NCBI GenBank assembly: GCA_037176885.1
Contig: JAWWNJ010000222.1
Span: forward strand, 62,001-126,000
Reading direction: 5' to 3'
From: Favolaschia claudopus
Taxonomy: Eukaryota > Basidiomycota > Agaricomycetes > Agaricales > Mycenaceae
DNA: 64,000 nt
Position 1 is the stretch's first letter, and each line of letters begins with the position of its first letter. The notes beneath the pieces are model-generated. The model was not told where the DNA came from, ran no database searches, and worked only from the letters and a program-made list of their open reading frames with translations. Positions 1-64,000 of this stretch are shown here, piece after piece. Both the position numbers and the translations under genes were made by a program.

Positions 1-870
1 ACGCTCGATGGATTGCTATCTGTGGGACTACTTCACAGCGCCAAACTTAAAGCAACTTTCGATTGCCTCCCTTTCGGATGATGACTTTGACGGCTGGCAC
101 CACGAAACATTCATGGCGTTCCGAGAGCGGTCGGGATTCTCGTTGAGAGGCCTCGGATTGCGCTTTGATTTTTCTCATCACGCTGGAAATATCCTTGCTC
201 TTTTACGGACCTTACCCACTCTAGAATGGTGTGCATTCCATTGGACCACAGTGCACGGTTTTCAGTTGGGCGACATCAATATATTCCTCCAAGGGATTTA
301 CTACGATCCCACTCGTTCGACCAATTTATTGTTCCCGAACCTGCGCTGCCTGACTCTGGACCATGATGACGACAACAGTAGTCTACGGGTGCTTCGTTCG
401 CGGTGCATCGAGCCTGGTTCACGCCTCCAACTTGTTCGACTCCTCGTGCGCAGGGATTTCAAGCCTTCTCCTAGCACTGCGACTCATATCGCGGCGCTGA
501 GGAAACGGCCAGGTGTGCGAACCGAAGTTGCTGACATGGATTTTCTGGGCGGACAACTTCTTGTGGAGGAAGAACAAGACGATTCCGGACGAGACGACGA
601 CGAGATGGATACTGATGACGACTCAGATTCAGACTCAGAAGGCTCAGAGGATGAAGGTACAAGTGCTGCTTCGACGATGGAGGTGGGCGAAATCATGGAC
701 GATAATGCCCAAGATGCGAGCAGCAGCGAGGTAACGGCGGACGAATGAACGAGATGGCCAGTTGCCTGATGAATCGAGTGTAGATCACCGAGTGTATACA
801 TATTACGAATCCACCTGATGAAAGACCCCAGTGAAGTACCTGACGTTTTTCGCACTACGTTGTAGAATTC
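1..870. repeat. Left arm of inverted duplication (partner 3912-4790 and beyond)
   Basis: The segment is similar in reverse complement to 3912 onward. It includes the 3' half of an F-box gene, its 3' flank, and 20 bases (851-870) that are the exact reverse complement of 3912-3931, which hold the last codons and stop of the DUF6534 gene. Similarity stops at 870/3912. The outer end lies beyond the window. Confidence 0.8.
2..748 (+). CDS. F-box/LRR-like protein, 3' part (5' end outside window)
   Basis: The reading frame is open from the first bases of the window to a TGA at 746-748. It encodes about 248 C-terminal residues that match the second exon of the F-box gene at 4022-5750 almost throughout (for example DGYLWDYFTAPNLKQLSIAS in that gene against DCYLWDYFTAPNLKQLSIAS here). 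The early part reads like degenerate leucine-rich repeats; the last 60 residues are an acidic Asp/Glu/Ser tail. The F-box itself must lie upstream of the window. By family, such proteins are substrate adaptors of SCF ubiquitin ligases, but the substrate is unknown. The frame is intact in what is visible, so it may be a functional paralogue. It is the left arm of an inverted duplication. Confidence 0.75.
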   Translation, partial: RSMDCYLWDYFTAPNLKQLSIASLSDDDFDGWHHETFMAFRERSGFSLRGLGLRFDFSHHAGNILALLRTLPTLEWCAFHWTTVHGFQLGDINIFLQGIYYDPTRSTNLLFPNLRCLTLDHDDDNSSLRVLRSRCIEPGSRLQLVRLLVRRDFKPSPSTATHIAALRKRPGVRTEVADMDFLGGQLLVEEEQDDSGRDDDEMDTDDDSDSDSEGSEDEGTSAASTMEVGEIMDDNAQDASSSEVTADE

Positions 871-876
871 TTCGCG

Positions 877-1086
877 TCGGTGTCAGTTGTACACTCAAAT
901 GATGGGGAAGATTTCTCCCCTGCTTACACACCTCAAAACCGACTCTTTGCGTACCGACAATGGCTCCTCGAGCACTCGGTGTCAGTTCGACACTCAAATA
1001 ATAATGGGCAGATTTCTTCCCTTCTTACACACCTCAAAACCGACTCTTTCGGCCAGCGTACCGACAATGGCTCCTCGAGCACTCGG
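877..1086. repeat. Two-copy tandem repeat, about 100 bp per unit
   Basis: Two adjacent copies begin with TCGGTGTCAGTT at 877 and 976 and end with CTCGAGCACTCGG. The second copy carries small insertions near its middle. No gene is recognised in it. Confidence 0.75.
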
Positions 1087-2342
1087 TTTCACCACAGTCA
1101 GCCTCTTTCTCTTTCCCCTCATACCATGCGTTCCTTATCCTGTTTCGATTTCCAATCTGCTCGTGAAATCGTATTATTATAACAGGCTCAGAATCAGTAC
1201 TGGGCCCTCTCCCCACACTCTCCTCAACAAACACGTATCTGCAACGCCGCGGTTGTGGAGGAAGACCCGCATGGGTCGATGAAATCACCAACCACGGGGA
1301 TCAACCCCGCGCATCTGTCTGTAGGTTTATACCCCTCATGGTTCTGTGTCTGATGCTGATTGAATGCGGTTGCTTGGTTGGTTTAGTATTTCGGAATATT
1401 TTATATGACGCCGTATTTAAACTGAGGAGCGCAGCGGGCGACTTGTATAAGTTGATCTTCTGTACTGGTAGCACTACGCTTTACACTTATATGTATGGAT
1501 TACTGTACTTGGACCGTGACGCGTCGAGACGTGTGAGGCACGTGTGCGCGTTTGACGCCATCAGTCGTGATCCGATCAGAGTCAGAAACAAGCATCGTTT
1601 TTTGGTCCTCCCGCCAAGTCCCGCCATGGTCAACAGAACTTCATCAGAGCTTCGTCTACAGACTCCTCGAATGTGCTGCCTTTCCTTGTGGAAATGTTGG
1701 ACTTCTCTCCCTTCCTTCCGCTCTCGGCTTTCCTGCGCCGCTTTCAATGCTCAAGGCTCTCCGTCTCAGTCCCCGTGACAACCGTCCTGTAGCCTTGTTG
1801 TGGACATTTTGTGCCCTGAATACTATGGTGATGAACGGGAAAGGCTACTAATAGGCCATGTGTCGACCGACTGCCAAATTTCTGTTGTCAAATCCGTTCG
1901 AATCTCGAGTTTTTGTCCTTTACCCCCAATTTCAGTCCATTGAATACAATATCCCCTATATCATTCGGTAAGCCACTATTTTGCACCCGAAAATGCGCGA
2001 GAACACATGTTCGAGGTACAAAGAGCTTCTCTCTGACGTCGTCAGTGCCACAAACTGATATCCCGCTAGTTCATAGACTACCTACAGCCGTCCCTGTTCT
2101 TGGTATCCTTCGGTATCCCCTGGTATCCCCAAATCATCTTTTCGGGCTTCTCATGCCACATGGGTGCCGAGGATGACGACGATCATGGAATAACTGAATA
2201 ACCCGCTCTCCTTTATGTTAAATCAGCTCCTGTCATTCACTAGCAGGAACATTCGAATGGATTAGGAGTATTGCAGAGGTCGTCAAAAGCATTGAGTTCG
2301 ATAGGAAGGACGACATCTCCCCCCTCCACCTCTCCCCTCACC
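1087..2342. other. Intergenic, no gene supported
   Basis: Only short overlapping ORFs occur here, on both strands, without a recognisable motif or splice pattern. The last few hundred bases should contain the promoter of the DUF6534 gene that starts at 2343. Confidence 0.5.
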
Positions 2343-3927
2343 ATGTCCGACGACGTCAAGTTCATCCTCGGTCCCTGGGTATGTCAATGGTGTCCTCGAT
2401 TTTCTATTCAATTCGAAGTCTGACGTGAATTTCCAGCTCGTTGGAACGAGCTTGGAACTTGTTCTCATGGGTGTTCTGGCGACTCAAGTACGAAAATTCA
2501 TTCACTCCCCCTGTGCAATCGCCCTCATGGAATATGTAGTTCGTCAACTACTTCCTCTGGTATCCGGACGACAAGATCAGTCTTCGTGTGGCTGTAGTCG
2601 GACTGGCGGTCTTGAATCTGCTGAAGTCGATGCTCTCATTGTACGTCTTCCCTCATCGTATTACTGGTCGCGCTCAAATCAAATCTCATCAGCTCCGACG
2701 TGTGGATATTGCTGATCGAGAACTTCGGAAATTTGGAGGCTAATCTCGCGTCAAGCGTCACTGCTTGGTGGAATACCGCGAACCCCTTGATGGTCAGGAC
2801 CGCGCTCTCCCTGAAATGCCCTCAATTGACCGCATTGACGCCGTACAGATTGCACTGCTGAACTTCTATGTGCAGTGCTATTTTTGCTCACGGCTGTGGG
2901 CCATCAGCAAGAGGTGGTATGTTGTCGCACCTATCTTTATCCTATTCGTTTTTGCAATAGTGTCGGTGGTTCTCGTCGTGCGTAAACACTCTCTGCTCAA
3001 TCAATTTGACAGCTCACATCTTCGTTTTCAGACGTACTTCATCGCGACCGCCAACTTTCCCCGAGTCACGAATTGGTGTACGTCGTTTCCTTAGCTTCAA
3101 TCTGACTAACTGATCATTCTTCCAGTCGCTGCGCACATGGCTTCCGTGTTCGGTGAGTATCCCAATCTTTCGATTCGCTACTAATATACTGATTCTGATT
3201 CATAGCGGGCGACGTTATCCTCACCATCACCACGGCCATTTTCCTTCTGAAGACAAAGAAGAACGTGCTCCCCCAAACCGTGGGCCTGATCAACGCCCTC
3301 GTCCGACTGACGTTCCAGACGGCATTCCCCGCTGCGCTTTTGTACGTCCATCCGCTATTTTCTTAATCCCTCTCGCGCTCCTGATACTAAGGAACCCCGC
3401 ACAGCGCGATGTTCAACCTCATATTCTCACAACTCGGCAACGGCGTCGGCCGCATCGTCTTCCTAGGCTACGTCGAGATCGCATTCAACCAGCCCCTTCC
3501 GAAACTGTACGCGATATCGATGATGTGGACGTTGAATGGGAGGAGGACTATCTACATGAAGAGCGGCGGGCTCAGCGGAAGCAGCAACGATACACCCACT
3601 TCGGGAGGACGCACGGGGGGGAGGTCACGGAGGGGTAATGTGAGTACTCTCCCTTCCTGTTATTCTCCTGCGGGGATGGAGTATTGATCTGGCGACTTGA
3701 TTTGATAGGGAGGTGACGTCGAACTTGGCCGAATCGAAGTTATAACACAGACCGAGACGACGCGGCATGTCGACGTTAGTGTTTGTCTTCTTTCCTTAGA
3801 GCTTTCACATACTGATCATCTTCGCCGCTCATAGGTCAGCAACATGATGTTCGATGCGAAGCGCACGAACGTTCAGTTTGCGGGGGAGGATCAGAAAATT
3901 CAAGTTGGCACGAATTCTACAACGTAG
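2343..3927 (+). CDS. DUF6534-type seven-helix membrane protein
   Basis: Spliced protein from about nine exons: 2343-2378, 2437-2487, 2540-2642, about 2692-2792, 2849-2977, 3032 onward, and further exons to a TAG at 3925-3927. The N-terminus (ILGPWLVGTSLELVLMGVLA), a second helix after a YFLWYPDD loop, an FCSRLWAISKR loop, and a late NGRRTIYMKS segment follow the order seen in the large basidiomycete DUF6534 family. A hydrophilic Gly/Ser/Thr-rich tail follows, presumably cytosolic. The family is predicted to form seven transmembrane helices with GPCR-like topology; no ligand is established. Its last codons lie inside the inverted repeat shared with the left edge of the window, and it is convergent with the F-box gene at 4022-5750. 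Confidence 0.8.
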
Positions 3928-4790
3928 TGCGAAAACCGTCAGGTACTTCACTGGGGTCTTTCATTATCTTTTGTATCAGGTGGATTCATAATATGTTTAC
4001 ACTCGTTGATCTACATTCGATTCATCCGGCAACTGGCCATCTCGTCCATTCGTCCGCCGTTACCTCGATGCTGCTCGCATTTTGGGCATTATCATCCATG
4101 ATTTCGCCCACCTCCGTCATCAGAGCAGCCCTTGTACCTTCATCCTCTGAACTTTCTTCGTCGTCATCAGTATAATCCATCTCGTCGTCTCTTCCTCCGG
4201 AATCATCTTGTTCTTCCTCCACAAGAAGTTCCCCGCCCAGAAAATCCATATAAGCAACTTCCATTCGCACATCAGGCCGTTTTCTCAACGCCGCGATATG
4301 GGCAGCAGTTCTTCCGGTAGGCTTGAAATCCCTGGGCACGAGGAATCGAACGACTTCGAGGCGTGAACCAGGTTCGATGCACCGCGAACGAAGCACCCGT
4401 AAACTAATGTTTTCGTCATCATGGTCCAGACATAGGCAGCGCAGATTTGGGAACAATAAATTGGTCGCCGAGTGAGTGGGGTCGTAGGCAATCCCCTGTA
4501 GGAATATATCGATGTCATGACCCAACTGAAAACCGTGTACTGTGGTCCAGTGGAATGAACACCATTCTAAAGCAGGCAAGGTCCGCAGAAGATCGAGGAT
4601 GTTCCCAGCGTGATGGGAGAAATCAAAGTGTAGTTGGAGGCCGGTCAACGAGAATCCCGAGCGTGCTCGGAATTGCATGAATGTTGCGTGGTCCCAGCCG
4701 TGGAAGTCGTCATCCGAAAGGGAGGCGATGGAGAGTTGCTTCAGGTTTGGCGCGGTGAAGTAGTCCCATAGGTAGCCGTCCATCGAGCGC
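3912..4790. repeat. Right arm of inverted duplication
   Basis: Reverse-complement counterpart of 1-870, with some indels in the 3' flank of the F-box gene near 3950-4000. It holds the last 16 bp of the DUF6534 coding sequence and most of F-box exon 2. The true outer end cannot be set because the partner arm leaves the window. Confidence 0.8.
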
Positions 4791-5750
4791 ATGGTGATTG
4801 CGAGATCGCGTAGATGGGGGAGGACGAGGGGACGCGGAGGGGAAGGAGGATGAGGGAGGCCAGGTGGGACGAAAGAGACCGCTGCATCGCAATATAGGCG
4901 GCAGCTGACAAGCTGTGGAGCAATACATCAGCCTAATACTTTTGTTGGACTTTGGTCACTTCATGGTATTACGCACCTGGACGCAAGTCTGGAAAACCGC
5001 CTTTACCTCCGTGTCCTCGAGCCAGCTCCTTGTTACACTCAGCACGGTAAGACGCTGGAGGGGAAGATCCCAGAGCCGCAACGTGATTCCGTCAGAGAAC
5101 CGTGGATGCCACACAGCTTCGGAAAAGTGGAATTCCGTCAAGCACGAGCTATACTTGAAAATCGAGACTTCGAGTGTCTGTCCTAGGGGACCGCCAGTAA
5201 CGGTATGCCACAGCTCAAGTTCGTCCGAGTCGTTCAGATTCACGGGGGCAGGCGGTGGGGTCGCGCGAGGGATGAACCGCAAGCTTCGAAGCCTGTCGAA
5301 GGGAAGAGCGGGGCGGTAAAGAAGGGAGATCGCTCCCGCGTTGCTGAGTTTCAGAGCAAGAGTCGCAATGCGGGGCGCATAACGGGTGAGGATGTCAAGG
5401 AGCGTGATTCTGGCGATATCGTCGAGATCTGTGAAGGTGAGGTGGATATCCCTCACGGGTCCTGCGTTCGCGAGGAAGTTGGCGAGGAGAGCTACCAGAG
5501 TTTTAAGTTGATCGGGAGTCTTGTTTGGGTGTATCGTAATCGAGTACGCCGTCCAATGACTGCGACAGAGCGATGACGCGACTTCCCGCCAGGCACGAGA
5601 AATATGCGTCAATGAGACTATGCGAGATTGGGGTGCTTGAAGCCCAGGAAGTAGTATTGGACCAGTTCCGCGGCAATCTTCCTCCACGATCAAAGCGATG
5701 ACTTCTGGCGGAAGTTGAGTAAAAGACGGGCGAGGGTTCTGGATGGACAT
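4022..5750 (-). CDS. F-box/LRR-like protein
   Basis: Two exons, complement(4022..4912, 4977..5750), separated by a 64-bp GT-AG intron; 554 residues. Near the N-terminus, FTQLPPEVIALIVEED followed by an SRIVSLTHISRAWREVA segment is an F-box-like motif. The middle resembles degenerate leucine-rich repeats, and the C-terminal 70 residues are strongly acidic, as in the left-edge copy. Known F-box proteins recruit substrates to SCF ubiquitin ligases through Skp1; lineage-specific expansions are common in agaricomycetes and the substrate is unknown. The gene tail-faces the DUF6534 gene only about 95 bp away. It is the more complete of the two copies and the likely source of the duplication. Confidence 0.82.
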
Positions 5751-5879
5751 TGATGAGAGAGTGTGAGATCGTAGCGGATGGTCGTATAGCTACACACCGT
5801 TTTATAGGCACACCCAAGATCATGAGAAAGCAGTCGGACAAGACTGTGAAGCGCTTGTTCGCGCAAATAGGAATGTCCG

Positions 5880-6142
5880 AGCCATGTTTCAAAGGTACAT
5901 TGTTCTTGCCTTGCTGTTTGTTGTGGGCAGCGTTACCTGCACGACGAAGACAACAAGAACGCGGTGCAGCGGATTGAAATAAGCATAGTCAATGCCAGGT
6001 TCATCCAAGCTATCATCGAATCGAGTTGCTTTGTTCCCAGCCTATTGTATTCGGGGTGGGAATCGAAGGCGTAACGCGTTGCGACGGAGAACAAGGAATA
6101 CAGGACGCAAAGTAGCCAGCCTAGACAGTTGTCGTGCAGCAT
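5880..6142 (-). pseudogene. Possible exon remnant of a membrane protein
   Basis: The minus strand encodes about 60 residues with two hydrophobic stretches (GWLLCVLYSLFSVATRYAF and AWMNLALTMLISIR), ending at a plausible GTAACG donor near 5938. No matching upstream or downstream exon with conserved residues was found. It could be a fragment of a multi-helix membrane protein, or chance. Confidence 0.25.
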
Positions 6143-6477
6143 AGCCTAATGGGTTCCATTTGTGTTGACAAGAGACTTGAATGGAACCGTGACGAAGCCT
6201 CCAAGGACACTGATGTGAAAGCTCCGAAAATCACTGAGATTTGCTGATTTGAGCATCTGAGGTATAGTCGAGTTCGCGCGAGCTTGATGAAGCGCCGTAG
6301 AATGAAGATATGGGCGAGGGACTGCGGGAGGACGTGGTGGTACGAGAAAGACAGGCGTTTTGTCACGGTAACGGTCACGTGCCAGTGTAGCGTGATGGCA
6401 CACATTGAACACGTCGCGTCCTACGTGTTCCCTGCGAGAAAGTGAGAAAGACACGTCGAGAGAGGAGGTGTATCTTA

Positions 6478-7179
6478 CAGCTATTTGCGGAACTTAGGGC
6501 GCGGCCGATTTTTTTTCCCACAAATGACATTTTGAGCATTTTGCTTGCTGCGAGCTCAATTCCGACTCAACAGCCAAGATTTAAATACGAGCAGGTAGGT
6601 ATTGCTGGTTCCAAGACGCCTCTGTGCTCAGATTGAGCTTACTTGCCATGGGGTGGCTTTGTTTCCAGAAATGCATGTTTTTACGAATCTTGGTTCTCAA
6701 ATTGTCAAATGCGCTACCAGGCGGTCAGAAAGTTGTTACTGGCCCTTTAATACCTACCTCTAACTGTGAGTATGGTTTTCAGCGCGTCCACAATGTGTAC
6801 TGGCTCAGGCAGAGTTGTTTGATGCCATCAATTTATCAAAACGCTCATTTCGCTTCAGTAGCTTTATTATACCTCTTCACAGAATATTGGGCACCTCAAG
6901 CAGGCTAATAGTAGTCTATTTACATACTCTCTGCCTGCCAAATGCATATATAGAATTGTAACAGTCAGAATTCGGAAAAACAGGCATTTCCTGAAACAAA
7001 GTCACCATATTTCAAAATACCTCGAACTAAAGGCAGAGGCATCTTGGGAATGGTCATACCTACCTGCGCATACTTAAACCTTGGTCATTGAGGCGGAATT
7101 GAGCTTGCAGGGAGGAAAACGCGCAAAATGTCATTTGTGGGAAAAAAATCGGCCGCGCCCTAAGTTCCGCAAATAGCTG
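6478..7179. mobile_element. MITE-like element with about 57-130 bp terminal inverted repeats, TA flanks
   Basis: The left end (CAGCTATTTGCGGAACTTAG...) and the reverse complement of the right end are nearly identical for about 57 bases and remain similar to about 130 bases (6478-6605 against 7052-7179). Both ends are flanked by TA (6476-6477 and 7180-7181), the target duplication of Tc1/mariner-type elements. The 700-bp body has no credible transposase ORF, so it is probably non-autonomous. Confidence 0.8.
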
Positions 7180-8602
7180 TAAATTTAGGGCTAGGAGTAT
7201 ATAAGGCCGCGCGATTTCGTACAGTAGACAATGAATACCTAGTACTAAGTCTATGCTTTCTTTTCTAAATCGAAAATGATCAGGATAACTTGAATTGGAC
7301 TTCATCAACCTCGAGGAAGTCATGCTCCGTCCTCAGGAATATAGTTCCGGAACCGATTGAATACCTTAATAATAACTCGACCCGCCCACAGTGCCTTTCA
7401 GTTCCCCGGCTTGCCATCCCTCATTTTTCTCGCTCTGAATATTCAGCCAGATCTGAGTTTCTGGAACTCGCGATGCTCTCCCTTCTTCCGGCTGGTTGCT
7501 TAGAATATCTGATCTTGAAGCTCAACTCTCTACGACAAGGCGCATCGAATCAATCGAGAGTCTATTTCAGGCTTCAGCGAATCTGCGCTTCCTTCCCTGC
7601 GTGCGCCTCCATGAGATAATTCATGGGGAGCCTGATCAGCAAAGTATGGATATTGGGTTGACACAATGGAGGACGAGGCAAGTGCTCAGCAGCAGTGTTA
7701 CGCCTTACCGTTATGTTCGTATTTTCTTCCCATTTGTGCGGTGAGTGCGAAAGTATTGATTTATGAGTCAAATTCTCGTGATGAATGGTCGGTTTGGGCA
7801 CGTAGCCACCCAATCTTTACCTACTTCGGGCGACGTTGGAATCCGCATAGTATCTCTAATGCACACGAACGAGTTTCGTCGAGACTCGATTCCCGTTCAA
7901 TTCGGGTCTTCCGCCATTCATTGATTCTCTTCAGGTTTTTTTTTTCTGTCCGATTGATTATCGATTATTACTTCGATGTAATTCTTCGTCGCCTCTATAC
8001 AACCTCTATAGTCGAAAATACACTTCGTCGGTAATTACCGACGTCACTTCCGAGGTACCGCCGTAAGTGGCGCATCAAGGCGCATCAGTCACCGTAACAC
8101 ATGTGACATCAATGATTCCGTCACTGATTCCCTGCCACGCATTCCCACCTCGCTCTCATACTGCTCTCATCCTCGATTGCTCTCATCCTCGATTGCTCTC
8201 ATCCTCGATTGCTCTCATCCTCGATTGCTCTCATCCTCGATTTCTGCTGTGCTTTCATACAATAGCGAAGCCAACGCTCGTTGGAGAATGTCTGCCGGTA
8301 TGTGGAAGGGTTTTGGCGGATGTACTCTACTTACTTCGAGTTCGAACTTCGAAGTCGGTGACTCTGAATGGTCCCTTCCTCTGCGGACGACTCTGTCAAC
8401 GACGGGCCGCACAACCTCTCATGACCCCGTGTGTCTGATGTCCCGACGGTCCGCACACCTGCTCTTTGTCTATAGCATGCCTTGCGACTGGCCTTTCATG
8501 AAGGCAAGTGGTTATTTGATCCGTAAGAACGCCGAGGTTAAGGCGTGCATATAACTCGAGTGGATGACGGCGTGCTCGCGCCTTTCGGAGAGTCGGTCGA
8601 TT
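7180..8602. other. Gene-poor stretch with minisatellite
   Basis: Short ORFs only. The frames around 7290-7740 look vaguely like a degraded Leu-rich protein, but no conserved motif supports a call. A 16-bp minisatellite lies at 8163-8242. The end serves as upstream region for the esterase gene at 8603. Confidence 0.4.
8163..8242. repeat. Minisatellite, 16-bp unit, five exact copies
   Basis: Five consecutive exact copies of GCTCTCATCCTCGATT. The 16-bp period is not a multiple of three, so it is not a coding repeat. Confidence 0.95.
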
Positions 8603-9711
8603 ATGTTAGCGCTCATCCTTTTTGCAGCACTTTCCGTTCGCGTCGCTGTCCGTCAGAGTCCGGAATGGGGGCAATGTAAGCAAACAGCGTTAAATTTCAG
8701 CGACAACTCATTCACCACTTTTCTGCAAGGTGGAGGGATCGGTTGGACTGGCCGTGAGTTTGAGATGCTTCTCCCATTTCAATCGCTTACCGGTCCTGTT
8801 TTTTCCCCCAGCGACCATTTGTGTGGCAGGCAGCAATTGTGTGGTACAAAATCAATATTACTCGCAAGTATGTTCTTTCTTGTACTATGATTTCTTGTAT
8901 TGACTTCGGTTTAGTGCCTTCCCGGCGCTGCGGCGCCCCCTACCTCTACCACGACCGAAACGACTTCCGTATCCACTACCACGAGCCGCTCCTCCACCTC
9001 TTCCGCACCAACATCGTCTTCAACTTCAGCAATTGGGCTCAACATCCGTTTACTCCCACTAGGTGACTCGATTACATGGGGATTTACCAGCAGCGATGGG
9101 AATGGCTACCGTGCGGCTCTACACGACCTTCTGCAGCCTGGAAATACAGTCGACTTCATTGGATCTTTAAAGTCCGGCACGATGGTGGATAATGACAACG
9201 AAGGTCATATGGGCGCTATCATCGAGCAGATCGCCCAATCCGCGACGAATGCCCTCGCGTTACCTGCGCGTCCGAATGTAAGTCTCAATTTTTTCTCGTT
9301 TTCTGAATTCGACACCCGCTAATGATCTAAGTAGGTCGTTCTCCTCATGGCCGTTCCGGAACAAACGACGTCCTCGACAACATCAGCTCCGGTGCACCAG
9401 CGCAGCTTTCCACGCTCATCGACACCATTTTCCGTACATGCCCCGACGCTGCCCTCATCGTCGCCTCTCTCACACCCCTCAGCACCGGACAGGCTAACGT
9501 GGATACGTTCAATGCCGCCGTAACGCAGATGGTCAACACGCGAAAGGCTGCGGGGCAGCATATCCTTCTCGCAAGCATGGCCTCGGTACTTTCTTCCGAT
9601 CTCATCGACGGGATACACCCCACCGATGCCGGGTACGTGAAAATGGCCAACGCGTGGTTCCCTGTTATTCAGCAGGCGGCGAAAAATGGGTGGATTGGAA
9701 AACCTGTATAG
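8603..9711 (+). pseudogene. CBM1-linked SGNH (CE3-like) acetyl esterase, frameshifted at block III
   Basis: Exons 8603-8675, 8730-8753, 8812-8867, 8915-9277 and a last exon to TAG at 9711. A signal-like N-terminus is followed by a family 1 cellulose-binding module split over three small exons (EWGQC, GGIGWTG, then VAGSNCVVQNQYYSQC). A Thr/Ser linker leads to an SGNH hydrolase with block I LGDSITWG, block III GTNDV and block V DGIHPTDAGY, as in carbohydrate esterase family 3 acetyl xylan esterases. It would be secreted to deacetylate hemicellulose on cellulose surfaces. Just before GTND the expected VVLLMA leaves the frame: five extra bases, GTTCC at 9353-9357, form a palindrome with the following GGAAC. 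Either the gene is broken, an alternative donor at 9270 restores the frame, or the read has an error. Confidence 0.75.
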
Positions 9712-10983
9712 TTGCCTAGACCTGATTCTTGTGTCCTATTGCATGAATGAGATCGAACTTGGTATATTTTAAGGTGTCGTATTTAAAATTTTCTATGCCT
9801 TTTTCTTTTGTCTGGTCCTTGCTATGCTCGACGCCAACTGTCACAGATCATATGATGTGACAGACGGCATAATGTGTCGTCGTCGTCGTCTTTCGTTCCC
9901 AGACGCGACCCCATTTCGGGAAAGACTGATCTTCAGGCCCCAGGGCAACCCCAGGGCTCAGTTACGCGGCGCGTATCAAGCTACAGAGAACCATCGCGGT
10001 CATTTGGTTCACTTGTTGGAAATTTTATCTGTCTCGCGTGCGTATTTGATTCAACCGTTCTGTTCACACCAAGTCTTAGTTTCGTAGTAAGGATTTCGCA
10101 TTTGGCATGGTCTGATTTCTTCGCTTTCGCTAAATTCGTAACACCATCCTTTGGCATAAACGCATTAGTAGCTATGCATAGATTCATTGATCGCTGTTTC
10201 AACGATAGTACGATACAGTATAGAACTGGTCGATGCGCGCCCAGGCGGTCGTCTCCAATGTAAAATCTGGAATCTTTTTGCATCCGGAGACGTTACAGGG
10301 GTGTGAATAATTTGTTTGGCGTTCAGGAGTCAAGTGAGTCGTCGTCATCCCATCAACAAGTGTAGCTAGCTTCTAAAATCTTTGTGTTCGCCGGCCACTC
10401 ACCACGCGTGAACTCAAGTTCTAGAACTGATTCAAACCCCAATTGTTCTCTCACTCCATAGTCACGAACTCTGAGTGAGAGCAGGCTCATATTCCAAGAC
10501 GATCGCCAAGGACTGTCTGCTCATTGTTTCAGTCAGGCATTCTTTGACGCTAAACTTCAACCTCGAATTTAGCCAAAACTACTTATAGGTTGTTTCGGGT
10601 GTTCTGGACAGATAGGAGAGCTCGCTCGATTTAGATGTCGAAGGACGACTTGGCTGACAATCATCGTCCAACTGATTGATGTATCCCGCTCTTCCGCCCC
10701 TCTCCTGCACGGAAAGTGGGACAACGACAGGCTGTGGAGTCTTGAGTACGAGGAGGCTTCCGTGGAACCAAGGATCACGGTTGAAAAACAATAGGTAGGT
10801 TCGGGAACTCAATCGGTGAGGGAAACCCCGAGGCAAATCTCGTCGTCGTTTGAATGGCTTTGAATATGACGCTTAGGAACAGATTGTGTGCCCCTCTCGG
10901 CTATTGGGCGATCAATCGCGGTGAATATATTATAAGACGACTTGGCTTCGCCGTCCACACTTCCCACCTTCCCCCCACTCAGG
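9712..10983. other. Intergenic, no gene supported
   Basis: Short ORFs on both strands show no recognisable motif. An 85-residue minus-strand frame at 10579-10836 reads somewhat protein-like but has no clear homology or splice partners. The stretch just before 10984 should hold the GMC promoter. Confidence 0.4.
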
Positions 10984-13415
10984 ATGTTAACTCCCGCCTT
11001 GACAATCCTTTCACTCTTCAGCTCCGTCGCTCTCTCCAAAATCTACGAGGATGTTGCGGACCTACCCTCTCTACAATACGACTTCGTTGTGGTAGGAGGT
11101 GAGTCGTTTGTCGGATTATTTACCATGACTTCCGACTGATTCGTTCACTGTGACTGTTCGTCCAACAGGCGGGACGGCTGGATTGGTTCTTGCGAGTCGA
11201 TTATCGGAAAACACGCGAGTTTCGGTTCTGGTCCTGGAAGCTGGGGAGTCGTGCGTCTTTTCAGCTCTGCTCGGATTTAAATTGTTATTGACTGGATTGA
11301 TTCAGTCATGTCGGGTTCCTCAATTCACAAGTACCTCTGTTGTCTCCTGGGGCCCAGGCCAGTGGTACGCCATACAGCTGGAGTCCGTTTTTCTTTTTCG
11401 CAATGACTATGCCAATATTGACCGGGAAATTCAGACTATACGAGCACACCGCAAGCGGGAGCCGCCGGACAAACCTTTGACTACTCCCGAGGTGAGTCTT
11501 TCCAGAGGCGTCCATATTGAGGAAGGTTTAATATCTTACCTTCAGGGCACATGCTCGGGGGATGCACGTCAATCAGTAAGCCTTTCCCTGAACTTATCAG
11601 TCTGAAAGATTGCTCATTAGTTCCACAAATAATCTAGACGGCATGGCGTACACTCGAGGCGCCAAAGCAGATTTCGACCGCTACGCGAACTTGACTGGAG
11701 ACCAGGGGTGGTCGTGGGATAAGATTTACCCGTATTTTATCAAGGTGCGATGTGTCGAATGCTTTTCGCCTTTACACTAGTCGCTGACTCGCAGAACATC
11801 AGAACGAGCAATGGGCGAAGCCCGCCGACAAGCACGACGACTCCTGCCAATATAACTCCAGCGTGCACGGCAAACAGGGTCCTGTCTCCGTTAGCGTCCC
11901 GGGCTATGCCTACCCCGAGCTCGAAAAACGAGTCATCCAAACGACCAAAGATTTCCCTGACGATTTCCCGTTCAATCTGGACTACAATTCGGGGAGTCCA
12001 CTGGGCGTCGGTATGGAGTTCGTTTCCATGTTTCTTTGCGGAGCTGACTCGAGCGAAAGGCACGTTCCAGTATACCATCGGCAAAGGGGAACGCAGCTCA
12101 TCGGCCGTTGCATATCTGACACCAAGCGTCACGAAGCGACCCAACCTCAGCATATTGCTGCACGCACAGGTAGCCAAGCTCGTCAACCTGCCCGCGCCCA
12201 GACCCTCGTCGTCCACGCCCTCCACCTCGAGCCTGAAACCACCGAGCCCCGGCGTCCAATTCCGTTTCCGTGAGTCGCCCCAGCTTTCCAAGTCGAAGGT
12301 GACGCAGCGCTGACATCTTACAAAAGGGGGGAAAACCTTCGTCGCGAAAGCTTCCAAAGAGATCATCCTGTCTGGAGGAGCGATCGGCTCCCCGCAAATC
12401 CTCATGAACTCGGGCATCGGTGACCGCGCCGCTCTGCAGTCCCTCGGCATCAACCCCATCCTCGACCTCCCCAGCGTCGGCGCCAACCTCTCCGAACATA
12501 CGTACTTCCAGATGAGCTGGTCCGTCAACACCAACCACACCGTCGAGGCGCTCTGGCAAGATCCCGTCGCGTACAACGCTGCGCTTGCGCAATGGAACAA
12601 ATCGCATACGGGACCGATGGTCGATGCGCTCCCGGGGTCGAATGTCGCTTGGTTGAGGCTGAAGGATGACTCGCCCTTGCTTGCTATGTACGCCGACCCT
12701 TCGTCCGGTCCTAGCGCGCCGCATTTCGAGATTATTATCCAGGTGAGTGACCTCGTTTCGATTTCGACCGTTCGATGCTGATTCCATCCTGCGTACAGCC
12801 CTTCGGACCTGGTCTCCCCGGCCATTTCATTAGCTTGACTATGGCTATGATCAGTCCCGTCAGTCGTGAGTATCCACCCTTCCGCCATCTCTCGCGAACA
12901 CAAGTAACTCACATATCTCCGCAGGCGGCTCGATAACCCTCAGCTCCGCCGACCCCTTCGCTGACCCCTTGATCGATCTGGGCGTCCTCGCAGACGATTT
13001 TGACGCCCTCGCGCTCACCGAAGGCATTGCTCAAGCCCTCAAATTCGTCAGCGGCCCCGCATGGACGAACTTCATCATCGCTCCCGTCACGGACCTCGGC
13101 GCCATGTCCCCCCTCGAACTCACCGCCCACATCCGCGCGCACGCCAATCCCGGATACCACGCTGTCGGCACTGCGGCCATGACGGCGCGCGGCTCTCAGT
13201 ACGGGGTGGTGGATCCTGATTTGAGGGTGAAGGGTTTCTCGATGCTGCGTGTGATCGATGCGTCGGTTTTGGTGAGTTATCGATTCGTTTTTTGTTGATC
13301 GCGGGACGGCGACTAATTGGCATGATAGCCCCTCGTCCCGAGCGCACACACTCAGGCAGCAACGTACGTCGTAGCGGAACGGGGCGCGGATTTGATCAAA
13401 CAGGCATGGGCTTGA
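10984..13415 (+). CDS. GMC oxidoreductase, aryl-alcohol-oxidase type (AA3_2)
   Basis: Twelve exons: 10984-11098, 11169-11250, 11306-11364, 11435-11491, 11546-11575, 11638-11744, 11803-12010, 12060-12269, 12327-12742, 12799-12865, 12925-13271 and 13329-13415, giving 594 residues, the usual size. A signal peptide (MLTPALTILSLFSSVALS) precedes the FAD dinucleotide motif VVVGGGTAG; then LVLEAGES, the GMC signature region GHMLGGCTSINGMAYTRG, the second signature SGGAIGSPQILMNSGIG, and the catalytic segment with a His in NPGYHAVGTAAM and a second His in VPSAHTQAA. Such secreted flavoenzymes oxidise aromatic or aliphatic alcohols and supply hydrogen peroxide for lignin and cellulose attack. The frame is intact only when the 70-bp intron 11365-11434 is removed. 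Confidence 0.93.
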
Positions 13416-13719
13416 GATGAAAGATAATATAATGGCATGGTTTGGCATGAATGACGACTTACGAATACCCTTTTCACGACTATTACCTGGAAATGTTTAT
13501 ACATATGGGACGACTGGTAGGCACTATAATCCTAATGAGCGTTGTAAAGCTTTGAAGTTCGAATAACGAATAAAACGTACTAAAATCTAGTAGCCATGGT
13601 CAAAGCGCACTGGCAGCAATAACAAAGGCAAATACGCTTGGCGCCATTGTCCCACCAACACGGTCACGCGTGCCACTCCCTTGCTTTGTTCGCTGTGACC
13701 GCCAAAGCGCGGGGCTGTG
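13416..13719. other. Intergenic region upstream of the gene at 13829
   Basis: No ORF of note. It carries the 3' flank of the GMC gene and the promoter region of the next gene. Confidence 0.5.
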
Positions 13720-13727
13720 TATAAAAG
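13720..13727 (+). promoter_or_regulatory. TATA box of the Pro-rich gene
   Basis: TATAAAAG lies about 100 bp before the ATG at 13829 and is followed by a pyrimidine-rich leader, a usual arrangement for a strongly expressed fungal gene. Confidence 0.6.
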
Positions 13728-13828
13728 GCGCTTGCTGTGCCCAACTTCGCTTCCTCCCTCTTGCACTCCTGCAAAGACGCGATCGAGCCTTTTCTTTACT
13801 TGTCCATCCACACACGACAGAACTCACC

Positions 13829-14861
13829 ATGTCTATCACCACCACCTCACACAAAGTATCAGTGCCATCCTCTCCGTTGAAGAAATCCCTATCCTACGCG
13901 GCAGCCGTGAAGGCGCGACCTGTACCGAAGGTAAATCATACTCGTCGTTGCCACTCAGCCGAAACCTCACGCACCTCTTCATCATTCGAAGAAACCCGTA
14001 CCCACAGATGGCAAACGCGCTTTCTCGATGGCCGAACTGAATGAGGGGAGCACGCCACTTCCTCGCGAGCCACGCACCATCTGCGTCCCACCCCTTCCCA
14101 CCCCTCCTCCCTTCTCCTTGGACGAGCTTAACCAAGGCAGCTCGCCAATGCCTCGACAACGACGCGAGACGATCTACATGCCGCCCCTTCCTCCCCCTCT
14201 CCCCTTCTCCATGGACGAGCTCAACCTGGACTCGGAACCCTCACGCGGGAGCCAGCCCCATAGCGTTTTTCCCATTGGATTCGAGCGGTCACAGTTTCAG
14301 GGTATCCCGACTTCGGGACGAGGACATAACACGCATCCGGAGAATCTCCATTACTACCTTTCCACCAACCTCCTCGATGACGATGACGACGATCTTCCGC
14401 GTAGCTCCTCGTCCTTCTCCAGCGACCGCCCGATGACTAGGCTTCGTCGCTGGGTTGCGGAAAGTCGGCGGCGCAGCGTTTACCGGACCGGCAGCTTCAG
14501 CCCAGCATTCGACGATCCCTTCTCAGGGCACATGTACGGGATGCCGCGCAGCACCCACTTCCGCGCGAGGTGTCACCAGAAGATGTTTGAGAGCTTCAAG
14601 AAACGCGACGCCGCTGCCTGGGACGTGGACGACATGGAGATCCACAAGGTAGAGGTGATGACCCGCATCTACGATACCGCGGGCACGTATGCTGGGGGCG
14701 AGACGGCGACGGCGGAATCGATGAATTCGCGGTCCGACATCGATATCAAACCCGTTGAGCCCAGGTACCCAGCGTCGTTTTGGGGGGACATTGTGTCGAG
14801 GTTGGAGAATCAGAACGAGGGGGAAGGGGCTGTAGAAGGAGAGGGAGATGTCCAGGTGTAA
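13829..14861 (+). CDS. Hypothetical Pro/Ser-rich protein with internal repeat
   Basis: The main open frame runs from about 13950 to TAA at 14859-14861; exon 1 starts with MSITTTSHKVSVP at 13829. The intron is uncertain: an acceptor near 13957 keeps the frame with donors at about 13869, 13921 or 13930, the last two giving unusually short introns (28-37 nt). The protein has two copies of a roughly 35-residue Pro-rich unit (PPLPTPPPFSLDELNQGS and PPLPPPLPFSMDELNLDS), a poly-Asp run, an Arg/Ser region and an acidic Gly-rich C-terminus. No enzymatic or transmembrane motif is visible. The unit resembles short linear docking peptides, but no function is assigned. Confidence 0.6.
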
Positions 14862-15548
14862 ATCGTTGCCGAGAATGGTGTGATACATACGTCCATCTTG
14901 TACTTGTCTTGTACCATAAGAAAGAATCGAAAGACGTGGAATTTTCTTCCTCACATTTGTTCCTCTTGAGCGCAGTGCAAACTCAAGGAATCGGTTATAT
15001 CAGCGCCTGGAATGCCCAGCCAAGGACAAGTCTTTTTCGAGTTTCGCGGCGGATGATTTCCAATAGATTTTGATGCTTCGGTCCCGGCGCAAGCGCGATG
15101 CAGGAGGCGTAAAGATTGACCAAGAGAGCGTTGTTCGATAAAGTGTATAGTTAGGCTTCAAACCAAGTAGCATCTGGCGCAGTAACCGCCAGTCGGGGTT
15201 GGGGGGGCTCGCTGGCATAGTGGTCATGTTTGGATCCGGGGCTTGATCGGAAATATCGGGCCGGCCTCTGGGCCGTAAGACTGAAAAACAAAACCGCTTG
15301 AATTTCAGAATTTAACTCGTCCTGAGGTACAGAAGTCGTGTATAGCTGATTCCAAGATTCAGAGCTAATGGATATCTCTTGGATATTTCCTGAATTCCAA
15401 ACCACCCTTATTCAACCTTTCAATTCAACGATAAGTATCAATCGATCCGGCGGCCACCCGAGGCCTCCCACCTCCCAGCCGTGGCATGAATGGTAAATCA
15501 CCTCAAGAACTCTCATCTACACGCAAACAACCCTCGTTCTATCATACC
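14862..15548. other. Intergenic between convergent genes
   Basis: No gene is seen. It contains the 3' ends of the Pro-rich gene and of PIG-L, which face each other. Confidence 0.5.
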
Positions 15549-16523
15549 TCATACAACAACCTCAAACCATTCATTAACCCACAAATACCGCGAAAAAAGC
15601 CCTTTCCAAAACTCCCCGGTCCACCGCAAGTTCAACTGACTCGGGTGTTTCATCATCGCACGTATTGCAGTGATATAGTCTCCCGCAGAGGCCACGAATA
15701 GAGCTTCACTCTCGGTTTCCCCGTTCCGTCGCCGCAATGAGTGAGTGAGCGCCGCGATCGGACCGAGATGTTTTGTTGCGTGACGGCGAGAATGCAGCGC
15801 GAAGAGGCGGGGAGCCTGAGACCGTGAACTCGTCGTCATGTTATGACGAGATTCCGAGTCATCTTCCGAGCCCCCAGAGTTATCGAGATCGCGCATAAGT
15901 TGTTCTGCCCCGGCCAATGCGGAGCCATGATTGAGGTGGCCCGTTATACCTTGGGCGTCAAAAGTAAGAATCTGTTTTAATGGGCGTGAGTTAGAATTTA
16001 AAATAGCGGACATGAGAATGGATGGATGGATGGCAGACGACATACTGTGGTAATGCCGTGGCTGACGACAAATGGGTACAGTTCTCGGGCGATTATGGTG
16101 GGATCCCAGGATGTGGTTTTGTTATCCTGTAGGTGACTGAGACGCAATGAGAACGGTACACAATTAATTTCTGGATGAACAATGCCAGGCAACTCACCGA
16201 TGATCAAGAATAAATCTATTTCTCTCTCGCATCCCAAAAACCTCCAAAGCCATATCAAATTCGCGTATCCTCGTCTTCCCCAGACCTCTTGCGTTCCCAG
16301 TAGACAGACATACAACGAAAACCTCGGAAATCTGCCCCGCTTTCTGCATGTGAACGAGCGCACTGAGAGTCGGGCTAAAGAAAAAGGTCTCGTCGTCGGG
16401 GTGTGCTGTCAACAAGAGAATTCGGCTGTGCGTTTGCCCTGAGATGCCAGACAGCGATATGATTCGAGGGCGGAGGCAAGAGGCGAGGAGAAGCAGGGGA
16501 ATGATGCAGTGGGCGATTTTCAT
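15549..16523 (-). CDS. PIGL: N-acetylglucosaminyl-phosphatidylinositol de-N-acetylase (PIG-L/GPI12)
   Basis: Exons complement(15549..15971, 16046..16136, 16198..16523), 279 residues, the usual length. An N-terminal membrane anchor (IAHCIIPLLLLASCL) is followed by the zinc-binding LLLTAHPDDETFFFSPTL motif with the catalytic Asp, then VVCLSTGNARGLGKTR, ILTFDAQGITGHLNH with the third metal-binding His, and a C-terminal SRYLWVNEW segment typical of eukaryotic PIG-L. The enzyme removes acetate from GlcNAc-PI on the cytoplasmic face of the ER, step two of GPI-anchor synthesis. An upstream in-frame ATG at 16610 would add 29 residues; the start at 16523 puts the anchor at the N-terminus as in homologues. 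FDEGG-type wording is FDAQG here. It is a housekeeping gene amid accessory genes. Confidence 0.93.
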
Positions 16524-17770
16524 CGTCAGTCGGGGTGTAACTGTAAGCTGCAACGGAAAGACGTTGAGAAGGAACATTTTGATGTTAAGGGTCGTGCTGT
16601 CGAGGAACATTATATGCTGGGAGCAGGAGTAGAGAAAAAATGGTAGCGAGATTCACGGCGCAGCTCGTATTTGACTTGCCGTAATGCAGGGACACTGTCT
16701 GTCGATGTCGATGTTGGAACGTTGATAGAGCGGGATGAATCGTCTGATACAAGTTACCTGTCGGCCACGACGAGAGCGCTGAAGGAAAAGATTGAGGCCA
16801 GGAACAGATCAATCGAGTGACAATCCAGGGAGATTGCGAGCCTCGTGAGATTTATCTCTCGAACGTGAAGCCAAATTTCAACCTGAACGCCGGATTTTTT
16901 TTTCCAAGCGATGCATCTCTAGGTTTTCTCGACAAAAAGTCCATTATTTTCACTTGTTTGTCGCATAGCGGGTCGGGCTCTTCCAATGAAAGGGGAAAGA
17001 ACTTATCAAACAGGTTGTATGAAGTTGAACACGATGAATTGCGCATGTTTGAGTTCGGCATCTCACGCCGAGTTCCCACCATCATGTGCTGATTAGAACC
17101 TTGTCCTCTCCCACCATGTTCTGCCTAGTCTCTCGTAGACAGACGCTACAACAAAATGTCCTCGTACCTGCGGTTGTTGTATGTTCTGCCCGACTACCTT
17201 TCCTGATTCAACGCAACTTACCGTTCGAGTTTCGTGGAAGAAGGGTTCCTAGATTTCCATGGCAAAAGTAGGCTGATTTCGCCCTCGTCTCATTGAATGA
17301 TTCGACTTTAAATTCACTGCAGTGCGATTTCGCGGCATATTTTCGCTGCCAAATTGTCTGTGGTACGCATGAACATACCCATCGACATCGGGCGAATCAG
17401 CCTCAAAAATCGACTGCTTGGCCCAGCTCGGTATTTCCGTGGCTTGACCAGCACCATCATCTTCCCGTGAGACCACGTGTCGCTCCACAAGACCCTTCTC
17501 CGACTTCTCTCGCTCGTGCCTCCCCGACGACTCGCAGTACCGTTTTTCTCATGAGCTCTGAGCAATCTACTAGGCAGTTCTTCAATGTTAGGATCCCCAG
17601 CAGCGATTTACAGCAGCTATACTTGCCTCAGTTCCGCGGATGCACTTTCGCCGGCCGCCGCCTTCCACCAATAATCTGACGATCATGCGCGATAACAACT
17701 TGATAACAACGCATGCTTACCCGGCATCTGACCTCGCAACCAACGGCGTTTGCGAGCTCCATCGTCATCG
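16524..17770. other. Intergenic between divergent genes
   Basis: Shared upstream region of PIG-L (minus) and the alpha-amylase (plus). ORFs of 60-128 codons overlap on both strands without motif support. Confidence 0.5.
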
Positions 17771-17777
17771 TATAAAT
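17771..17777 (+). promoter_or_regulatory. TATA box of the CBM20 alpha-amylase
   Basis: TATAAAT lies 42 bp before the chosen ATG at 17813, which would leave a very short leader. An out-of-frame ATG at 17787 lies between them, so transcription may start downstream of it or further upstream. Confidence 0.5.
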
Positions 17778-17812
17778 GCAGCGAGGATGACGGCCAACTT
17801 CGCAAGGGCAAG

Positions 17813-20506
17813 ATGTTGCCCACCCTCCTCCCCCTCCTTGCATGGGCCCATGCAATCCAAAATGCGGTGGCGATCCCAGCTCCGATGAACTCGACCGCGC
17901 AGCTCTCGGCTCGGGCGCCGTCTGGCAGCAAGGCGGTGATTATACAGATGTTCGAGTGGAATTGGTTGCGTCTATTGTCCATCATGCCTTCTTGTAAACT
18001 CATCTCGTTTCCCGATTAAAGGAATAGCATTGCGACTGAATGCACGAATTTCATTGGCCCTAATGGGTATGGATACGTGCAAGGTGTGATATCGTCCGTT
18101 TTTCTTTGCCATCGCAAACTGAAAGAACTCCCAAAGTCAGTCCACCGCAAGAACACATCCAGGGATCACAATGGTGGACGGATTATCAGCCTGTTTCATA
18201 TATCTTGACCTCGAAACGCGGGAATCAAGATCAGTTCCAGAGGTGCGTCTTCATCTCGGAGGATAGATTCACCGTTGATAATCTATTTCTACGTATCCCA
18301 GCATGGTCAACGCGTGCCATGCCGCCGGTGTGAATGTTATCGCGGGTGTGTAACTCTCTAGTTGTCGAATGTTCTGCGCCACCATCCAGGTCTAACATAT
18401 GTGCTTCAGACACCCTGTTCAACCATATGGCTGGCGTGGATTCGGGGACGGGCAGCGCCGGCTCGTCGTTCACGCATTATAATTATCCCGGGATTTATCA
18501 GAATCAGGTTCGATCTCATTTCTGTTTCTTCAATCATCTCTCTTCATCGAACCTCAGGACTTCCATCATTGTGGACTCGAGCCGGGCGACGACATCGTGA
18601 ACTACAGCAACCGCGTTGAGGTTCAGACCTGTGAACTCGTTAATCTAGCAGAGTACGTCCGTCCGTTCATTTTGGTTGTCCATCTGGCAACAGCTGATGA
18701 ATCGATCTATCTTATTCTATTCTATTCTCCGGTATCCATCCAGTCTAGCAACAGACACAGATTACGTGCGTGGGGTGCTCGCTCAGTACGGGAACAAACT
18801 TCTCCTGCTCGGCGTGGATGGATTCCGTCTCGACGCTGCCAAACGTTCGTCTTTGCACATCCGGAGCTCATAAAGCATAATTTCACACATTTGATCACTG
18901 CAGACATGCCTGCCAGCGACATCGCGAACATTCTCAGCCGGTTGTCGAGACGACCCTACATCACACAAGAAGTGATCTGGGGCTCTGGGGAGCCGATTCA
19001 GCCGTCAGAGTACGTTGGGAACGGCGATGTTCAGGAGTGAGTAGTCGATCTGCGATGCGAGATTTAGTGCCGGCTCCTGATCCTTCGGGTAGATTCCGAT
19101 ATACCACCACCGTCCGGGATGCGTTTTCGGGAGGAGGAATCTCCGGGTTGCAGAATCTAGATAACAGGGGTGCGTTCATTTTCGCCCAGACGTTTAGATC
19201 ATCAGGTACTCAGCAATCGGCTTTTACAGGCTGGGTATCCGGCTCCCAAGCAAACGTCTTCGTTGCGAATCACGATACCGAGCGGGTGAGTGCCTTCCTC
19301 ATCCATCCGGTATTCGATTTTCACAAGCGTCCAAATTTTAAACAGAACGGCAACTCCCTAAACAGCAACTCACCCAGCAACACCTACATCACCGCCACGA
19401 TTTTCTCACTCGCGCATCCATACGGCACGCCCACCATTCTCTCCTCGTACTCCTTCGGCTCCACGGACGACGGCGCGCCCAACGGGGGCGCCGGGACGTG
19501 TTCGACTACCGGGGGTGCGAATGGGTGGGTCTGCCAGCATCGGTTTGTTGCGATTAGTGGGATGGTGGGGTTCCGGAATCAGGTTGGGGCGGCGGGGATT
19601 ACGAATTGGGTGGCGCCGCAGAGTCAGCAGATTGCGTTTGGGAGAGGTACGTTTCTTGCTTAACTGAATGAAATGAATGGATGAAGCTGATTGTGTGTTC
19701 GGTGTTGTGTTGGTTAGGCTCGGCTGGCTTCGTGGCGATTAACAATGCGGATTCGGCGTGGAGTACGACGTTTACGACTTCACTTCCTAATAACAACTAC
19801 TGCGATGTGATTAGTGGGAAGAGTTCGGGTGGGACCTGTACCGGTGTTGGGTGCGTTCGAGTCGTTTTAATTCTACAGATCTTATTAATCGACGACGATC
19901 AAATATAGGATTACCGTCTCAGGCGGGCAATTCACAGGGACTGTGCCGGCGCGGAGTGCTATCGCGATACATACCGGACAGGTGGGCTCGGGAGGCAGCT
20001 CGGGCGGTGGTGGCGGTGGCGGAGGAGGAGGCTCTGGAGCCGTTGCGGTAAGCTGGGCCGAAACGGCGACGACGACGTTCGGGGAGGTGAATTTTATTTT
20101 ACCTTCTCTCTCTGGATGGCGCCGAAATTTACTCCAATACCCTCGCAGAATATCTTCCTGGTCGGCAGTATTGCGCAGTTGGGCAATTGGGCGCCGGCTT
20201 CAGCTGTATGTCCTCGAAATGACCTTCCAGAAGGATTCCGACTGACTTGTGCTTCGTTGCAGCTGCCGCTGTCTTCGGCGTCGTACCCCGTGTGGACTAT
20301 CACAGTGAACCTCCCGCCGAACATCAACTTCCAGTACAAGTTCATCAGGAAGGAAACTGATGGGAGCGTGAGTCCATGGTCTGTTTTGCATACAGGATTC
20401 AGTCGAATGACAATTTCGTTCTCAGGTTGTATGGGAATCCGATCCAAACCGAAGCGCGACAACCAACGCATCGGGGTCACAAACCATCACGACGAGTTGG
20501 AAATGA
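17813..20506 (+). CDS. Alpha-amylase GH13 with C-terminal CBM20 starch-binding domain
   Basis: Sixteen exons: 17813-17964, 18022-18083, 18137-18242, 18302-18345, 18410-18507, 18558-18652, 18744-18844, 18904-19036, 19093-19169, 19230-19285, 19346-19646, 19718-19850, 19909-20086, 20149-20205, 20263-20367 and 20426-20506, giving 592 residues. A signal peptide ([20 protein letters not shown]) precedes the barrel, with the catalytic Asp in GFRLDAAKH, Glu in ITQEVIWG and Asp in FVANHDTER, so the triad is complete. A Gly-rich linker with ten consecutive Gly leads to CBM20 ([35 protein letters not shown]). It is a secreted endo-acting enzyme on alpha-1,4-glucan in starch, able to bind raw granules. 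All intron positions in the catalytic part are shared with the paralogue at 53772-55973. Confidence 0.95.
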
Positions 20507-21137
20507 AGACCTGTTGGTAAACGAAATGATACACGAGGGGAAAGAGAGAGAGATTGTATTTGGTGAAGTGGTATGTATGTATGTGTAGGTATCTTGTATT
20601 CTTCGTACGAAGGCGTTCTGCCTTTGGCTGTTCTGTATTTTCAAAAGAATGTTACTGGGGTTAAGAGAATATCAAATTTGTTCGACTTCGTCTGGCTGAA
20701 GCACTGGTACCCGCCGGTCTGATTCAGAACTTGAAGCTGAGCAAACAAAGAGAACACACGGGTGCAGGTGAAGTTGATATTCGGGGGCTCGTTTCGTCCC
20801 CGAAGCTTCCGCTTGTGAAAACTCGTCAGAATGAAGCAGGACAGAAACCAGTTCACTCACCTATGAGATTCCAACGACTTTGGATGACCGTTCGATTGAT
20901 TAGAAGCACCCCTAGTTCTAGGATTTAGTCTAATGTTCTGAAGCTAGCCATAGAAAATGAAGCCTAAAGCCATGAAGCTAGCCATCCATGGCTACGTTCA
21001 TGCGCTTTAGGCTATTTTACGCACCATTTGGTTATATGATGATATTTCGGCTCTTCCCGACGTCTGTTTGTGACTTTATTCCTGTCAAACCTCGCCGTTT
21101 TGAGCCACTGTGACCCCACTGTCGTTTTCATCATCAG
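20507..21137. other. Intergenic with dispersed repeat
   Basis: No gene is recognised. It includes the 27-bp repeat core at 20950-20976, which recurs inverted near 41.7 kb, and a hairpin made of AGCCTAAAGC near 20960 and GCGCTTTAGGCT near 21002. Confidence 0.5.
20918..20977 (+). repeat. Left copy of inverted dispersed repeat flanking the island
   Basis: Positions 20950-20976 (starting ATAGAAAATGAAGCC) are identical for 27 bases to the reverse complement of 41699-41725. The preceding 32 bases are similar but diverged (CTAGGATTTAG against CTAAGATTTAG). The next 40 bases contain a partial self-complement. Confidence 0.7.
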
Positions 21138-21139
21138 TA

Positions 21140-21551
21140 CTATCCTAACCCGTGATGTGTCCTCGAAATTGATGAAGGCCCATATTGTTCCAAATTTCAC
21201 GTATTTTTCCTTCGGCATTGAAACATATATATAGCTACATGTAGTAAACATCCCTGAATATTTTGAGGATTTATGAGTCGGCGCGGCTGTGAGGATGAAC
21301 CTTCCGAGGTGGGGACACGAAGTGAACTCGATTTTGGCAGGCGTTTGGCAGGGTCACAAAATGTCACAAAAACATCCTTTTCATTTGTCTAGTCCGCTAC
21401 ATGCAAGGGATGGCTCTCAAAATCGATATACGGGCTCAGAATGTAAGAAGAATTGTCGTTGATTTTTTCTGAGCCCCAGAGAGCGAAAACGGGGTGAGGA
21501 TCAGAAAAGAGTTCACTTCACGGGTCAAGGACACATCACGGGTTAGGATAG
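21140..21551. mobile_element. MITE candidate with 24-bp perfect terminal inverted repeats, TA flanks
   Basis: CTATCCTAACCCGTGATGTG... at 21140-21163 is exactly the reverse complement of 21528-21551. Both ends are flanked by TA (21138-21139 and 21552-21553). The 412-bp body has no credible ORF, which suits a non-autonomous Tc1/mariner-like element. Confidence 0.65.
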
Positions 21552-21557
21552 TATACC

Positions 21558-21765
21558 TCCCATTTGAGCGAATAAGTCTGATGGGATGATTTTGCCGTCT
21601 GGAGCCGTCTGAAGCCATCGTTTAATCAAAAATATCATCATTTCGCCACCTATTTGAGCAAATACAACTGATCTTCACGGCAATCTATTCACCACATCAT
21701 ATCAGTTCCTATTTGAGCGACAGACAATATACCGTATACCTATTCGAGCGAATATAATTGATGAA
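21558..21765. repeat. Array of degenerate ATTTGAGCGAATA motifs
   Basis: Near-copies of CCTATTTGAGCGAATA occur around 21564, 21653, 21709 and 21741, just after the 3' side of the KDZ gene's stop. They may be subterminal transposase-binding repeats or a decayed minisatellite. Confidence 0.5.
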
Positions 21766-24700
21766 TACCATCTTCCGCCACCAGCTGTTGTGCGACCTTC
21801 ACGGCTGGCACATCCCACTTGGCACGGAAAAACTCAGCCAAGCGATCTGACCAGTCCGCCTGCTTCCTCGCATACGCCCTCAACCCGCCCGCCACCTCCG
21901 ACGTTACATCTTCCCTCCAAGCCTCACGCTCCCGCCACCACGCCGCCTGCCAGCTCAAATATCTCAAGACCCTCCTCATCTCCTCTCTCAAAAGCATTAC
22001 CTCCTCAGCCCACCGTGTCTTCCTCGCCAACGCCCTACACCATTCCACCCGTACCGCTGTCAAACGCATCAGCGACGTTGCCAAGAATTCCCATCCGCTT
22101 ACATTCATGCATCATGGATTCGTCCAGAGCGCCTGGAGCGGTCCAGATCCACGACATCACTCGCTTAGATGTGCCTGGAACGTTCCGCGGCGCACGCGCG
22201 CCCCGCCCCGACCCCAACATCGCCAGCTTCTTTCGCGCCGCAGCATCGCTCTCCCCGCCATCACCATCCAACTGAATATCCTCAGGTCGAAGAGGCCGCA
22301 ATGTTGGATATGCCTCCTCTCCCTTCAACGAGAGAAGTGCTTTGTGCCCTTGACGATACCGATTGGCGTATGATTCGATGCGTTCACCCAATTGGTTGAT
22401 CAGTGTCCGCGCTTTCGTACTTGGCACCTGCCCCACGATGTTAGCGTTTTTGAATGAGATTAGATGGCGCTTTGCGTGCAGGCGGGCCCGAAGAGCAACG
22501 AGCGAGTTCTCGCATTGCGCAACTCGCAGTTTCTCCTCCATACTCAATAAACCCGCCACACACCCCCGCTCTGTGTTGTTCCCGTCTATCAGAGGCATCT
22601 CGCTTGGCATCAAAAGCCTCACACGCTCGGCAGCCGGGGGCGGGAGGTCGCTGTCTCGATCCACCTCGAATTCCTCCAAATAACGTGCCGCGCCGGGCAT
22701 ATAGATTTTTTGTAGACCGCGAAACTTGCTTATCTTCACGAGAAGGGACTGTCGCCATTCCTGGATTTTGAGGTCTTGGTCGGCCGCAACGAGAGCCGAT
22801 CCCTTCAATTGAGAAAGAATCCGTCGCCTATCATCAATCAGTCGGGATACGTCAATGAAAACATGAGGAAGGGCGCACTGTGCATCCTCAATCTGAATCC
22901 CAGCCACCAAGAACGATGTGGCACTCCGCCCATGCAGCGGTGACTTGCCGGCCTCCGTCAGGGCCTCTTCGTCGTTCCGCACCTGAGCGCGCACAGCTCG
23001 TTCCGTGGGATAATCTGTCAACAGTTAGTGCTTCGTGTGAATCATCGGCCATCCAAACCCGTACCGTTGGTCGACACGATGTACGGATTCGGTCTGGAAT
23101 CATCCCCGAGCCAGGCCTCAATCATCTTCCGCCATTCCGTCTTCACCGAACGCTCCACCGTGCGGCTAACATCCTTGAAGGCTGCGATTTGCCTATCGCG
23201 CTCCGCAATGGCCAAGACCAGCTTCTTCTGCAATGCCTCCCCTGAATTTCTCTTCGTGAGCTCTCGCTTTCGCCCTCAAAAATCAGACTCACCTTGCCCC
23301 ACGTTTTTCAGGAAGTTGTGGCTATCAATCCTTTCCTCTATTGCATCCGCGCGTACTCCAACACCAGCATCTTTCGTCGAGAAGGCCGCGGGGTTTAAGC
23401 GCGACCAGGTGCGTTCTACCCCCTCCCCGTCCGTTCTCCCTACCCCTACTTTGAAGCTTAAACTGTTCTGGTGCTGACAATCGTCGTTGTGTGAGCTTGC
23501 GTGCCACACAGGTAGCGCATATTGCACCTCCACCTCGTCCAGAGGTAGCCGCTTGTGCTCCGGCAATTCTTTCAGCCGCTCCCGCAATGTCATCTTCCAT
23601 TGGCAGCATATATCGTATGAGATGGTGAGTAATAAGAGCGAGAAGCCTGCAAGAGCTGACATCACGATCCAGTCCATGTTCGAGTACCTATTAACCACCA
23701 GTCGTGTATTAGTATTTGTGCACAATGATAACGTTCCTCGTACCTCTCGCCCTTCTGTAAATCGCCGAGACCATTGGGTCGCATGCATTCGTGCCTCGCA
23801 CAAACACATCCACCGACTCCCGAAACCCGTAAACCCGTTGTCAAGCGTGTATCTTTCTGCAGCAAAGCCGCGAAAGCGATGCAGGTGCTCACCTACCGCT
23901 GAGTTAGGCGCTAAGAATCAACGGAGATCGACAATTTACTCACGTCCTTCTCGTTGACGTAGTTCTTCAAATGCTCTTTATACGACTTCGGCTCGACCCA
24001 GTAGCCCCAACCCGGTCCCAGCGACGGATCCTCAAGCTCGTTGGTACGGATGCGGTTCTTCAGCCGAAAGTTTGCGTCCACGGCTAGCAACAACATGTAA
24101 AGAAACCTGCACTCTTAATCAGCGACAGCGCTACCGTCGGAACCCTCGGACGAAAACGTACTGATACTTGGGCTCAACCTCCCGCCAACCCTCGGGCAGG
24201 TTATGACCGTCGTGTGGACAAGCCCAACATCTAACGGCGCACTCTCCCAACGCAGTCGCACCTATACCCGCTTTGTCGTGCCCCCGTCCTGCCCGCAACA
24301 GCCGCCACAAAAACGCCCATTGTCGACCCATACGGCCGAATTGCTTATATCGGTCCTACGCGTCGTCAGCGTTGCTCGGCTAAACCTTTGACAGACCTAC
24401 CGGAAGCCACGTCATTCCCGACGCGGCGGTCGCGTCCGTCATCCTCTCGAGTGCTGTCACGAAATCGTGTACATTGATGTTCCCCACCACGCTATACAGC
24501 CGAAAAGCCTCCAAAGTCCTGAACGTCGCGCAAGTCCCAGGGTCGGTGACCGTCGCTGGATACCAAGCATTCCGCAATAATTGCTCCAGGTTGTCGGCAC
24601 AGTCCGACCTGGAGCACTTACAGAACGTCACCCGAATCTGATGAATCACCGGTGCGTCGATGACCACCATTTTCCGTTCGATGTCGGGGAACGGACATGG

Positions 24701-25424
24701 GAAGCCGCCGTGCCCCAGTTGATATACCAAACCAATGTCCGCCAAGGTGCGAACCTCCCAAAATCGGCCGTTCCATTCCTGCAAGAACCCGCGTCAATCG
24801 CCTCGTCTCCCAAAGCAATCAGGAAGACAGACCTTCAAGACGTGTAACGGCGTTCTGTGGTGATGAGTAACGCAGCATGACTCGCATTGGAGAAACTGCC
24901 CGCAATCGCTGCATTTGAAAAGTCGGGTATGCTCGGCAGCGCCGCACAGAGCACACCGAGGCGCATGCACGTCGTCACCGAGCCCTTCATGGCGTAGCAG
25001 CTCAGCGAGAAAATCACCCATCATAGGGCGCCACTGCGACATTGGGTCTCTCTTCAAATCGTAGTCAGCGGCGGGCAGGAAAAAGGGTAGGGAATAAACG
25101 CACCGAGCTGACATACTCCTTTCGTTTACCCGCGATTCTCTCCGCATCCTCCCGCCCCTCCACTCCCACCGCAAGCGCCTCTTCCTCCGTGAACCCGTCG
25201 TCAGGTACGGGAATCCACTCAGCCAGCTGATCGTCGAGTTTACTCGGGTCAAGGCGGCGTTTCTTGTGAGAGACATTAAGCATCTCTTCCTGCCGGTTCC
25301 CATTGGACAGTATGTATATTCCTCTATCCCCAGTTACAGACAGGTGGTCGACGTTGCTGGCTTCTTCGATGTCGCCAAGATTCAAAGCGGAAAGCGCGGG
25401 ACGACCTCGACGATTCTGGCTCAT
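21740..25424 (-). CDS. KDZ-family transposase with N-terminal CxC2 domain
   Basis: Ten exons, complement(21740..22056, 22103..23014, 23065..23241, 23293..23687, 23744..23892, 23944..24106, 24162..24355, 24401..24778, 24833..25051, 25104..25424), 1074 residues and fully open. After an acidic N-terminus comes the CxC2-type zinc cluster (CALCG, KCSDCGQFLQCESCC, then PLHVLK). The Kyakuja-Dileera-Zisupton core follows, with DANFRL, YDICCQW, a His/Cys-rich HASSHNDDCQ region and GEGVERTWSRLNP, which carry the predicted DDE acid residues. The C-terminal 330 residues are helical and charged (RVEWCRALARKTRWAEEV). These proteins mobilise large fungal DNA transposons; the absence of stops suggests recent activity. 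It faces away from the other island genes. Confidence 0.92.
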
Positions 25425-25540
25425 AGCCGCGAGCGGGAGAGGTACAGGGGAGACTCAGAAGAGCGAAAACCATCGGACTCGGCTTATATGTTGACGGTAA
25501 GAATCACACTGTAGTAATCAAGCAGAGAAATTGTGTTTGA

Positions 25541-25575
25541 GACGCTGCTCGCCACCTTGAGCGGCGAGCAGCGTC
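25541..25575. promoter_or_regulatory. Perfect 13-bp hairpin upstream of the KDZ gene
   Basis: GACGCTGCTCGCC (25541-25553) and GGCGAGCAGCGTC (25563-25575) are perfect inverted repeats around a 9-base loop, about 120 bp before the KDZ start codon. Role unknown; a protein-binding palindrome or internal transposon repeat is possible. Confidence 0.5.
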
Positions 25576-25730
25576 GGGTGGTGTGGTAAAAGAGATGCGG
25601 TGCAGCGGCCCGGAACGGCACGGATCAACGGTTCGTCATTAACCGGTTTTCTACTCTAAGTATACGACCTCTACGATTTTTTATCTATCCTCGCTTGCTG
25701 GCTATCGAACTATCGTCTACTGAGGCGCAG

Positions 25731-26310
25731 CTAGGGAGTCGCCGGCACCAAAACTTTCGGCTCCGAAGGAAATCTCAATCCGTCCCAGCGATACCTCACG
25801 ACACTCTCGTCGACCCAATCAGGATAAGCATCCGCCAGCCAAGCCTCCTCCACGACTAAACGCTCTGGAGCGCGGTACATGATCTTCCGACAATCGGGAC
25901 ACGACCATTCCTCCTCCAACCACAGCCTAATACAAACATAGCAATGGCTATGTCCGCAAGCGTAGCTATCAAAAATGGGTCAGCATCTTCAAGTATAAGC
26001 AAGAAAATCAAACGACTGACGAAACTGGGTGCGACTTGACCATGCGACAGATACCGCACATATGGTGAGCTCTGCGCGGGTACTGGTCTCTGGGAGCTAT
26101 TCCGTCGACCCACAGATCGGCATCTTGAAGGGGCTGGTCTCTCTCCTCGCGATAACCGAATAGGGACACAGCAAGAGGAATCCGGCTCTCCAAAAGGACG
26201 AACGGTAGGCGGCGTTGTTGACGAGCCTCCGTGCGACGAGCTTGACTTTCGACAGCGCTATGAGGGCGAGAAACGATTTCATTCGCTGCGAACGCGTCAA
26301 TATGCTGAAT
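25731..26310 (-). CDS. RING-finger protein (putative E3 ligase), N-terminus unresolved
   Basis: Two exons are clear, complement(25731..25965, 26021..26310). They join to give a RING/C3HC4-like finger: CGIC, then CGHSHCYVCIRLW, then CPDC, with an upstream basic stretch (SQARRTEARQQRR) and a C-terminal tail rich in Trp and Pro (YPDWVDES, RYRWDGLRFPSEP). RING proteins usually recruit E2 enzymes for ubiquitin transfer. A start codon was not fixed: 26330-26460 encodes a related segment (ANGTAAHPHRALDSDARR against ANEIVSRPHSAVESQARR), so an exon seems to have been duplicated. The gene lies 300 bp from KDZ, on the same strand, and small RING proteins of this form recur near such elements, which suggests a passenger gene. 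Confidence 0.7.
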
Positions 26311-26825
26311 CTTTCAAACGGCGAACAACAGCAGACTTACCCGGCAGCAGGGGACCGCGGCGAGCGTCACTGTCGAGTGCGCGGTGAGGGTGAGCAGCAG
26401 TTCCATTCGCTACGAAACCACCAAATCAATACGCTGATTCTTTCAAACCGCGAACAAGAACAAACCAGGAAGGAGGGGATTCGACATGGCGGGCGAAGGA
26501 GGCAGATTCTCCTTCGCACTTCGCAAGATACGAGTGGAGGTGGCCAGCGCGACGGAAAGAGAGGTGGGGGGGGATTTTTTGAATCCAAAGGCAAGGCATA
26601 GTCTTTATTTAAATGGGAGGTGATCCCCACATAATGCGACTCACCCGTTTCCATATTCATGCCGAGATCTGAGATGTCTATGCCGCCAACCGACCCTCTT
26701 GTTTTTTTCTGGTTTACGAAACGACGGGAACGCAATCTTCAGTCTGAAAATGGCACAATTTCCGGAAGCACTACAACCGAATGCTAATCGACACACAACA
26801 ATAGCCCCCTCATTGGCTCCTCGTC

Positions 26826-27206
26826 TCACATAGCTTCACCGCGGCGACGCATTTTTGCGGCCTCTGAACGAATAACCCGGCGAATCGGGCGCTGTTTGAG
26901 AGGGCGGGACTTGGGATCGACCGGCCGCCTGGCCGCCATCTCTCGGTACTGCCGCGCCGCCTCATCAATTCTCTCGCGTCTACGGCGCGCGCACATGGCG
27001 CGACGGTGCTCCTCCCGGTGCCTATCCGTAATCTCGCTGATTCTAAGCACCTCGGGCTCCGGCAGAACGGGCTCAAGGCTCGTCAATGTTTTAGCCAAGA
27101 GCGCGTGAATGTCCTCTCGAGAGGTCGGCTGTACTAGAACAAAATAATCTTATTCTCAGCCCAAAAAATACAGAGAGGCGAACACACCGTTTTCAACCCT
27201 GCTCAT
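26826..27206 (-). CDS. Small basic coiled-coil protein, 108 aa
   Basis: Exons complement(26826..27133, 27188..27206) joined by a 54-bp intron inside a Val codon. The first exon codes only MSRVEN. The product is Arg/Glu-rich (HREEHRRAMCARRRRERIDE) and probably one long helix, ending in a basic tail (SRPLKQRPIRRVIR). No domain is recognised; the charge pattern resembles nucleic-acid-binding or nuclear accessory proteins encoded near KDZ elements. It has the same orientation as the RING and KDZ genes. Confidence 0.6.
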
Positions 27207-28653
27207 TTTTTTGGCTGCAATGCGTTAAGATTCGATGCAAAAGGCAAGTCCTGGGTGCCTCATTAGGTCAGATCAGCGATCATTTAAAGCGGTAGAAACC
27301 GAGAAGATCACAATGGTATCACCATTCCGTTTCCGATATCACAACAACGTGAATGCCTTCTACAGCCGTAAGGATTCGCGTACGGCAACTCTTTCGCTTA
27401 ACGGCCTGGTGCGCAGTGGCCGCCTGCGACCCTCTAGCTTTTCCCCCCACCTATCACACCTCCTCGTCTCGGGCCTCTATCGTCAAGAACCAATACTTCC
27501 TACTCAAATGCTCCCGCGGAAGCATATTCCAGACATCTGCGTCCGTTCCATCAGGCATACCAAGCCTTCTCACGTCACGGAAAACGAAGACCGCCCCAGT
27601 CTTCGACTTCTTTCCCGAAACCCCCGCGAATTTGTAAACTCCTCGCCGTCTCTAGGTGAGTTGCTGACATGAGACTTTCAAATTAACGGCGGAATTGAAA
27701 CTGACGTGCGAGGCGCAGTCAGTTCCCGCGCCTAATTTTCTTGCACGCGTGCGGTGAGTTTCGCTTCTGAGTCTCGCTTGTGAACCATCCCCGCTCAGGC
27801 CGCTGGGCCCTGACTTCGGTTGATTCCGTCGTTTTCGCACTCAAAGGTCGTATATTTGCAATATGTAGAGATTAAAGTGCATGTATGTATGTAGGAAATC
27901 CATGGCTTCACATTTTGGCGCGTCTGCACCAGTCCTTGAGTTACCCCGGTCAACTGAGGCATTACAAACAGTGTACTCACAGTAACGAGAGATCTTTTGC
28001 ATCCACGCGGCTCAGATATTCCCCCCGGAACTTATCCGTGCGCAGGACGTAATGGGCGCCGCTGGTATTTCGACTCTCGAGAAGCAAATCTTGACGCTTG
28101 CCGTGAAAGCCGCCGAAGACGACGAACACCTTGGAATTCCTACCGAAAGATCAGACGCTATCTGCGGAAGTCAGATGTTTACAGCACTCACCTGCAAATG
28201 GCAGAATATTGGTGTGCCGAAAGCACTTTGGAGAGCGGCCACTGGCCATCGTCATCCGCGATCAGCTCCGGCAAGTCCTCTTCCGATTCAGAGTACCCCT
28301 CGCAGCTCATTGTCTCGATACTTGCTGTCTTGGCTCCAAAAAAATGAATGAAGGCGAACGAGCACCCAAAAGACGGCGGCAATAATTCCTTCAATTTATC
28401 AGCAACCAATAAAGGCCGGTCGCACGTCGGGAACACAAAAGCAGTTACCCCGTTGAGACGACCGACCCGTCGCAGTCGTGTCACTGGTCTAGACGGACCG
28501 ACGGGTGGAGTTTTGAAGTAAACAGGGAGCAAACAAGATCTCAGATTCAAGATCTGTCGAGACCAACCTCAAGAAAGAGGCCCCCCATTTTCCCGACCCC
28601 ATAGATTGCCCCTCTACACACTCCCCGCTCTCAACGTCAAGCCCACTTCTTCT
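27207..28653. other. Unresolved coding-like stretch between divergent island genes
   Basis: Protein-like frames occur on the minus strand at 28188-28480 (for example RPLLVADKLKELLPPSFG and an acidic segment) and 27975-28127 (VFVVFGGFHGKRQDLLLES), but the best splice between them (donor after 28190, acceptor near 28128) does not keep the second frame. A plus-strand frame at 28052-28351 is also protein-like. No ATG supports either cleanly. It may be a decayed gene. Confidence 0.35.
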
Positions 28654-30441
28654 ATGCCGCTTCTGCTCCGCAACCCCCGCGCGTCTTCTGGCGGCGCTTT
28701 CCTCCGCACGCGCCCCGGCGACCCGATTCACAGCAAACACCCTTACCGCTTCACCGACGCCTTGGCCTACGAAAACTTCCTGATTATGGACCGTGAAGAC
28801 CATAGCATTGCATATCGCGGTCAGGTAAGGCAATTCCTAAATTGTCTGTCGAGAAATGAGCATTAATTGGTGTTGTACAGCAACACTCACTGGCCCAGTG
28901 CACAGAGGCGACGTGCTACGTCCATTTTTACCCCGGCGGCGACTGTGAGCCTGCTCCCGTCAGCCCCGTGAACTCTCGACCTGCATCCCCCGCCTCCACG
29001 GATCTGTTTGAGCATGAAGACCCGCCTGCCGACGACGACGACCTACCTACGCTCGGTGTGTCTGACTTTGCCGATAACAACGCACCCGCCGGCGGCGGCC
29101 GCGCCCTCAGCCCCACCATCTCTGAGCTTGACGCTGCTCGCGCTTTGGATCCGCGCCAGCCAACCGCCATCGCCGCGGCCTATTGTGCTTGGCGAACCGA
29201 TCTGGCTCACGAGCGGTGGGACCGCTATTTTGCTTCGAGAAAAACCCTGCAACTGGAAGAGCTGGGCCGCGTCCTCATGCGACGCAGACGTAAGTACGCG
29301 AAAAAACAGGTGAAGAACGGCGTAGAGCCCCGCAAGTCGCGTCGTCAACGCCAAGGGCGGCGCGACGATTTGTCGGAATGGGGTGCGCTCCGTGCCGATA
29401 TATTCATTCACGCGGGGTTTTGGCCTCATGACGTCCCTGCTAACGGGTAAGCAGACCACCACCTTTGAGATTCCCTTCGCGCTTACATTTTCTTTTGTGT
29501 TGTGTCAGCGGCCCGCGTCCTATGGTGGATCTCGAAGGCTTCGTTACGGGACTTGTCGCTCCCGGACCACCCGACCATCCTAACTGGGCCCTCGTGCATG
29601 GCAAGGCCGACGCCATCCTCCGGCGCTTTCTCCGCAATGGTGAATTTTTGCCCATCGGTGAATCCCGCGCCCGGTATGGCCTGACGTGCGGCCATCCTCA
29701 CAAAGTTAGTTGTTTCCTCACCTCCGTGATCTCGCACTTACAAAGCTATCACCACCAGCAACCTGAGAACATCCCTCTTGCGGGCGTCGTTGCCTCAGAG
29801 ATTGCACACATCCTTGAAAGCCCCGTTTTTCGTGAGCTCGCCGCCTACCAGACTCGTAAGTCCCATCTTCTGCTACGAACGCCGTAAAAGTGACATTACC
29901 TTTAGACCTTTTGCAGCAGTTCTTCCCCAACTGCTTCACTATCTCGATGCGCCAAATCGCTGAATTGCGGCGTCTCTGCCCCGACCTCAGCACGCCGTTC
30001 CCCGACTCCCCATTCACCACCGGGGAGATCAACTTCGGCGACGTCCCCTTGACCACCCGCAAAAACCTCAGCGCAGTCTTCTTTCTTATTGAGGCGATCA
30101 CGCCCGTCGGCAAGTACGACGACTTGAAAGGAGGACAGCTTGTCTGCCCCCACGACGACAGCCTGACTCGATTCGGTCCCGGGATGACGGCGCTTATCCC
30201 GACGGGCACCCAAGAGTATGTGCTGGCCGCTGTGGGGAAAGACGAGCACCGTTTCCTCTTCCGGCAGTTTTTCTGCGCGCGCGTGTTTCGGTGGGTGGAG
30301 AAGGGCGGCAGGGACGACGCGGAGTTTGATAAGGTCGCATCGCAGGAAGAGCGGGAGGCTTGGGAGGAGAAGCGGGTGGGACGCACTGAGCAAAGCATCA
30401 ACTACTTCAGCAAACTCCGTGTCCTCAACTCCCTTGGATGA
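28654..30441 (+). CDS. TET/JBP-like double-stranded beta-helix protein, apparently without iron ligands
   Basis: Exons 28654-28824, 28881-29446, 29509-29855 and 29906-30441, 539 residues, no stops. The first 130 residues are Pro/Asp-rich; then a basic region (RRRRKYAKKQVKNG, RKSRRQRQGRRDD), a helical middle, and from about residue 380 a segment ordered as in fungal TET/JBP-type 2-oxoglutarate/iron oxygenases: INFGDVPL, a hydrophobic strand, KGGQL, FGPGMTALIPTG, then HRFLFRQFFCARVFRWVEKGG. Active members oxidise 5-methylcytosine. Here the usual H-x-D after the NFG segment is absent (a shortened TTRKN is seen) and the distal His after the LIP strand is missing (TQEYVLAA). I infer a catalytically dead or altered binder. 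Fungal TET/JBP genes are known to be linked to KDZ transposons, as here. Confidence 0.65.
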
Positions 30442-30663
30442 AGCGTGGGCCTCGCGTTAGATATTGCCTTGTGTCGTAGAATCACCTTGCTGCTTGACTT
30501 TGAATGCATCTTAATTGCCTTGACTTTAATTCTGATCGACTTGACTTGCTGTGAGAACTCGAAAGAGTGTAAAGCGACGATGTGATTGATAAATAGATCT
30601 ACAGAGAGCAAATGCAAAGCTACGGGAAGGTATAAACGACACAAAAGGAGAGCAGTAGACAAA

Positions 30664-31361
30664 CTACGAAATGGATACCGCAAAATCCCGAAGCAGCGAA
30701 TCGTCCGACCCAAAATCCTCCTCGTCCCCTGAAAAATCCATGTCTTCATCATCGTGCCGAAGGTCGTATGTATTGCGATCCCGGTGCTTGATACGCGCTA
30801 GTTCTCGCGTCGCCAGCCGAGCTCGCAAAAAAGCTTTGAAGACGCGCTCGCCGTGCACCTCCCGGTAACGACTATAGAGGAACTTGAGATGGAAACGGCA
30901 TATATGACGCTGTGACTCACCAGTACCCGCCGCCTCGTCTCCTCCCGCCGTATCTTAGAGTGATGTCTGCATCGGTCGTAAGGAAAACATCACACTCGTG
31001 AATCAACGTTCACTCACTTTGCGCGATACTTCGCCGAGTAAGAACGCGCGCGCTGCGCATAGGCGGCCTGCAGCTCCGACCCTCCGCGCTTGATTTCAGC
31101 GCGCTTCCTAGAAACGGGTTGGTCAGTGAAAGAAAGACGGAAAGACTCGACGCAAGCCCACTCCGCCATCCGCAACCGGGCCTTCTCATTGCGCCGCATT
31201 CGTTGCTCATCCTCTACTGATCCGGCGACATTGGAGCAGGTCTCGAGCCCGAATTGAGTGGAGAGGGTGCTGAGAGCTGGGGAGGGTGGAGGAGCAGGGG
31301 ATTGAAAGAACTTCGATTTGAGAGGAGGGTAGGGATTCATCAAAGATGAGAGAGTCGCCAT
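30664..31361 (-). CDS. Small basic HMG-like/charged protein, 194 aa
   Basis: Exons complement(30664..30871, 30921..30953, 31018..31361) keep the frame throughout. The N-terminus is Pro/Ser-rich (MATLSSLMNPYPPLK); the middle is a charged helix (DEQRMRRNEKARLRMAEW); then SELQAAYAQRARSYSAKYRA, a short Gly/Arg-rich exon, a helical FKAFLRARLATRELARIKHR segment and an acidic tail. The alternation of Arg-rich helices resembles HMG-like or homeodomain-size DNA-binding proteins often found beside KDZ elements, but no domain can be named with certainty. In-frame ATGs exist further upstream. Confidence 0.55.
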
Positions 31362-32015
31362 TATGATGTGGGTTGGCGGTGGTGGGGGATGGCGTGACGT
31401 GGCACCAAACATTACCATGCAAAGGCTCGCCGCGGCGAGACAACAGGTTGCGAGCGGCAAAACCACGGCAAGTGACGCGATCGACCGCTGCGAACTGACG
31501 ATCGTGTTAAAGGTGAGTTTTTCGCGTTGATTTGAGATTATGACGCGACGAGAGCGTGCCATTGAATTATTTCTTTGAGAATACTCAAACCAGAACTTCA
31601 TCCCTCCTATCCGACGCGTCAATTGAGGGGCTTTTTCTTCATGACACGTTGGAGGCCGAAAGGTGGTCCAAGGGGAAGTAGGGTTTTATGAAGAAGGCTC
31701 CAAACTGCATTTTCGGTGAGTTCGCTTTCACCAAAAATTATATTTATTTCACAAAATATGGTGTGACCCATTGTTTTGCACAAAACTTGAAAGCATTGAA
31801 AGTGTTGTGAATGGGAGTGGCTTTGCTACATGGCTGGCCAAAAAAGCGAAGGTCGGGCATCTCGGAGGGAGGCGGGGACGAGCTGACTTCGCTCAAGGAC
31901 ACCTCAGACTAGTGAAAATTTAATGGTGTTTTTATGGCTCAGGACGGGGGAAAGAAAAGGTTGTCATAGGGCACACAGGTACATCTGAAAAATGAGAACT
32001 ATAGCTAAATACGAG
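31362..32015. other. Intergenic, no gene supported
   Basis: AT-richer stretch with short ORFs only. It holds the upstream region of the basic protein gene and the 3' flank of the RNase H1N gene, both on the minus strand. Confidence 0.5.
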
Positions 32016-33033
32016 CTAACTCAAGCGACGCTCCAACGTCCTGATATCCCCTCTCTCCACAGCGCTCGCGAATAGTTCCAGCGCCCGCGCTCTTCCCGAT
32101 ACGGAGTCGTGGACGGCGCTCGGGACGCAGATCACATTGAGCTGCGCCTCCACGCTACGACGAGATTCAGACCGCCGCTGTGGAGTAAATAGTTAATTAG
32201 ACTTACTGGGAAGCATATACGCCGGGACGGATACCGCCGTAAACGATGTACCAGACGTCGTCTCTGGGGTCATCCCCGTGTAGTGCGTTGCGTCCATCCT
32301 CGGGAGGAGTGTCAGCGGAAATGGGGGTGGGAAGACGAGCTAAAGTTAGTGGCGGCGAAGTGACGATCCAAACCCATCCCCGCTCATACGCGTACGCGTA
32401 AGCGGCGTCGGCTTCGCGGCGCGTGTTGTAGCCACGAAAAATTACCTCTTTGACGCCGTTGACAAACCGCTTAGCCTCGGCCCTTCCAAAGAATATGGTA
32501 TAAGTATAGATCGAGCGACGAAGAATAAAAATAAAATTCGCACCATGAGTTATACACACCGCATTGCAGGCCTACGAATACGACGAACGCTCCCCTGGGG
32601 GAGCGAGAGGGTTTTTTCGCTTTGGGACTCGCATAAACATGCGCATCTTTAACTCCTTGACTTCGGATCCCAGCCTCCGACCTAATGTACGGTTAAACCA
32701 CTGAAACAAAAGATGAATTCAAACTCACCAGTACGGAGTGCTACCGATTTGCGTCGGGGAACTGTAATGGTAGACCGGCGACGACGAGTTTGCTGAGTTT
32801 GTTGGCGGAGGCGGCTGAGGCGGAGCTATTGAGGCGGAAGGGCCGCCGGCTACACGAGTCGGACGCGTTGATCGAGGTGGAACTGGCGGGGGAGGAGGGC
32901 GGTTTGGGGCGGGGCCAGGTGGTGGTGTGTGATAATCGGGGTTGACCTCAGCGAGAGAGAGATTCGCTAGGAGTTGAGCGAAATCGTTGTCGTTGTATGC
33001 GTTGGCGAGCGCGTCGCGGGTGAATTCGCTCAT
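32016..33033 (-). CDS. Protein with two RNase H1 N-terminal (viroplasmin-like) domains
   Basis: Exons complement(32016..32154, 32207..32482, 32544..32594, 32729..33033), 256 residues. After MSEFTRDALANAYNDNDF and a Pro-rich stretch come two copies of the fold: AFVVFVGLQCGVYNSW...AKRFVNGVKEVIFRGYNTR...ADAAY, and VWYIVYGGIRPGVYAS...EAQLNVICVPSAVHDS. In RNase H1 this small domain binds RNA/DNA hybrid or dsRNA; no RNase H catalytic domain is present. The acceptor at 32155 (after CGTCGTAG) rather than the nearer CAG at 32184 is needed to keep the second domain in frame. A related gene lies 550 bp upstream on the same strand. Confidence 0.75.
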
Positions 33034-33578
33034 GATGGGGGGAAGGAAGTGGGGGGAAGAAAGTGAGAAGGGTCTTGGCGTGAGGTTGGTTTTGTACGGA
33101 ACGGCGGAAGCATCGGATAAAATTTTGATCATTGACCGAAATAACTACGTGGAGAGTGAGAAGCAGAGGTCAATAACAAAATTGGAGTGCTCGCACCTGA
33201 TGAAGGAGTGACTGCCAATCCGATTGGAAGGAGCGCGAGGGCAGGGAAGCTGAATATTGCACTGTGAATACAAAACGGGGGTACGCGTATGATAAAGTCC
33301 ACCTGACAGCTCCATATCCTTATCCAAATCGGTGTGTGGGAGATCTTTGAAGGGATCGGGAGGGATCTGGTAACGAGATCTGGCGTTAGTTTTTGTTTTG
33401 ATCCGACATTCACTTTTTCACATCTTCACGTAGTATCCAAAAGAGGCAAGTAGAGATTCAAATGGCAAGTACTACGCGACGGCAACAAAAATACACGATG
33501 TACGGCTACGCGAAACAAGAAATGCTAAGGGTTGACCGTGAGGACAGTAATACACAGAAGGAGCGGGAGACTCACCCT

Positions 33579-34238
33579 TTAAGGGATAACGGCGACCGTC
33601 CCGATGTTCAGGCAATCATTGAAGGCCTGGAGAGCAGCCACCTGGGTCTTGAACTTCTGCATGTGCCCCCCCGACACACCCACGACGGCGGCGAGCGCAA
33701 GACCGTTGCTGCGGGTGATGCCGACATAGTGGCCCTTGGTGATCGCGTACCAGTTGGGGCGATCATCGAGATCCGTGTACTGGGGCTCGGGGATAGCCTG
33801 AAGATGCTGCGGGGGGACGACGATGTAGAGGTAGTCGACCTGCCAAGGTCCTTGAGTGCGGAGGGCGACCGGCGCCGCCACGGGAACAGCCGGAGTGACG
33901 GGAACGGCGGCGGCGGCGGCGGGCGGAGCGGCGGGAACGGGCAAGGGAGCGGGAACGGGCTGGGCAACGGCGGCGGGGGAAGAGTCGGCAGCCTGCGAGG
34001 CAGGCTGAGATCCTAGACGGGGATCAGAGAGGTACGAGAACGAGAGAATGTGGGGGTCACCTCCATGCAAAGTCACCATCGCGCTCAGCATATTGGCCAA
34101 CGTCGCTATGGCGTCGGCTGAATGAGTACATTAGAAGGGGTATAGAGCAAGTATGGATCGCTCACCCGTGTTGGAGGCTTGAGTGGCCCCTGGAACAGAG
34201 TTGGCTGTGCCAGGAGCGTTGGGGTCGAAAGAGGTCAT
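33579..34238 (-). CDS. RNase H1 N-terminal-like domain protein, Ala/Pro-rich
   Basis: Exons complement(33579..34117, 34166..34238), 203 residues. The start MTSFDPNAPGTANSV is followed by a helical ADAIATLANMLSAMV stretch, a low-complexity Ala/Pro/Val region of about 50 residues, and a C-terminal domain ending NWYAITKGHYVGITRSN, then GVSGGHMQKFKTQVAALQAF, which has the WY-x-V...G...F-x-T-x-x-A-x-x-A order of RNase H1 N-terminal domains. It probably binds nucleic acid. The pairing with the gene at 32016-33033 suggests a tandem duplication within the island followed by divergence. Confidence 0.65.
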
Positions 34239-35836
34239 TGTGGTAGAAGAGAAAGTGTTGAGGGCGATCAGTTGGGGATCAGAGGACTTTATATGTTTGC
34301 GATTCGAACTCCGACTGCCGTTGATGGAACCTATACGCGGACGAATCGTGAGGGGGACAGATCCCAAACAAATCACAAAATAAACATACACAGCAGACTT
34401 GTGCCGTCTTCCACGTCAGAAAAATATTCCTCGCAAGTAACAGAACGTCTATTATCGGGTGAGCCTCTCGCTTCCATGGCTAAGAGCTGTCCACTGACCA
34501 ATTATCAAGCAGAGATGGCGAAGATGCCCAAAACCAGAGTCAAGCGGAGTCGTGCGAAAGTGGCGAAGGAAAACAAGAAAAATTTGCGTTTGTGGGCTGA
34601 GGGAGCACGGGAATTGGTGCTGAAGCCTCACATCGAGGGATACCAGAAGGCTATGGATAAGGGATGGCGATACGAGAGGAAGTATTGGAAGAAAGTTTGT
34701 CGAGAATTTCACGCTAGAATTCACTGGAGAACGCAAGACCACGAGGAACCGGTAGTACGGGTATGGGATGAAAACCAGGCGATTGAAGACGAGGAGGTCT
34801 CCCCAGAAGACGAGGTGGAGAGGTCGACGAGAGTCGACGAGCTCAATCGGGTAAGTCACACCGTGACTTGTCACTCTCTTCATGCTCATGCTTCAGCCAG
34901 CGAATTCGGCGCTGGTTCGTCTACCGCGTTCGTAAGCTGCGTAAACACCAGCGCACGACTGGTCTCGACCCTCTGAAAGACCCTTTCGCCATTCTACTCG
35001 CCAAACTCTCTGGGCTGACGGCACCACCAAAAGCGCGACAAGCGTATCAGCAGTTTATGCGAGAAGACTTCACCGAGAAGATAGCTCCCGTGGTCGCTGA
35101 AGAATGGGCGAAGCAGCTGGCTAGTGCTGCCGATAGTGGAACTGTAGGTGGAGAGGGTGGGACGAAGGAGCCGAAAGGTGGCTTCCGGGCTGCGATAGCG
35201 CGCAAGCTCTTCGCGGCACTTCCGTCTGCCGAACGCGACGGCTACGCAGCGCGTGCGAAGGAAAGGCGGGCGGAGGGGTAAAACAGCCGAGGCAGCACCG
35301 TCGCGGAGGTCCTCGCGCCATGGGCGCGGTGCCGGTGAGGAAATGCAGGTCGATCCTCCCCCAGACAATCAGGAGAAAGACGGTGGGGGTGGCGCTGGCG
35401 CAGAGGGTCGCGGAAGTGCCGGGTCGGGAGAAGAGGGGGCTAGCGGGGGTGGGGTAGATGGTGAAGGCGATGGTGTCGGTAGCTCGGGAGCGCCGCCTCC
35501 CTCTCAGGCCGCTCAGCAGGCGATTGGTCGTGAAAGAGTCATGCCGCCGCCGTCTCGCATGCCTGCTCCGACCGCATTCGTCGCGTGCCCGCCTAACGCT
35601 GCGAAGTGGTTCTCCGATGCGTATGCCCTGATGACTGCGGACGACCTGGGCTGTCACTATAATGCGCTCATCGCGGCGTGGACGCGAATGGAGGCAGCGT
35701 CGCGCTTTGAGAAAGGACCCACGAATCTTCCGCACAGACTTCGCCCGCAGCAGGTCTCGACGTGGATAACTCGCGGGCGCCGCGACGCGCCACCGGTGGT
35801 AGAAAAACCGGCGGAGTATGCTGTGATATGGATGAG

Positions 35837-38800
35837 TAGTGTTTTTCCGGCCTTGGCTTGGCCTGAAAGCCGGGGCTTTGGCCCGCTTTGAGGTGGCTTT
35901 GGCTTCCTCAAACCCCAGGCCGGGCCAAACCCCACGGCTTTGGCTTGGCCCGGCCCGGCTTTGGCTTAAGCCACGGCTTGGATACATATTTTTGAGCGAA
36001 TTATTGAATAGATTTACTCTACATTTACATCGGGTTCTTCGTTGTCAGGAGAATCATCCAAAAAGCAATCCCACCCTTCCTCGCGCTCCGATGTAGCATC
36101 ACCATTCTCGTCTTCGGCAAGGGAGGGTGCACCACGATACATATCCTTTGATTTAATGAGGGACTTGAGAATTTGAAGCGCCTCGACGATGTCCCCTTTA
36201 AGTCGGTTGCGGCGTTTGCTAATCGTGATGCCGCCGGCGGAAAAGGCGCGCTCACTGGACACCGAAGACGCCGGAATGGCAAGCCGGTCTCGCGCCAGCG
36301 AGCGCCATGTTGGAAGGCGACCGACACATGCCTAAAGAAGATGAGATGGTGTCAAGTGAAGTTTCAGAATAAGTACGCACACCCCACCAGGCAACCATAG
36401 AAATATTCTCAGGAATCACTTCAGGGCGTGAGGTATAGTATTCCTCGAATTCGTCCAGCCACGGGCGCTGTGGATCACGATGGGGCTCGGATGTTGTTGG
36501 TTCGTCATCGTCACTTTCGGGGGTGAGCTCCCTAAGCAGTGTGCCAAACTTAGAGGAGGGTTGTGGACGGGCAAGCTGTGATGTGGAAGTATTATTTAAA
36601 TTCAGTTCGCGCCAACGTTGCGCAAACTGAGGAGAGAATCTGATTCAATTCATCGCCTACAAATATTCAAAGCTTCACTCACAATAGTCTCTGCAGTATC
36701 TCGCGCCTCCTTCGCAAGTTCAGCTCCCCAGTGCTTGTCGAAGTAGCGACCTTTTTGGGAAGGGTCCAACACTTGCATCAAGAATTAGCTACGATGCGAA
36801 CAAAAGAGGAATAAAGAAAACGAACCCATAGCCATAACTTGAGCGGTGGATTTGGCCGACTTCTCATAGTATTCATTTATCTTATCAGCGGCTTTCTCAA
36901 GTGCATCAGCGTAGAATATATTGTCAGGTTTCTTTGCGCGCTTGCTCCAGGCACTATGGAGCGCTTCGAGAGCAGGGATAGCGTTGTGCAACGATGGGAT
37001 GGTCCCGGAAGAAAAGGCTTGTTGGGCTTTCTCAGCATGCTAGCACGAAAGTGAGAGCAGGAATATAAAACAGAGAAAGACTCAACGGCCAAGAAACCCG
37101 TGAACTTGTTCACTCGAGTCCATTCCTCTGCAGTCAGTTTAAGATTGCGAATCTTAGCGCGTTCCTCGAGACTTGAGCCGTCGAACGCAATGTCGTGAAC
37201 AAAAAGATCGACAAACTTCAGAGTATCAGTGACAAGGATATAAACAAGGGAAATGGATCACCTCTCGCAACTCGTAGGCGCGCAACAACATATGATAGGT
37301 GGAGCTCCACCGCACCTTCATGTCCAGGATGAGATGCTTTCCGAGACTAACGCGTACCTCGACACCATCAGTGCGCGCCGAAGCTTGAACCTGGAGGCCC
37401 TTGAATATTTCACGCCGTTTGGCCGACGAACGCTCCTGGCATTCATGAGATTGAATTGACTATAAATATAAGGGCATTATTTTGCTTACCTTGACCGCGA
37501 TGGCGCGAACAAGTCCGATTTCGTCTCGAAATAGAGCATCAGTGTCCGGTACATGGTTCTCAGGGTTCTTAGGATCGAAATGGGGAGCTTTACTGTATGC
37601 CGCAATCAATGCTTGGGTCGCAAGGTTGATTATATGCGCCATACAGCTAGCAGAAAATTAAGTCAGCGAGCAGTTGATGCGGAATAAATTAAAACATACG
37701 GCAAATGACGCTCCACTGGATCCCAAACCACTTGGTCGCGCTCGAGGAGCTGCTTGGCAAACTCGATAGCAGCGGTACCGTTATTGGCTGCGCCGTCCGT
37801 CGTCATGTAGCCAATCTATATAAACAGTGAGAAGAATTCACGACGTAATGATAAAACAAACCCGTTTCTGTATTCCCAGTCTTGCTACGATCTTGTACAG
37901 TGCTTGACCCAAACGAACACCGTTGTGGGCGTTGTTGAGACGTGTGAATCCAATCAGCGCCTCGCGCGACTCCCAGATCCCCGGGGAAACCTCCTCAATC
38001 CAATGTCCGGTGACGGCCAGGTATCCATCCCCGTTATCTGCCTGCCATGCATCGTCGGTGATGTGTATTTCACCCGATACAGTGGGACCCTGAAAACCGA
38101 TGAGAACAGCAAAAAAAACACCTCAAGATTCAAAACTACATACATTCAACTTCTTCCGTAAGTTATCCATTCGCTCTTGGAACAAGTTGATGATTCCCTT
38201 TCGCGTTGCCTTTTTCTTGGGCAAACGAACACCGTTCTTGGCGCGGGCCGCGATGTCGATCATATTAACGAATTTCGGATTTTCGAGGGCGTCAATAGGC
38301 TAAGAAAGAATCAGAGATGGCAAGGGTGAATGAAATACGAGTAGGTTACGGACCTGATCTGTAGCAACGAGCCATTCGATTGCCGCCTCTCGGAAGAGCG
38401 CATCGGAGTAGGGGATTATCACCTCCTGCTCGGGTTTCTCGCGGAGGTGCTGGTCGAGTGTTGGCTGAGTATCTTTGGCCTCTGCTTCCTTCTTTGCCCT
38501 ACGATCGGATGGTAGCGCTGATTCGAAATCGTTTTTCTTCGCCCATCGATGGTACGCTGCCTACAGACAACACAATTATTATAATTCCAAAATCGAAAGG
38601 TAGAAAACTCACATAATGCTCGGCTTCTAAGTGTCGGCGCAGGGTGGTTGCTTCGGCGACGATACTCTTCTTACCACTGTCGAAGGACGCAATTAATAGA
38701 ATAGATTTCACATAGATGGAGAATAACGTACCCATGGCATGCCTTACAGATACGACGGGACTGAACCTTGCCGCCCGGTTTGCTCATGTGGTAGATGTCG

Positions 38801-40183
38801 TCGAAGAAATGCTTAATATCTTTGATTGCGTCTGTCTTCTTCTTTTGGTTGCCATTCAGCGAAGTAACCTCGACGTCGGCTAGAAAACCGTCTTTGTCGA
38901 CTGCAGTAGGATCCCCGGACGACTTGGTGCGGGAAGTCGCTGTTACTTTGACTCAGCAAGATTTTCGAAACAAAATAGTTGGACTCTAACGCACATGCAG
39001 CATTATCTCCTTCTTCAGTGCCAGCTGGCACGTCGGGTGCTGTGACTGGAGGAGGGTCTGAACGAGGACCTGGATGCGATGAGAAGAAATTTAAGTATGA
39101 GGAACAGAAACCTACGTTTTCTCGATGGGCCGTCTGAATTAACAGATTTGCGCCGCTTTTGTCCAGTCGCTAGCGGAAAGATCAGGCGAAATATTATAGT
39201 ATTGACGCCCGAAATGGAGAACTCACAAGCGTCGTTCACGGTTTCAGCATCGGAGTCGTCGATATCGATGACATCGTTCGGGTTTTGTTCGCTGTCTGCC
39301 TCGCAAACACATCAGTCGTTATCTTTGACTGCATTGCAAAACAAACGAACCACTCTGCAAGCCAGATGCCTCCGGACCATCTCCAGTGGAAGGTGCAACT
39401 TGACCGCCATTGTCTGCGTCTGCAGGTGAAGGATTTCCGCCCGCCCTCTGGGTTCGGCGCCGAGCGCGCTGCCCATCAAGCACAAGAGTTGGATCGGGAA
39501 GGTCTCGAGCGCCACCCATGAAGAGATGTATTGAAGGTAGACTCACCGGTACTTAATTCTTCTCATATATGCCCTATGCCTCCACTTCAATCACCGCTAT
39601 TCACGTCCGGGTCGTACGATCGACTTGAAAGAAAAAACCGACGCATCACGGAAAGCTCTCAATTGAAGCACCCAAACCCGATGAACCGGAACACAGCAGA
39701 CCCCCAAAGCATGGAGATTTGCACGGTAATTATTCAGAACAACGACGGGCTCAGCGCCCGAGCACTTTTGACTGCGGCAAGGTGATGGTGCGGGGTCGGC
39801 GCGGTATTCATTGCCCGAGAATAATCACATTTCTTCGATGTATCCACTTGAAATTGCGACATTGAGGGACATTAGAGGCCAATAGGACGCGTAATACGCG
39901 TGACAGTGGTTGTTGGCGAGCGTCGAGTGAGAGGGTAAGGTCATCGTCAAGAACAGACCGTGTAATAGTTACGGAATGGGTCGGGCGGAACTCGGCCCGT
40001 GAGGTAAATCATTGCCAAAAATAGACGAAAAAGCCAGGGCTTTTTGGCTTGGCTTTGGCTTGCGAGATCGACGAGCCGGGCCAAAAGCCGTCAAAAGCCA
40101 AAAGTTTGGCTTGGCTTTGGCTTTGGTACCAAAGCCAAAAAGCCAGGGCTTTTTGGCCTGAGGCCAAAGCCGGAGAAACACTA
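35837..40183. mobile_element. Complete hAT transposon, 4347 bp
   Basis: The ends are TAGTGTTTTTCCGGCCTTGG and the reverse complement of CCGGAGAAACACTA, a terminal inverted repeat of about 14-20 bases with few mismatches. The flanks are a perfect 8-bp target duplication, TGGATGAG (35829-35836 and 40184-40191), the hallmark of hAT elements. The body carries a minus-strand transposase gene with BED finger and hATC dimerisation domain. Subterminal regions at both ends are packed with GGCTTTGGC and its complement, likely transposase binding sites. Confidence 0.95.
36014..39519 (-). CDS. hAT-family transposase
   Basis: Many short exons on the minus strand. In order: an acidic N-terminus with ADSE/DSEQNPNDVIDIDDSD; a BED zinc finger with Cys pair in RRICKACHG and LRRHLEAEHY; an RNase H-like core with NGVRLGQALYKIVARLG, IGYMTTDGAANNG (catalytic Asp region) and AHIINLATQAL; a helical insertion (PALEALHSAWSKRAKKPDN); VLDPSQKGRYFDKHW; and a C-terminal hATC dimerisation motif, SSERAFSAGGITISKRRNRL. 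All hallmark segments are open, so the element may be autonomous. The first exon is uncertain: ATG at 39519 gives MGGARDLPDPTL, but a first exon near 39560 is possible. Confidence 0.88.
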
Positions 40184-40708
40184 TGGATGAGCTGGTGGGA
40201 TTCGCTGCAGCCAGCGTGGAGGGAGAAGGACGGTGATGGTCGTTGGTCCGTCGTGAAGGGATACGGTGCGGGAGGACGAGAGTGGGGCCCGTTGTATCAT
40301 TGGGGCGTGAATGGGGTGCTGAGTCTAGTGGCGTCGCTGTATTGCTGGGGACGGGCGGTTCAGGCGGACACCGAGTTGCGGGCGGCGTGGGAATTGGCGG
40401 TTTGTGATGCTGTTTGGGTGTTTGAGGGTATGGCCGTTTACTACGAGATGTTCAAGGGCAAGTTTTAGGCATGGTCTCCGATTTCTGTTTTGCGTCGCTT
40501 TTAGATTCTTCGTTTACTGTCTTTGTTTGGCGAACATTTCGTACTATACTGTAGCTCTATAGGGATGGTACTAAGCTACATGAATACTCTACAGGCGTTC
40601 AATAGATACTGGCTCTTTTTTGGTGTAACGGGAGGAGGCAAACGGGACAAACGCGAGCTGTGGCAGTGCTAGCTGCCGTACATATGAGGGCCAAAGAAAA
40701 TAAAAAAA

Positions 40709-40793
40709 CGTCCTGCGCGAGTCGAACCTCGGACGTCCACACAGCGCACCACATTACAGTAGGCAACACACTACCTTTCGTTCACCTAGGATT
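40709..40793 (-). tRNA. tRNA-like sequence, probably degenerate
   Basis: On the minus strand GAGGTTCGACTCGCGCAGGACG has a T-loop (GGTTCGACTC, B-box form) and a 3' acceptor-like end, directly followed by a run of seven T, as in Pol III terminators. A possible 5' half (ATCCTAGG, then an A-box-like segment) pairs only partly with the 3' acceptor strand, and the anticodon arm (CCTAC..TGTAAT..GTGG) is imperfect. It may be a decayed tRNA, a tRNA-derived SINE head, or an intron-containing tRNA. Confidence 0.35.
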
Positions 40794-41698
40794 TTAGAAC
40801 CTGTCATATCTAGTTCGCCAGTATCGGTAAAAGGTAAGCCCAAATTTTGAGTCCCGAGGCACTGAATAAAATACTGCGTATATCAGGCAGCCAGAAGGCC
40901 TCGTCGCGTTGCGTTGGCATCGTCTCACGTTTTCCAAGGTATTTTATAGTGCATGTGGCGAATCTACCGGCTTTTCTGAAACCAAATATTGGCCATTTGA
41001 ATACACCGGCCGCTAGACCGTGTCAACTATACACGCGCAAGCTTCACGTTTCTGTCGAAATCATGGAGCACCGCGAAGCGCAGCGCATTGATAAACATTT
41101 CTAAACCATTCTTGGGCCTAAGCATAATCTACATTGTAATTTTATGAGGAGAAAAATGAAAGCGGCAGGTGGAAGGCATCTCGGGCCCCCTCGGCACTAT
41201 TTTGGCTTTCAGTAAACACACGTCACAACAATGCGAGGATTCGCGCTTTCTGTAGAGAGAAATGGGTATTAGGGTCCAGAGTATCTTTTGGACATACCCT
41301 CCAATGCTTCGGGCACATTCCGAACGGATACAGGTGGATTGCACGGATCGGAATATGTCCGGTCCAGCTCGGAAAATGCCGAGGTAAAGACCTAATCCGG
41401 AACGGGTGAAGACGGGATTGATTCCCGGAATGAGCGGAACCGGATGGAATTGACAGTCCGAAAAGGGTTGAGTGACGGTTCACCTTTCAGAGATGCATAC
41501 CACTTATTGATGAAGAACAGGTTGATGCGATATTGATGATATTGATGAGGTTGATGAGGAGGTTCCAATCAAAAAGAAAATAGACCGATGCATCAAAAGA
41601 TAAATACGCCAGTGATGCCAACGAGCAGCAAATACTGCCCAAACAGCCTAAATAAGCATTATATGGGTTCCATGGAACTAGACAACCGGTTGTGTAAG

Positions 41699-41758
41699 TT
41701 CATGGCTTTAGGCTTCATTTTCTATGTCTACATTCATGCGCTTTAGGCTAAATCTTAG
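41699..41758 (-). repeat. Right copy of inverted dispersed repeat flanking the island
   Basis: The reverse complement of 41699-41725 is identical over 27 bases to 20950-20976; the remaining 33 bases are partly conserved. It is the opposite orientation of the left copy, 20.8 kb away. Confidence 0.7.
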
Positions 41759-42215
41759 GGCTATGGCTCTTAGAAGGGCGTTCCTACACGGCGTTTAGTA
41801 GTGTTGATATATTTCTCTTATCCACCCAGAGCGTACATACAGGCAGAGGACATTTCAAACACGATTCTTCGCGGCCATTCACATCGATCGAGCAGAGGGA
41901 GCATGGCATGGCCTGGTGGGCTAGCCGAAGATGAGGTCCGAGTCGTGTAGCGAGCAGTCCAATATATAAGAAAGGTCAAAGGCCGAAAATGGTGAGTTGT
42001 CGGACAAGCTCAGACAAGGAGGGTAATCGTGTACCATTTTGTCATTCAGTCCGCGGATTTTCACGTCGGGGTTGAAGGGAATAGAATGAGTTTCAACCCC
42101 GGAAGGAGTTGGAGTTAAACACGAGCATTCAACGAGGGCGATAATGTAGCAATTCGGAAACCCCCAAAGTCTAAACTTCCACAAGCAGTAGTCTAACCAG
42201 CCCAGCAATGTGGCT

Positions 42216-42796
42216 TTAAACGAAGGTAACGGGGACAGACATCATCTCAATAGCGGGATTGCCCTAAATGAGATTAAGGGCAATCAGCCTCCATGAGGAG
42301 TGAAATTGAATGGAGACCACGTACCCCGTAAGAGTCAAAAGTCTCGATGACATAAACTTGGCGGTCACCGACCATCTGGTTCTGGTACAGCGGGATAGGC
42401 TCAACCATGATGGAATACACTGCGGCGCCGGTATCGTTGTCGAAGCCGGTAGGTGCGACATCGAGAGCTCCAGCGCCGGCGGGGAAGTCGCCGATGCTGG
42501 CGGGTCCAGAGGTGGCTACGCTGATTTTAACGCTGTACAAAGGATATTATGAATATTGGACAGTCAGGCGCTTGAGGGTAAACAGTGAAGGTATACCTTC
42601 GTTCTTTGGCGAAGCGGTGAGAAGCGTAAGTGAGGTTGAAGCTCTGTGATACATAGTTAGAATATTTTTTTTCTGGACCACCGGTACGTACCTCGTTGGC
42701 CTTGAGGACTTGACCAGGCGTGGGGGAGAGAATCTCCGCGCCCAGAACCATGGTCATGGCGGAGAAGAGAATTGCCGCGGAGAGGGAAATTTTCAT
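42216..42796 (-). CDS. Small secreted protein, 135 aa (beta-sandwich-like)
   Basis: Exons complement(42216..42263, 42325..42532, 42597..42643, 42692..42796). The signal peptide (MKISLSAAILFSAMTMVLGA) is followed by EILSPTPGQVL, SFNLTYASHRFAKE, a Gly/Pro-rich middle and a C-terminus with RQVYVIETFDSYG and MMSVPVTFV. The alternating pattern suggests one immunoglobulin-like beta-sandwich exported to the wall or medium. Related small secreted proteins are common in agaricomycetes; none has a known activity that I can assign. The gene at 50132-50748 has the same exon structure (47-bp and 48-bp exons conserved) and clear sequence similarity. Confidence 0.8.
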
Positions 42797-43360
42797 TGCG
42801 AGAAAAGATGTGTGAAGGGGAAGAAAATAAAGATTCTAGAGTATAACAAATCCTTCCTACATGCAGAGCTTGCATTTATAGGAAATACATGGCGGAATGC
42901 AGAGACCGGCGTGGAGATCGAAGTATATCGCGAAGTATTCACCAAAGTGGACCAGGGTAAATTATGGCAGGCGACGGATGGACAGGCGCGCCGTCGAAAC
43001 TTAATGAGTGGATTGCCAAGAGGATACATTCTCATGGCGAATATGAGAGAATAATGACTGGCAAAGCGACATTGCAGCGAAAGAATACTGACTTCACCAC
43101 AAGTTGGAAGTATAGTTGAGAGATAATGCGACGCAGACCTCAGCGCGGGATACGTAGAATCTATTGCGGAGCCTGGATCACGTTGGACCAGGGTAGGGTA
43201 TGCGGTTTGCGAGCTACGCGAGGACACTTGAAATCACCGGAACTTCAACTCAGCCGCCCTTCGCAGCTTCAGACAGGCGTCGCTAGAGCCAGAATGAACG
43301 CGTTTTAGGGACAATAAGTATATCAATAACAATGAATAATAAAACAGATGCCTCGACGAT
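42797..43360. other. Intergenic, no gene supported
   Basis: Upstream region of the secreted-protein gene and downstream region of the MYND gene. Short ORFs without motif. Confidence 0.5.
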
Positions 43361-44577
43361 TCAGTCAACTTCACTCGCTAGCGGTGCATCACGAAGCCTG
43401 ATTTCCTCCATCGCCCTTTGCATGTTTGCCATTCCGCCAATGAAGCTCGCCTCCATCGCTGCCTCGCTCCAAGTCCGATTATAGAATTTCTGGTAGTACT
43501 CCGCTGCCAAAGGAAGCTGTCATTCACCGCTCGTTCATCGAGGAGTAAACAGCGACTCACGATCCCCAGAATCAATGGCCTTCCTCAGCTCCGTCACCCA
43601 ATCCTTGGCCAGGGCGTCATACCCGCCTCGCACTGGGTCACTGTACGCCTTGCTCCGCAGGGAGGCGAAATTCGGGACCGGGTGTTCAAGAATGAGGACG
43701 TGTCCCTTCCAGATAATCATGACCTGGACGGCGTCTTTCTTGCGGGACATCTTGCGCCATCTTTCGAGGACTTCTGGGCGCTTCATGTGGGTGAGGAAGC
43801 CGACCATTTGGGACGCATGCATGATCTCTGCGCCATGCATCTGGAATTGAGAGCGAAGAAGGGGTCGAGTTAACACAAACAGACTGGCGGTGTCAATGGC
43901 GGATTCAAACCTCAAAGTACTGGTCCAACGTGGGAGGATTATTGCGGCGCTGAGCTTCAAACACGAAGCTACTCGTGAGTCAGCACAGCACAAGAGTCAC
44001 AGTCAAATCGAATGTTGAAACGTACGTGAATTTGGTCAACTTATCTTCCCTCGTCATAGGGGATGGAACATTCATTGCCCAGAAAGCCCTACATTCATGA
44101 GATTAGACCCAAATCAAACCGTCAACGAAAAGGAGGATTTTGCGCACCAATTTCTGATCGTAGTTTCCCACTTCTCCGTCCAAACCCGAAAGCGCTGTGC
44201 CTGGGCTTCGAGTGACTCGTCAACAGGCTGAGATACACCAGGTCTTTGATGCCCATATTGGTCGTTTATATTCTTCCAAGACTCGTCGACTGTTTCCTGG
44301 CCCATTTCTTCCCTTGTCTTACAGTGCGCCTTGTGGACTTTCCAATGCGACTTTTGACATGCTGGTGAGCAATATTTGACGAGTCTGCGATTAAATTCTG
44401 GTCAATACAGCTCATTATGAAGAAAAGTTACGGCGAAAATCCGACACGCCACACAACTCACTGGCAACGACCGCAGCGCTTGAGCTCGCTGATATGCTTC
44501 GTTACTTGACATTGCTGACAGAAGGCTTTCTTTTGAAGGGATTTTATTTCGCGGACTGGGTCTGCTTGGGCCGCCAT
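43361..44577 (-). CDS. MYND zinc-finger protein, 299 aa
   Basis: Exons complement(43361..43503, 43561..43840, 43911..43971, 44026..44088, 44148..44384, 44462..44577), all in phase. The MYND finger is at the N-terminus: FCQQCQ, KRCGRCQ, KYCSPACQKSHWKVHKAHC. The rest has an FWAMNVPSPMTREDKL segment, FVFEAQRRNNPPTLDQYFE and a helical C-terminus (YYQKFYNRTWSEAAMEASF). MYND fingers bind short Pro-rich peptides; many basidiomycete proteins carry MYND with an uncharacterised body like this one. An in-frame ATG at 44661 would add 28 residues; the start at 44577 is preferred because the finger usually lies near the N-terminus. Confidence 0.82.
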
Positions 44578-44831
44578 GTCGGCTCGTTGCTGCGATGGTG
44601 GTGGGAAGAAGAAAACGCGTCGCGTCACGGTGTGACCATGATCGTGATGAACCAAGCTCAAGCATACAACCGGACCGGACCCCCGTTTCGGTCATTGTCA
44701 CTAAGCTGAGTGAAGTTCAAGTTTATTTGCGCGTATATTCGTTTACTGGTAAGAGTAAAATGGTAAAAACGCATTACGGATACAAAACCTTGCAAGACTG
44801 ATCGTTCAGTAGATCAGTTTTCATTCAACGT

Positions 44832-47122
44832 TCACATGACCCGTTTAACTCTGAGGACCGCGCCTTTCTTCCCGTCTGGCAATGCTGGAAGTACTGTTCC
44901 GCCGTAGCGGCAGCGAGCAGGACCGTCGGGCGGGAGAGAGAATTCAAATTTCCCCACCAGCTCACAGATGAAGACTTGCAGTTCCAATAGTCTAAGTAAA
45001 TTGAGATCTCAAGTTAAAAACAAAAGATTGAAAGGGATCAGTTACTTACGCAAACCGCCATCTGATTCAGAAAGGTGTTCGGTCAGCGCATACCTTGAAT
45101 ACAAGAATACAAGGGAGGAAGTAATCACCCTAGGCATGTGTGGGAGCCGCCAAGGAAGGTGAGTCTAGGCGGAGTTTTTAGTATTCATGCTACATCATAA
45201 ATCCGAGTCGAAAGAGCCTACAGATTTGCGTACGGCCCCATCGCTTCTCCCTTCAAGACCCCTCCGCCGTCGAGCCATCTAGATGGCCGAAAGGTATCTG
45301 CATCTTCACCCCATCGAGATTGAAGTCTACGGTCATAGAGAAGTAAATTAATAGCGGATGAAGTTGACGGTAGACATACCGCTGGTACGAAGCAATTGCG
45401 AACATCAGAATCTGTCCCTTGGGAACCGGAAGCTGCGAAGTTTGTTTCCCGTCCGAGGTCGTAATGGGCTCCGAGAGGGGAAGAACAGTATCTTGCCGAG
45501 CTACACGATCCGAAAAGACTTCGGCTGGATACATCCTGAGCACTTCCTGACCATGAGTTCTTCAGCGCCGGTTCTGCGATATGAAAAATGATCCAAAGAA
45601 CCTTGATAAACGCATTCAACAGCGGCATATTTTCGTACGCAATGTCCCTGGCACTGCTATTGCTCATGGCATCATGGATTTCAATTCGAAGTTTCTCTTG
45701 AAGCCCAGGATTCTGAGCAAGTTCAACCAGACCAAATGCGAGAGTATTTGCCGTGGTGTCCTGTCCCGCAATCAATATCAGCGAAGTCTGTGCAATGATG
45801 CCACGTTTGTTGAGCGTGCGCTTCCCGTCGGCCGCATGGTATTGTTCGACTACAAAGGCGAAGCAATTGTTAATTAGATTCGATCCCTTATTCGTGTTGA
45901 ACATCATGTTCATACTCACCGAGCTCCCCATAAAACCCGCCCGTATTTTCGAGTTTCTGTCGCATCGCGTTGATTATGTCCTCGACGACTGTTTTTCCGA
46001 GCTCGTAGGCCAAATTCTTCGCCCTTCTGAGAATTGTGAACGGTGCAACCGGGAGATAGATTGCCGTCTCGTAGATGGAGGGTGGAATCCACCGAGACAG
46101 GCCGTCGAAGATAATGCCGCTTGGAGATTGGCTGGAAGCCAGTGATCTGCCACGTTGTGAATGTCGGATGAGAATCAGCTTGACTGGGTCAGACATACAA
46201 TAGTTGCAGATTGTTCGTGATGAAGTCGTCCCCCAGATCATCAACAGAACACCCCAAGATGGCTAGAAATGTGTACATCAAGAAAAGTATGACGATGAGT
46301 TCAAGAAGAGCTACCTTCACTGGTAGTACCCAGCGTTGCACGACCGAAGGGCGGCACTACATCAATCAATTCTCCAGAAAGATGTTCGAAATGTTCGGTC
46401 AACTTCGCATTGGAACTGAGCCGAGGATACTATCGTTCAAAAGCTCGATACGCTTACCGAATGCGCAGCCCTTTCAAATATTGGGAGATACTTCCGAACT
46501 GCACCTGCACTGAATCCAGCATTCAGAACTGCACGCAGTCGTTTATGCTCTTCCTCTGTTATGAGGCAAAGTGTTCATTACACATGACTAGGTTGGAAAC
46601 AAAATCGAGACTCCCCTTTAGCCCGGAAAACGCTTCCATCTGCATATAACAACCGAGCTCCGTTTTCAAGGGTCGGCCCAGTTCCAAAATGTCCACTCAT
46701 AAGGATGAACTGCATGGCTGCGGGATCGGATACCATTATGCGGGTCTCCTGCGATAAGATAATGCATCATGAGTTTATGAGGCTTAGAGATTGAGCACCC
46801 ACCCCAAAGCATGCCTTAATTCGGTATACCGCACCGTATTCGCGCAGCCATCTGAATTCATACTCGCCGTACGTTGGCGTGAGGATGAGTTCCCTCATAT
46901 GGCCTGAGCCAAATTTGAGTCCTGGGGCATCGATAAGAAGGGATATAATGGCGCACCGAAGAGCCACGACGACGAAGGAGGTCCGGAAATCTTTACAATC
47001 ATCCAGCTGCGGCGCAGTGCGCAATATGAGAAGTAGAGTATCGCGAGAACGGGGAGAACTGCGGCATATCGAGCACCGTGAGCGCCGTCCGCAAATGATG
47101 TCCATTGAGCGAGATTGTACAT
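44832..47122 (-). CDS. Cytochrome P450 monooxygenase
   Basis: The N-terminal membrane anchor is in exon 46957-47122 (MYNLAQW, then YAAVLPVLAILYFSYCAL, then SGPPSSSWLFG). The next exon encodes YGEYEFRWLREYGAVYRIK. The oxygen-binding I-helix is AGQDTTANT, the K-helix E-x-x-R is EVLRMYP, the following region has FRPSRWLDGG, and the heme ligand is in FLGGSHTCLGWRFA. That motif is spread over exons 45129-45164 (36 nt), 45050-45061 (12 nt) and 44832-44991. Read without the 12-nt exon, a TGA would follow the heme Cys, so the splice matters. It is an ER-bound monooxygenase of unknown substrate. Other internal exons were followed by homology but not given exact borders. Confidence 0.88.
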
Positions 47123-48035
47123 GATGTGGTGAGTGGGAGGAGGAGGTGGGAGTCTCTATAGTCGAGCGACAGGTGATATATTCCAGATCGGACTCTTTTG
47201 TACGTTCGTTCATCTATTCGTAGATTTGAATTGTGGCGCCACAGTGCACGAGCTGAGCGTCCATGTGATGCTCTGGAAGCTGCCGTGGTCAGAAGTAACT
47301 GAATATATCCCATAACTGTCCGTTGTTAGCGTGGGTTAACTTCATACTGTATTCGAGGTATCACAGGCACTTGAATCAGCGAAGGGCTTGGGGGTAAAGC
47401 ATTTGAGGATGAGAAGATTCCTCGCAGCAGAAAATAAAGACGGTCTTTCGGATGAAAGCTGATGGAAGGCTCCGAAGGCCTTGCTGGAACTTTGCTGGAG
47501 GCGGCGGATTCAAGTTGGCGGCGGACGGCACCCTCGGAGAGCATTAACATCGTCGTAGCAGCCCGTCTCTTTCTTGAGCCAGATGCTAGTCCCAGCGTCA
47601 TAACGTGGACGAAGGGCCGACAAAATTCTCGGGAGGGGAAATATATGACAGAGTATGGTCCGCCATGGCGGGAAGATGAGGAGACGTTTGGGAGACGTGT
47701 CATTGATGGAATTATTCGGCCGACGGAAAGCCGCTCGGCCGAACAGGATGTTTTACAGTAAATTCTGTGAATCTCGGAGGCGGCTGGCTGGATTAAAACA
47801 AAATATTGCAAATCATAGGCTCGCCTTTCATGTTCCTTCACCTCTGAGGCTGCTCACATCAGGTTTGACTTGTTAGAGAAAATTCCTATAGTTTCTATGT
47901 CTCACTTCATATTATTGTCCGCTCATCAGGTCGAATCAAAATTATATCGTCTCTCAATCTAACAGACTTGAGTAAGATCGATCAATACAGGTACAAGACT
48001 GAACGATAAGTAAACCCAACAAAAACGATGTATGT
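47123..48035. other. Intergenic, one unsupported 171-codon ORF
   Basis: An open frame at 47326-47841 (minus) has no motif, and an overlapping plus-strand frame is equally open, so neither is called. The first bases are the P450 promoter region. Confidence 0.4.
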
Positions 48036-49372
48036 CTATGGCTGATTCCGAAGGCTCACAGCGAGAAGTTTTTTCTCGTAGAGTCGAGGAAAGGCATCAT
48101 AGATCCGGGAGGCAATCGCATCGTACGTCCTGAGGCCATCAAGAAAATTGACCAACAAATGGCCCGGATCCACCTTCATATCCACCTCGACCTCAACAAC
48201 TCGTAAGCCTTTCAGGTTCATAAGCGCGACGGTTTCGAATTCCGGGAAATACTTTGGACGTGGCGCTGGCAATAAACACAGTTCAAAGACGTGTATGCTG
48301 AAAACAACGCGGGATATTTTGTTGGTTAAGGGCAAGCGCGCGAGCATGGGATTGAACATGGCGGACGGCGGCGGCGGGACTGCGGTGTACAGCTGCGGAT
48401 GACCTGTGGGCACAGCAATTGGCATCGGGACATCTTGTCGCGCGGCGCAAGGAAGGCTGAGGGCAGTAATGGCGTTTAATGAAGGAAAGAGGGAAGCGAG
48501 GTCAACGCGATCGAGTTGCCGGTCTGAGTGATTTGATTAAGAAAATACTGAATAGAATGAAGAATGAAAATAAAATTGATACCGTTTGGAGACAGGACGA
48601 CACTCTCCACTGTTTGGCCGAAACGCTGCAACAATTGCAGCACGTCCGGTGTCCAGCATTCGTCACATTGAAACGACTTGAGGGAGGTGAAGTCAAACGC
48701 TCGGATGAGCAAATCTGCCGTGCCCTGGCAGGTTTGGATACTCAAATGCTGTATCTTTGCGCGAGGGCTAGTTCGGGGTCCTTGTATATGCCGACTAGTA
48801 GTAATAGCATCTGTCAGAAAGCAGCCGAATAGCTTGAGCGACTCGATGTGCGACGAGCAGGAATGCACAATATGCTCTATCCACTCCGAGGTCGCTCCTT
48901 GCCGTGCTCCGGAGCCATATTTCGACGGGTGAATTTCGAGGCTGCGTAATGACGGCGTGCGCATCAGGATGCTAATGGCGTCCCGAGCAGGATCTTGAAT
49001 TTGAACTACAGTTTGGAGGGAAAGAGCGCGCAAGTTTGACCACGGAACGGCTGCGAGAATTGTGTAACATTCCTCATGTCTGCTGTCGAGCTTGAGCTCA
49101 CGTATGTACGTGAGAAGATGAGGTGCGGAGGAGAGCAGACTGGCCAGGCGAGTGGCGAGCTGCAGTCCTGTAAGGGCACCATATTGCAGGCTGCAGGACC
49201 CGTTCCGCCAGACCCACGCATCGTCGTCGATGGAGATTTCGCGGAAAAGATTTCTCTGAGCGGGCGTAACGAAAGAGCGGCAGACGAGTGACACAGCCTT
49301 CTGGGCATCTGCGGGAGTGAGGTCGATGATATGGTTCCATAGCTCGAGGACAGGAACGCAGGGTGCTGGCAT
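48036..49372 (-). CDS. F-box-like/LRR-like protein, 425 aa
   Basis: Exons complement(48036..48523, 48583..49372) with a 59-bp intron. The N-terminus (PVLELWNHIIDLTPADAQKAVSLVCRSF) is an F-box-like motif; the remainder is Leu-rich with repeat-like units (IRELKLDSRHEE, LRALSLQTVVQIQD, LRSLEIHPSKYGSG, IESLKLFGCFL, IQHLSIQTCQG), typical of basidiomycete F-box proteins. It presumably works as a substrate adaptor of an SCF ubiquitin ligase. It is not closely similar to the F-box pair at the left edge. Confidence 0.75.
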
Positions 49373-50131
49373 GAGTCAACGGGAAAGAGGGGGAGGCGAG
49401 CGGGAAGGTTCGCAGACAGACGGGCTGTGTGTGGGAGAGAACCGAAACAGCGCTCGCGAGATTCTTGTCGTGACTTCCGAGTCGGCAACCGCCGGGAAAG
49501 GTATTGAAAGTACAACGGTGCTGAGGTGACAGTAGTCCTGAGATTGGTGAATGAGAAACGGGGGCAGAGTATTCGCAGCTCTGATCAAGGCTAGAAGCCA
49601 AGCTGGGCCTTGGGTGGTTAAGTTTTCAGTCGCGTTGTTAGGTGAACAACATTATAAAGCAGACCTGAGGTATCTTTTATACCATACTGGAACTACTGCG
49701 GAATACGGGAGTGCGAACTGCGATAAGTCAACTACTCACTGATACTGGGGACACAGTCACCGCGCGGCCGCGAACCTGCGCCGTAGTCGGCTCCGGACTG
49801 TGCTTCACTGTCGAGTGAACCCCGAGGTCGCGACTTGGGTGACTCAACCCGACTTCCTATGGATCTTGAGGGCACGATCTTCGAACGCGCGGCACGCAAT
49901 TTTCCCGAAAGAATCCCGACCTTCATGCTAATAGTGTGGCGAGTTGAGGATTGGTGAGTTCCTTGAACATGAATCCTTCCCGTTTTACCTCGTTACTCGG
50001 TAGCTTCCTCAGACCTTCCCTCTATATTCATTTCGATCGACCAGTTCGGTTTCATTAATGCAAATGTATCGAAAGCTCCGTGAGCGACGAAAGCCCACAT
50101 GTACAATTGACATCTGGCTCCGTTTCGGGGC
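49373..50131. other. Intergenic, no gene supported
   Basis: Only short overlapping ORFs. It includes the promoter region of the F-box-like gene and the 3' flank of the second secreted-protein gene. Confidence 0.5.
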
Positions 50132-50748
50132 CTAGACGAATGTAACAGGAACCGACAACATCTGAACAGCGGAGCTGCCCTGCACGCAACAAAACAAAAT
50201 ACATCAGAACCCTTCCACTTGAGAGCGGAAAATAAAAACGATTAAACGCACTCCATACGCAGCGTAACTTTCGATGACATATATCGTGTGGTTGCCCGTG
50301 GCCTGGCCGTTGTAGAGCGTGATGGGGAACACCTCCGCGTAGTAATTCGCGCTGGTGTTCTCGGGATCATAACTGGTAGGTTCGAGATCTTGAACCGGGG
50401 TAGCGGCGGGGAAGCCGCCGTCGACGCCCGCGGTTACGACGGTGATTTTGAGACTATATGATAGCGAAGACCATTGACATCAACCAGTCGAATCCAGATA
50501 CGATTTGATGGAAAGGGCTGGATAGAGTACGGACCTACTCTCCTTGAAATAGCGTTGGGATGCGTAGGTGAGGTTGAAGGCCTGTGGAATTTCTTACAAT
50601 CTGCACCCTACCATGTACATTCACACAAGATTTCACGCACCGTATTAGCAGGGAGAACTTGCCCCAGGGTCGGGGAGACGATCATGGCGCCGAAGGCGGA
50701 GGTCACGGCGGCGAAAAGAGCGGCGGAAGTAGCGAGTGAGAATTTCAT
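50132..50748 (-). CDS. Small secreted protein, 134 aa, paralogue of 42216-42796
   Basis: Exons complement(50132..50179, 50252..50453, 50535..50581, 50641..50748). The signal peptide (MKFSLATSAALFAAVTSAFG) is followed by MIVSPTLGQVLPANT, FNLTYASQRYFKES, a Gly/Pro-rich middle and a C-terminus with HTIYVIESYAAYG and MLSVPVTFV. Exon lengths and intron phases match the paralogue 8 kb away, which lies on the same strand. It is probably a one-domain extracellular beta protein; function unknown. Confidence 0.8.
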
Positions 50749-51452
50749 GGCTGGGTGTGGAAGGAGGGAAGAAAGAACTGGGGTTCGGGACTCAATGTGT
50801 TTCGCCTTTTATATGAAAAAGAAGCGACATAGCGACGCGGATCGTCGGGTGGATCAATTGTTCGGCATTGAAATTGGTGAGCGAGGTTTTGAAGTTGAAC
50901 GAGACCGTCTTGGTATTAACATGGAGTAAGTAAGTATTTCACGACCTGAATCGAGGCATATACCGACCGTCACCAGACACCGAAACCCGTCGAAGTGGAA
51001 GGAAGCAACGGAGCTCCGGTGAGGCGGCTTAACATTTCCGTCGTACATTCTCCGGGATGGCGTACTTCATTTGAGGCTGCGAACCGAAATGGCATTCACC
51101 TAAGAATGCCGGAGGGGTGGGTGGACGAAGAATACGAGCAACAGGTGGGGTGAGCATACGTTGCGCATGTACTGATGATGCCTTGATGCTATCACGCCTG
51201 CCGGTTGCGCCTCGATCGGAATGCCGCCATCAAATTCTGATGCTAATCAGTCATGCCGAAGTCGGAACGCAATTTGCGCGGAATTGATGAACCGAGTACT
51301 GATGGCAATGCAATTGGAACGAAGAGGAATGAGAATATGCGTTGTTCAGCGTTGTAGATGATAAAAGTTATCAAAGTCCATGGCCAATTCGTCCTCGATA
51401 CTTCTATCACAAGCAGTCAACTACTGCAAAACAGAGAATGAAAACAGTAGAC
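50749..51452. other. Intergenic, no gene supported
   Basis: Upstream region of the secreted-protein gene and 3' flank of the TPR-MYND gene. Confidence 0.5.
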
Positions 51453-52886
51453 TCACACGTGAAGAAGATTTAAATCCGAAGTAAGCATCCGATTTGCCTG
51501 CCTGGCACGACTATAGATCTCAAATGTATAGTCCGGCCGTTGTATGTCCGCCAACATCGCCCTGTTAAACGAACAATAGATGCCGCGCGTCCGAGTCGCC
51601 CATTCATCTTTCAAAGTCGTATCAGGGACAATCAACAAGAAAAGTCCACGCTTGTCCGAATTCGCCTGTGAGAACGCCTCGTTCCCACTGATCATGTCGT
51701 CGGGGAGGATGGCGAACGGGACGTTCATCAGCTGCAAAAGAGAAAGCCGTTTACGTCTTGTCCTTTTACCAAGTGAGTTGAACATGGGGACGAGGCCGAC
51801 GATGACCATGAGGGCGGTGTGGCATGGCGGCTTCGAATGGTGTTGAAAGCCCAGTGCAATCATTGCGTAGATGCGGAGGAGATCCAGGACATAGGGGACT
51901 TCTGATATGCTCCTTCCAATGCGCAGAGTGCGATCTATGACCGGTCGAGTTGAGGGCTGGCAGTCGGCCTTGTGTTGAGGCCTATAAATCAGCGAGCTGA
52001 TGAACGAGTAAGAGGATGAATTGAGGCGAAACGCACCAGTTTGCTCTTTGACACTGCTGATTGCAATACGAAACTGTTTTGCACTGTTGTCGAAGTCGTG
52101 CTCAATCTCAGATGCGAGATCAAGACGCAAATTACTCACCCGTTTACATGTCTTGAGCTCTGTTCTGAATTTCATTGCCTTGCAACTACTGCACATCATC
52201 GTTGGCCGCGGACAGCTAGACAAATGATGGGGATTTGACGGCGTGACATAGGTTGTGATGCCTGGATCCTCCAGCGGCGGCGGTGACCGCTGCCTCCCTA
52301 GAGTTGACTCGATATCGACCGCGTTGCATGCAGCAACCGATCCGTACGCCGGAGGAAAATTCGCTAGCATCATGTCTTCCGGCAAAACGGAAGGGATGCG
52401 GTTCGGAAATTCAGTAAGGATGTTGTTGAATGCGGAAATGGCAGCAGAGTGCGTTGGATCAATGACAAGAACACTCGCGAAATCGATCAGAGCTTCGGCG
52501 AAAAAACCCATCTCTCGTCGAGCAACGCCTCGTCGATATCGTGGCTTAATGGCTCGGGGCTCAAAGCGCAGAGCGTCCCGAGCAGCGTGGTCGGCCTCAT
52601 CAAATCTGAATTGAGTTTCCGAGTTCATACTAAGCCCATATTAATCCAATGGAACTCGTTACACGTACTCTCCGAGTTTGATCAGAGTCGCTGACAGATT
52701 GGACAGCAGAGGAGTCAAGGGGATGCTGTCGCCCGATGCGTAGATCGCTTGACGATACAGCTCTTCAGCTGCGCGAAAATTTCCGTTTTTGAATTGCGTT
52801 GTGGCCTATATTGTTAGAGCGTGAGTGATGAAGGCTCATTGGGAGGCATATTCACTTGCCTCGGAATTGAGCTGAATTGAATCCAT
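51453..52886 (-). CDS. TPR and MYND zinc-finger protein, 409 aa
   Basis: Exons complement(51453..51981, 52037..52083, 52140..52629, 52669..52805, 52860..52886). The first exon codes nine residues (MDSIQLNSE) and ends in a GC donor (GCAAGT). The N-terminal part has TPR-like helices (FKNGNFRAAEELYRQAI, LSNLSATLIKLG, DEADHAARDALRFEPRAIKPRYRRGVA, EALIDFASVLVIDP). The MYND finger follows (CSSCKAM, KTCKRC, SYCNQQCQRANWPQHKADC), and a C-terminal domain with MNVPFAILPDD ends at LLHV. It is likely a protein-protein adaptor. The MYND finger is assembled only when the 47-bp exon is included. Confidence 0.82.
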
Positions 52887-53771
52887 TGACTCCACAGGGA
52901 TAGGTCGTGTGCGATTGAGAGAAAGATAGAGCGGTGAGGCGGGAAAAAACGTGGCTAGACCAGCTACTTATAGTCTATAGATCATCACGCGTTATGTCTG
53001 ATACAGACCTGTGAGAAGAATGACGCGCTACTTCACGAGACGGTTCAATCTCACACGACAAAAGATCATGCACACAAAGCCGGCGTCGTGAAATTTGAAT
53101 GAGATTATTGGCTTCTTGAATCTTGAGGGCCTTGAGGCTACATAGTCCTGAAAAAGGCGTTTATGCAAGAGGATGAGACCGAGAGACCGGGAAGAGAGTC
53201 TGCAGACCAGCGACGAGGCCCATGATATCCTAGAGTTCGAGGGCGTTGAGATCATCTGAGGCCCTCCTTGGGCCATCCTCAGAGATCTCAGATGGATGAT
53301 TGAGAGAAAAGAGCAGCAGCGACACGTGTCTAGTCATCGGCAATCCGGCAATCTGCAAAACGCGATCAAAACGCGGTCACCTGAGCTGCTGAGACTGAGG
53401 AAACACGGTCGCATCGCCGAAGAAGTCGGTCGGCAACTTCAACCTGTTGATTGTGACCTGTAGTCTCACTTTGCTGTTTCGTGTCAAGCTTTAGAGAATG
53501 AGAAAGAACGAGAAATATTGAGATCATTTGGGCTTTTAGCTCAATTCAATATCAGAAAAGATCTGTGGACAGATACGGAGCCTTACTAGTCGTATCTAAT
53601 GACCAAGCCCAAGCCACTTATTGCGTTATATTTGATGTGAGGGCAGCCTAGGTGACCAGTACGATTGCTCGCCCGCTTGTAGTCGACCGTCAGCGAGCTC
53701 AATATTTCTCTCGATTAAATCAAAACAAAGCGTGGTTATCTTTCTGAAGAGTAAGCCGTCCCGGGATCCCT
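52887..53771. other. Intergenic, no gene supported
   Basis: No ORF with motif. Divided between the TPR-MYND promoter region and the 3' flank of the second amylase gene. Confidence 0.5.
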
Positions 53772-55973
53772 TCACATTTCCTTCACCTGCCCGGTATGCA
53801 TGGCAATAGCGTCACGCGGCGGTACAATCGCTATGACCCTCCCACCCTTCACAGTAAATCTGTCGAGCATGAATTGGTCCTTGATACAAAGAGCATGAAT
53901 TCAACAGCTTACATGCCCGTAGAGCACCCGCCACCCCGGTGCTTGTCAGTAATGACATTACAATATTTGTTATCCGGAAGGGACGTCGTGAATATCGCCG
54001 TCCAAGGTGTGTCTGCATTGTTAATCGCCACGAAGCCCAAAGTACCTAAGATGCATATTGATCAGGGGGGAAGCGAAGTATTGATCCAACTCACCTCTCC
54101 CGAAAGCAATCTGCTCGTCCCGCGGGGACACCCAACCCGTAATCGGCGCATCCCCCACCTCATTGTGGAACCTCACCATTCCCGCAACGGCGGGGTGACG
54201 ATGTTGGCAGAGCCAAGCCAGGTCGGGCCGAGCGACTGAGCAGGCACCGTGGCCGTTGTCAGGTCCGCCGTCGTCGGTGGAGTCGAAGGAATAAGAGGAG
54301 AGAATGGTCGGGGTGCCGTAGGGATGCGCCAGGGAGAAGATCATGGCGTTTAGGTAGGTGTTGTACGGAGATTTGTAGTTCAGAGAATCACCGTTCTATA
54401 TCACTGTATCAGTAACGCAAAGGGAAAAAGAAAGTTAAATATACCCGCTCGGTATCGTGGTTCGCAACGAACACGTTGGCTTGCGAGCCCGGTACCCAAC
54501 CTAGACAGATTTGTTTATTGTAAGATCCATATGGCAAGGTTGGATAACTGCACCAAGTTTCTCGAAATTGTTTAAAGCCGAAATGCTGCTGTTTTGACCC
54601 AAGAACGCGTTTTTGACAAGGGTGGTGTATCGAAACCTGCACAACGAAGATCAATCAGTTTCCTCACAAACGCCACAAGCAATTCTGGACTCAATTACTT
54701 ACTCTTGAACCTGGCCTGGTAATCCATGTTAAATCAATATCGTTTCGTCTCAAAGCCACGAAATCGAGCGACTGACCGTTCCCAACATACTCCGACGGCT
54801 GAATCGGCTCCCCCGCACCCCAAATGGTCTCTTGCGAGATATACACCGGTTTCGTGAGGCGGCCGAGAATGTTGGCGAGGTCGGAAGCAGCAATGTCTGT
54901 CAATGTTCAACAACAGTGTCAAGCCGACTCGTTGCTGAATGAATGAGAGAGACACACGTTTAGCAGCGTCGAGACGGAACCCATTCACACCAAGTGAAAT
55001 GAGATGGTTACCGTATCCCGCGAGCGTAGCGCGTACGTGTTCCTTCTCGGTAGCCAGACTACATTAATATGAGTTAGTCTACAGACGGGGATCCATAGCA
55101 GGAAAGCGACCCACTCAGCGAGATTAAGCAACTCGCAGGTCTGCACCTCGGCGCGATTGGTGTAGTTGAGGATCTCATCGCCGGGGGTGAGGCCGCAGTG
55201 GTGGAAGTCCTATCGCCAAGATAAATCATTTTCATAGCGAACAAAAAGGAAGGAGTGTCAAAGATGGGGAAGAGGGAAAGTCGATACAAACATCGTATTT
55301 ATACAACCCAGGATAATTGTAATGGGTGAACGGGGAGCCGGCGACGCCGGTACCGCTTTCCATGCCAGACATATGGTTGAATAGAGTGTCTGATAGGTTT
55401 TCGAATTGATCAAACAGTGTTTTTTCAGGGTTTAACGTGAAATACGGACCGGTGATGACTTTCACGCCCGCAGCGTGGCATTGCTTGATCATGCTACATG
55501 TTGCAAATGAATTAATTAGCGCTGTCATCCACGCTGAAGAGACCCGCACTTTTCCAACTGGGCTTGATTCCCTCGCTTAGAGGTGAGGGTGTACGACACT
55601 GGCTGGTAGTCCGTCCACCATTGGGGACCCTGGACGTGTTCTTGTGGCGGACTGACTATGATCGCATAATATGAGTCTCAGCGGAACTGAGATGAACAAC
55701 AAACCTTGCACGTAGCCATAGCCATTGGGACCGATGAATTCGGTGCATTCAGTCGCGATGCTGTCCCTAAGAATTGATATATCAGATACAGATATCCAGG
55801 TCATCATGAACGAGGACAATCGATACAGACCAGTTCCATTCGAACATCTGAATGATCACATTCTTGGTAGGCGGACTCGCGATCACGACTTCCGCAGCGC
55901 TAGAGGCAAGTGCGGTTTGCAGAATGCCCGGAGTCGATTGAAAGAGGGAGAGGATGTGGGAAAGAGCAGGCAT
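53772..55973 (-). CDS. Alpha-amylase GH13 without starch-binding domain, 480 aa
   Basis: Fourteen exons, complement(53772..53859, 53913..54045, 54095..54395, 54445..54500, 54554..54636, 54703..54715, 54777..54896, 54958..55058, 55115..55209, 55292..55389, 55450..55493, 55550..55655, 55705..55766, 55831..55973). The signal-like N-terminus starts [11 protein letters not shown] (an ATG at 56006 would add 11 residues). The catalytic Asp is in GFRLDAAKH, Glu in ISQETIWG and Asp in FVANHDTER. It ends right after the beta-sandwich domain C ([27 protein letters not shown]), so it lacks the linker and CBM20 of the paralogue at 17813-20506. It should be secreted and act on soluble starch or maltooligosaccharides. 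Exon sizes of 62, 106, 44, 98, 95, 101, 56, 301 and 133 bp are identical in the two genes; a 13-bp exon (54703-54715) is unique to this one. Confidence 0.93.
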
Positions 55974-56500
55974 TGTGAAGGTGAGGAAAGTGGGGGTGAG
56001 GTCCATTGGAAATACATCAGGAAAACTAAACGCGTCTGGCTGATCTGGCACCAGACCAATACAGACCATTACACCGCTAGAATAGCGTCTGGCGCTAAAA
56101 CGACACGCATATCGCCATAAACGATTATGGCGCCAGAACCTCGTCAGAAATGAATTCTGGCGGTGGGCTGCTATGCTCGGGTACTCATTGTATTCTCAAA
56201 ATCCTTTCATTACGACAGCAAATCATATTCATTCTCCTATGTACAACATGGAACAGCAAGGAAAGAGAAGAGGAAAGGGGGGAAAGAGCGCACCTGTACC
56301 ATATCTTACAGTCTGATGTCGTGGATGGTTCGATCGGACAGCCAGGGAAAGCAGGCGCGACGTATATGGTGGTAGGTGCAAGTAAATGAGGACAGAAAGA
56401 ATCAGTGACGAAGCGCATGCAAAATAAAACGACGACATACTCATTTAAAGGCTCCATGCGTGACCATCGTACCCTTCCGCCGAGCCACCGACCCTGAGGA
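55974..56500. other. Intergenic, promoter side of the amylase
   Basis: No gene. TCTGGCG and its complement recur several times here and again at 57130-57235. Confidence 0.4.
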
Positions 56501-56504
56501 GAGT

Positions 56505-56820
56505 ACGGCTTGAATCTTGGTGATAGAGCGCCTAATTACCTTGAATACCTTGACTCTTGAGAATAGCGGACACCGTGACTTGAAAGAATTGATTGAAAAG
56601 GTCGTCTTGTCGACAACTTGAGATTCGAGCTTGATGTGTGAAAAGCTTGAGATGGAAGAAGCACTTGAGAATCCAGAGGTATATAAGACTTGCAAGACTT
56701 GAGGAGGATGGCTATAGGGGACTTCGAAGACTTGAGATATACGCCGCATCGAGCTGAGAATTCAAGACTTGAGCCATGCACGACTTGAAGAGAGGCGAGA
56801 TGAGGCTTGAAGGGTTGCTT
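56505..56820. repeat. Dispersed ACTTGAG heptamer cluster
   Basis: Within about 310 bases, CTTGA occurs more than a dozen times, many as ACTTGAG or ACTTGAA (for example near 56620, 56645, 56669, 56696, 56730 and 56768), with irregular spacing. A 155-codon minus-strand frame spans it but looks like a by-product of the repeated motif. Confidence 0.6.
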
Positions 56821-58262
56821 AAACGACGGCGGCGGGGTAATCGAGGGGCGGCGGGGGGTCATTTGTAGGCAGGAAGGCGGAAGGGCGGCCGCAGTGGTGG
56901 TGGTAAGAGGCAAAAAGATGCCCATCAAACTTAAAGTCAACCTTCGGCTCGGCAACACGTGTTGCGCACGGACCCCAATGCCAAGACCTTCTCCGGACTT
57001 CACCGGATTTTACCTTCTCCCACCATTTACTGCCAAAAAATCATTCACAACACTACCTGAGCTTTGGCAATTTGAATATCGCCACCTTCGAGCACATTAT
57101 CATGATGCTTCTACCGAAGTACTTGTGATAATTGTTTAAAATTCTGGCGGGATCCAGTTTCTGGCGCGCATGGCTGCCATACTAGCCAGAGCAATCAGAC
57201 CGCGCCAGACTGCGCCATAGCCGCCAGAGAGATTCTGTTTTCCTGATGTATATACTCGTTGCGTCAGCGAGTAGCGAGCGATGTGAGGTTGTCCGATTGG
57301 GAGACGAGCAGGGACCGAAATGCGGGGAATGGAGTGAGGAGCAGGTTGGGGTAAAATGAAGATCGTTCATTAGGTTATTCCTTGAAGCGTACAGTAATTC
57401 CTCAGAGGAGCGGTTGAGCCCAGTATAAATAGAATCGAGCAAGTCGTCGTTGATGCGTCCGATAATCGTTTTGTAACCGAGTCGGAACTGAATGCATCCA
57501 GCGAAGCCAACCAGAATCTAGAGCGGATGGAAAAGGTGTTTGGAGATGCAAACGCCAGCTAGAAGCATTGGAAACTCGCAAATTAACCTCGCAGCTCGGA
57601 CGTTTTCGCCCAGTTCCAACTCAGAGGCCGCCGCGAGAGGCGTGACTGCCACTGACGGTGTCTGACGCATCGAGACTCGTCTCCATCCAGACCTCCGGGC
57701 AAGGGGGAACCGATCCGCGAAATCTACACTAAGGGTCGAAGTTTTTTTCTCAGCGAAATGGCGGACCCCCCACCCTTCTCAATTAGGGAATTCCTTTTTT
57801 GGTCAGCCATCAAACGGCTTTGCAGCCCTTGATTCAACGAATTTTGGCTTGGAAACCTTGCATGTATAATCCTACAGTACTCTGATGCACTTATCTGAGG
57901 TTCTACACCATGCTCGAGGTAAAGGCAAGGAAATCTTGCTTGCCCATCATTGATCACGCGGATGTTTACTGTATTTGGAAGTCCTTACCTCCTGCTGCTA
58001 TTGTGCGACCGCTTAGCGGGAATATGGTCAGATTGACTATTAAATCACTGTGAGTGAGATTCAAGAGCTTCTGGAGTCTCCTTCACGTCAAACACTGCTG
58101 CTGGTCAAGGCATTGCTATATTGGGATTGCTCGATGCGCAATCAAATTTCCCGATAAAGGAATAATGTACCCCCCCTCTAACTCAAGATCCACTGTGAGC
58201 CTCAATGTCAATGAAGTGGAATCTTACTCAGATTTTGTTCTAGTTTCATATTTTGAGGTTTA
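56821..58262. other. Intergenic, no gene supported
   Basis: AT-richer sequence with short ORFs, no motifs. CTGGCG-type motifs are dense at 57130-57235. Confidence 0.4.
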
Positions 58263-58560
58263 TTAACTATCTGAAATTCCAAAGCCCCTTGCCTCCGGGC
58301 GAGTCGGCGACGCAGACTCCACCTTCTGGAGCTGATTCACCAACGAATCAGTAAAGCTACGCATCAGCAGAGTAGATATCGGCGATAGAAGGTGGTACAA
58401 AGCGTTTGAGGGTTCGACAGGCAAACGCAGATGGAGTTGGACTTGAGTTGGACGGAGGTTGGATGGAGGCGGAAGGCAAGCGGCTGGATTGCACGTGATG
58501 GTGCGAAGTTGATTTGTGAGCGTGTCACGCGTGACATTCTTTTTGGTTCTCGCCTTCATG
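58263..58560 (-). CDS. Hypothetical short protein, about 98 aa
   Basis: One open exon from ATG at 58560 to the stop at 58263 (MKARTKKNVTRDTLTNQLRT to EARGFGISDS). The mix of basic N-terminus and amphipathic central helix (SPISTLLMRSFTDSLVNQLQ) looks protein-like, and the frame opens further upstream to 58646. No domain recognised and no splice partners found, so the support is only the open frame and composition. Confidence 0.35.
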
Positions 58561-59456
58561 GTCAAACGGCAACGGGGCTTTGGACGACGGCCCTGTAGCG
58601 CGCCACTTTCTGCCTTGCATTTGTTCCTTCGTAAAACACAAGTCATATCCTTCGACTTCCGACGCTGGCCGTACCGTACGTACTACTTATGTCCTCCCAT
58701 TGCTTCAAAAGTCATCTGGAGTGAAATTCGACATCCAATCTACTACTTACACTGAAGGAAAGATATCAGTAATTCACGAAACTACTTGCATAGGATACGC
58801 CGTAAGTCTGTTTAATCCATGTTTGGGTAGCATCGTTCTGGCCGGTTCCAACAGTCGTCGGCATCTCGTCAATTTAGCCACCAAAACCAGCGCTGCAGAT
58901 TCGACACAGGCCCTCCATACTGATATTCAAACGTGTGACCGCGGGAGCGCAGCTCCGCCTGAATGAAACCGCCTACGAAGCTCGAAACTGGATCCTTTAC
59001 CCAAATCGCGATGGATGCCTATATCCGATTCGATTTTCGACGTAACTCGAGCGGATTGGCACTTGAGATGAAACTACTTTTCGCTAACCGAAGACGATTC
59101 AGACGCGAGGCATGAACACTGAGGCTGCTCCTTACTTACCCGCATTCATCCCCACGGGCCACAGAAAATGGTAGAACCCCACCCGCCGGCTCAACTCAGA
59201 TCCGGCGGAATACCCGACGGCATGCATATGAACACCGCCGAACAATCCTATCACGAAAGGTGAACCACGACAGTACACATATGTATAGAACATGCTGACC
59301 GATTGGCGTAGACCTTCTGTTCAGGACTTGAGGATCAGTAAGCCATTTTGTCAGAGCGTCAGCGTAAGGATTTTATTGGGTTTAAAAGGTCTCTCATCGA
59401 ACTGAAAGTCTTCACTGTCCTCCCCGAACAACAGCAGTTACTTGAGCTTATAGACC
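58561..59456. other. Intergenic, no gene supported
   Basis: A 128-codon plus-strand frame at 58580-58966 has no recognisable motif. The last part is upstream of the GST gene. Confidence 0.4.
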
Positions 59457-60370
59457 ATGGCCATCCTGAAACTTCACGGCGGGAAACAAGCTACCTGCAC
59501 CCGACGCGTCGCGACTGTATTGCACGAGCTGCAAGTCCCCTTCGAGTTGATCGAGGTCGACGTCGCGAACGGTGCGCACAAGAGCCCGGAGTATTTGAAG
59601 ATCCAGCCGTTTGGCCAGATTCCTTACATCGTGCGTACTTCGACTCCGTTCCATTCTTATCGTCTTGTTATCATTATTTCTGGAATGCTGACAAGAAGCA
59701 TATACCTACAGGATGACGACGGCTTCCTCCTCTACGAAACACGCGCCATCTGCCGCTATATCGCCGCCAAGTACCCGAAATACGGGCTCATCCCGACCGA
59801 GCCCAAAGCGAATGCTCTGTTTGAGCAGGCGGCGAGCGTGGAGCTGACGAATTTCGATCCGAGTGCGAGTAAGGCGGGGTTGCAGCTGTGGATCAGGTAA
59901 GAGAAATAACATTACTGCTGGAAGTCGCCAGCTCATTTTCGCGTATAGAAAAATGGGGTATCCATTCCCGACGGACGACAAGATAATCGCCGACAATCTC
60001 GAGACGTTGGAGAAGAAGCTTGATGCGTACGAGGCGATCTTATCGAAGCAGCGATACCTGGCGGGAGAGGTTAGTTATACCCCATTTTTTTTTCAACGAA
60101 AATTACCTGACCGGTGATCCGAATAGACAATTACCTTGGCGGATATCTTCCACCTTCCGTACGGCGTATTTGTCACCTACGCCGGAAGCGAGAGCGATAG
60201 CGTCATGAACCGTGCAAGTCGTCCCAACGTCGCTCGGTGAGTAGCAGGCCTGCTCTTTTTTCCGAATTGTATTGATGCGCTGGAATTTCTCTAGTTGGTA
60301 CAAGGAGCTCATTTCGCGCCCTTCTTGGCTTGCGTATTTGGATGGTGTGACGACTACGACTGCGTATTGA
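59457..60370 (+). CDS. Glutathione S-transferase, phi-like (GSTF)
   Basis: Exons 59457-59630, 59712-59896, 59949-60069, 60127-60236 and 60295-60370, 221 residues, standard length. The N-terminal thioredoxin-like domain has KLHGGKQATCTRRVATVLHE and the cis-Pro region PFGQIPYI, followed by DDDGFLLYETRAICRYIAAKYP, the glutathione-binding ET/S motif. The C-terminal helical domain contains RYLAGEITLADIFHLPYG, the conserved N-capping and hydrophobic staple region. It conjugates glutathione to electrophiles in the cytosol and fits the detoxification of plant or lignin-derived compounds together with the P450. All intron phases agree. Confidence 0.93.
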
Positions 60371-61800
60371 AATATTGACTGAGAGTGGAGTGCTATGTTG
60401 GCGTAGATTCACTGGAATTCCGTTAGGTATAGCTAGATTGATTGAGAAGCCTCAGGTGTTAATGGCAATAGAACTCTTGCAATTCAAAGCTCTGGTTCCA
60501 CATTGAGTTGTAATTTGATAGGGCACTGTTTTGGGCTCTGGGGCTCAAGGCTTGGGCCTGCGAATGTACTCCGCCCCTCTGATCGTTGAAATTTCTCCTC
60601 GAGTTGGGAGAATTCTTACCGCGAACCTCGCTGAAGTGAACCTGCAAAAAATGAATGAATCTTCCGCTACTTATGTCAAACTCGAGAGTGGCATACTAAG
60701 ATCGAAGAGAAGTTCATGTACAGATCGAAAAACTCAATCTCCAAACTCATACCTCGGGACTAGAGGAATCGGGACTATTTTAGCAGATAGAACGAATTTG
60801 AGAGCGAGAAAGAAGAAGAGAATTGATCATTAGGTAGGTAAGTTGTTACAGCTTTTATACTCTACAATATATACTAGAATGTTCTGAATATTGAGTCAAA
60901 CTGAGTCAAGTATGAGTAGGAACTATCTAAAGAATAAACTGGAAAGTTCGCGTTCGGGCGTGCTTAGTAAAGATCCGTACCGAAGGCGGTGATGCGCCTC
61001 GGCATGGTTCGGCTTGCTTAGCCGATTATTCCAACAGACTAGGCCTCCCAAACCAATGCCCGATGTTAGATGGAACACTCGGCCACCCAAACGATGGAAC
61101 GTATCGGTACGAGAAACACAAGAGACATGCAAAGAAACCAACATCGGAAGTCCACTTGGATCATCGGCCGAGGAACTCCGAACACCACTTTGGATCTCTC
61201 ATTCTCTCTGCAACAGCGGACACAAGCTCCAGGATATCATCTCCTTTTCGGCTTCCTCGCAGCTTCCCCCTACACCTCTCCTCCCTTACCGCCACTACGT
61301 CTGGCTCTACTTCATATACTGGCATTCCGCTGCGGCTCTTCTCATTTTGACCTTCACTTCTGCCGTTTCATCTCGGTCCGTCGGACGACTTCACTCTCTA
61401 ACGATGAAACAAGCGCGCCAGCACAGGCGGGATGCGACCCGACTGCACCTGCATGCCTCATCAACATCGACGTAGGAGATACGGACGCTGATGACGAGGA
61501 CGAGGCAAGATCGATGACCGGCTTGCTCGAGTACGCGGAAACGAAAATCACCAGACGCGCAGCCACGAGCAACGGACGGGGACGAAGGAGGAAAGGTGCT
61601 GCCCACCACTGGCCCACTGTCCCCCATCTCGCTCACGGCTCTATCCACCGCAGCGTGCGAGGGGAAACGGACACCGAGCACTCATCGCCGACCTCGATTC
61701 TGGCATCTATGACCACCAGCGGCATGGGCATATCGGGTGGGTAGCACGGAGGGCACGATAGGCGGAGAGAAACGACTGGCGAGTGCGAGAGAGGATCGAA
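60371..61800. other. Mostly intergenic; one plus-strand ORF of 224 codons
   Basis: The frame at 61070-61744 has an acidic stretch followed by a basic GRGRRRKG segment, but its N-terminal half is Ser/Leu-rich in all frames and overlaps minus-strand frames. No domain is recognised, so no gene is called. Confidence 0.3.
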
Positions 61801-64000
61801 TGTTAGTGGGCCGAACCAGCGTGCACGATGTGAGTATCTTCGCACGTCTCCCAAACGCCTTTCTCCACCATCTTGACACCACGAATGCAGAGCATCCAGC
61901 ATCCTCCTGCTGCTAGCGCCATCCTGAGCAGTTCCGCACACTCGAGCGACGTCCGTCACGCATCCGCACCCGCTCGTCACCTTGGGTTGACCTTGGGCGT
62001 CGTTTTGAGCCCCAGGGTGATGACTGACTCGGCGAGCACCGCGGCCGATAACGGCGAAGAAAAGAGGAGCGGGGCGAGGGAGGGAATAGACCTGCGCCGC
62101 GGAAGACGAGAGATGAGTGGGCCGAGCGGGGGCAAGGAAGGGGGTAGGCGAAGCGCAAAGGTGAGCGTATATCCATTCCTTCATGCCTATCATTTGCCGA
62201 TTATCCTTCTTCATCCACAGCCGTCACCATGCGCGCGATGGACGTCTCGGATGCCGCTCGTCCCTTAAACACTACCTCCGCCCCTCTACCTTCATCCTCT
62301 TCCTCGTCTTCATCCCAACCCCCCAGCCCTTTCGCAGCTGCCTCGTCATGTACTCCTCTTCCACCCATTCGTCGTTTCCACCACCCCCTGCAGCATTGTC
62401 GGCGCTGTCGGCGCCGTCGCCGCCCACTCCCAAATGTCCTACGCAAGCTCCTCCGCCGCCGCCTCCCAGTGCGTCATTCGCTCGCACCTCCCCGTCCATC
62501 TAGGCTGCACAGCTTGCACATAGGGCAACGAACTGGCGGTGGAATCAGAGAGGATGAGGTGACAGTACGTGGCTATAGAGGTTCGCGGTGAGCGACGTGC
62601 TATCCTTCGGCGCATCTATTCCAGGTGACGACGGACCGAAGCATGTGCGCGGTGGTGTGTTTGCGTGAGGATGAGTGCGGGGCGAGGGTGCAGGTGGAGG
62701 TAGAGGTGGAGATGGAGGGGACGCCTGTGAGAGAGCCGCGTCCACCCTAGCTCTGTAAGGGGGCAAAGATGGATGTGGGCGCGAAGAGGAAGACACTTGC
62801 GCGTCTCCTCGACCCCTCCGTCGACGAGACGCGGGGGACGCGCGACCGCTGCAGGAAGGTGGAGGAAGATGAGCTGTGGGGCGCCTAGTTCCCGTGTCTT
62901 GGATGACTAACGCCATGCAAGTCAGAGGAGGCAGAGGAGCAGGAGTACAAGGTGCGTACCTTTCCGATTTCAGCCTACCCTTCTTCACCGGCGTGGATCG
63001 ACTCCTCCGCTCATTCCCACTTCACAGCCGTCCCGCCCCCTACGACACTTGGCATTCCGCATCCTCCGCACACACCTAGCGATCTCCACCACCCTCTCCG
63101 CACATGTACACGCAGCCGCCGTGCGTCGACAGCCCAGGAAGAACAAGCGAGTAGGATGCGAAGGGTCAGCGTCAGCACCTGACCCTCGCATCTACCTCAC
63201 CGCACTAAAGCACATCCCCCACCGACATCCGTTCCCCGTCCCACCCCGTCATCCTCATCCTCGAAGCCCACTCCAGAGTCCATCTCGTCAGTCTCATCCC
63301 CAGCCTTCGCGAGCGCGGGTCTGTCGTTGCATGCATCGGGTCTGCATATTGGCGATGCTTGAGACTGAAGAGATGATGTCGATGAGGACGGGGACGGGGA
63401 CGGGGAATCGGGAGGAGGACGAGTGGCGCCGTGGGGGTTGCCGCAGCGTGCGTATGATTAGGTCATCCCCGGGCTCGTTTTCGTCCTCATCTTCATCCTC
63501 GACGCTAGCCCATACCCATCCCAGCCCCTTCCTTCACAACTGGAAGTCCCGGCCTTCGATAGCGGTGTTTCCGGCGAACACGCGCATCCCGAGCTCATTG
63601 CATCCGAGACTTGGCGCTCATGGAGCCACGACGAAGTAAGGCCGGGCGCGAGTCGGAGGACAACCGAGGGGCGCGGTGCCACGGTGGCGAGGGGAGGTGA
63701 TGTCGGTGTAAATCGGAATATCCGTGCTTGCATACGCCGACGCAGGGGTGACGCGCAAATGGGACGTGCATAGCGGAATCAGTGGGAGCGAGCGCCGCAA
63801 GAGCAGGATAGCCGTGAGGTGATAAGGGCTGACGTGGCGGAATGGCTTCGTCGGTTTCAGAACGATGCACGGAGGATGAAGTGAAGGCAGGTGCAGATGG
63901 CGGGGTGCCGACGTTGCCGATAGCGTTCGTCGAGGGGATGAGCAAGGCGATGTCGCATATGTAATTGTTGGGGAGGCGCAGGGAGAGGACGAAAAAGGGG
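61801..64000 (-). other. Coding-like low-complexity region, gene model unresolved
   Basis: On the minus strand several pieces look like exons: near 61801-62110, a hydrophobic segment (SAAVLAESVITLGLKT), then after a possible 58-bp intron MALAAGGCWMLCIRGVKMVE and a stop at about 61802; at 62201-62350 an acidic DEDEEEDEGRGAEVVFKG; and near 63200-63450 a Ser/Pro run ending in an acidic segment (ETDEMDSGVGFEDEDDG). Frames and phases could not be joined into one protein, and plus-strand Ser/Pro-rich frames overlap. It may be a large disordered regulatory protein that runs off the window. Confidence 0.3.

What the first reader, a model, noticed from the sequence alone, without database searches (positions are those of the whole stretch)
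20918..41758. 20.8-kb island with KDZ transposase, TET/JBP-like and recurring partner genes between inverted repeat copies
Between two inverted copies of a repeat (27 identical bases) lie an intact KDZ transposase, a small RING protein, small basic proteins, a TET/JBP-like protein, two genes with RNase H1 N-terminal domains and an HMG-like gene. Known: fungal TET/JBP genes are often linked to KDZ transposons. Inference: the whole stretch may be one composite mobile unit, or a nest of KDZ passengers, that carries its own DNA-modification, ubiquitin and nucleic-acid-binding accessory set.
Basis: partly seen in the sequence, partly recalled or inferred. Interest (0 to 1): 0.88.

Follow-up and report, generated by a model that had tools for sequence, protein, structure and literature searches.

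The report
Giant multi-gene KDZ transposon in mushroom
The whole 20.9-kb block is one large jumping gene of a mushroom fungus that carries a conserved set of about eight genes, among them a dioxygenase look-alike that has lost its metal-binding site, so a piece of genome that looks like a gene cluster is in fact a single travelling unit.

Summary
Window 20907-41769 is one mobile element of the KDZ superfamily in Favolaschia claudopus (species from protein-record names). A near-identical copy with unrelated flanks lies on contig C96, diverged full-length copies on C12 and C41. All four have 7-bp target duplications; three of three tested insertions have clean empty sites. Eight genes keep order and orientation in C12 and C41, with dN/dS below 1. 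Genome-wide, 38 of 38 island-type 'TET-like' loci have the RING gene upstream and/or the HMG-like gene downstream, against 1 of 31 other relatives (hit lists capped). Corrections: the window copy carries a MITE, a hAT transposon and a 1,212-bp deletion. Its 'TET/JBP-like' protein lacks all three iron ligands; the complete triad is absent from 17 of 17 sampled island-type proteins and present in 9 of 9 sampled sisters, so it is probably a conserved pseudo-dioxygenase. 'HMG' has no Pfam support. Giant KDZ elements with accessory genes are known; this is a new variant.

The parts
20907..41769 (.). Complete KDZ-superfamily element (20,863 bp here, with later insertions and one deletion; 17,309 bp in the C96 copy)
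   Evidence: Alignment with C96:278280-295588, flanks unrelated; termini CACCC..GGCTC; empty sites C155 and C269
20900..20906 (.). Left target-site duplication TTAGAAG
41770..41776 (.). Right target-site duplication TTAGAAG
20907..20995 (+). Left terminus: imperfect terminal/subterminal inverted repeat with internal palindrome (inner limit approximate)
41690..41769 (-). Right terminus, inverted relative to the left (inner limit approximate)
21140..21551 (.). Nested MITE-like insertion (about 29-bp TIRs, TA duplication), absent from the C96 copy
21740..25424 (-). KDZ transposase gene, 10 predicted exons, 1068 aa
   Evidence: dN/dS 0.11 and 0.05
25731..26313 (-). RING-finger gene (exon model uncertain)
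   Evidence: dN/dS 0.09 and 0.11
26827..27206 (-). Small basic protein gene, about 108 aa
   Evidence: dN/dS 0.21 and 0.24
27910..28312 (-). Possible small acidic gene, about 97 aa (limits approximate; weakly conserved, 26 codons compared with C12 only)
28654..30441 (+). Dioxygenase-like ('TET/JBP-like') gene, 4 predicted exons, 539 aa, iron ligands lost
   Evidence: dN/dS 0.33 and 0.51
30665..31340 (-). Gene for a basic protein of unknown function, about 190 aa
   Evidence: also in the C126 family
32016..33033 (-). Gene with RNase H1 N-terminal domain (PF01693 over cut-off)
   Evidence: also in the C126 family
33579..34238 (-). Second gene with RNase H1 N-terminal-like domain (below cut-off)
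34476..40468 (+). 'HMG-like' gene; open in C96, C12 and C41 (874, 844, 882 aa), here broken by a 1,212-bp deletion near 35260 and by the hAT
   Evidence: no HMG match in Pfam
35837..40183 (-). Nested hAT transposon, TIR TAGTGTTTYTCCGGC, TSD TGGATGAG (35829-35836 and 40184-40191), transposase on - strand
   Evidence: (Dimer_Tnp_hAT E 9.6e-14); absent from C96

Best explanation
The stretch is a single cut-and-paste DNA transposon of the KDZ superfamily, about 17.3 kb when undamaged, with a fixed gene array: KDZ transposase (-), RING protein (-), small basic protein (-), dioxygenase-like protein (+), basic protein of unknown function (-), two RNase H1-N type proteins (-) and a large HMG-like protein (+). 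Shown: the ends, the 7-bp duplications, insertion of the whole array as one unit, conservation of the array in diverged copies, and purifying selection on the genes. Inferred: the KDZ transposase binds the palindromic subterminal repeats and inserts both ends with a 7-bp stagger; the HMG-like and basic proteins help to hold or bend DNA so that ends 17 kb apart can meet; the RNase H1-N proteins bind hybrids or double-stranded RNA from the element; the RING protein is a ubiquitin ligase acting on the transposase or on silencing factors; the dioxygenase-like protein no longer oxidises DNA and works as a binding (reader or decoy) subunit. The window copy is, by its near-identity to the C96 copy, a recent insertion, later hit by a MITE and a hAT, and its HMG-like gene is broken.
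For: Second copy with different flanks, differing by 4 substitutions and 5 one-base indels over the aligned 13.7-kb block. TSDs TTAGAAG, TTAAGTT, AGAGTTC, TATCCCG at 4 of 4 full-length copies. Empty sites: C155 and C269 for the window copy, C5 and C48 for the C96 copy, C4 for the C12 copy, 3 of 3 insertions tested. Collinear genes in C12 and C41 and, as far as read, in the far more diverged C126 copy: KDZ-RING-TET-like-unknown-RNase H1-N. dN/dS below 1 for each of the eight genes in both comparisons. 34 of 38 island-type TET-like loci have the RING gene 1-10 kb upstream on the opposite strand and 33 of 38 the HMG-like gene 2-12 kb downstream on the same strand, none has neither; chance expectation is 0.06 for RING on 38 loci and 0.13 for HMG on all 69 loci. 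Complete triad in 0 of 17 island-type proteins sampled (15 lack all three ligands, 2 keep only the first His) and in 9 of 9 of the sister clade; split supported 100/100.
Against: The functions of all accessory genes are inferred; no expression or biochemical data were seen. dS is near saturation in several comparisons and some genes rest on few codons (26 to 92), so the ratios are rough. C41 has one extra base between the element end and its right TSD. The KDZ search of the whole genome did not complete, so KDZ beside these partner genes was seen at 8 places only. The Pfam search of the genome for RNase H1-N did not list the element's own copies on C222 and C96. The AlphaFold model was unusable (pLDDT 40), so the dioxygenase fold rests on alignment to relatives.
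Confidence: 0.88

Rival explanations
1. A nest: several independent mobile elements or captured genes have piled up between chance copies of a short repeat.
For: A MITE and a hAT really are nested inside; short copies of the terminal repeat without the genes exist.
Against: The same array, end to end and in the same order, sits at four sites with different TSDs, and empty sites lack the whole array.
Confidence: 0.03
2. Segmental duplication or recombination between haplotypes, not transposition, made the C96 copy.
For: The two copies are nearly identical.
Against: Similarity ends at the termini (3 bp beyond on the right, where both duplications begin TTA), each copy has its own 7-bp duplication, and each site has an unoccupied homologue.
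Confidence: 0.02
3. The dioxygenase-like protein is an active TET/JBP enzyme that removes methylation from the element, as proposed for TET-bearing fungal transposons (Kojima 2025).
For: Linked to a KDZ transposase; under purifying selection; the distal Arg of the fold is kept in 12 of 17 island-type proteins; of three sister proteins scanned, one has a sub-threshold Tet_JBP match (16.3 bits, E 0.0058; cut-off 34.9) and two a sub-threshold 2OG-FeII_Oxy_3 match (E 5.5e-5 and 0.0074), the third neither.
Against: No complete iron triad in 17 of 17 sampled island-type proteins.
Confidence: 0.1
4. The protein is not a dioxygenase relative at all; the similarity to the HxD..H sister clade is only local.
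For: No Pfam match and only chance-level PDB matches for the island-type proteins; no TET structure found even with the intact sister proteins; unusable AlphaFold model.
Against: The genome search with the island protein finds the nine sampled sister loci at E 5.8e-17 to 7.3e-12, and the alignment runs along the C-terminal 180 residues or so without long gaps.
Confidence: 0.1
5. The accessory genes serve the host (domesticated) rather than the element.
For: Purifying selection alone does not say for whom.
Against: The genes travel with the ends and the transposase, and recur in one fixed order at dozens of loci.
Confidence: 0.07

Closest known systems
TET-bearing Kyakuja elements of the KDZ superfamily in Agaricomycetes (Kojima 2025, PMC12730594; abstract, introduction, sections 3.2 and 3.4, part 1 of 2 of the discussion, and the figure-legend section read; tables, figures and supplements not seen)
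   Same: KDZ transposase, 7-bp target-site duplications, 5' CA terminus, a dioxygenase-like partner gene
   Different: 3' end is TC, not TG; imperfect inverted terminal repeats where the paper reports none; the partner protein lacks the iron ligands; six further conserved genes, which the parts read do not mention for Kyakuja
KDZ-TET/JBP elements of Iyer et al. 2014 (PNAS; not held; recalled: its abstract says that several elements encode additional proteins, including a divergent HMG domain)
   Same: KDZ, TET/JBP-type gene, an HMG-like partner
   Different: Here the element ends, empty sites and a fixed array with RING and RNase H1-N genes are shown; HMG identity of the large gene is not confirmed by Pfam. 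What the body of that paper lists is not known to me
Giant KDZ elements of algae (up to 30.3 kb in Ectocarpus, 31.7 kb in Chlamydomonas; PMC12477816, passages read)
   Same: Very large KDZ transposons with extra genes and nested insertions
   Different: Different hosts; the accessory gene contents were not compared
CcTET-like AG-type TET/JBP dioxygenases (described in Kojima 2025)
   Same: Possibly the same broad fold family
   Different: HxD..H triad absent; no Tet_JBP match, whereas 38 other places of this genome match Tet_JBP, 22 over the cut-off

Membership tests
KDZ superfamily DNA transposon | KDZ transposase domain | tested here: met
   PF18758 E 1.8e-57, 195 vs cut-off 26.6 bits; CxC2 PF18803 E 4.5e-32
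KDZ superfamily DNA transposon | Inserts as a unit with target-site duplications | tested here: met
   4 of 4 full-length copies with 7-bp TSDs; 3 of 3 tested have empty sites
Kyakuja group | 7-bp target-site duplication | tested here: met
   TTAGAAG, TTAAGTT, AGAGTTC, TATCCCG
Kyakuja group | Termini 5'-CA..TG-3' | tested here: not met
   5' CA is present; the 3' end is TC in the window, C96 and C12 copies, TC or TCC in C41
Kyakuja group | No terminal inverted repeats | tested here: not met
   Imperfect inverted repeats over roughly the first 70-80 bp
Kyakuja group | Transposase falls in the Kyakuja clade of the KDZ tree | not tested
   No reference set of Kyakuja, Dileera and Zisupton transposases was built
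TET/JBP dioxygenase | HxD..H iron-binding triad | tested here: not met
   RKN..Y in the window; complete triad in 0 of 17 island-type proteins and 9 of 9 sister proteins
TET/JBP dioxygenase | Tet_JBP profile match | tested here: not met
   No Tet_JBP match at E up to 1 for the whole protein, nor at E up to 10 for its last-exon frame and three relatives
TET/JBP dioxygenase | Double-stranded beta-helix fold | tested here: inconclusive
   AlphaFold model of a relative (P0003) with pLDDT 40
HMG-domain protein | HMG profile match | tested here: not met
   No HMG match in the first 242 residues of the window model or in the full C41 model
RING protein | C3HC4 zinc finger | tested here: met
   zf-C3HC4_2 27.5 vs cut-off 27 bits with the window model; the poorer C12 model is below cut-off
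RNase H1 N-terminal domain proteins | PF01693 match over cut-off | tested here: met
   First gene 29.1 (window) and 30.9 (C41) vs 21 bits; second gene 16.0 bits, below cut-off
hAT transposon (nested) | hAT dimerisation domain, 8-bp TSD, TIRs | tested here: met
   Dimer_Tnp_hAT E 9.6e-14; TIRs; TSD TGGATGAG and absence in C96

The most novel reading that the evidence does not exclude
A multi-gene transposon lineage has turned a TET/JBP-type dioxygenase into a non-catalytic subunit of its own: a pseudo-dioxygenase that reads or masks DNA marks, kept by selection and carried with a RING ligase, RNase H1-N proteins and an HMG-like protein in a fixed array through dozens of loci of one genome, so that the element does not erase silencing marks but binds them or blocks their recognition.
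Probability: 0.35. Interest if true: 0.8.

Novelty: new variant of a known kind. Interest (0 to 1): 0.62.

Why it matters
It gives a KDZ element with exact ends, empty sites and signs of recent movement, so that transposition can be tested with a natural element. It shows that genes which look like a cluster or an 'island' are the selected cargo of one transposon. It also sets up a sharp test of what TET-type genes do for fungal transposons: in the element-borne clade sampled here the catalytic site is gone while the gene is kept, which argues against DNA demethylation being its only use.

Tried and rejected
Nested-passenger, segmental-duplication and active-TET readings are treated as rivals. 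AlphaFold on one relative with five family members gave pLDDT 40 and was not used for a fold search. PDB searches with the island protein, the island-type alignment and the intact-type alignment gave only chance-level matches. Three searches of the 5.8-billion-protein collection found the TET-like protein only in F. claudopus (3, 5 and 1 proteins, the last being the query itself); the first two scored only the 8,000 or so candidates sharing most words, the third had 102 candidates, so absence elsewhere is not shown. Gene models come from a simple home-made splice finder. In its window run the models of the RING, small basic and unknown (30.7-31.3 kb) genes were wrong or over-extended; the RING model stayed poor in the C96, C12 and C41 copies; the hAT transposase model runs past the hAT end. 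In one search only the downstream same-strand arrangement (0 of 38) is a true extra control for RING; the other printed figures repeat arrangements already counted. In one search the three other arrangements of HMG to TET-like gave 0, 2 and 0 of 69. One locus, C36:347019, scores among the island-type loci but was put with the other relatives because its triad is intact; left in place, the count would be 38 of 39 against 1 of 30. The KDZ query against the whole genome did not complete, so no genome-wide KDZ count exists. Literature: full-text searches; none of the titles and abstract beginnings listed describes this array, but Iyer et al. 2014 was not held and supplements and figures were out of reach. 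The Cryptococcus KDZ papers were seen in the listings only.


Full report
WHAT WAS CLAIMED. A 20.8-kb stretch (20918-41758) between inverted copies of a repeat, holding a KDZ transposase and partner genes, and possibly one composite mobile unit.

THE SEQUENCE. The inverted copies are real: 28 identical bases at 20949-20976 and 41699-41726, with none in 100 shuffles. The window is part of a 264.6-Mb assembly in 460 contigs (G000; window = C222:62001-126000). Proteins of the family carry the name Favolaschia claudopus, and one of their contigs has exactly the length of contig C12. A genome paper for that species reports 265 Mb and 86.8% duplicated BUSCO genes (PMC10905254, part 1 of 2 of its text read), so the assembly probably holds both haplotypes.

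ONE MOBILE UNIT. Aligning the window to contig C96 shows near-identity from window 20907 to 41772 and no other alignment over 80 bp (E 1e-10) in the more than 20 kb of flank compared on each side. The two copies begin CACCC and end GGCTC; the window copy is flanked by TTAGAAG on both sides, the C96 copy by TTAAGTT; the alignment runs 3 bp past the right end because both duplications begin TTA. Over the aligned 13.7-kb block the copies differ by 4 substitutions and 5 single-base indels; the other three shared blocks are 100% identical. Two more full-length copies are C12:853536-873371 (TSD AGAGTTC) and C41:233280-250731 (TSD TATCCCG, with one extra base at the right end). Joining the two flanks of the window copy gives a sequence that matches C155 and C269 in one piece at 84% and 81%, each with a single target copy (one of them with one changed base). 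The same test works for the C96 copy (C5, C48) and the C12 copy (C4). So 3 of 3 tested insertions have clean empty sites; the C41 flanks were not tested.

DAMAGE AND NESTING. Relative to C96 the window copy has a 412-bp MITE-like insertion with a TA duplication (21140-21551), a hAT transposon (35837-40183, TSD TGGATGAG) and lacks 1,212 bp near 35260. The deletion and the hAT both fall in the HMG-like gene, for which open models of 874, 844 and 882 aa are found in the C96, C12 and C41 copies. The C12 copy has its own insertion of about 2.4 kb.

GENE CONTENT AND ORDER. tblastx and tblastn of C96 against C12 and C41 find the same eight genes in the same order and orientation: KDZ (-), RING (-), basic (-), TET-like (+), unknown (-), RNase H1-N 1 (-), RNase H1-N 2 (-), HMG-like (+). 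A ninth, small gene is weakly conserved and was seen against C12 only. Nei-Gojobori dN/dS (C12; C41): KDZ 0.11; 0.05, RING 0.09; 0.11, basic 0.21; 0.24, TET-like 0.33; 0.51, unknown 0.36; 0.36, RNase H1-N 1 0.24; 0.20, RNase H1-N 2 0.36; 0.56, HMG-like 0.29; 0.18, and the small gene 0.31 with C12 on 26 codons. Codons with a stop on either side were skipped (0 to 6 per comparison), dS is near saturation in several (up to 2.6), and some genes rest on few codons (unknown gene against C41: 38), so the ratios are rough. Left end plus KDZ plus TET-like also occur in this order at C63, C104 and C88. Of the 17 matches to the left terminus, seven are left ends of KDZ-bearing copies, two are right ends of the window and C96 copies, and eight lie at seven other places where none of seven query proteins (all but the HMG-like and the small gene) was found in the 10-20 kb read. 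Two of these places, C119 and C11, hold a short derivative with both ends about 25 bp apart.

GENOME-WIDE PATTERN. The TET-like protein matches 87 stretches (80 of 273 candidates scored), which I reduced by hand to 69 loci. HMG-like matches (195, list cut in the output) were reduced to 100 loci, RNase H1-N Pfam matches (104) to 67 (the element's own copies on C222 and C96 are not among them), RING matches (168, list cut) to 97. All counts are therefore lower bounds. 33 of 69 TET-like loci have an HMG-like gene 2-12 kb downstream on the same strand (expected 0.13; 36 of 69 within 30 kb), with 0, 2 and 0 in the three other arrangements; 49 of 100 HMG-like loci have an RNase H1-N gene 0.5-8 kb upstream on the opposite strand (expected 0.1), with 0 in other arrangements. 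Split by score, the 38 island-type TET-like loci have RING upstream on the opposite strand in 34, HMG-like downstream in 33, both in 29 and neither in 0; the 31 other loci have RING in 1 and HMG-like in 0. The split was made after seeing the lists, and one locus (C36:347019) was moved to the other group because its triad is intact; alleles are counted apart. A far diverged locus (C126, TET-like 33% identical) reads KDZ-RING-TET-like-unknown-RNase H1-N in the same order and orientation, with an HMG-like match about 7.5 kb from the TET-like exon; a second diverged locus, C12:976-981 kb, has RING and TET-like in the same arrangement in the 5.5 kb read. The 46 HMG-like loci with RNase H1-N but no TET-like gene (49 with RNase H1-N, 3 of them with both) point to sister families.

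THE 'TET/JBP-LIKE' PROTEIN. It has no Pfam match and only chance-level PDB matches. Aligning its C-terminal domain with five database relatives and 20 genome loci picked shows two clades, split 100/100: nine proteins with HxD..H, and 17, the window's among them, none of which has the full triad; 15 of the 17 lack all three ligands and two keep the first His only. The distal Arg is kept in 12 of the 17. Of three intact-clade proteins scanned, two have sub-threshold matches to 2OG-FeII_Oxy_3 (E 5.5e-5 and 0.0074), one of these also to Tet_JBP (E 0.0058), and the third has neither. I therefore read the island protein as a pseudo-dioxygenase related to the 2OG oxygenases of TET/JBP type; the fold itself is not shown. 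Tet_JBP matches occur at 38 other places of the genome, 22 over the cut-off; one of them (C122) has a KDZ-type cysteine-cluster frame about 0.8 kb away (label by eye), which is the known KDZ-TET pairing.

MECHANISM. Shown: insertion of the array as a unit, 7-bp target duplications, selection on the genes. Inferred from domains: cut-and-paste by the KDZ transposase acting on the palindromic subterminal repeats; architectural help by HMG-like and basic proteins; hybrid or dsRNA binding by the RNase H1-N proteins; ubiquitin ligation by RING; DNA or mark binding without oxidation by the pseudo-dioxygenase.

COMPARISON WITH THE KNOWN. KDZ-TET association and accessory genes in fungal KDZ elements are known (Kojima 2025, PMC12730594, parts read; Iyer et al. 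2014 recalled, not read; PMC12477816 passages, which also give KDZ elements of 30.3 and 31.7 kb in algae). Marasmius oreades KDZ terminal repeats are said to be described in a supplement that I could not see (PMC8290104 passages). By Kojima's criteria the element meets the 7-bp TSD of Kyakuja but not the TG 3' end or the lack of TIRs, and its transposase was not placed in a tree, so I call it a KDZ element, Kyakuja-like by its TSD. New here, as far as the searches show: the fixed RING/TET-like/RNase H1-N/HMG-like array with complete ends and empty sites, and the loss of the iron triad in the array-borne clade.

VERDICT. A real, complete KDZ transposon of giant size with signs of recent movement and a selected gene array: a new variant of a known kind. 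The surprising part is the conserved pseudo-dioxygenase.

Noticed in passing
window 18020-19832 and 53931-55768: Two inverted, 73-88% similar stretches about 34 kb apart, which look by eye like paralogous alpha-amylase genes; the element sits between them.
   Followed up: no
window 2-870 and 3912-4789: Long imperfect inverted repeat (arms up to 305 nt, 84-98% complementary) around about 3 kb at the window start.
   Followed up: no
window 6475-7182: Element of about 0.7 kb with 44-nt, 98% complementary ends, probably another non-autonomous DNA transposon.
   Followed up: no
window 8146-8261: Short tandem array of a 16-bp unit.
   Followed up: no
C119:205856-206055 and C11:2431141-2431340 (in L023 and L024): About 200-bp derivative carrying both element ends only about 25 bp apart, probably a MITE of this family.
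   Followed up: partly
C12:863049-865405 (L017/L029): Insertion of about 2.36 kb in the C12 copy with similar inverted ends and no frame over 102 aa; C96 lacks it.
   Followed up: partly
46 HMG-like loci: HMG-like gene paired with an opposite-strand RNase H1-N gene but without a TET-like gene nearby: probably sister element families with another cargo.
   Followed up: no
C122:349139-349543 (L035): Tet_JBP domain with HxD..H beside a KDZ-type cysteine-cluster frame, the known KDZ-TET pairing.
   Followed up: partly
C22, C12 and C4 matches: The flank of the C12 copy belongs to a gene or repeat family with 16 further matches on contigs C22, C12 and C4.
   Followed up: no
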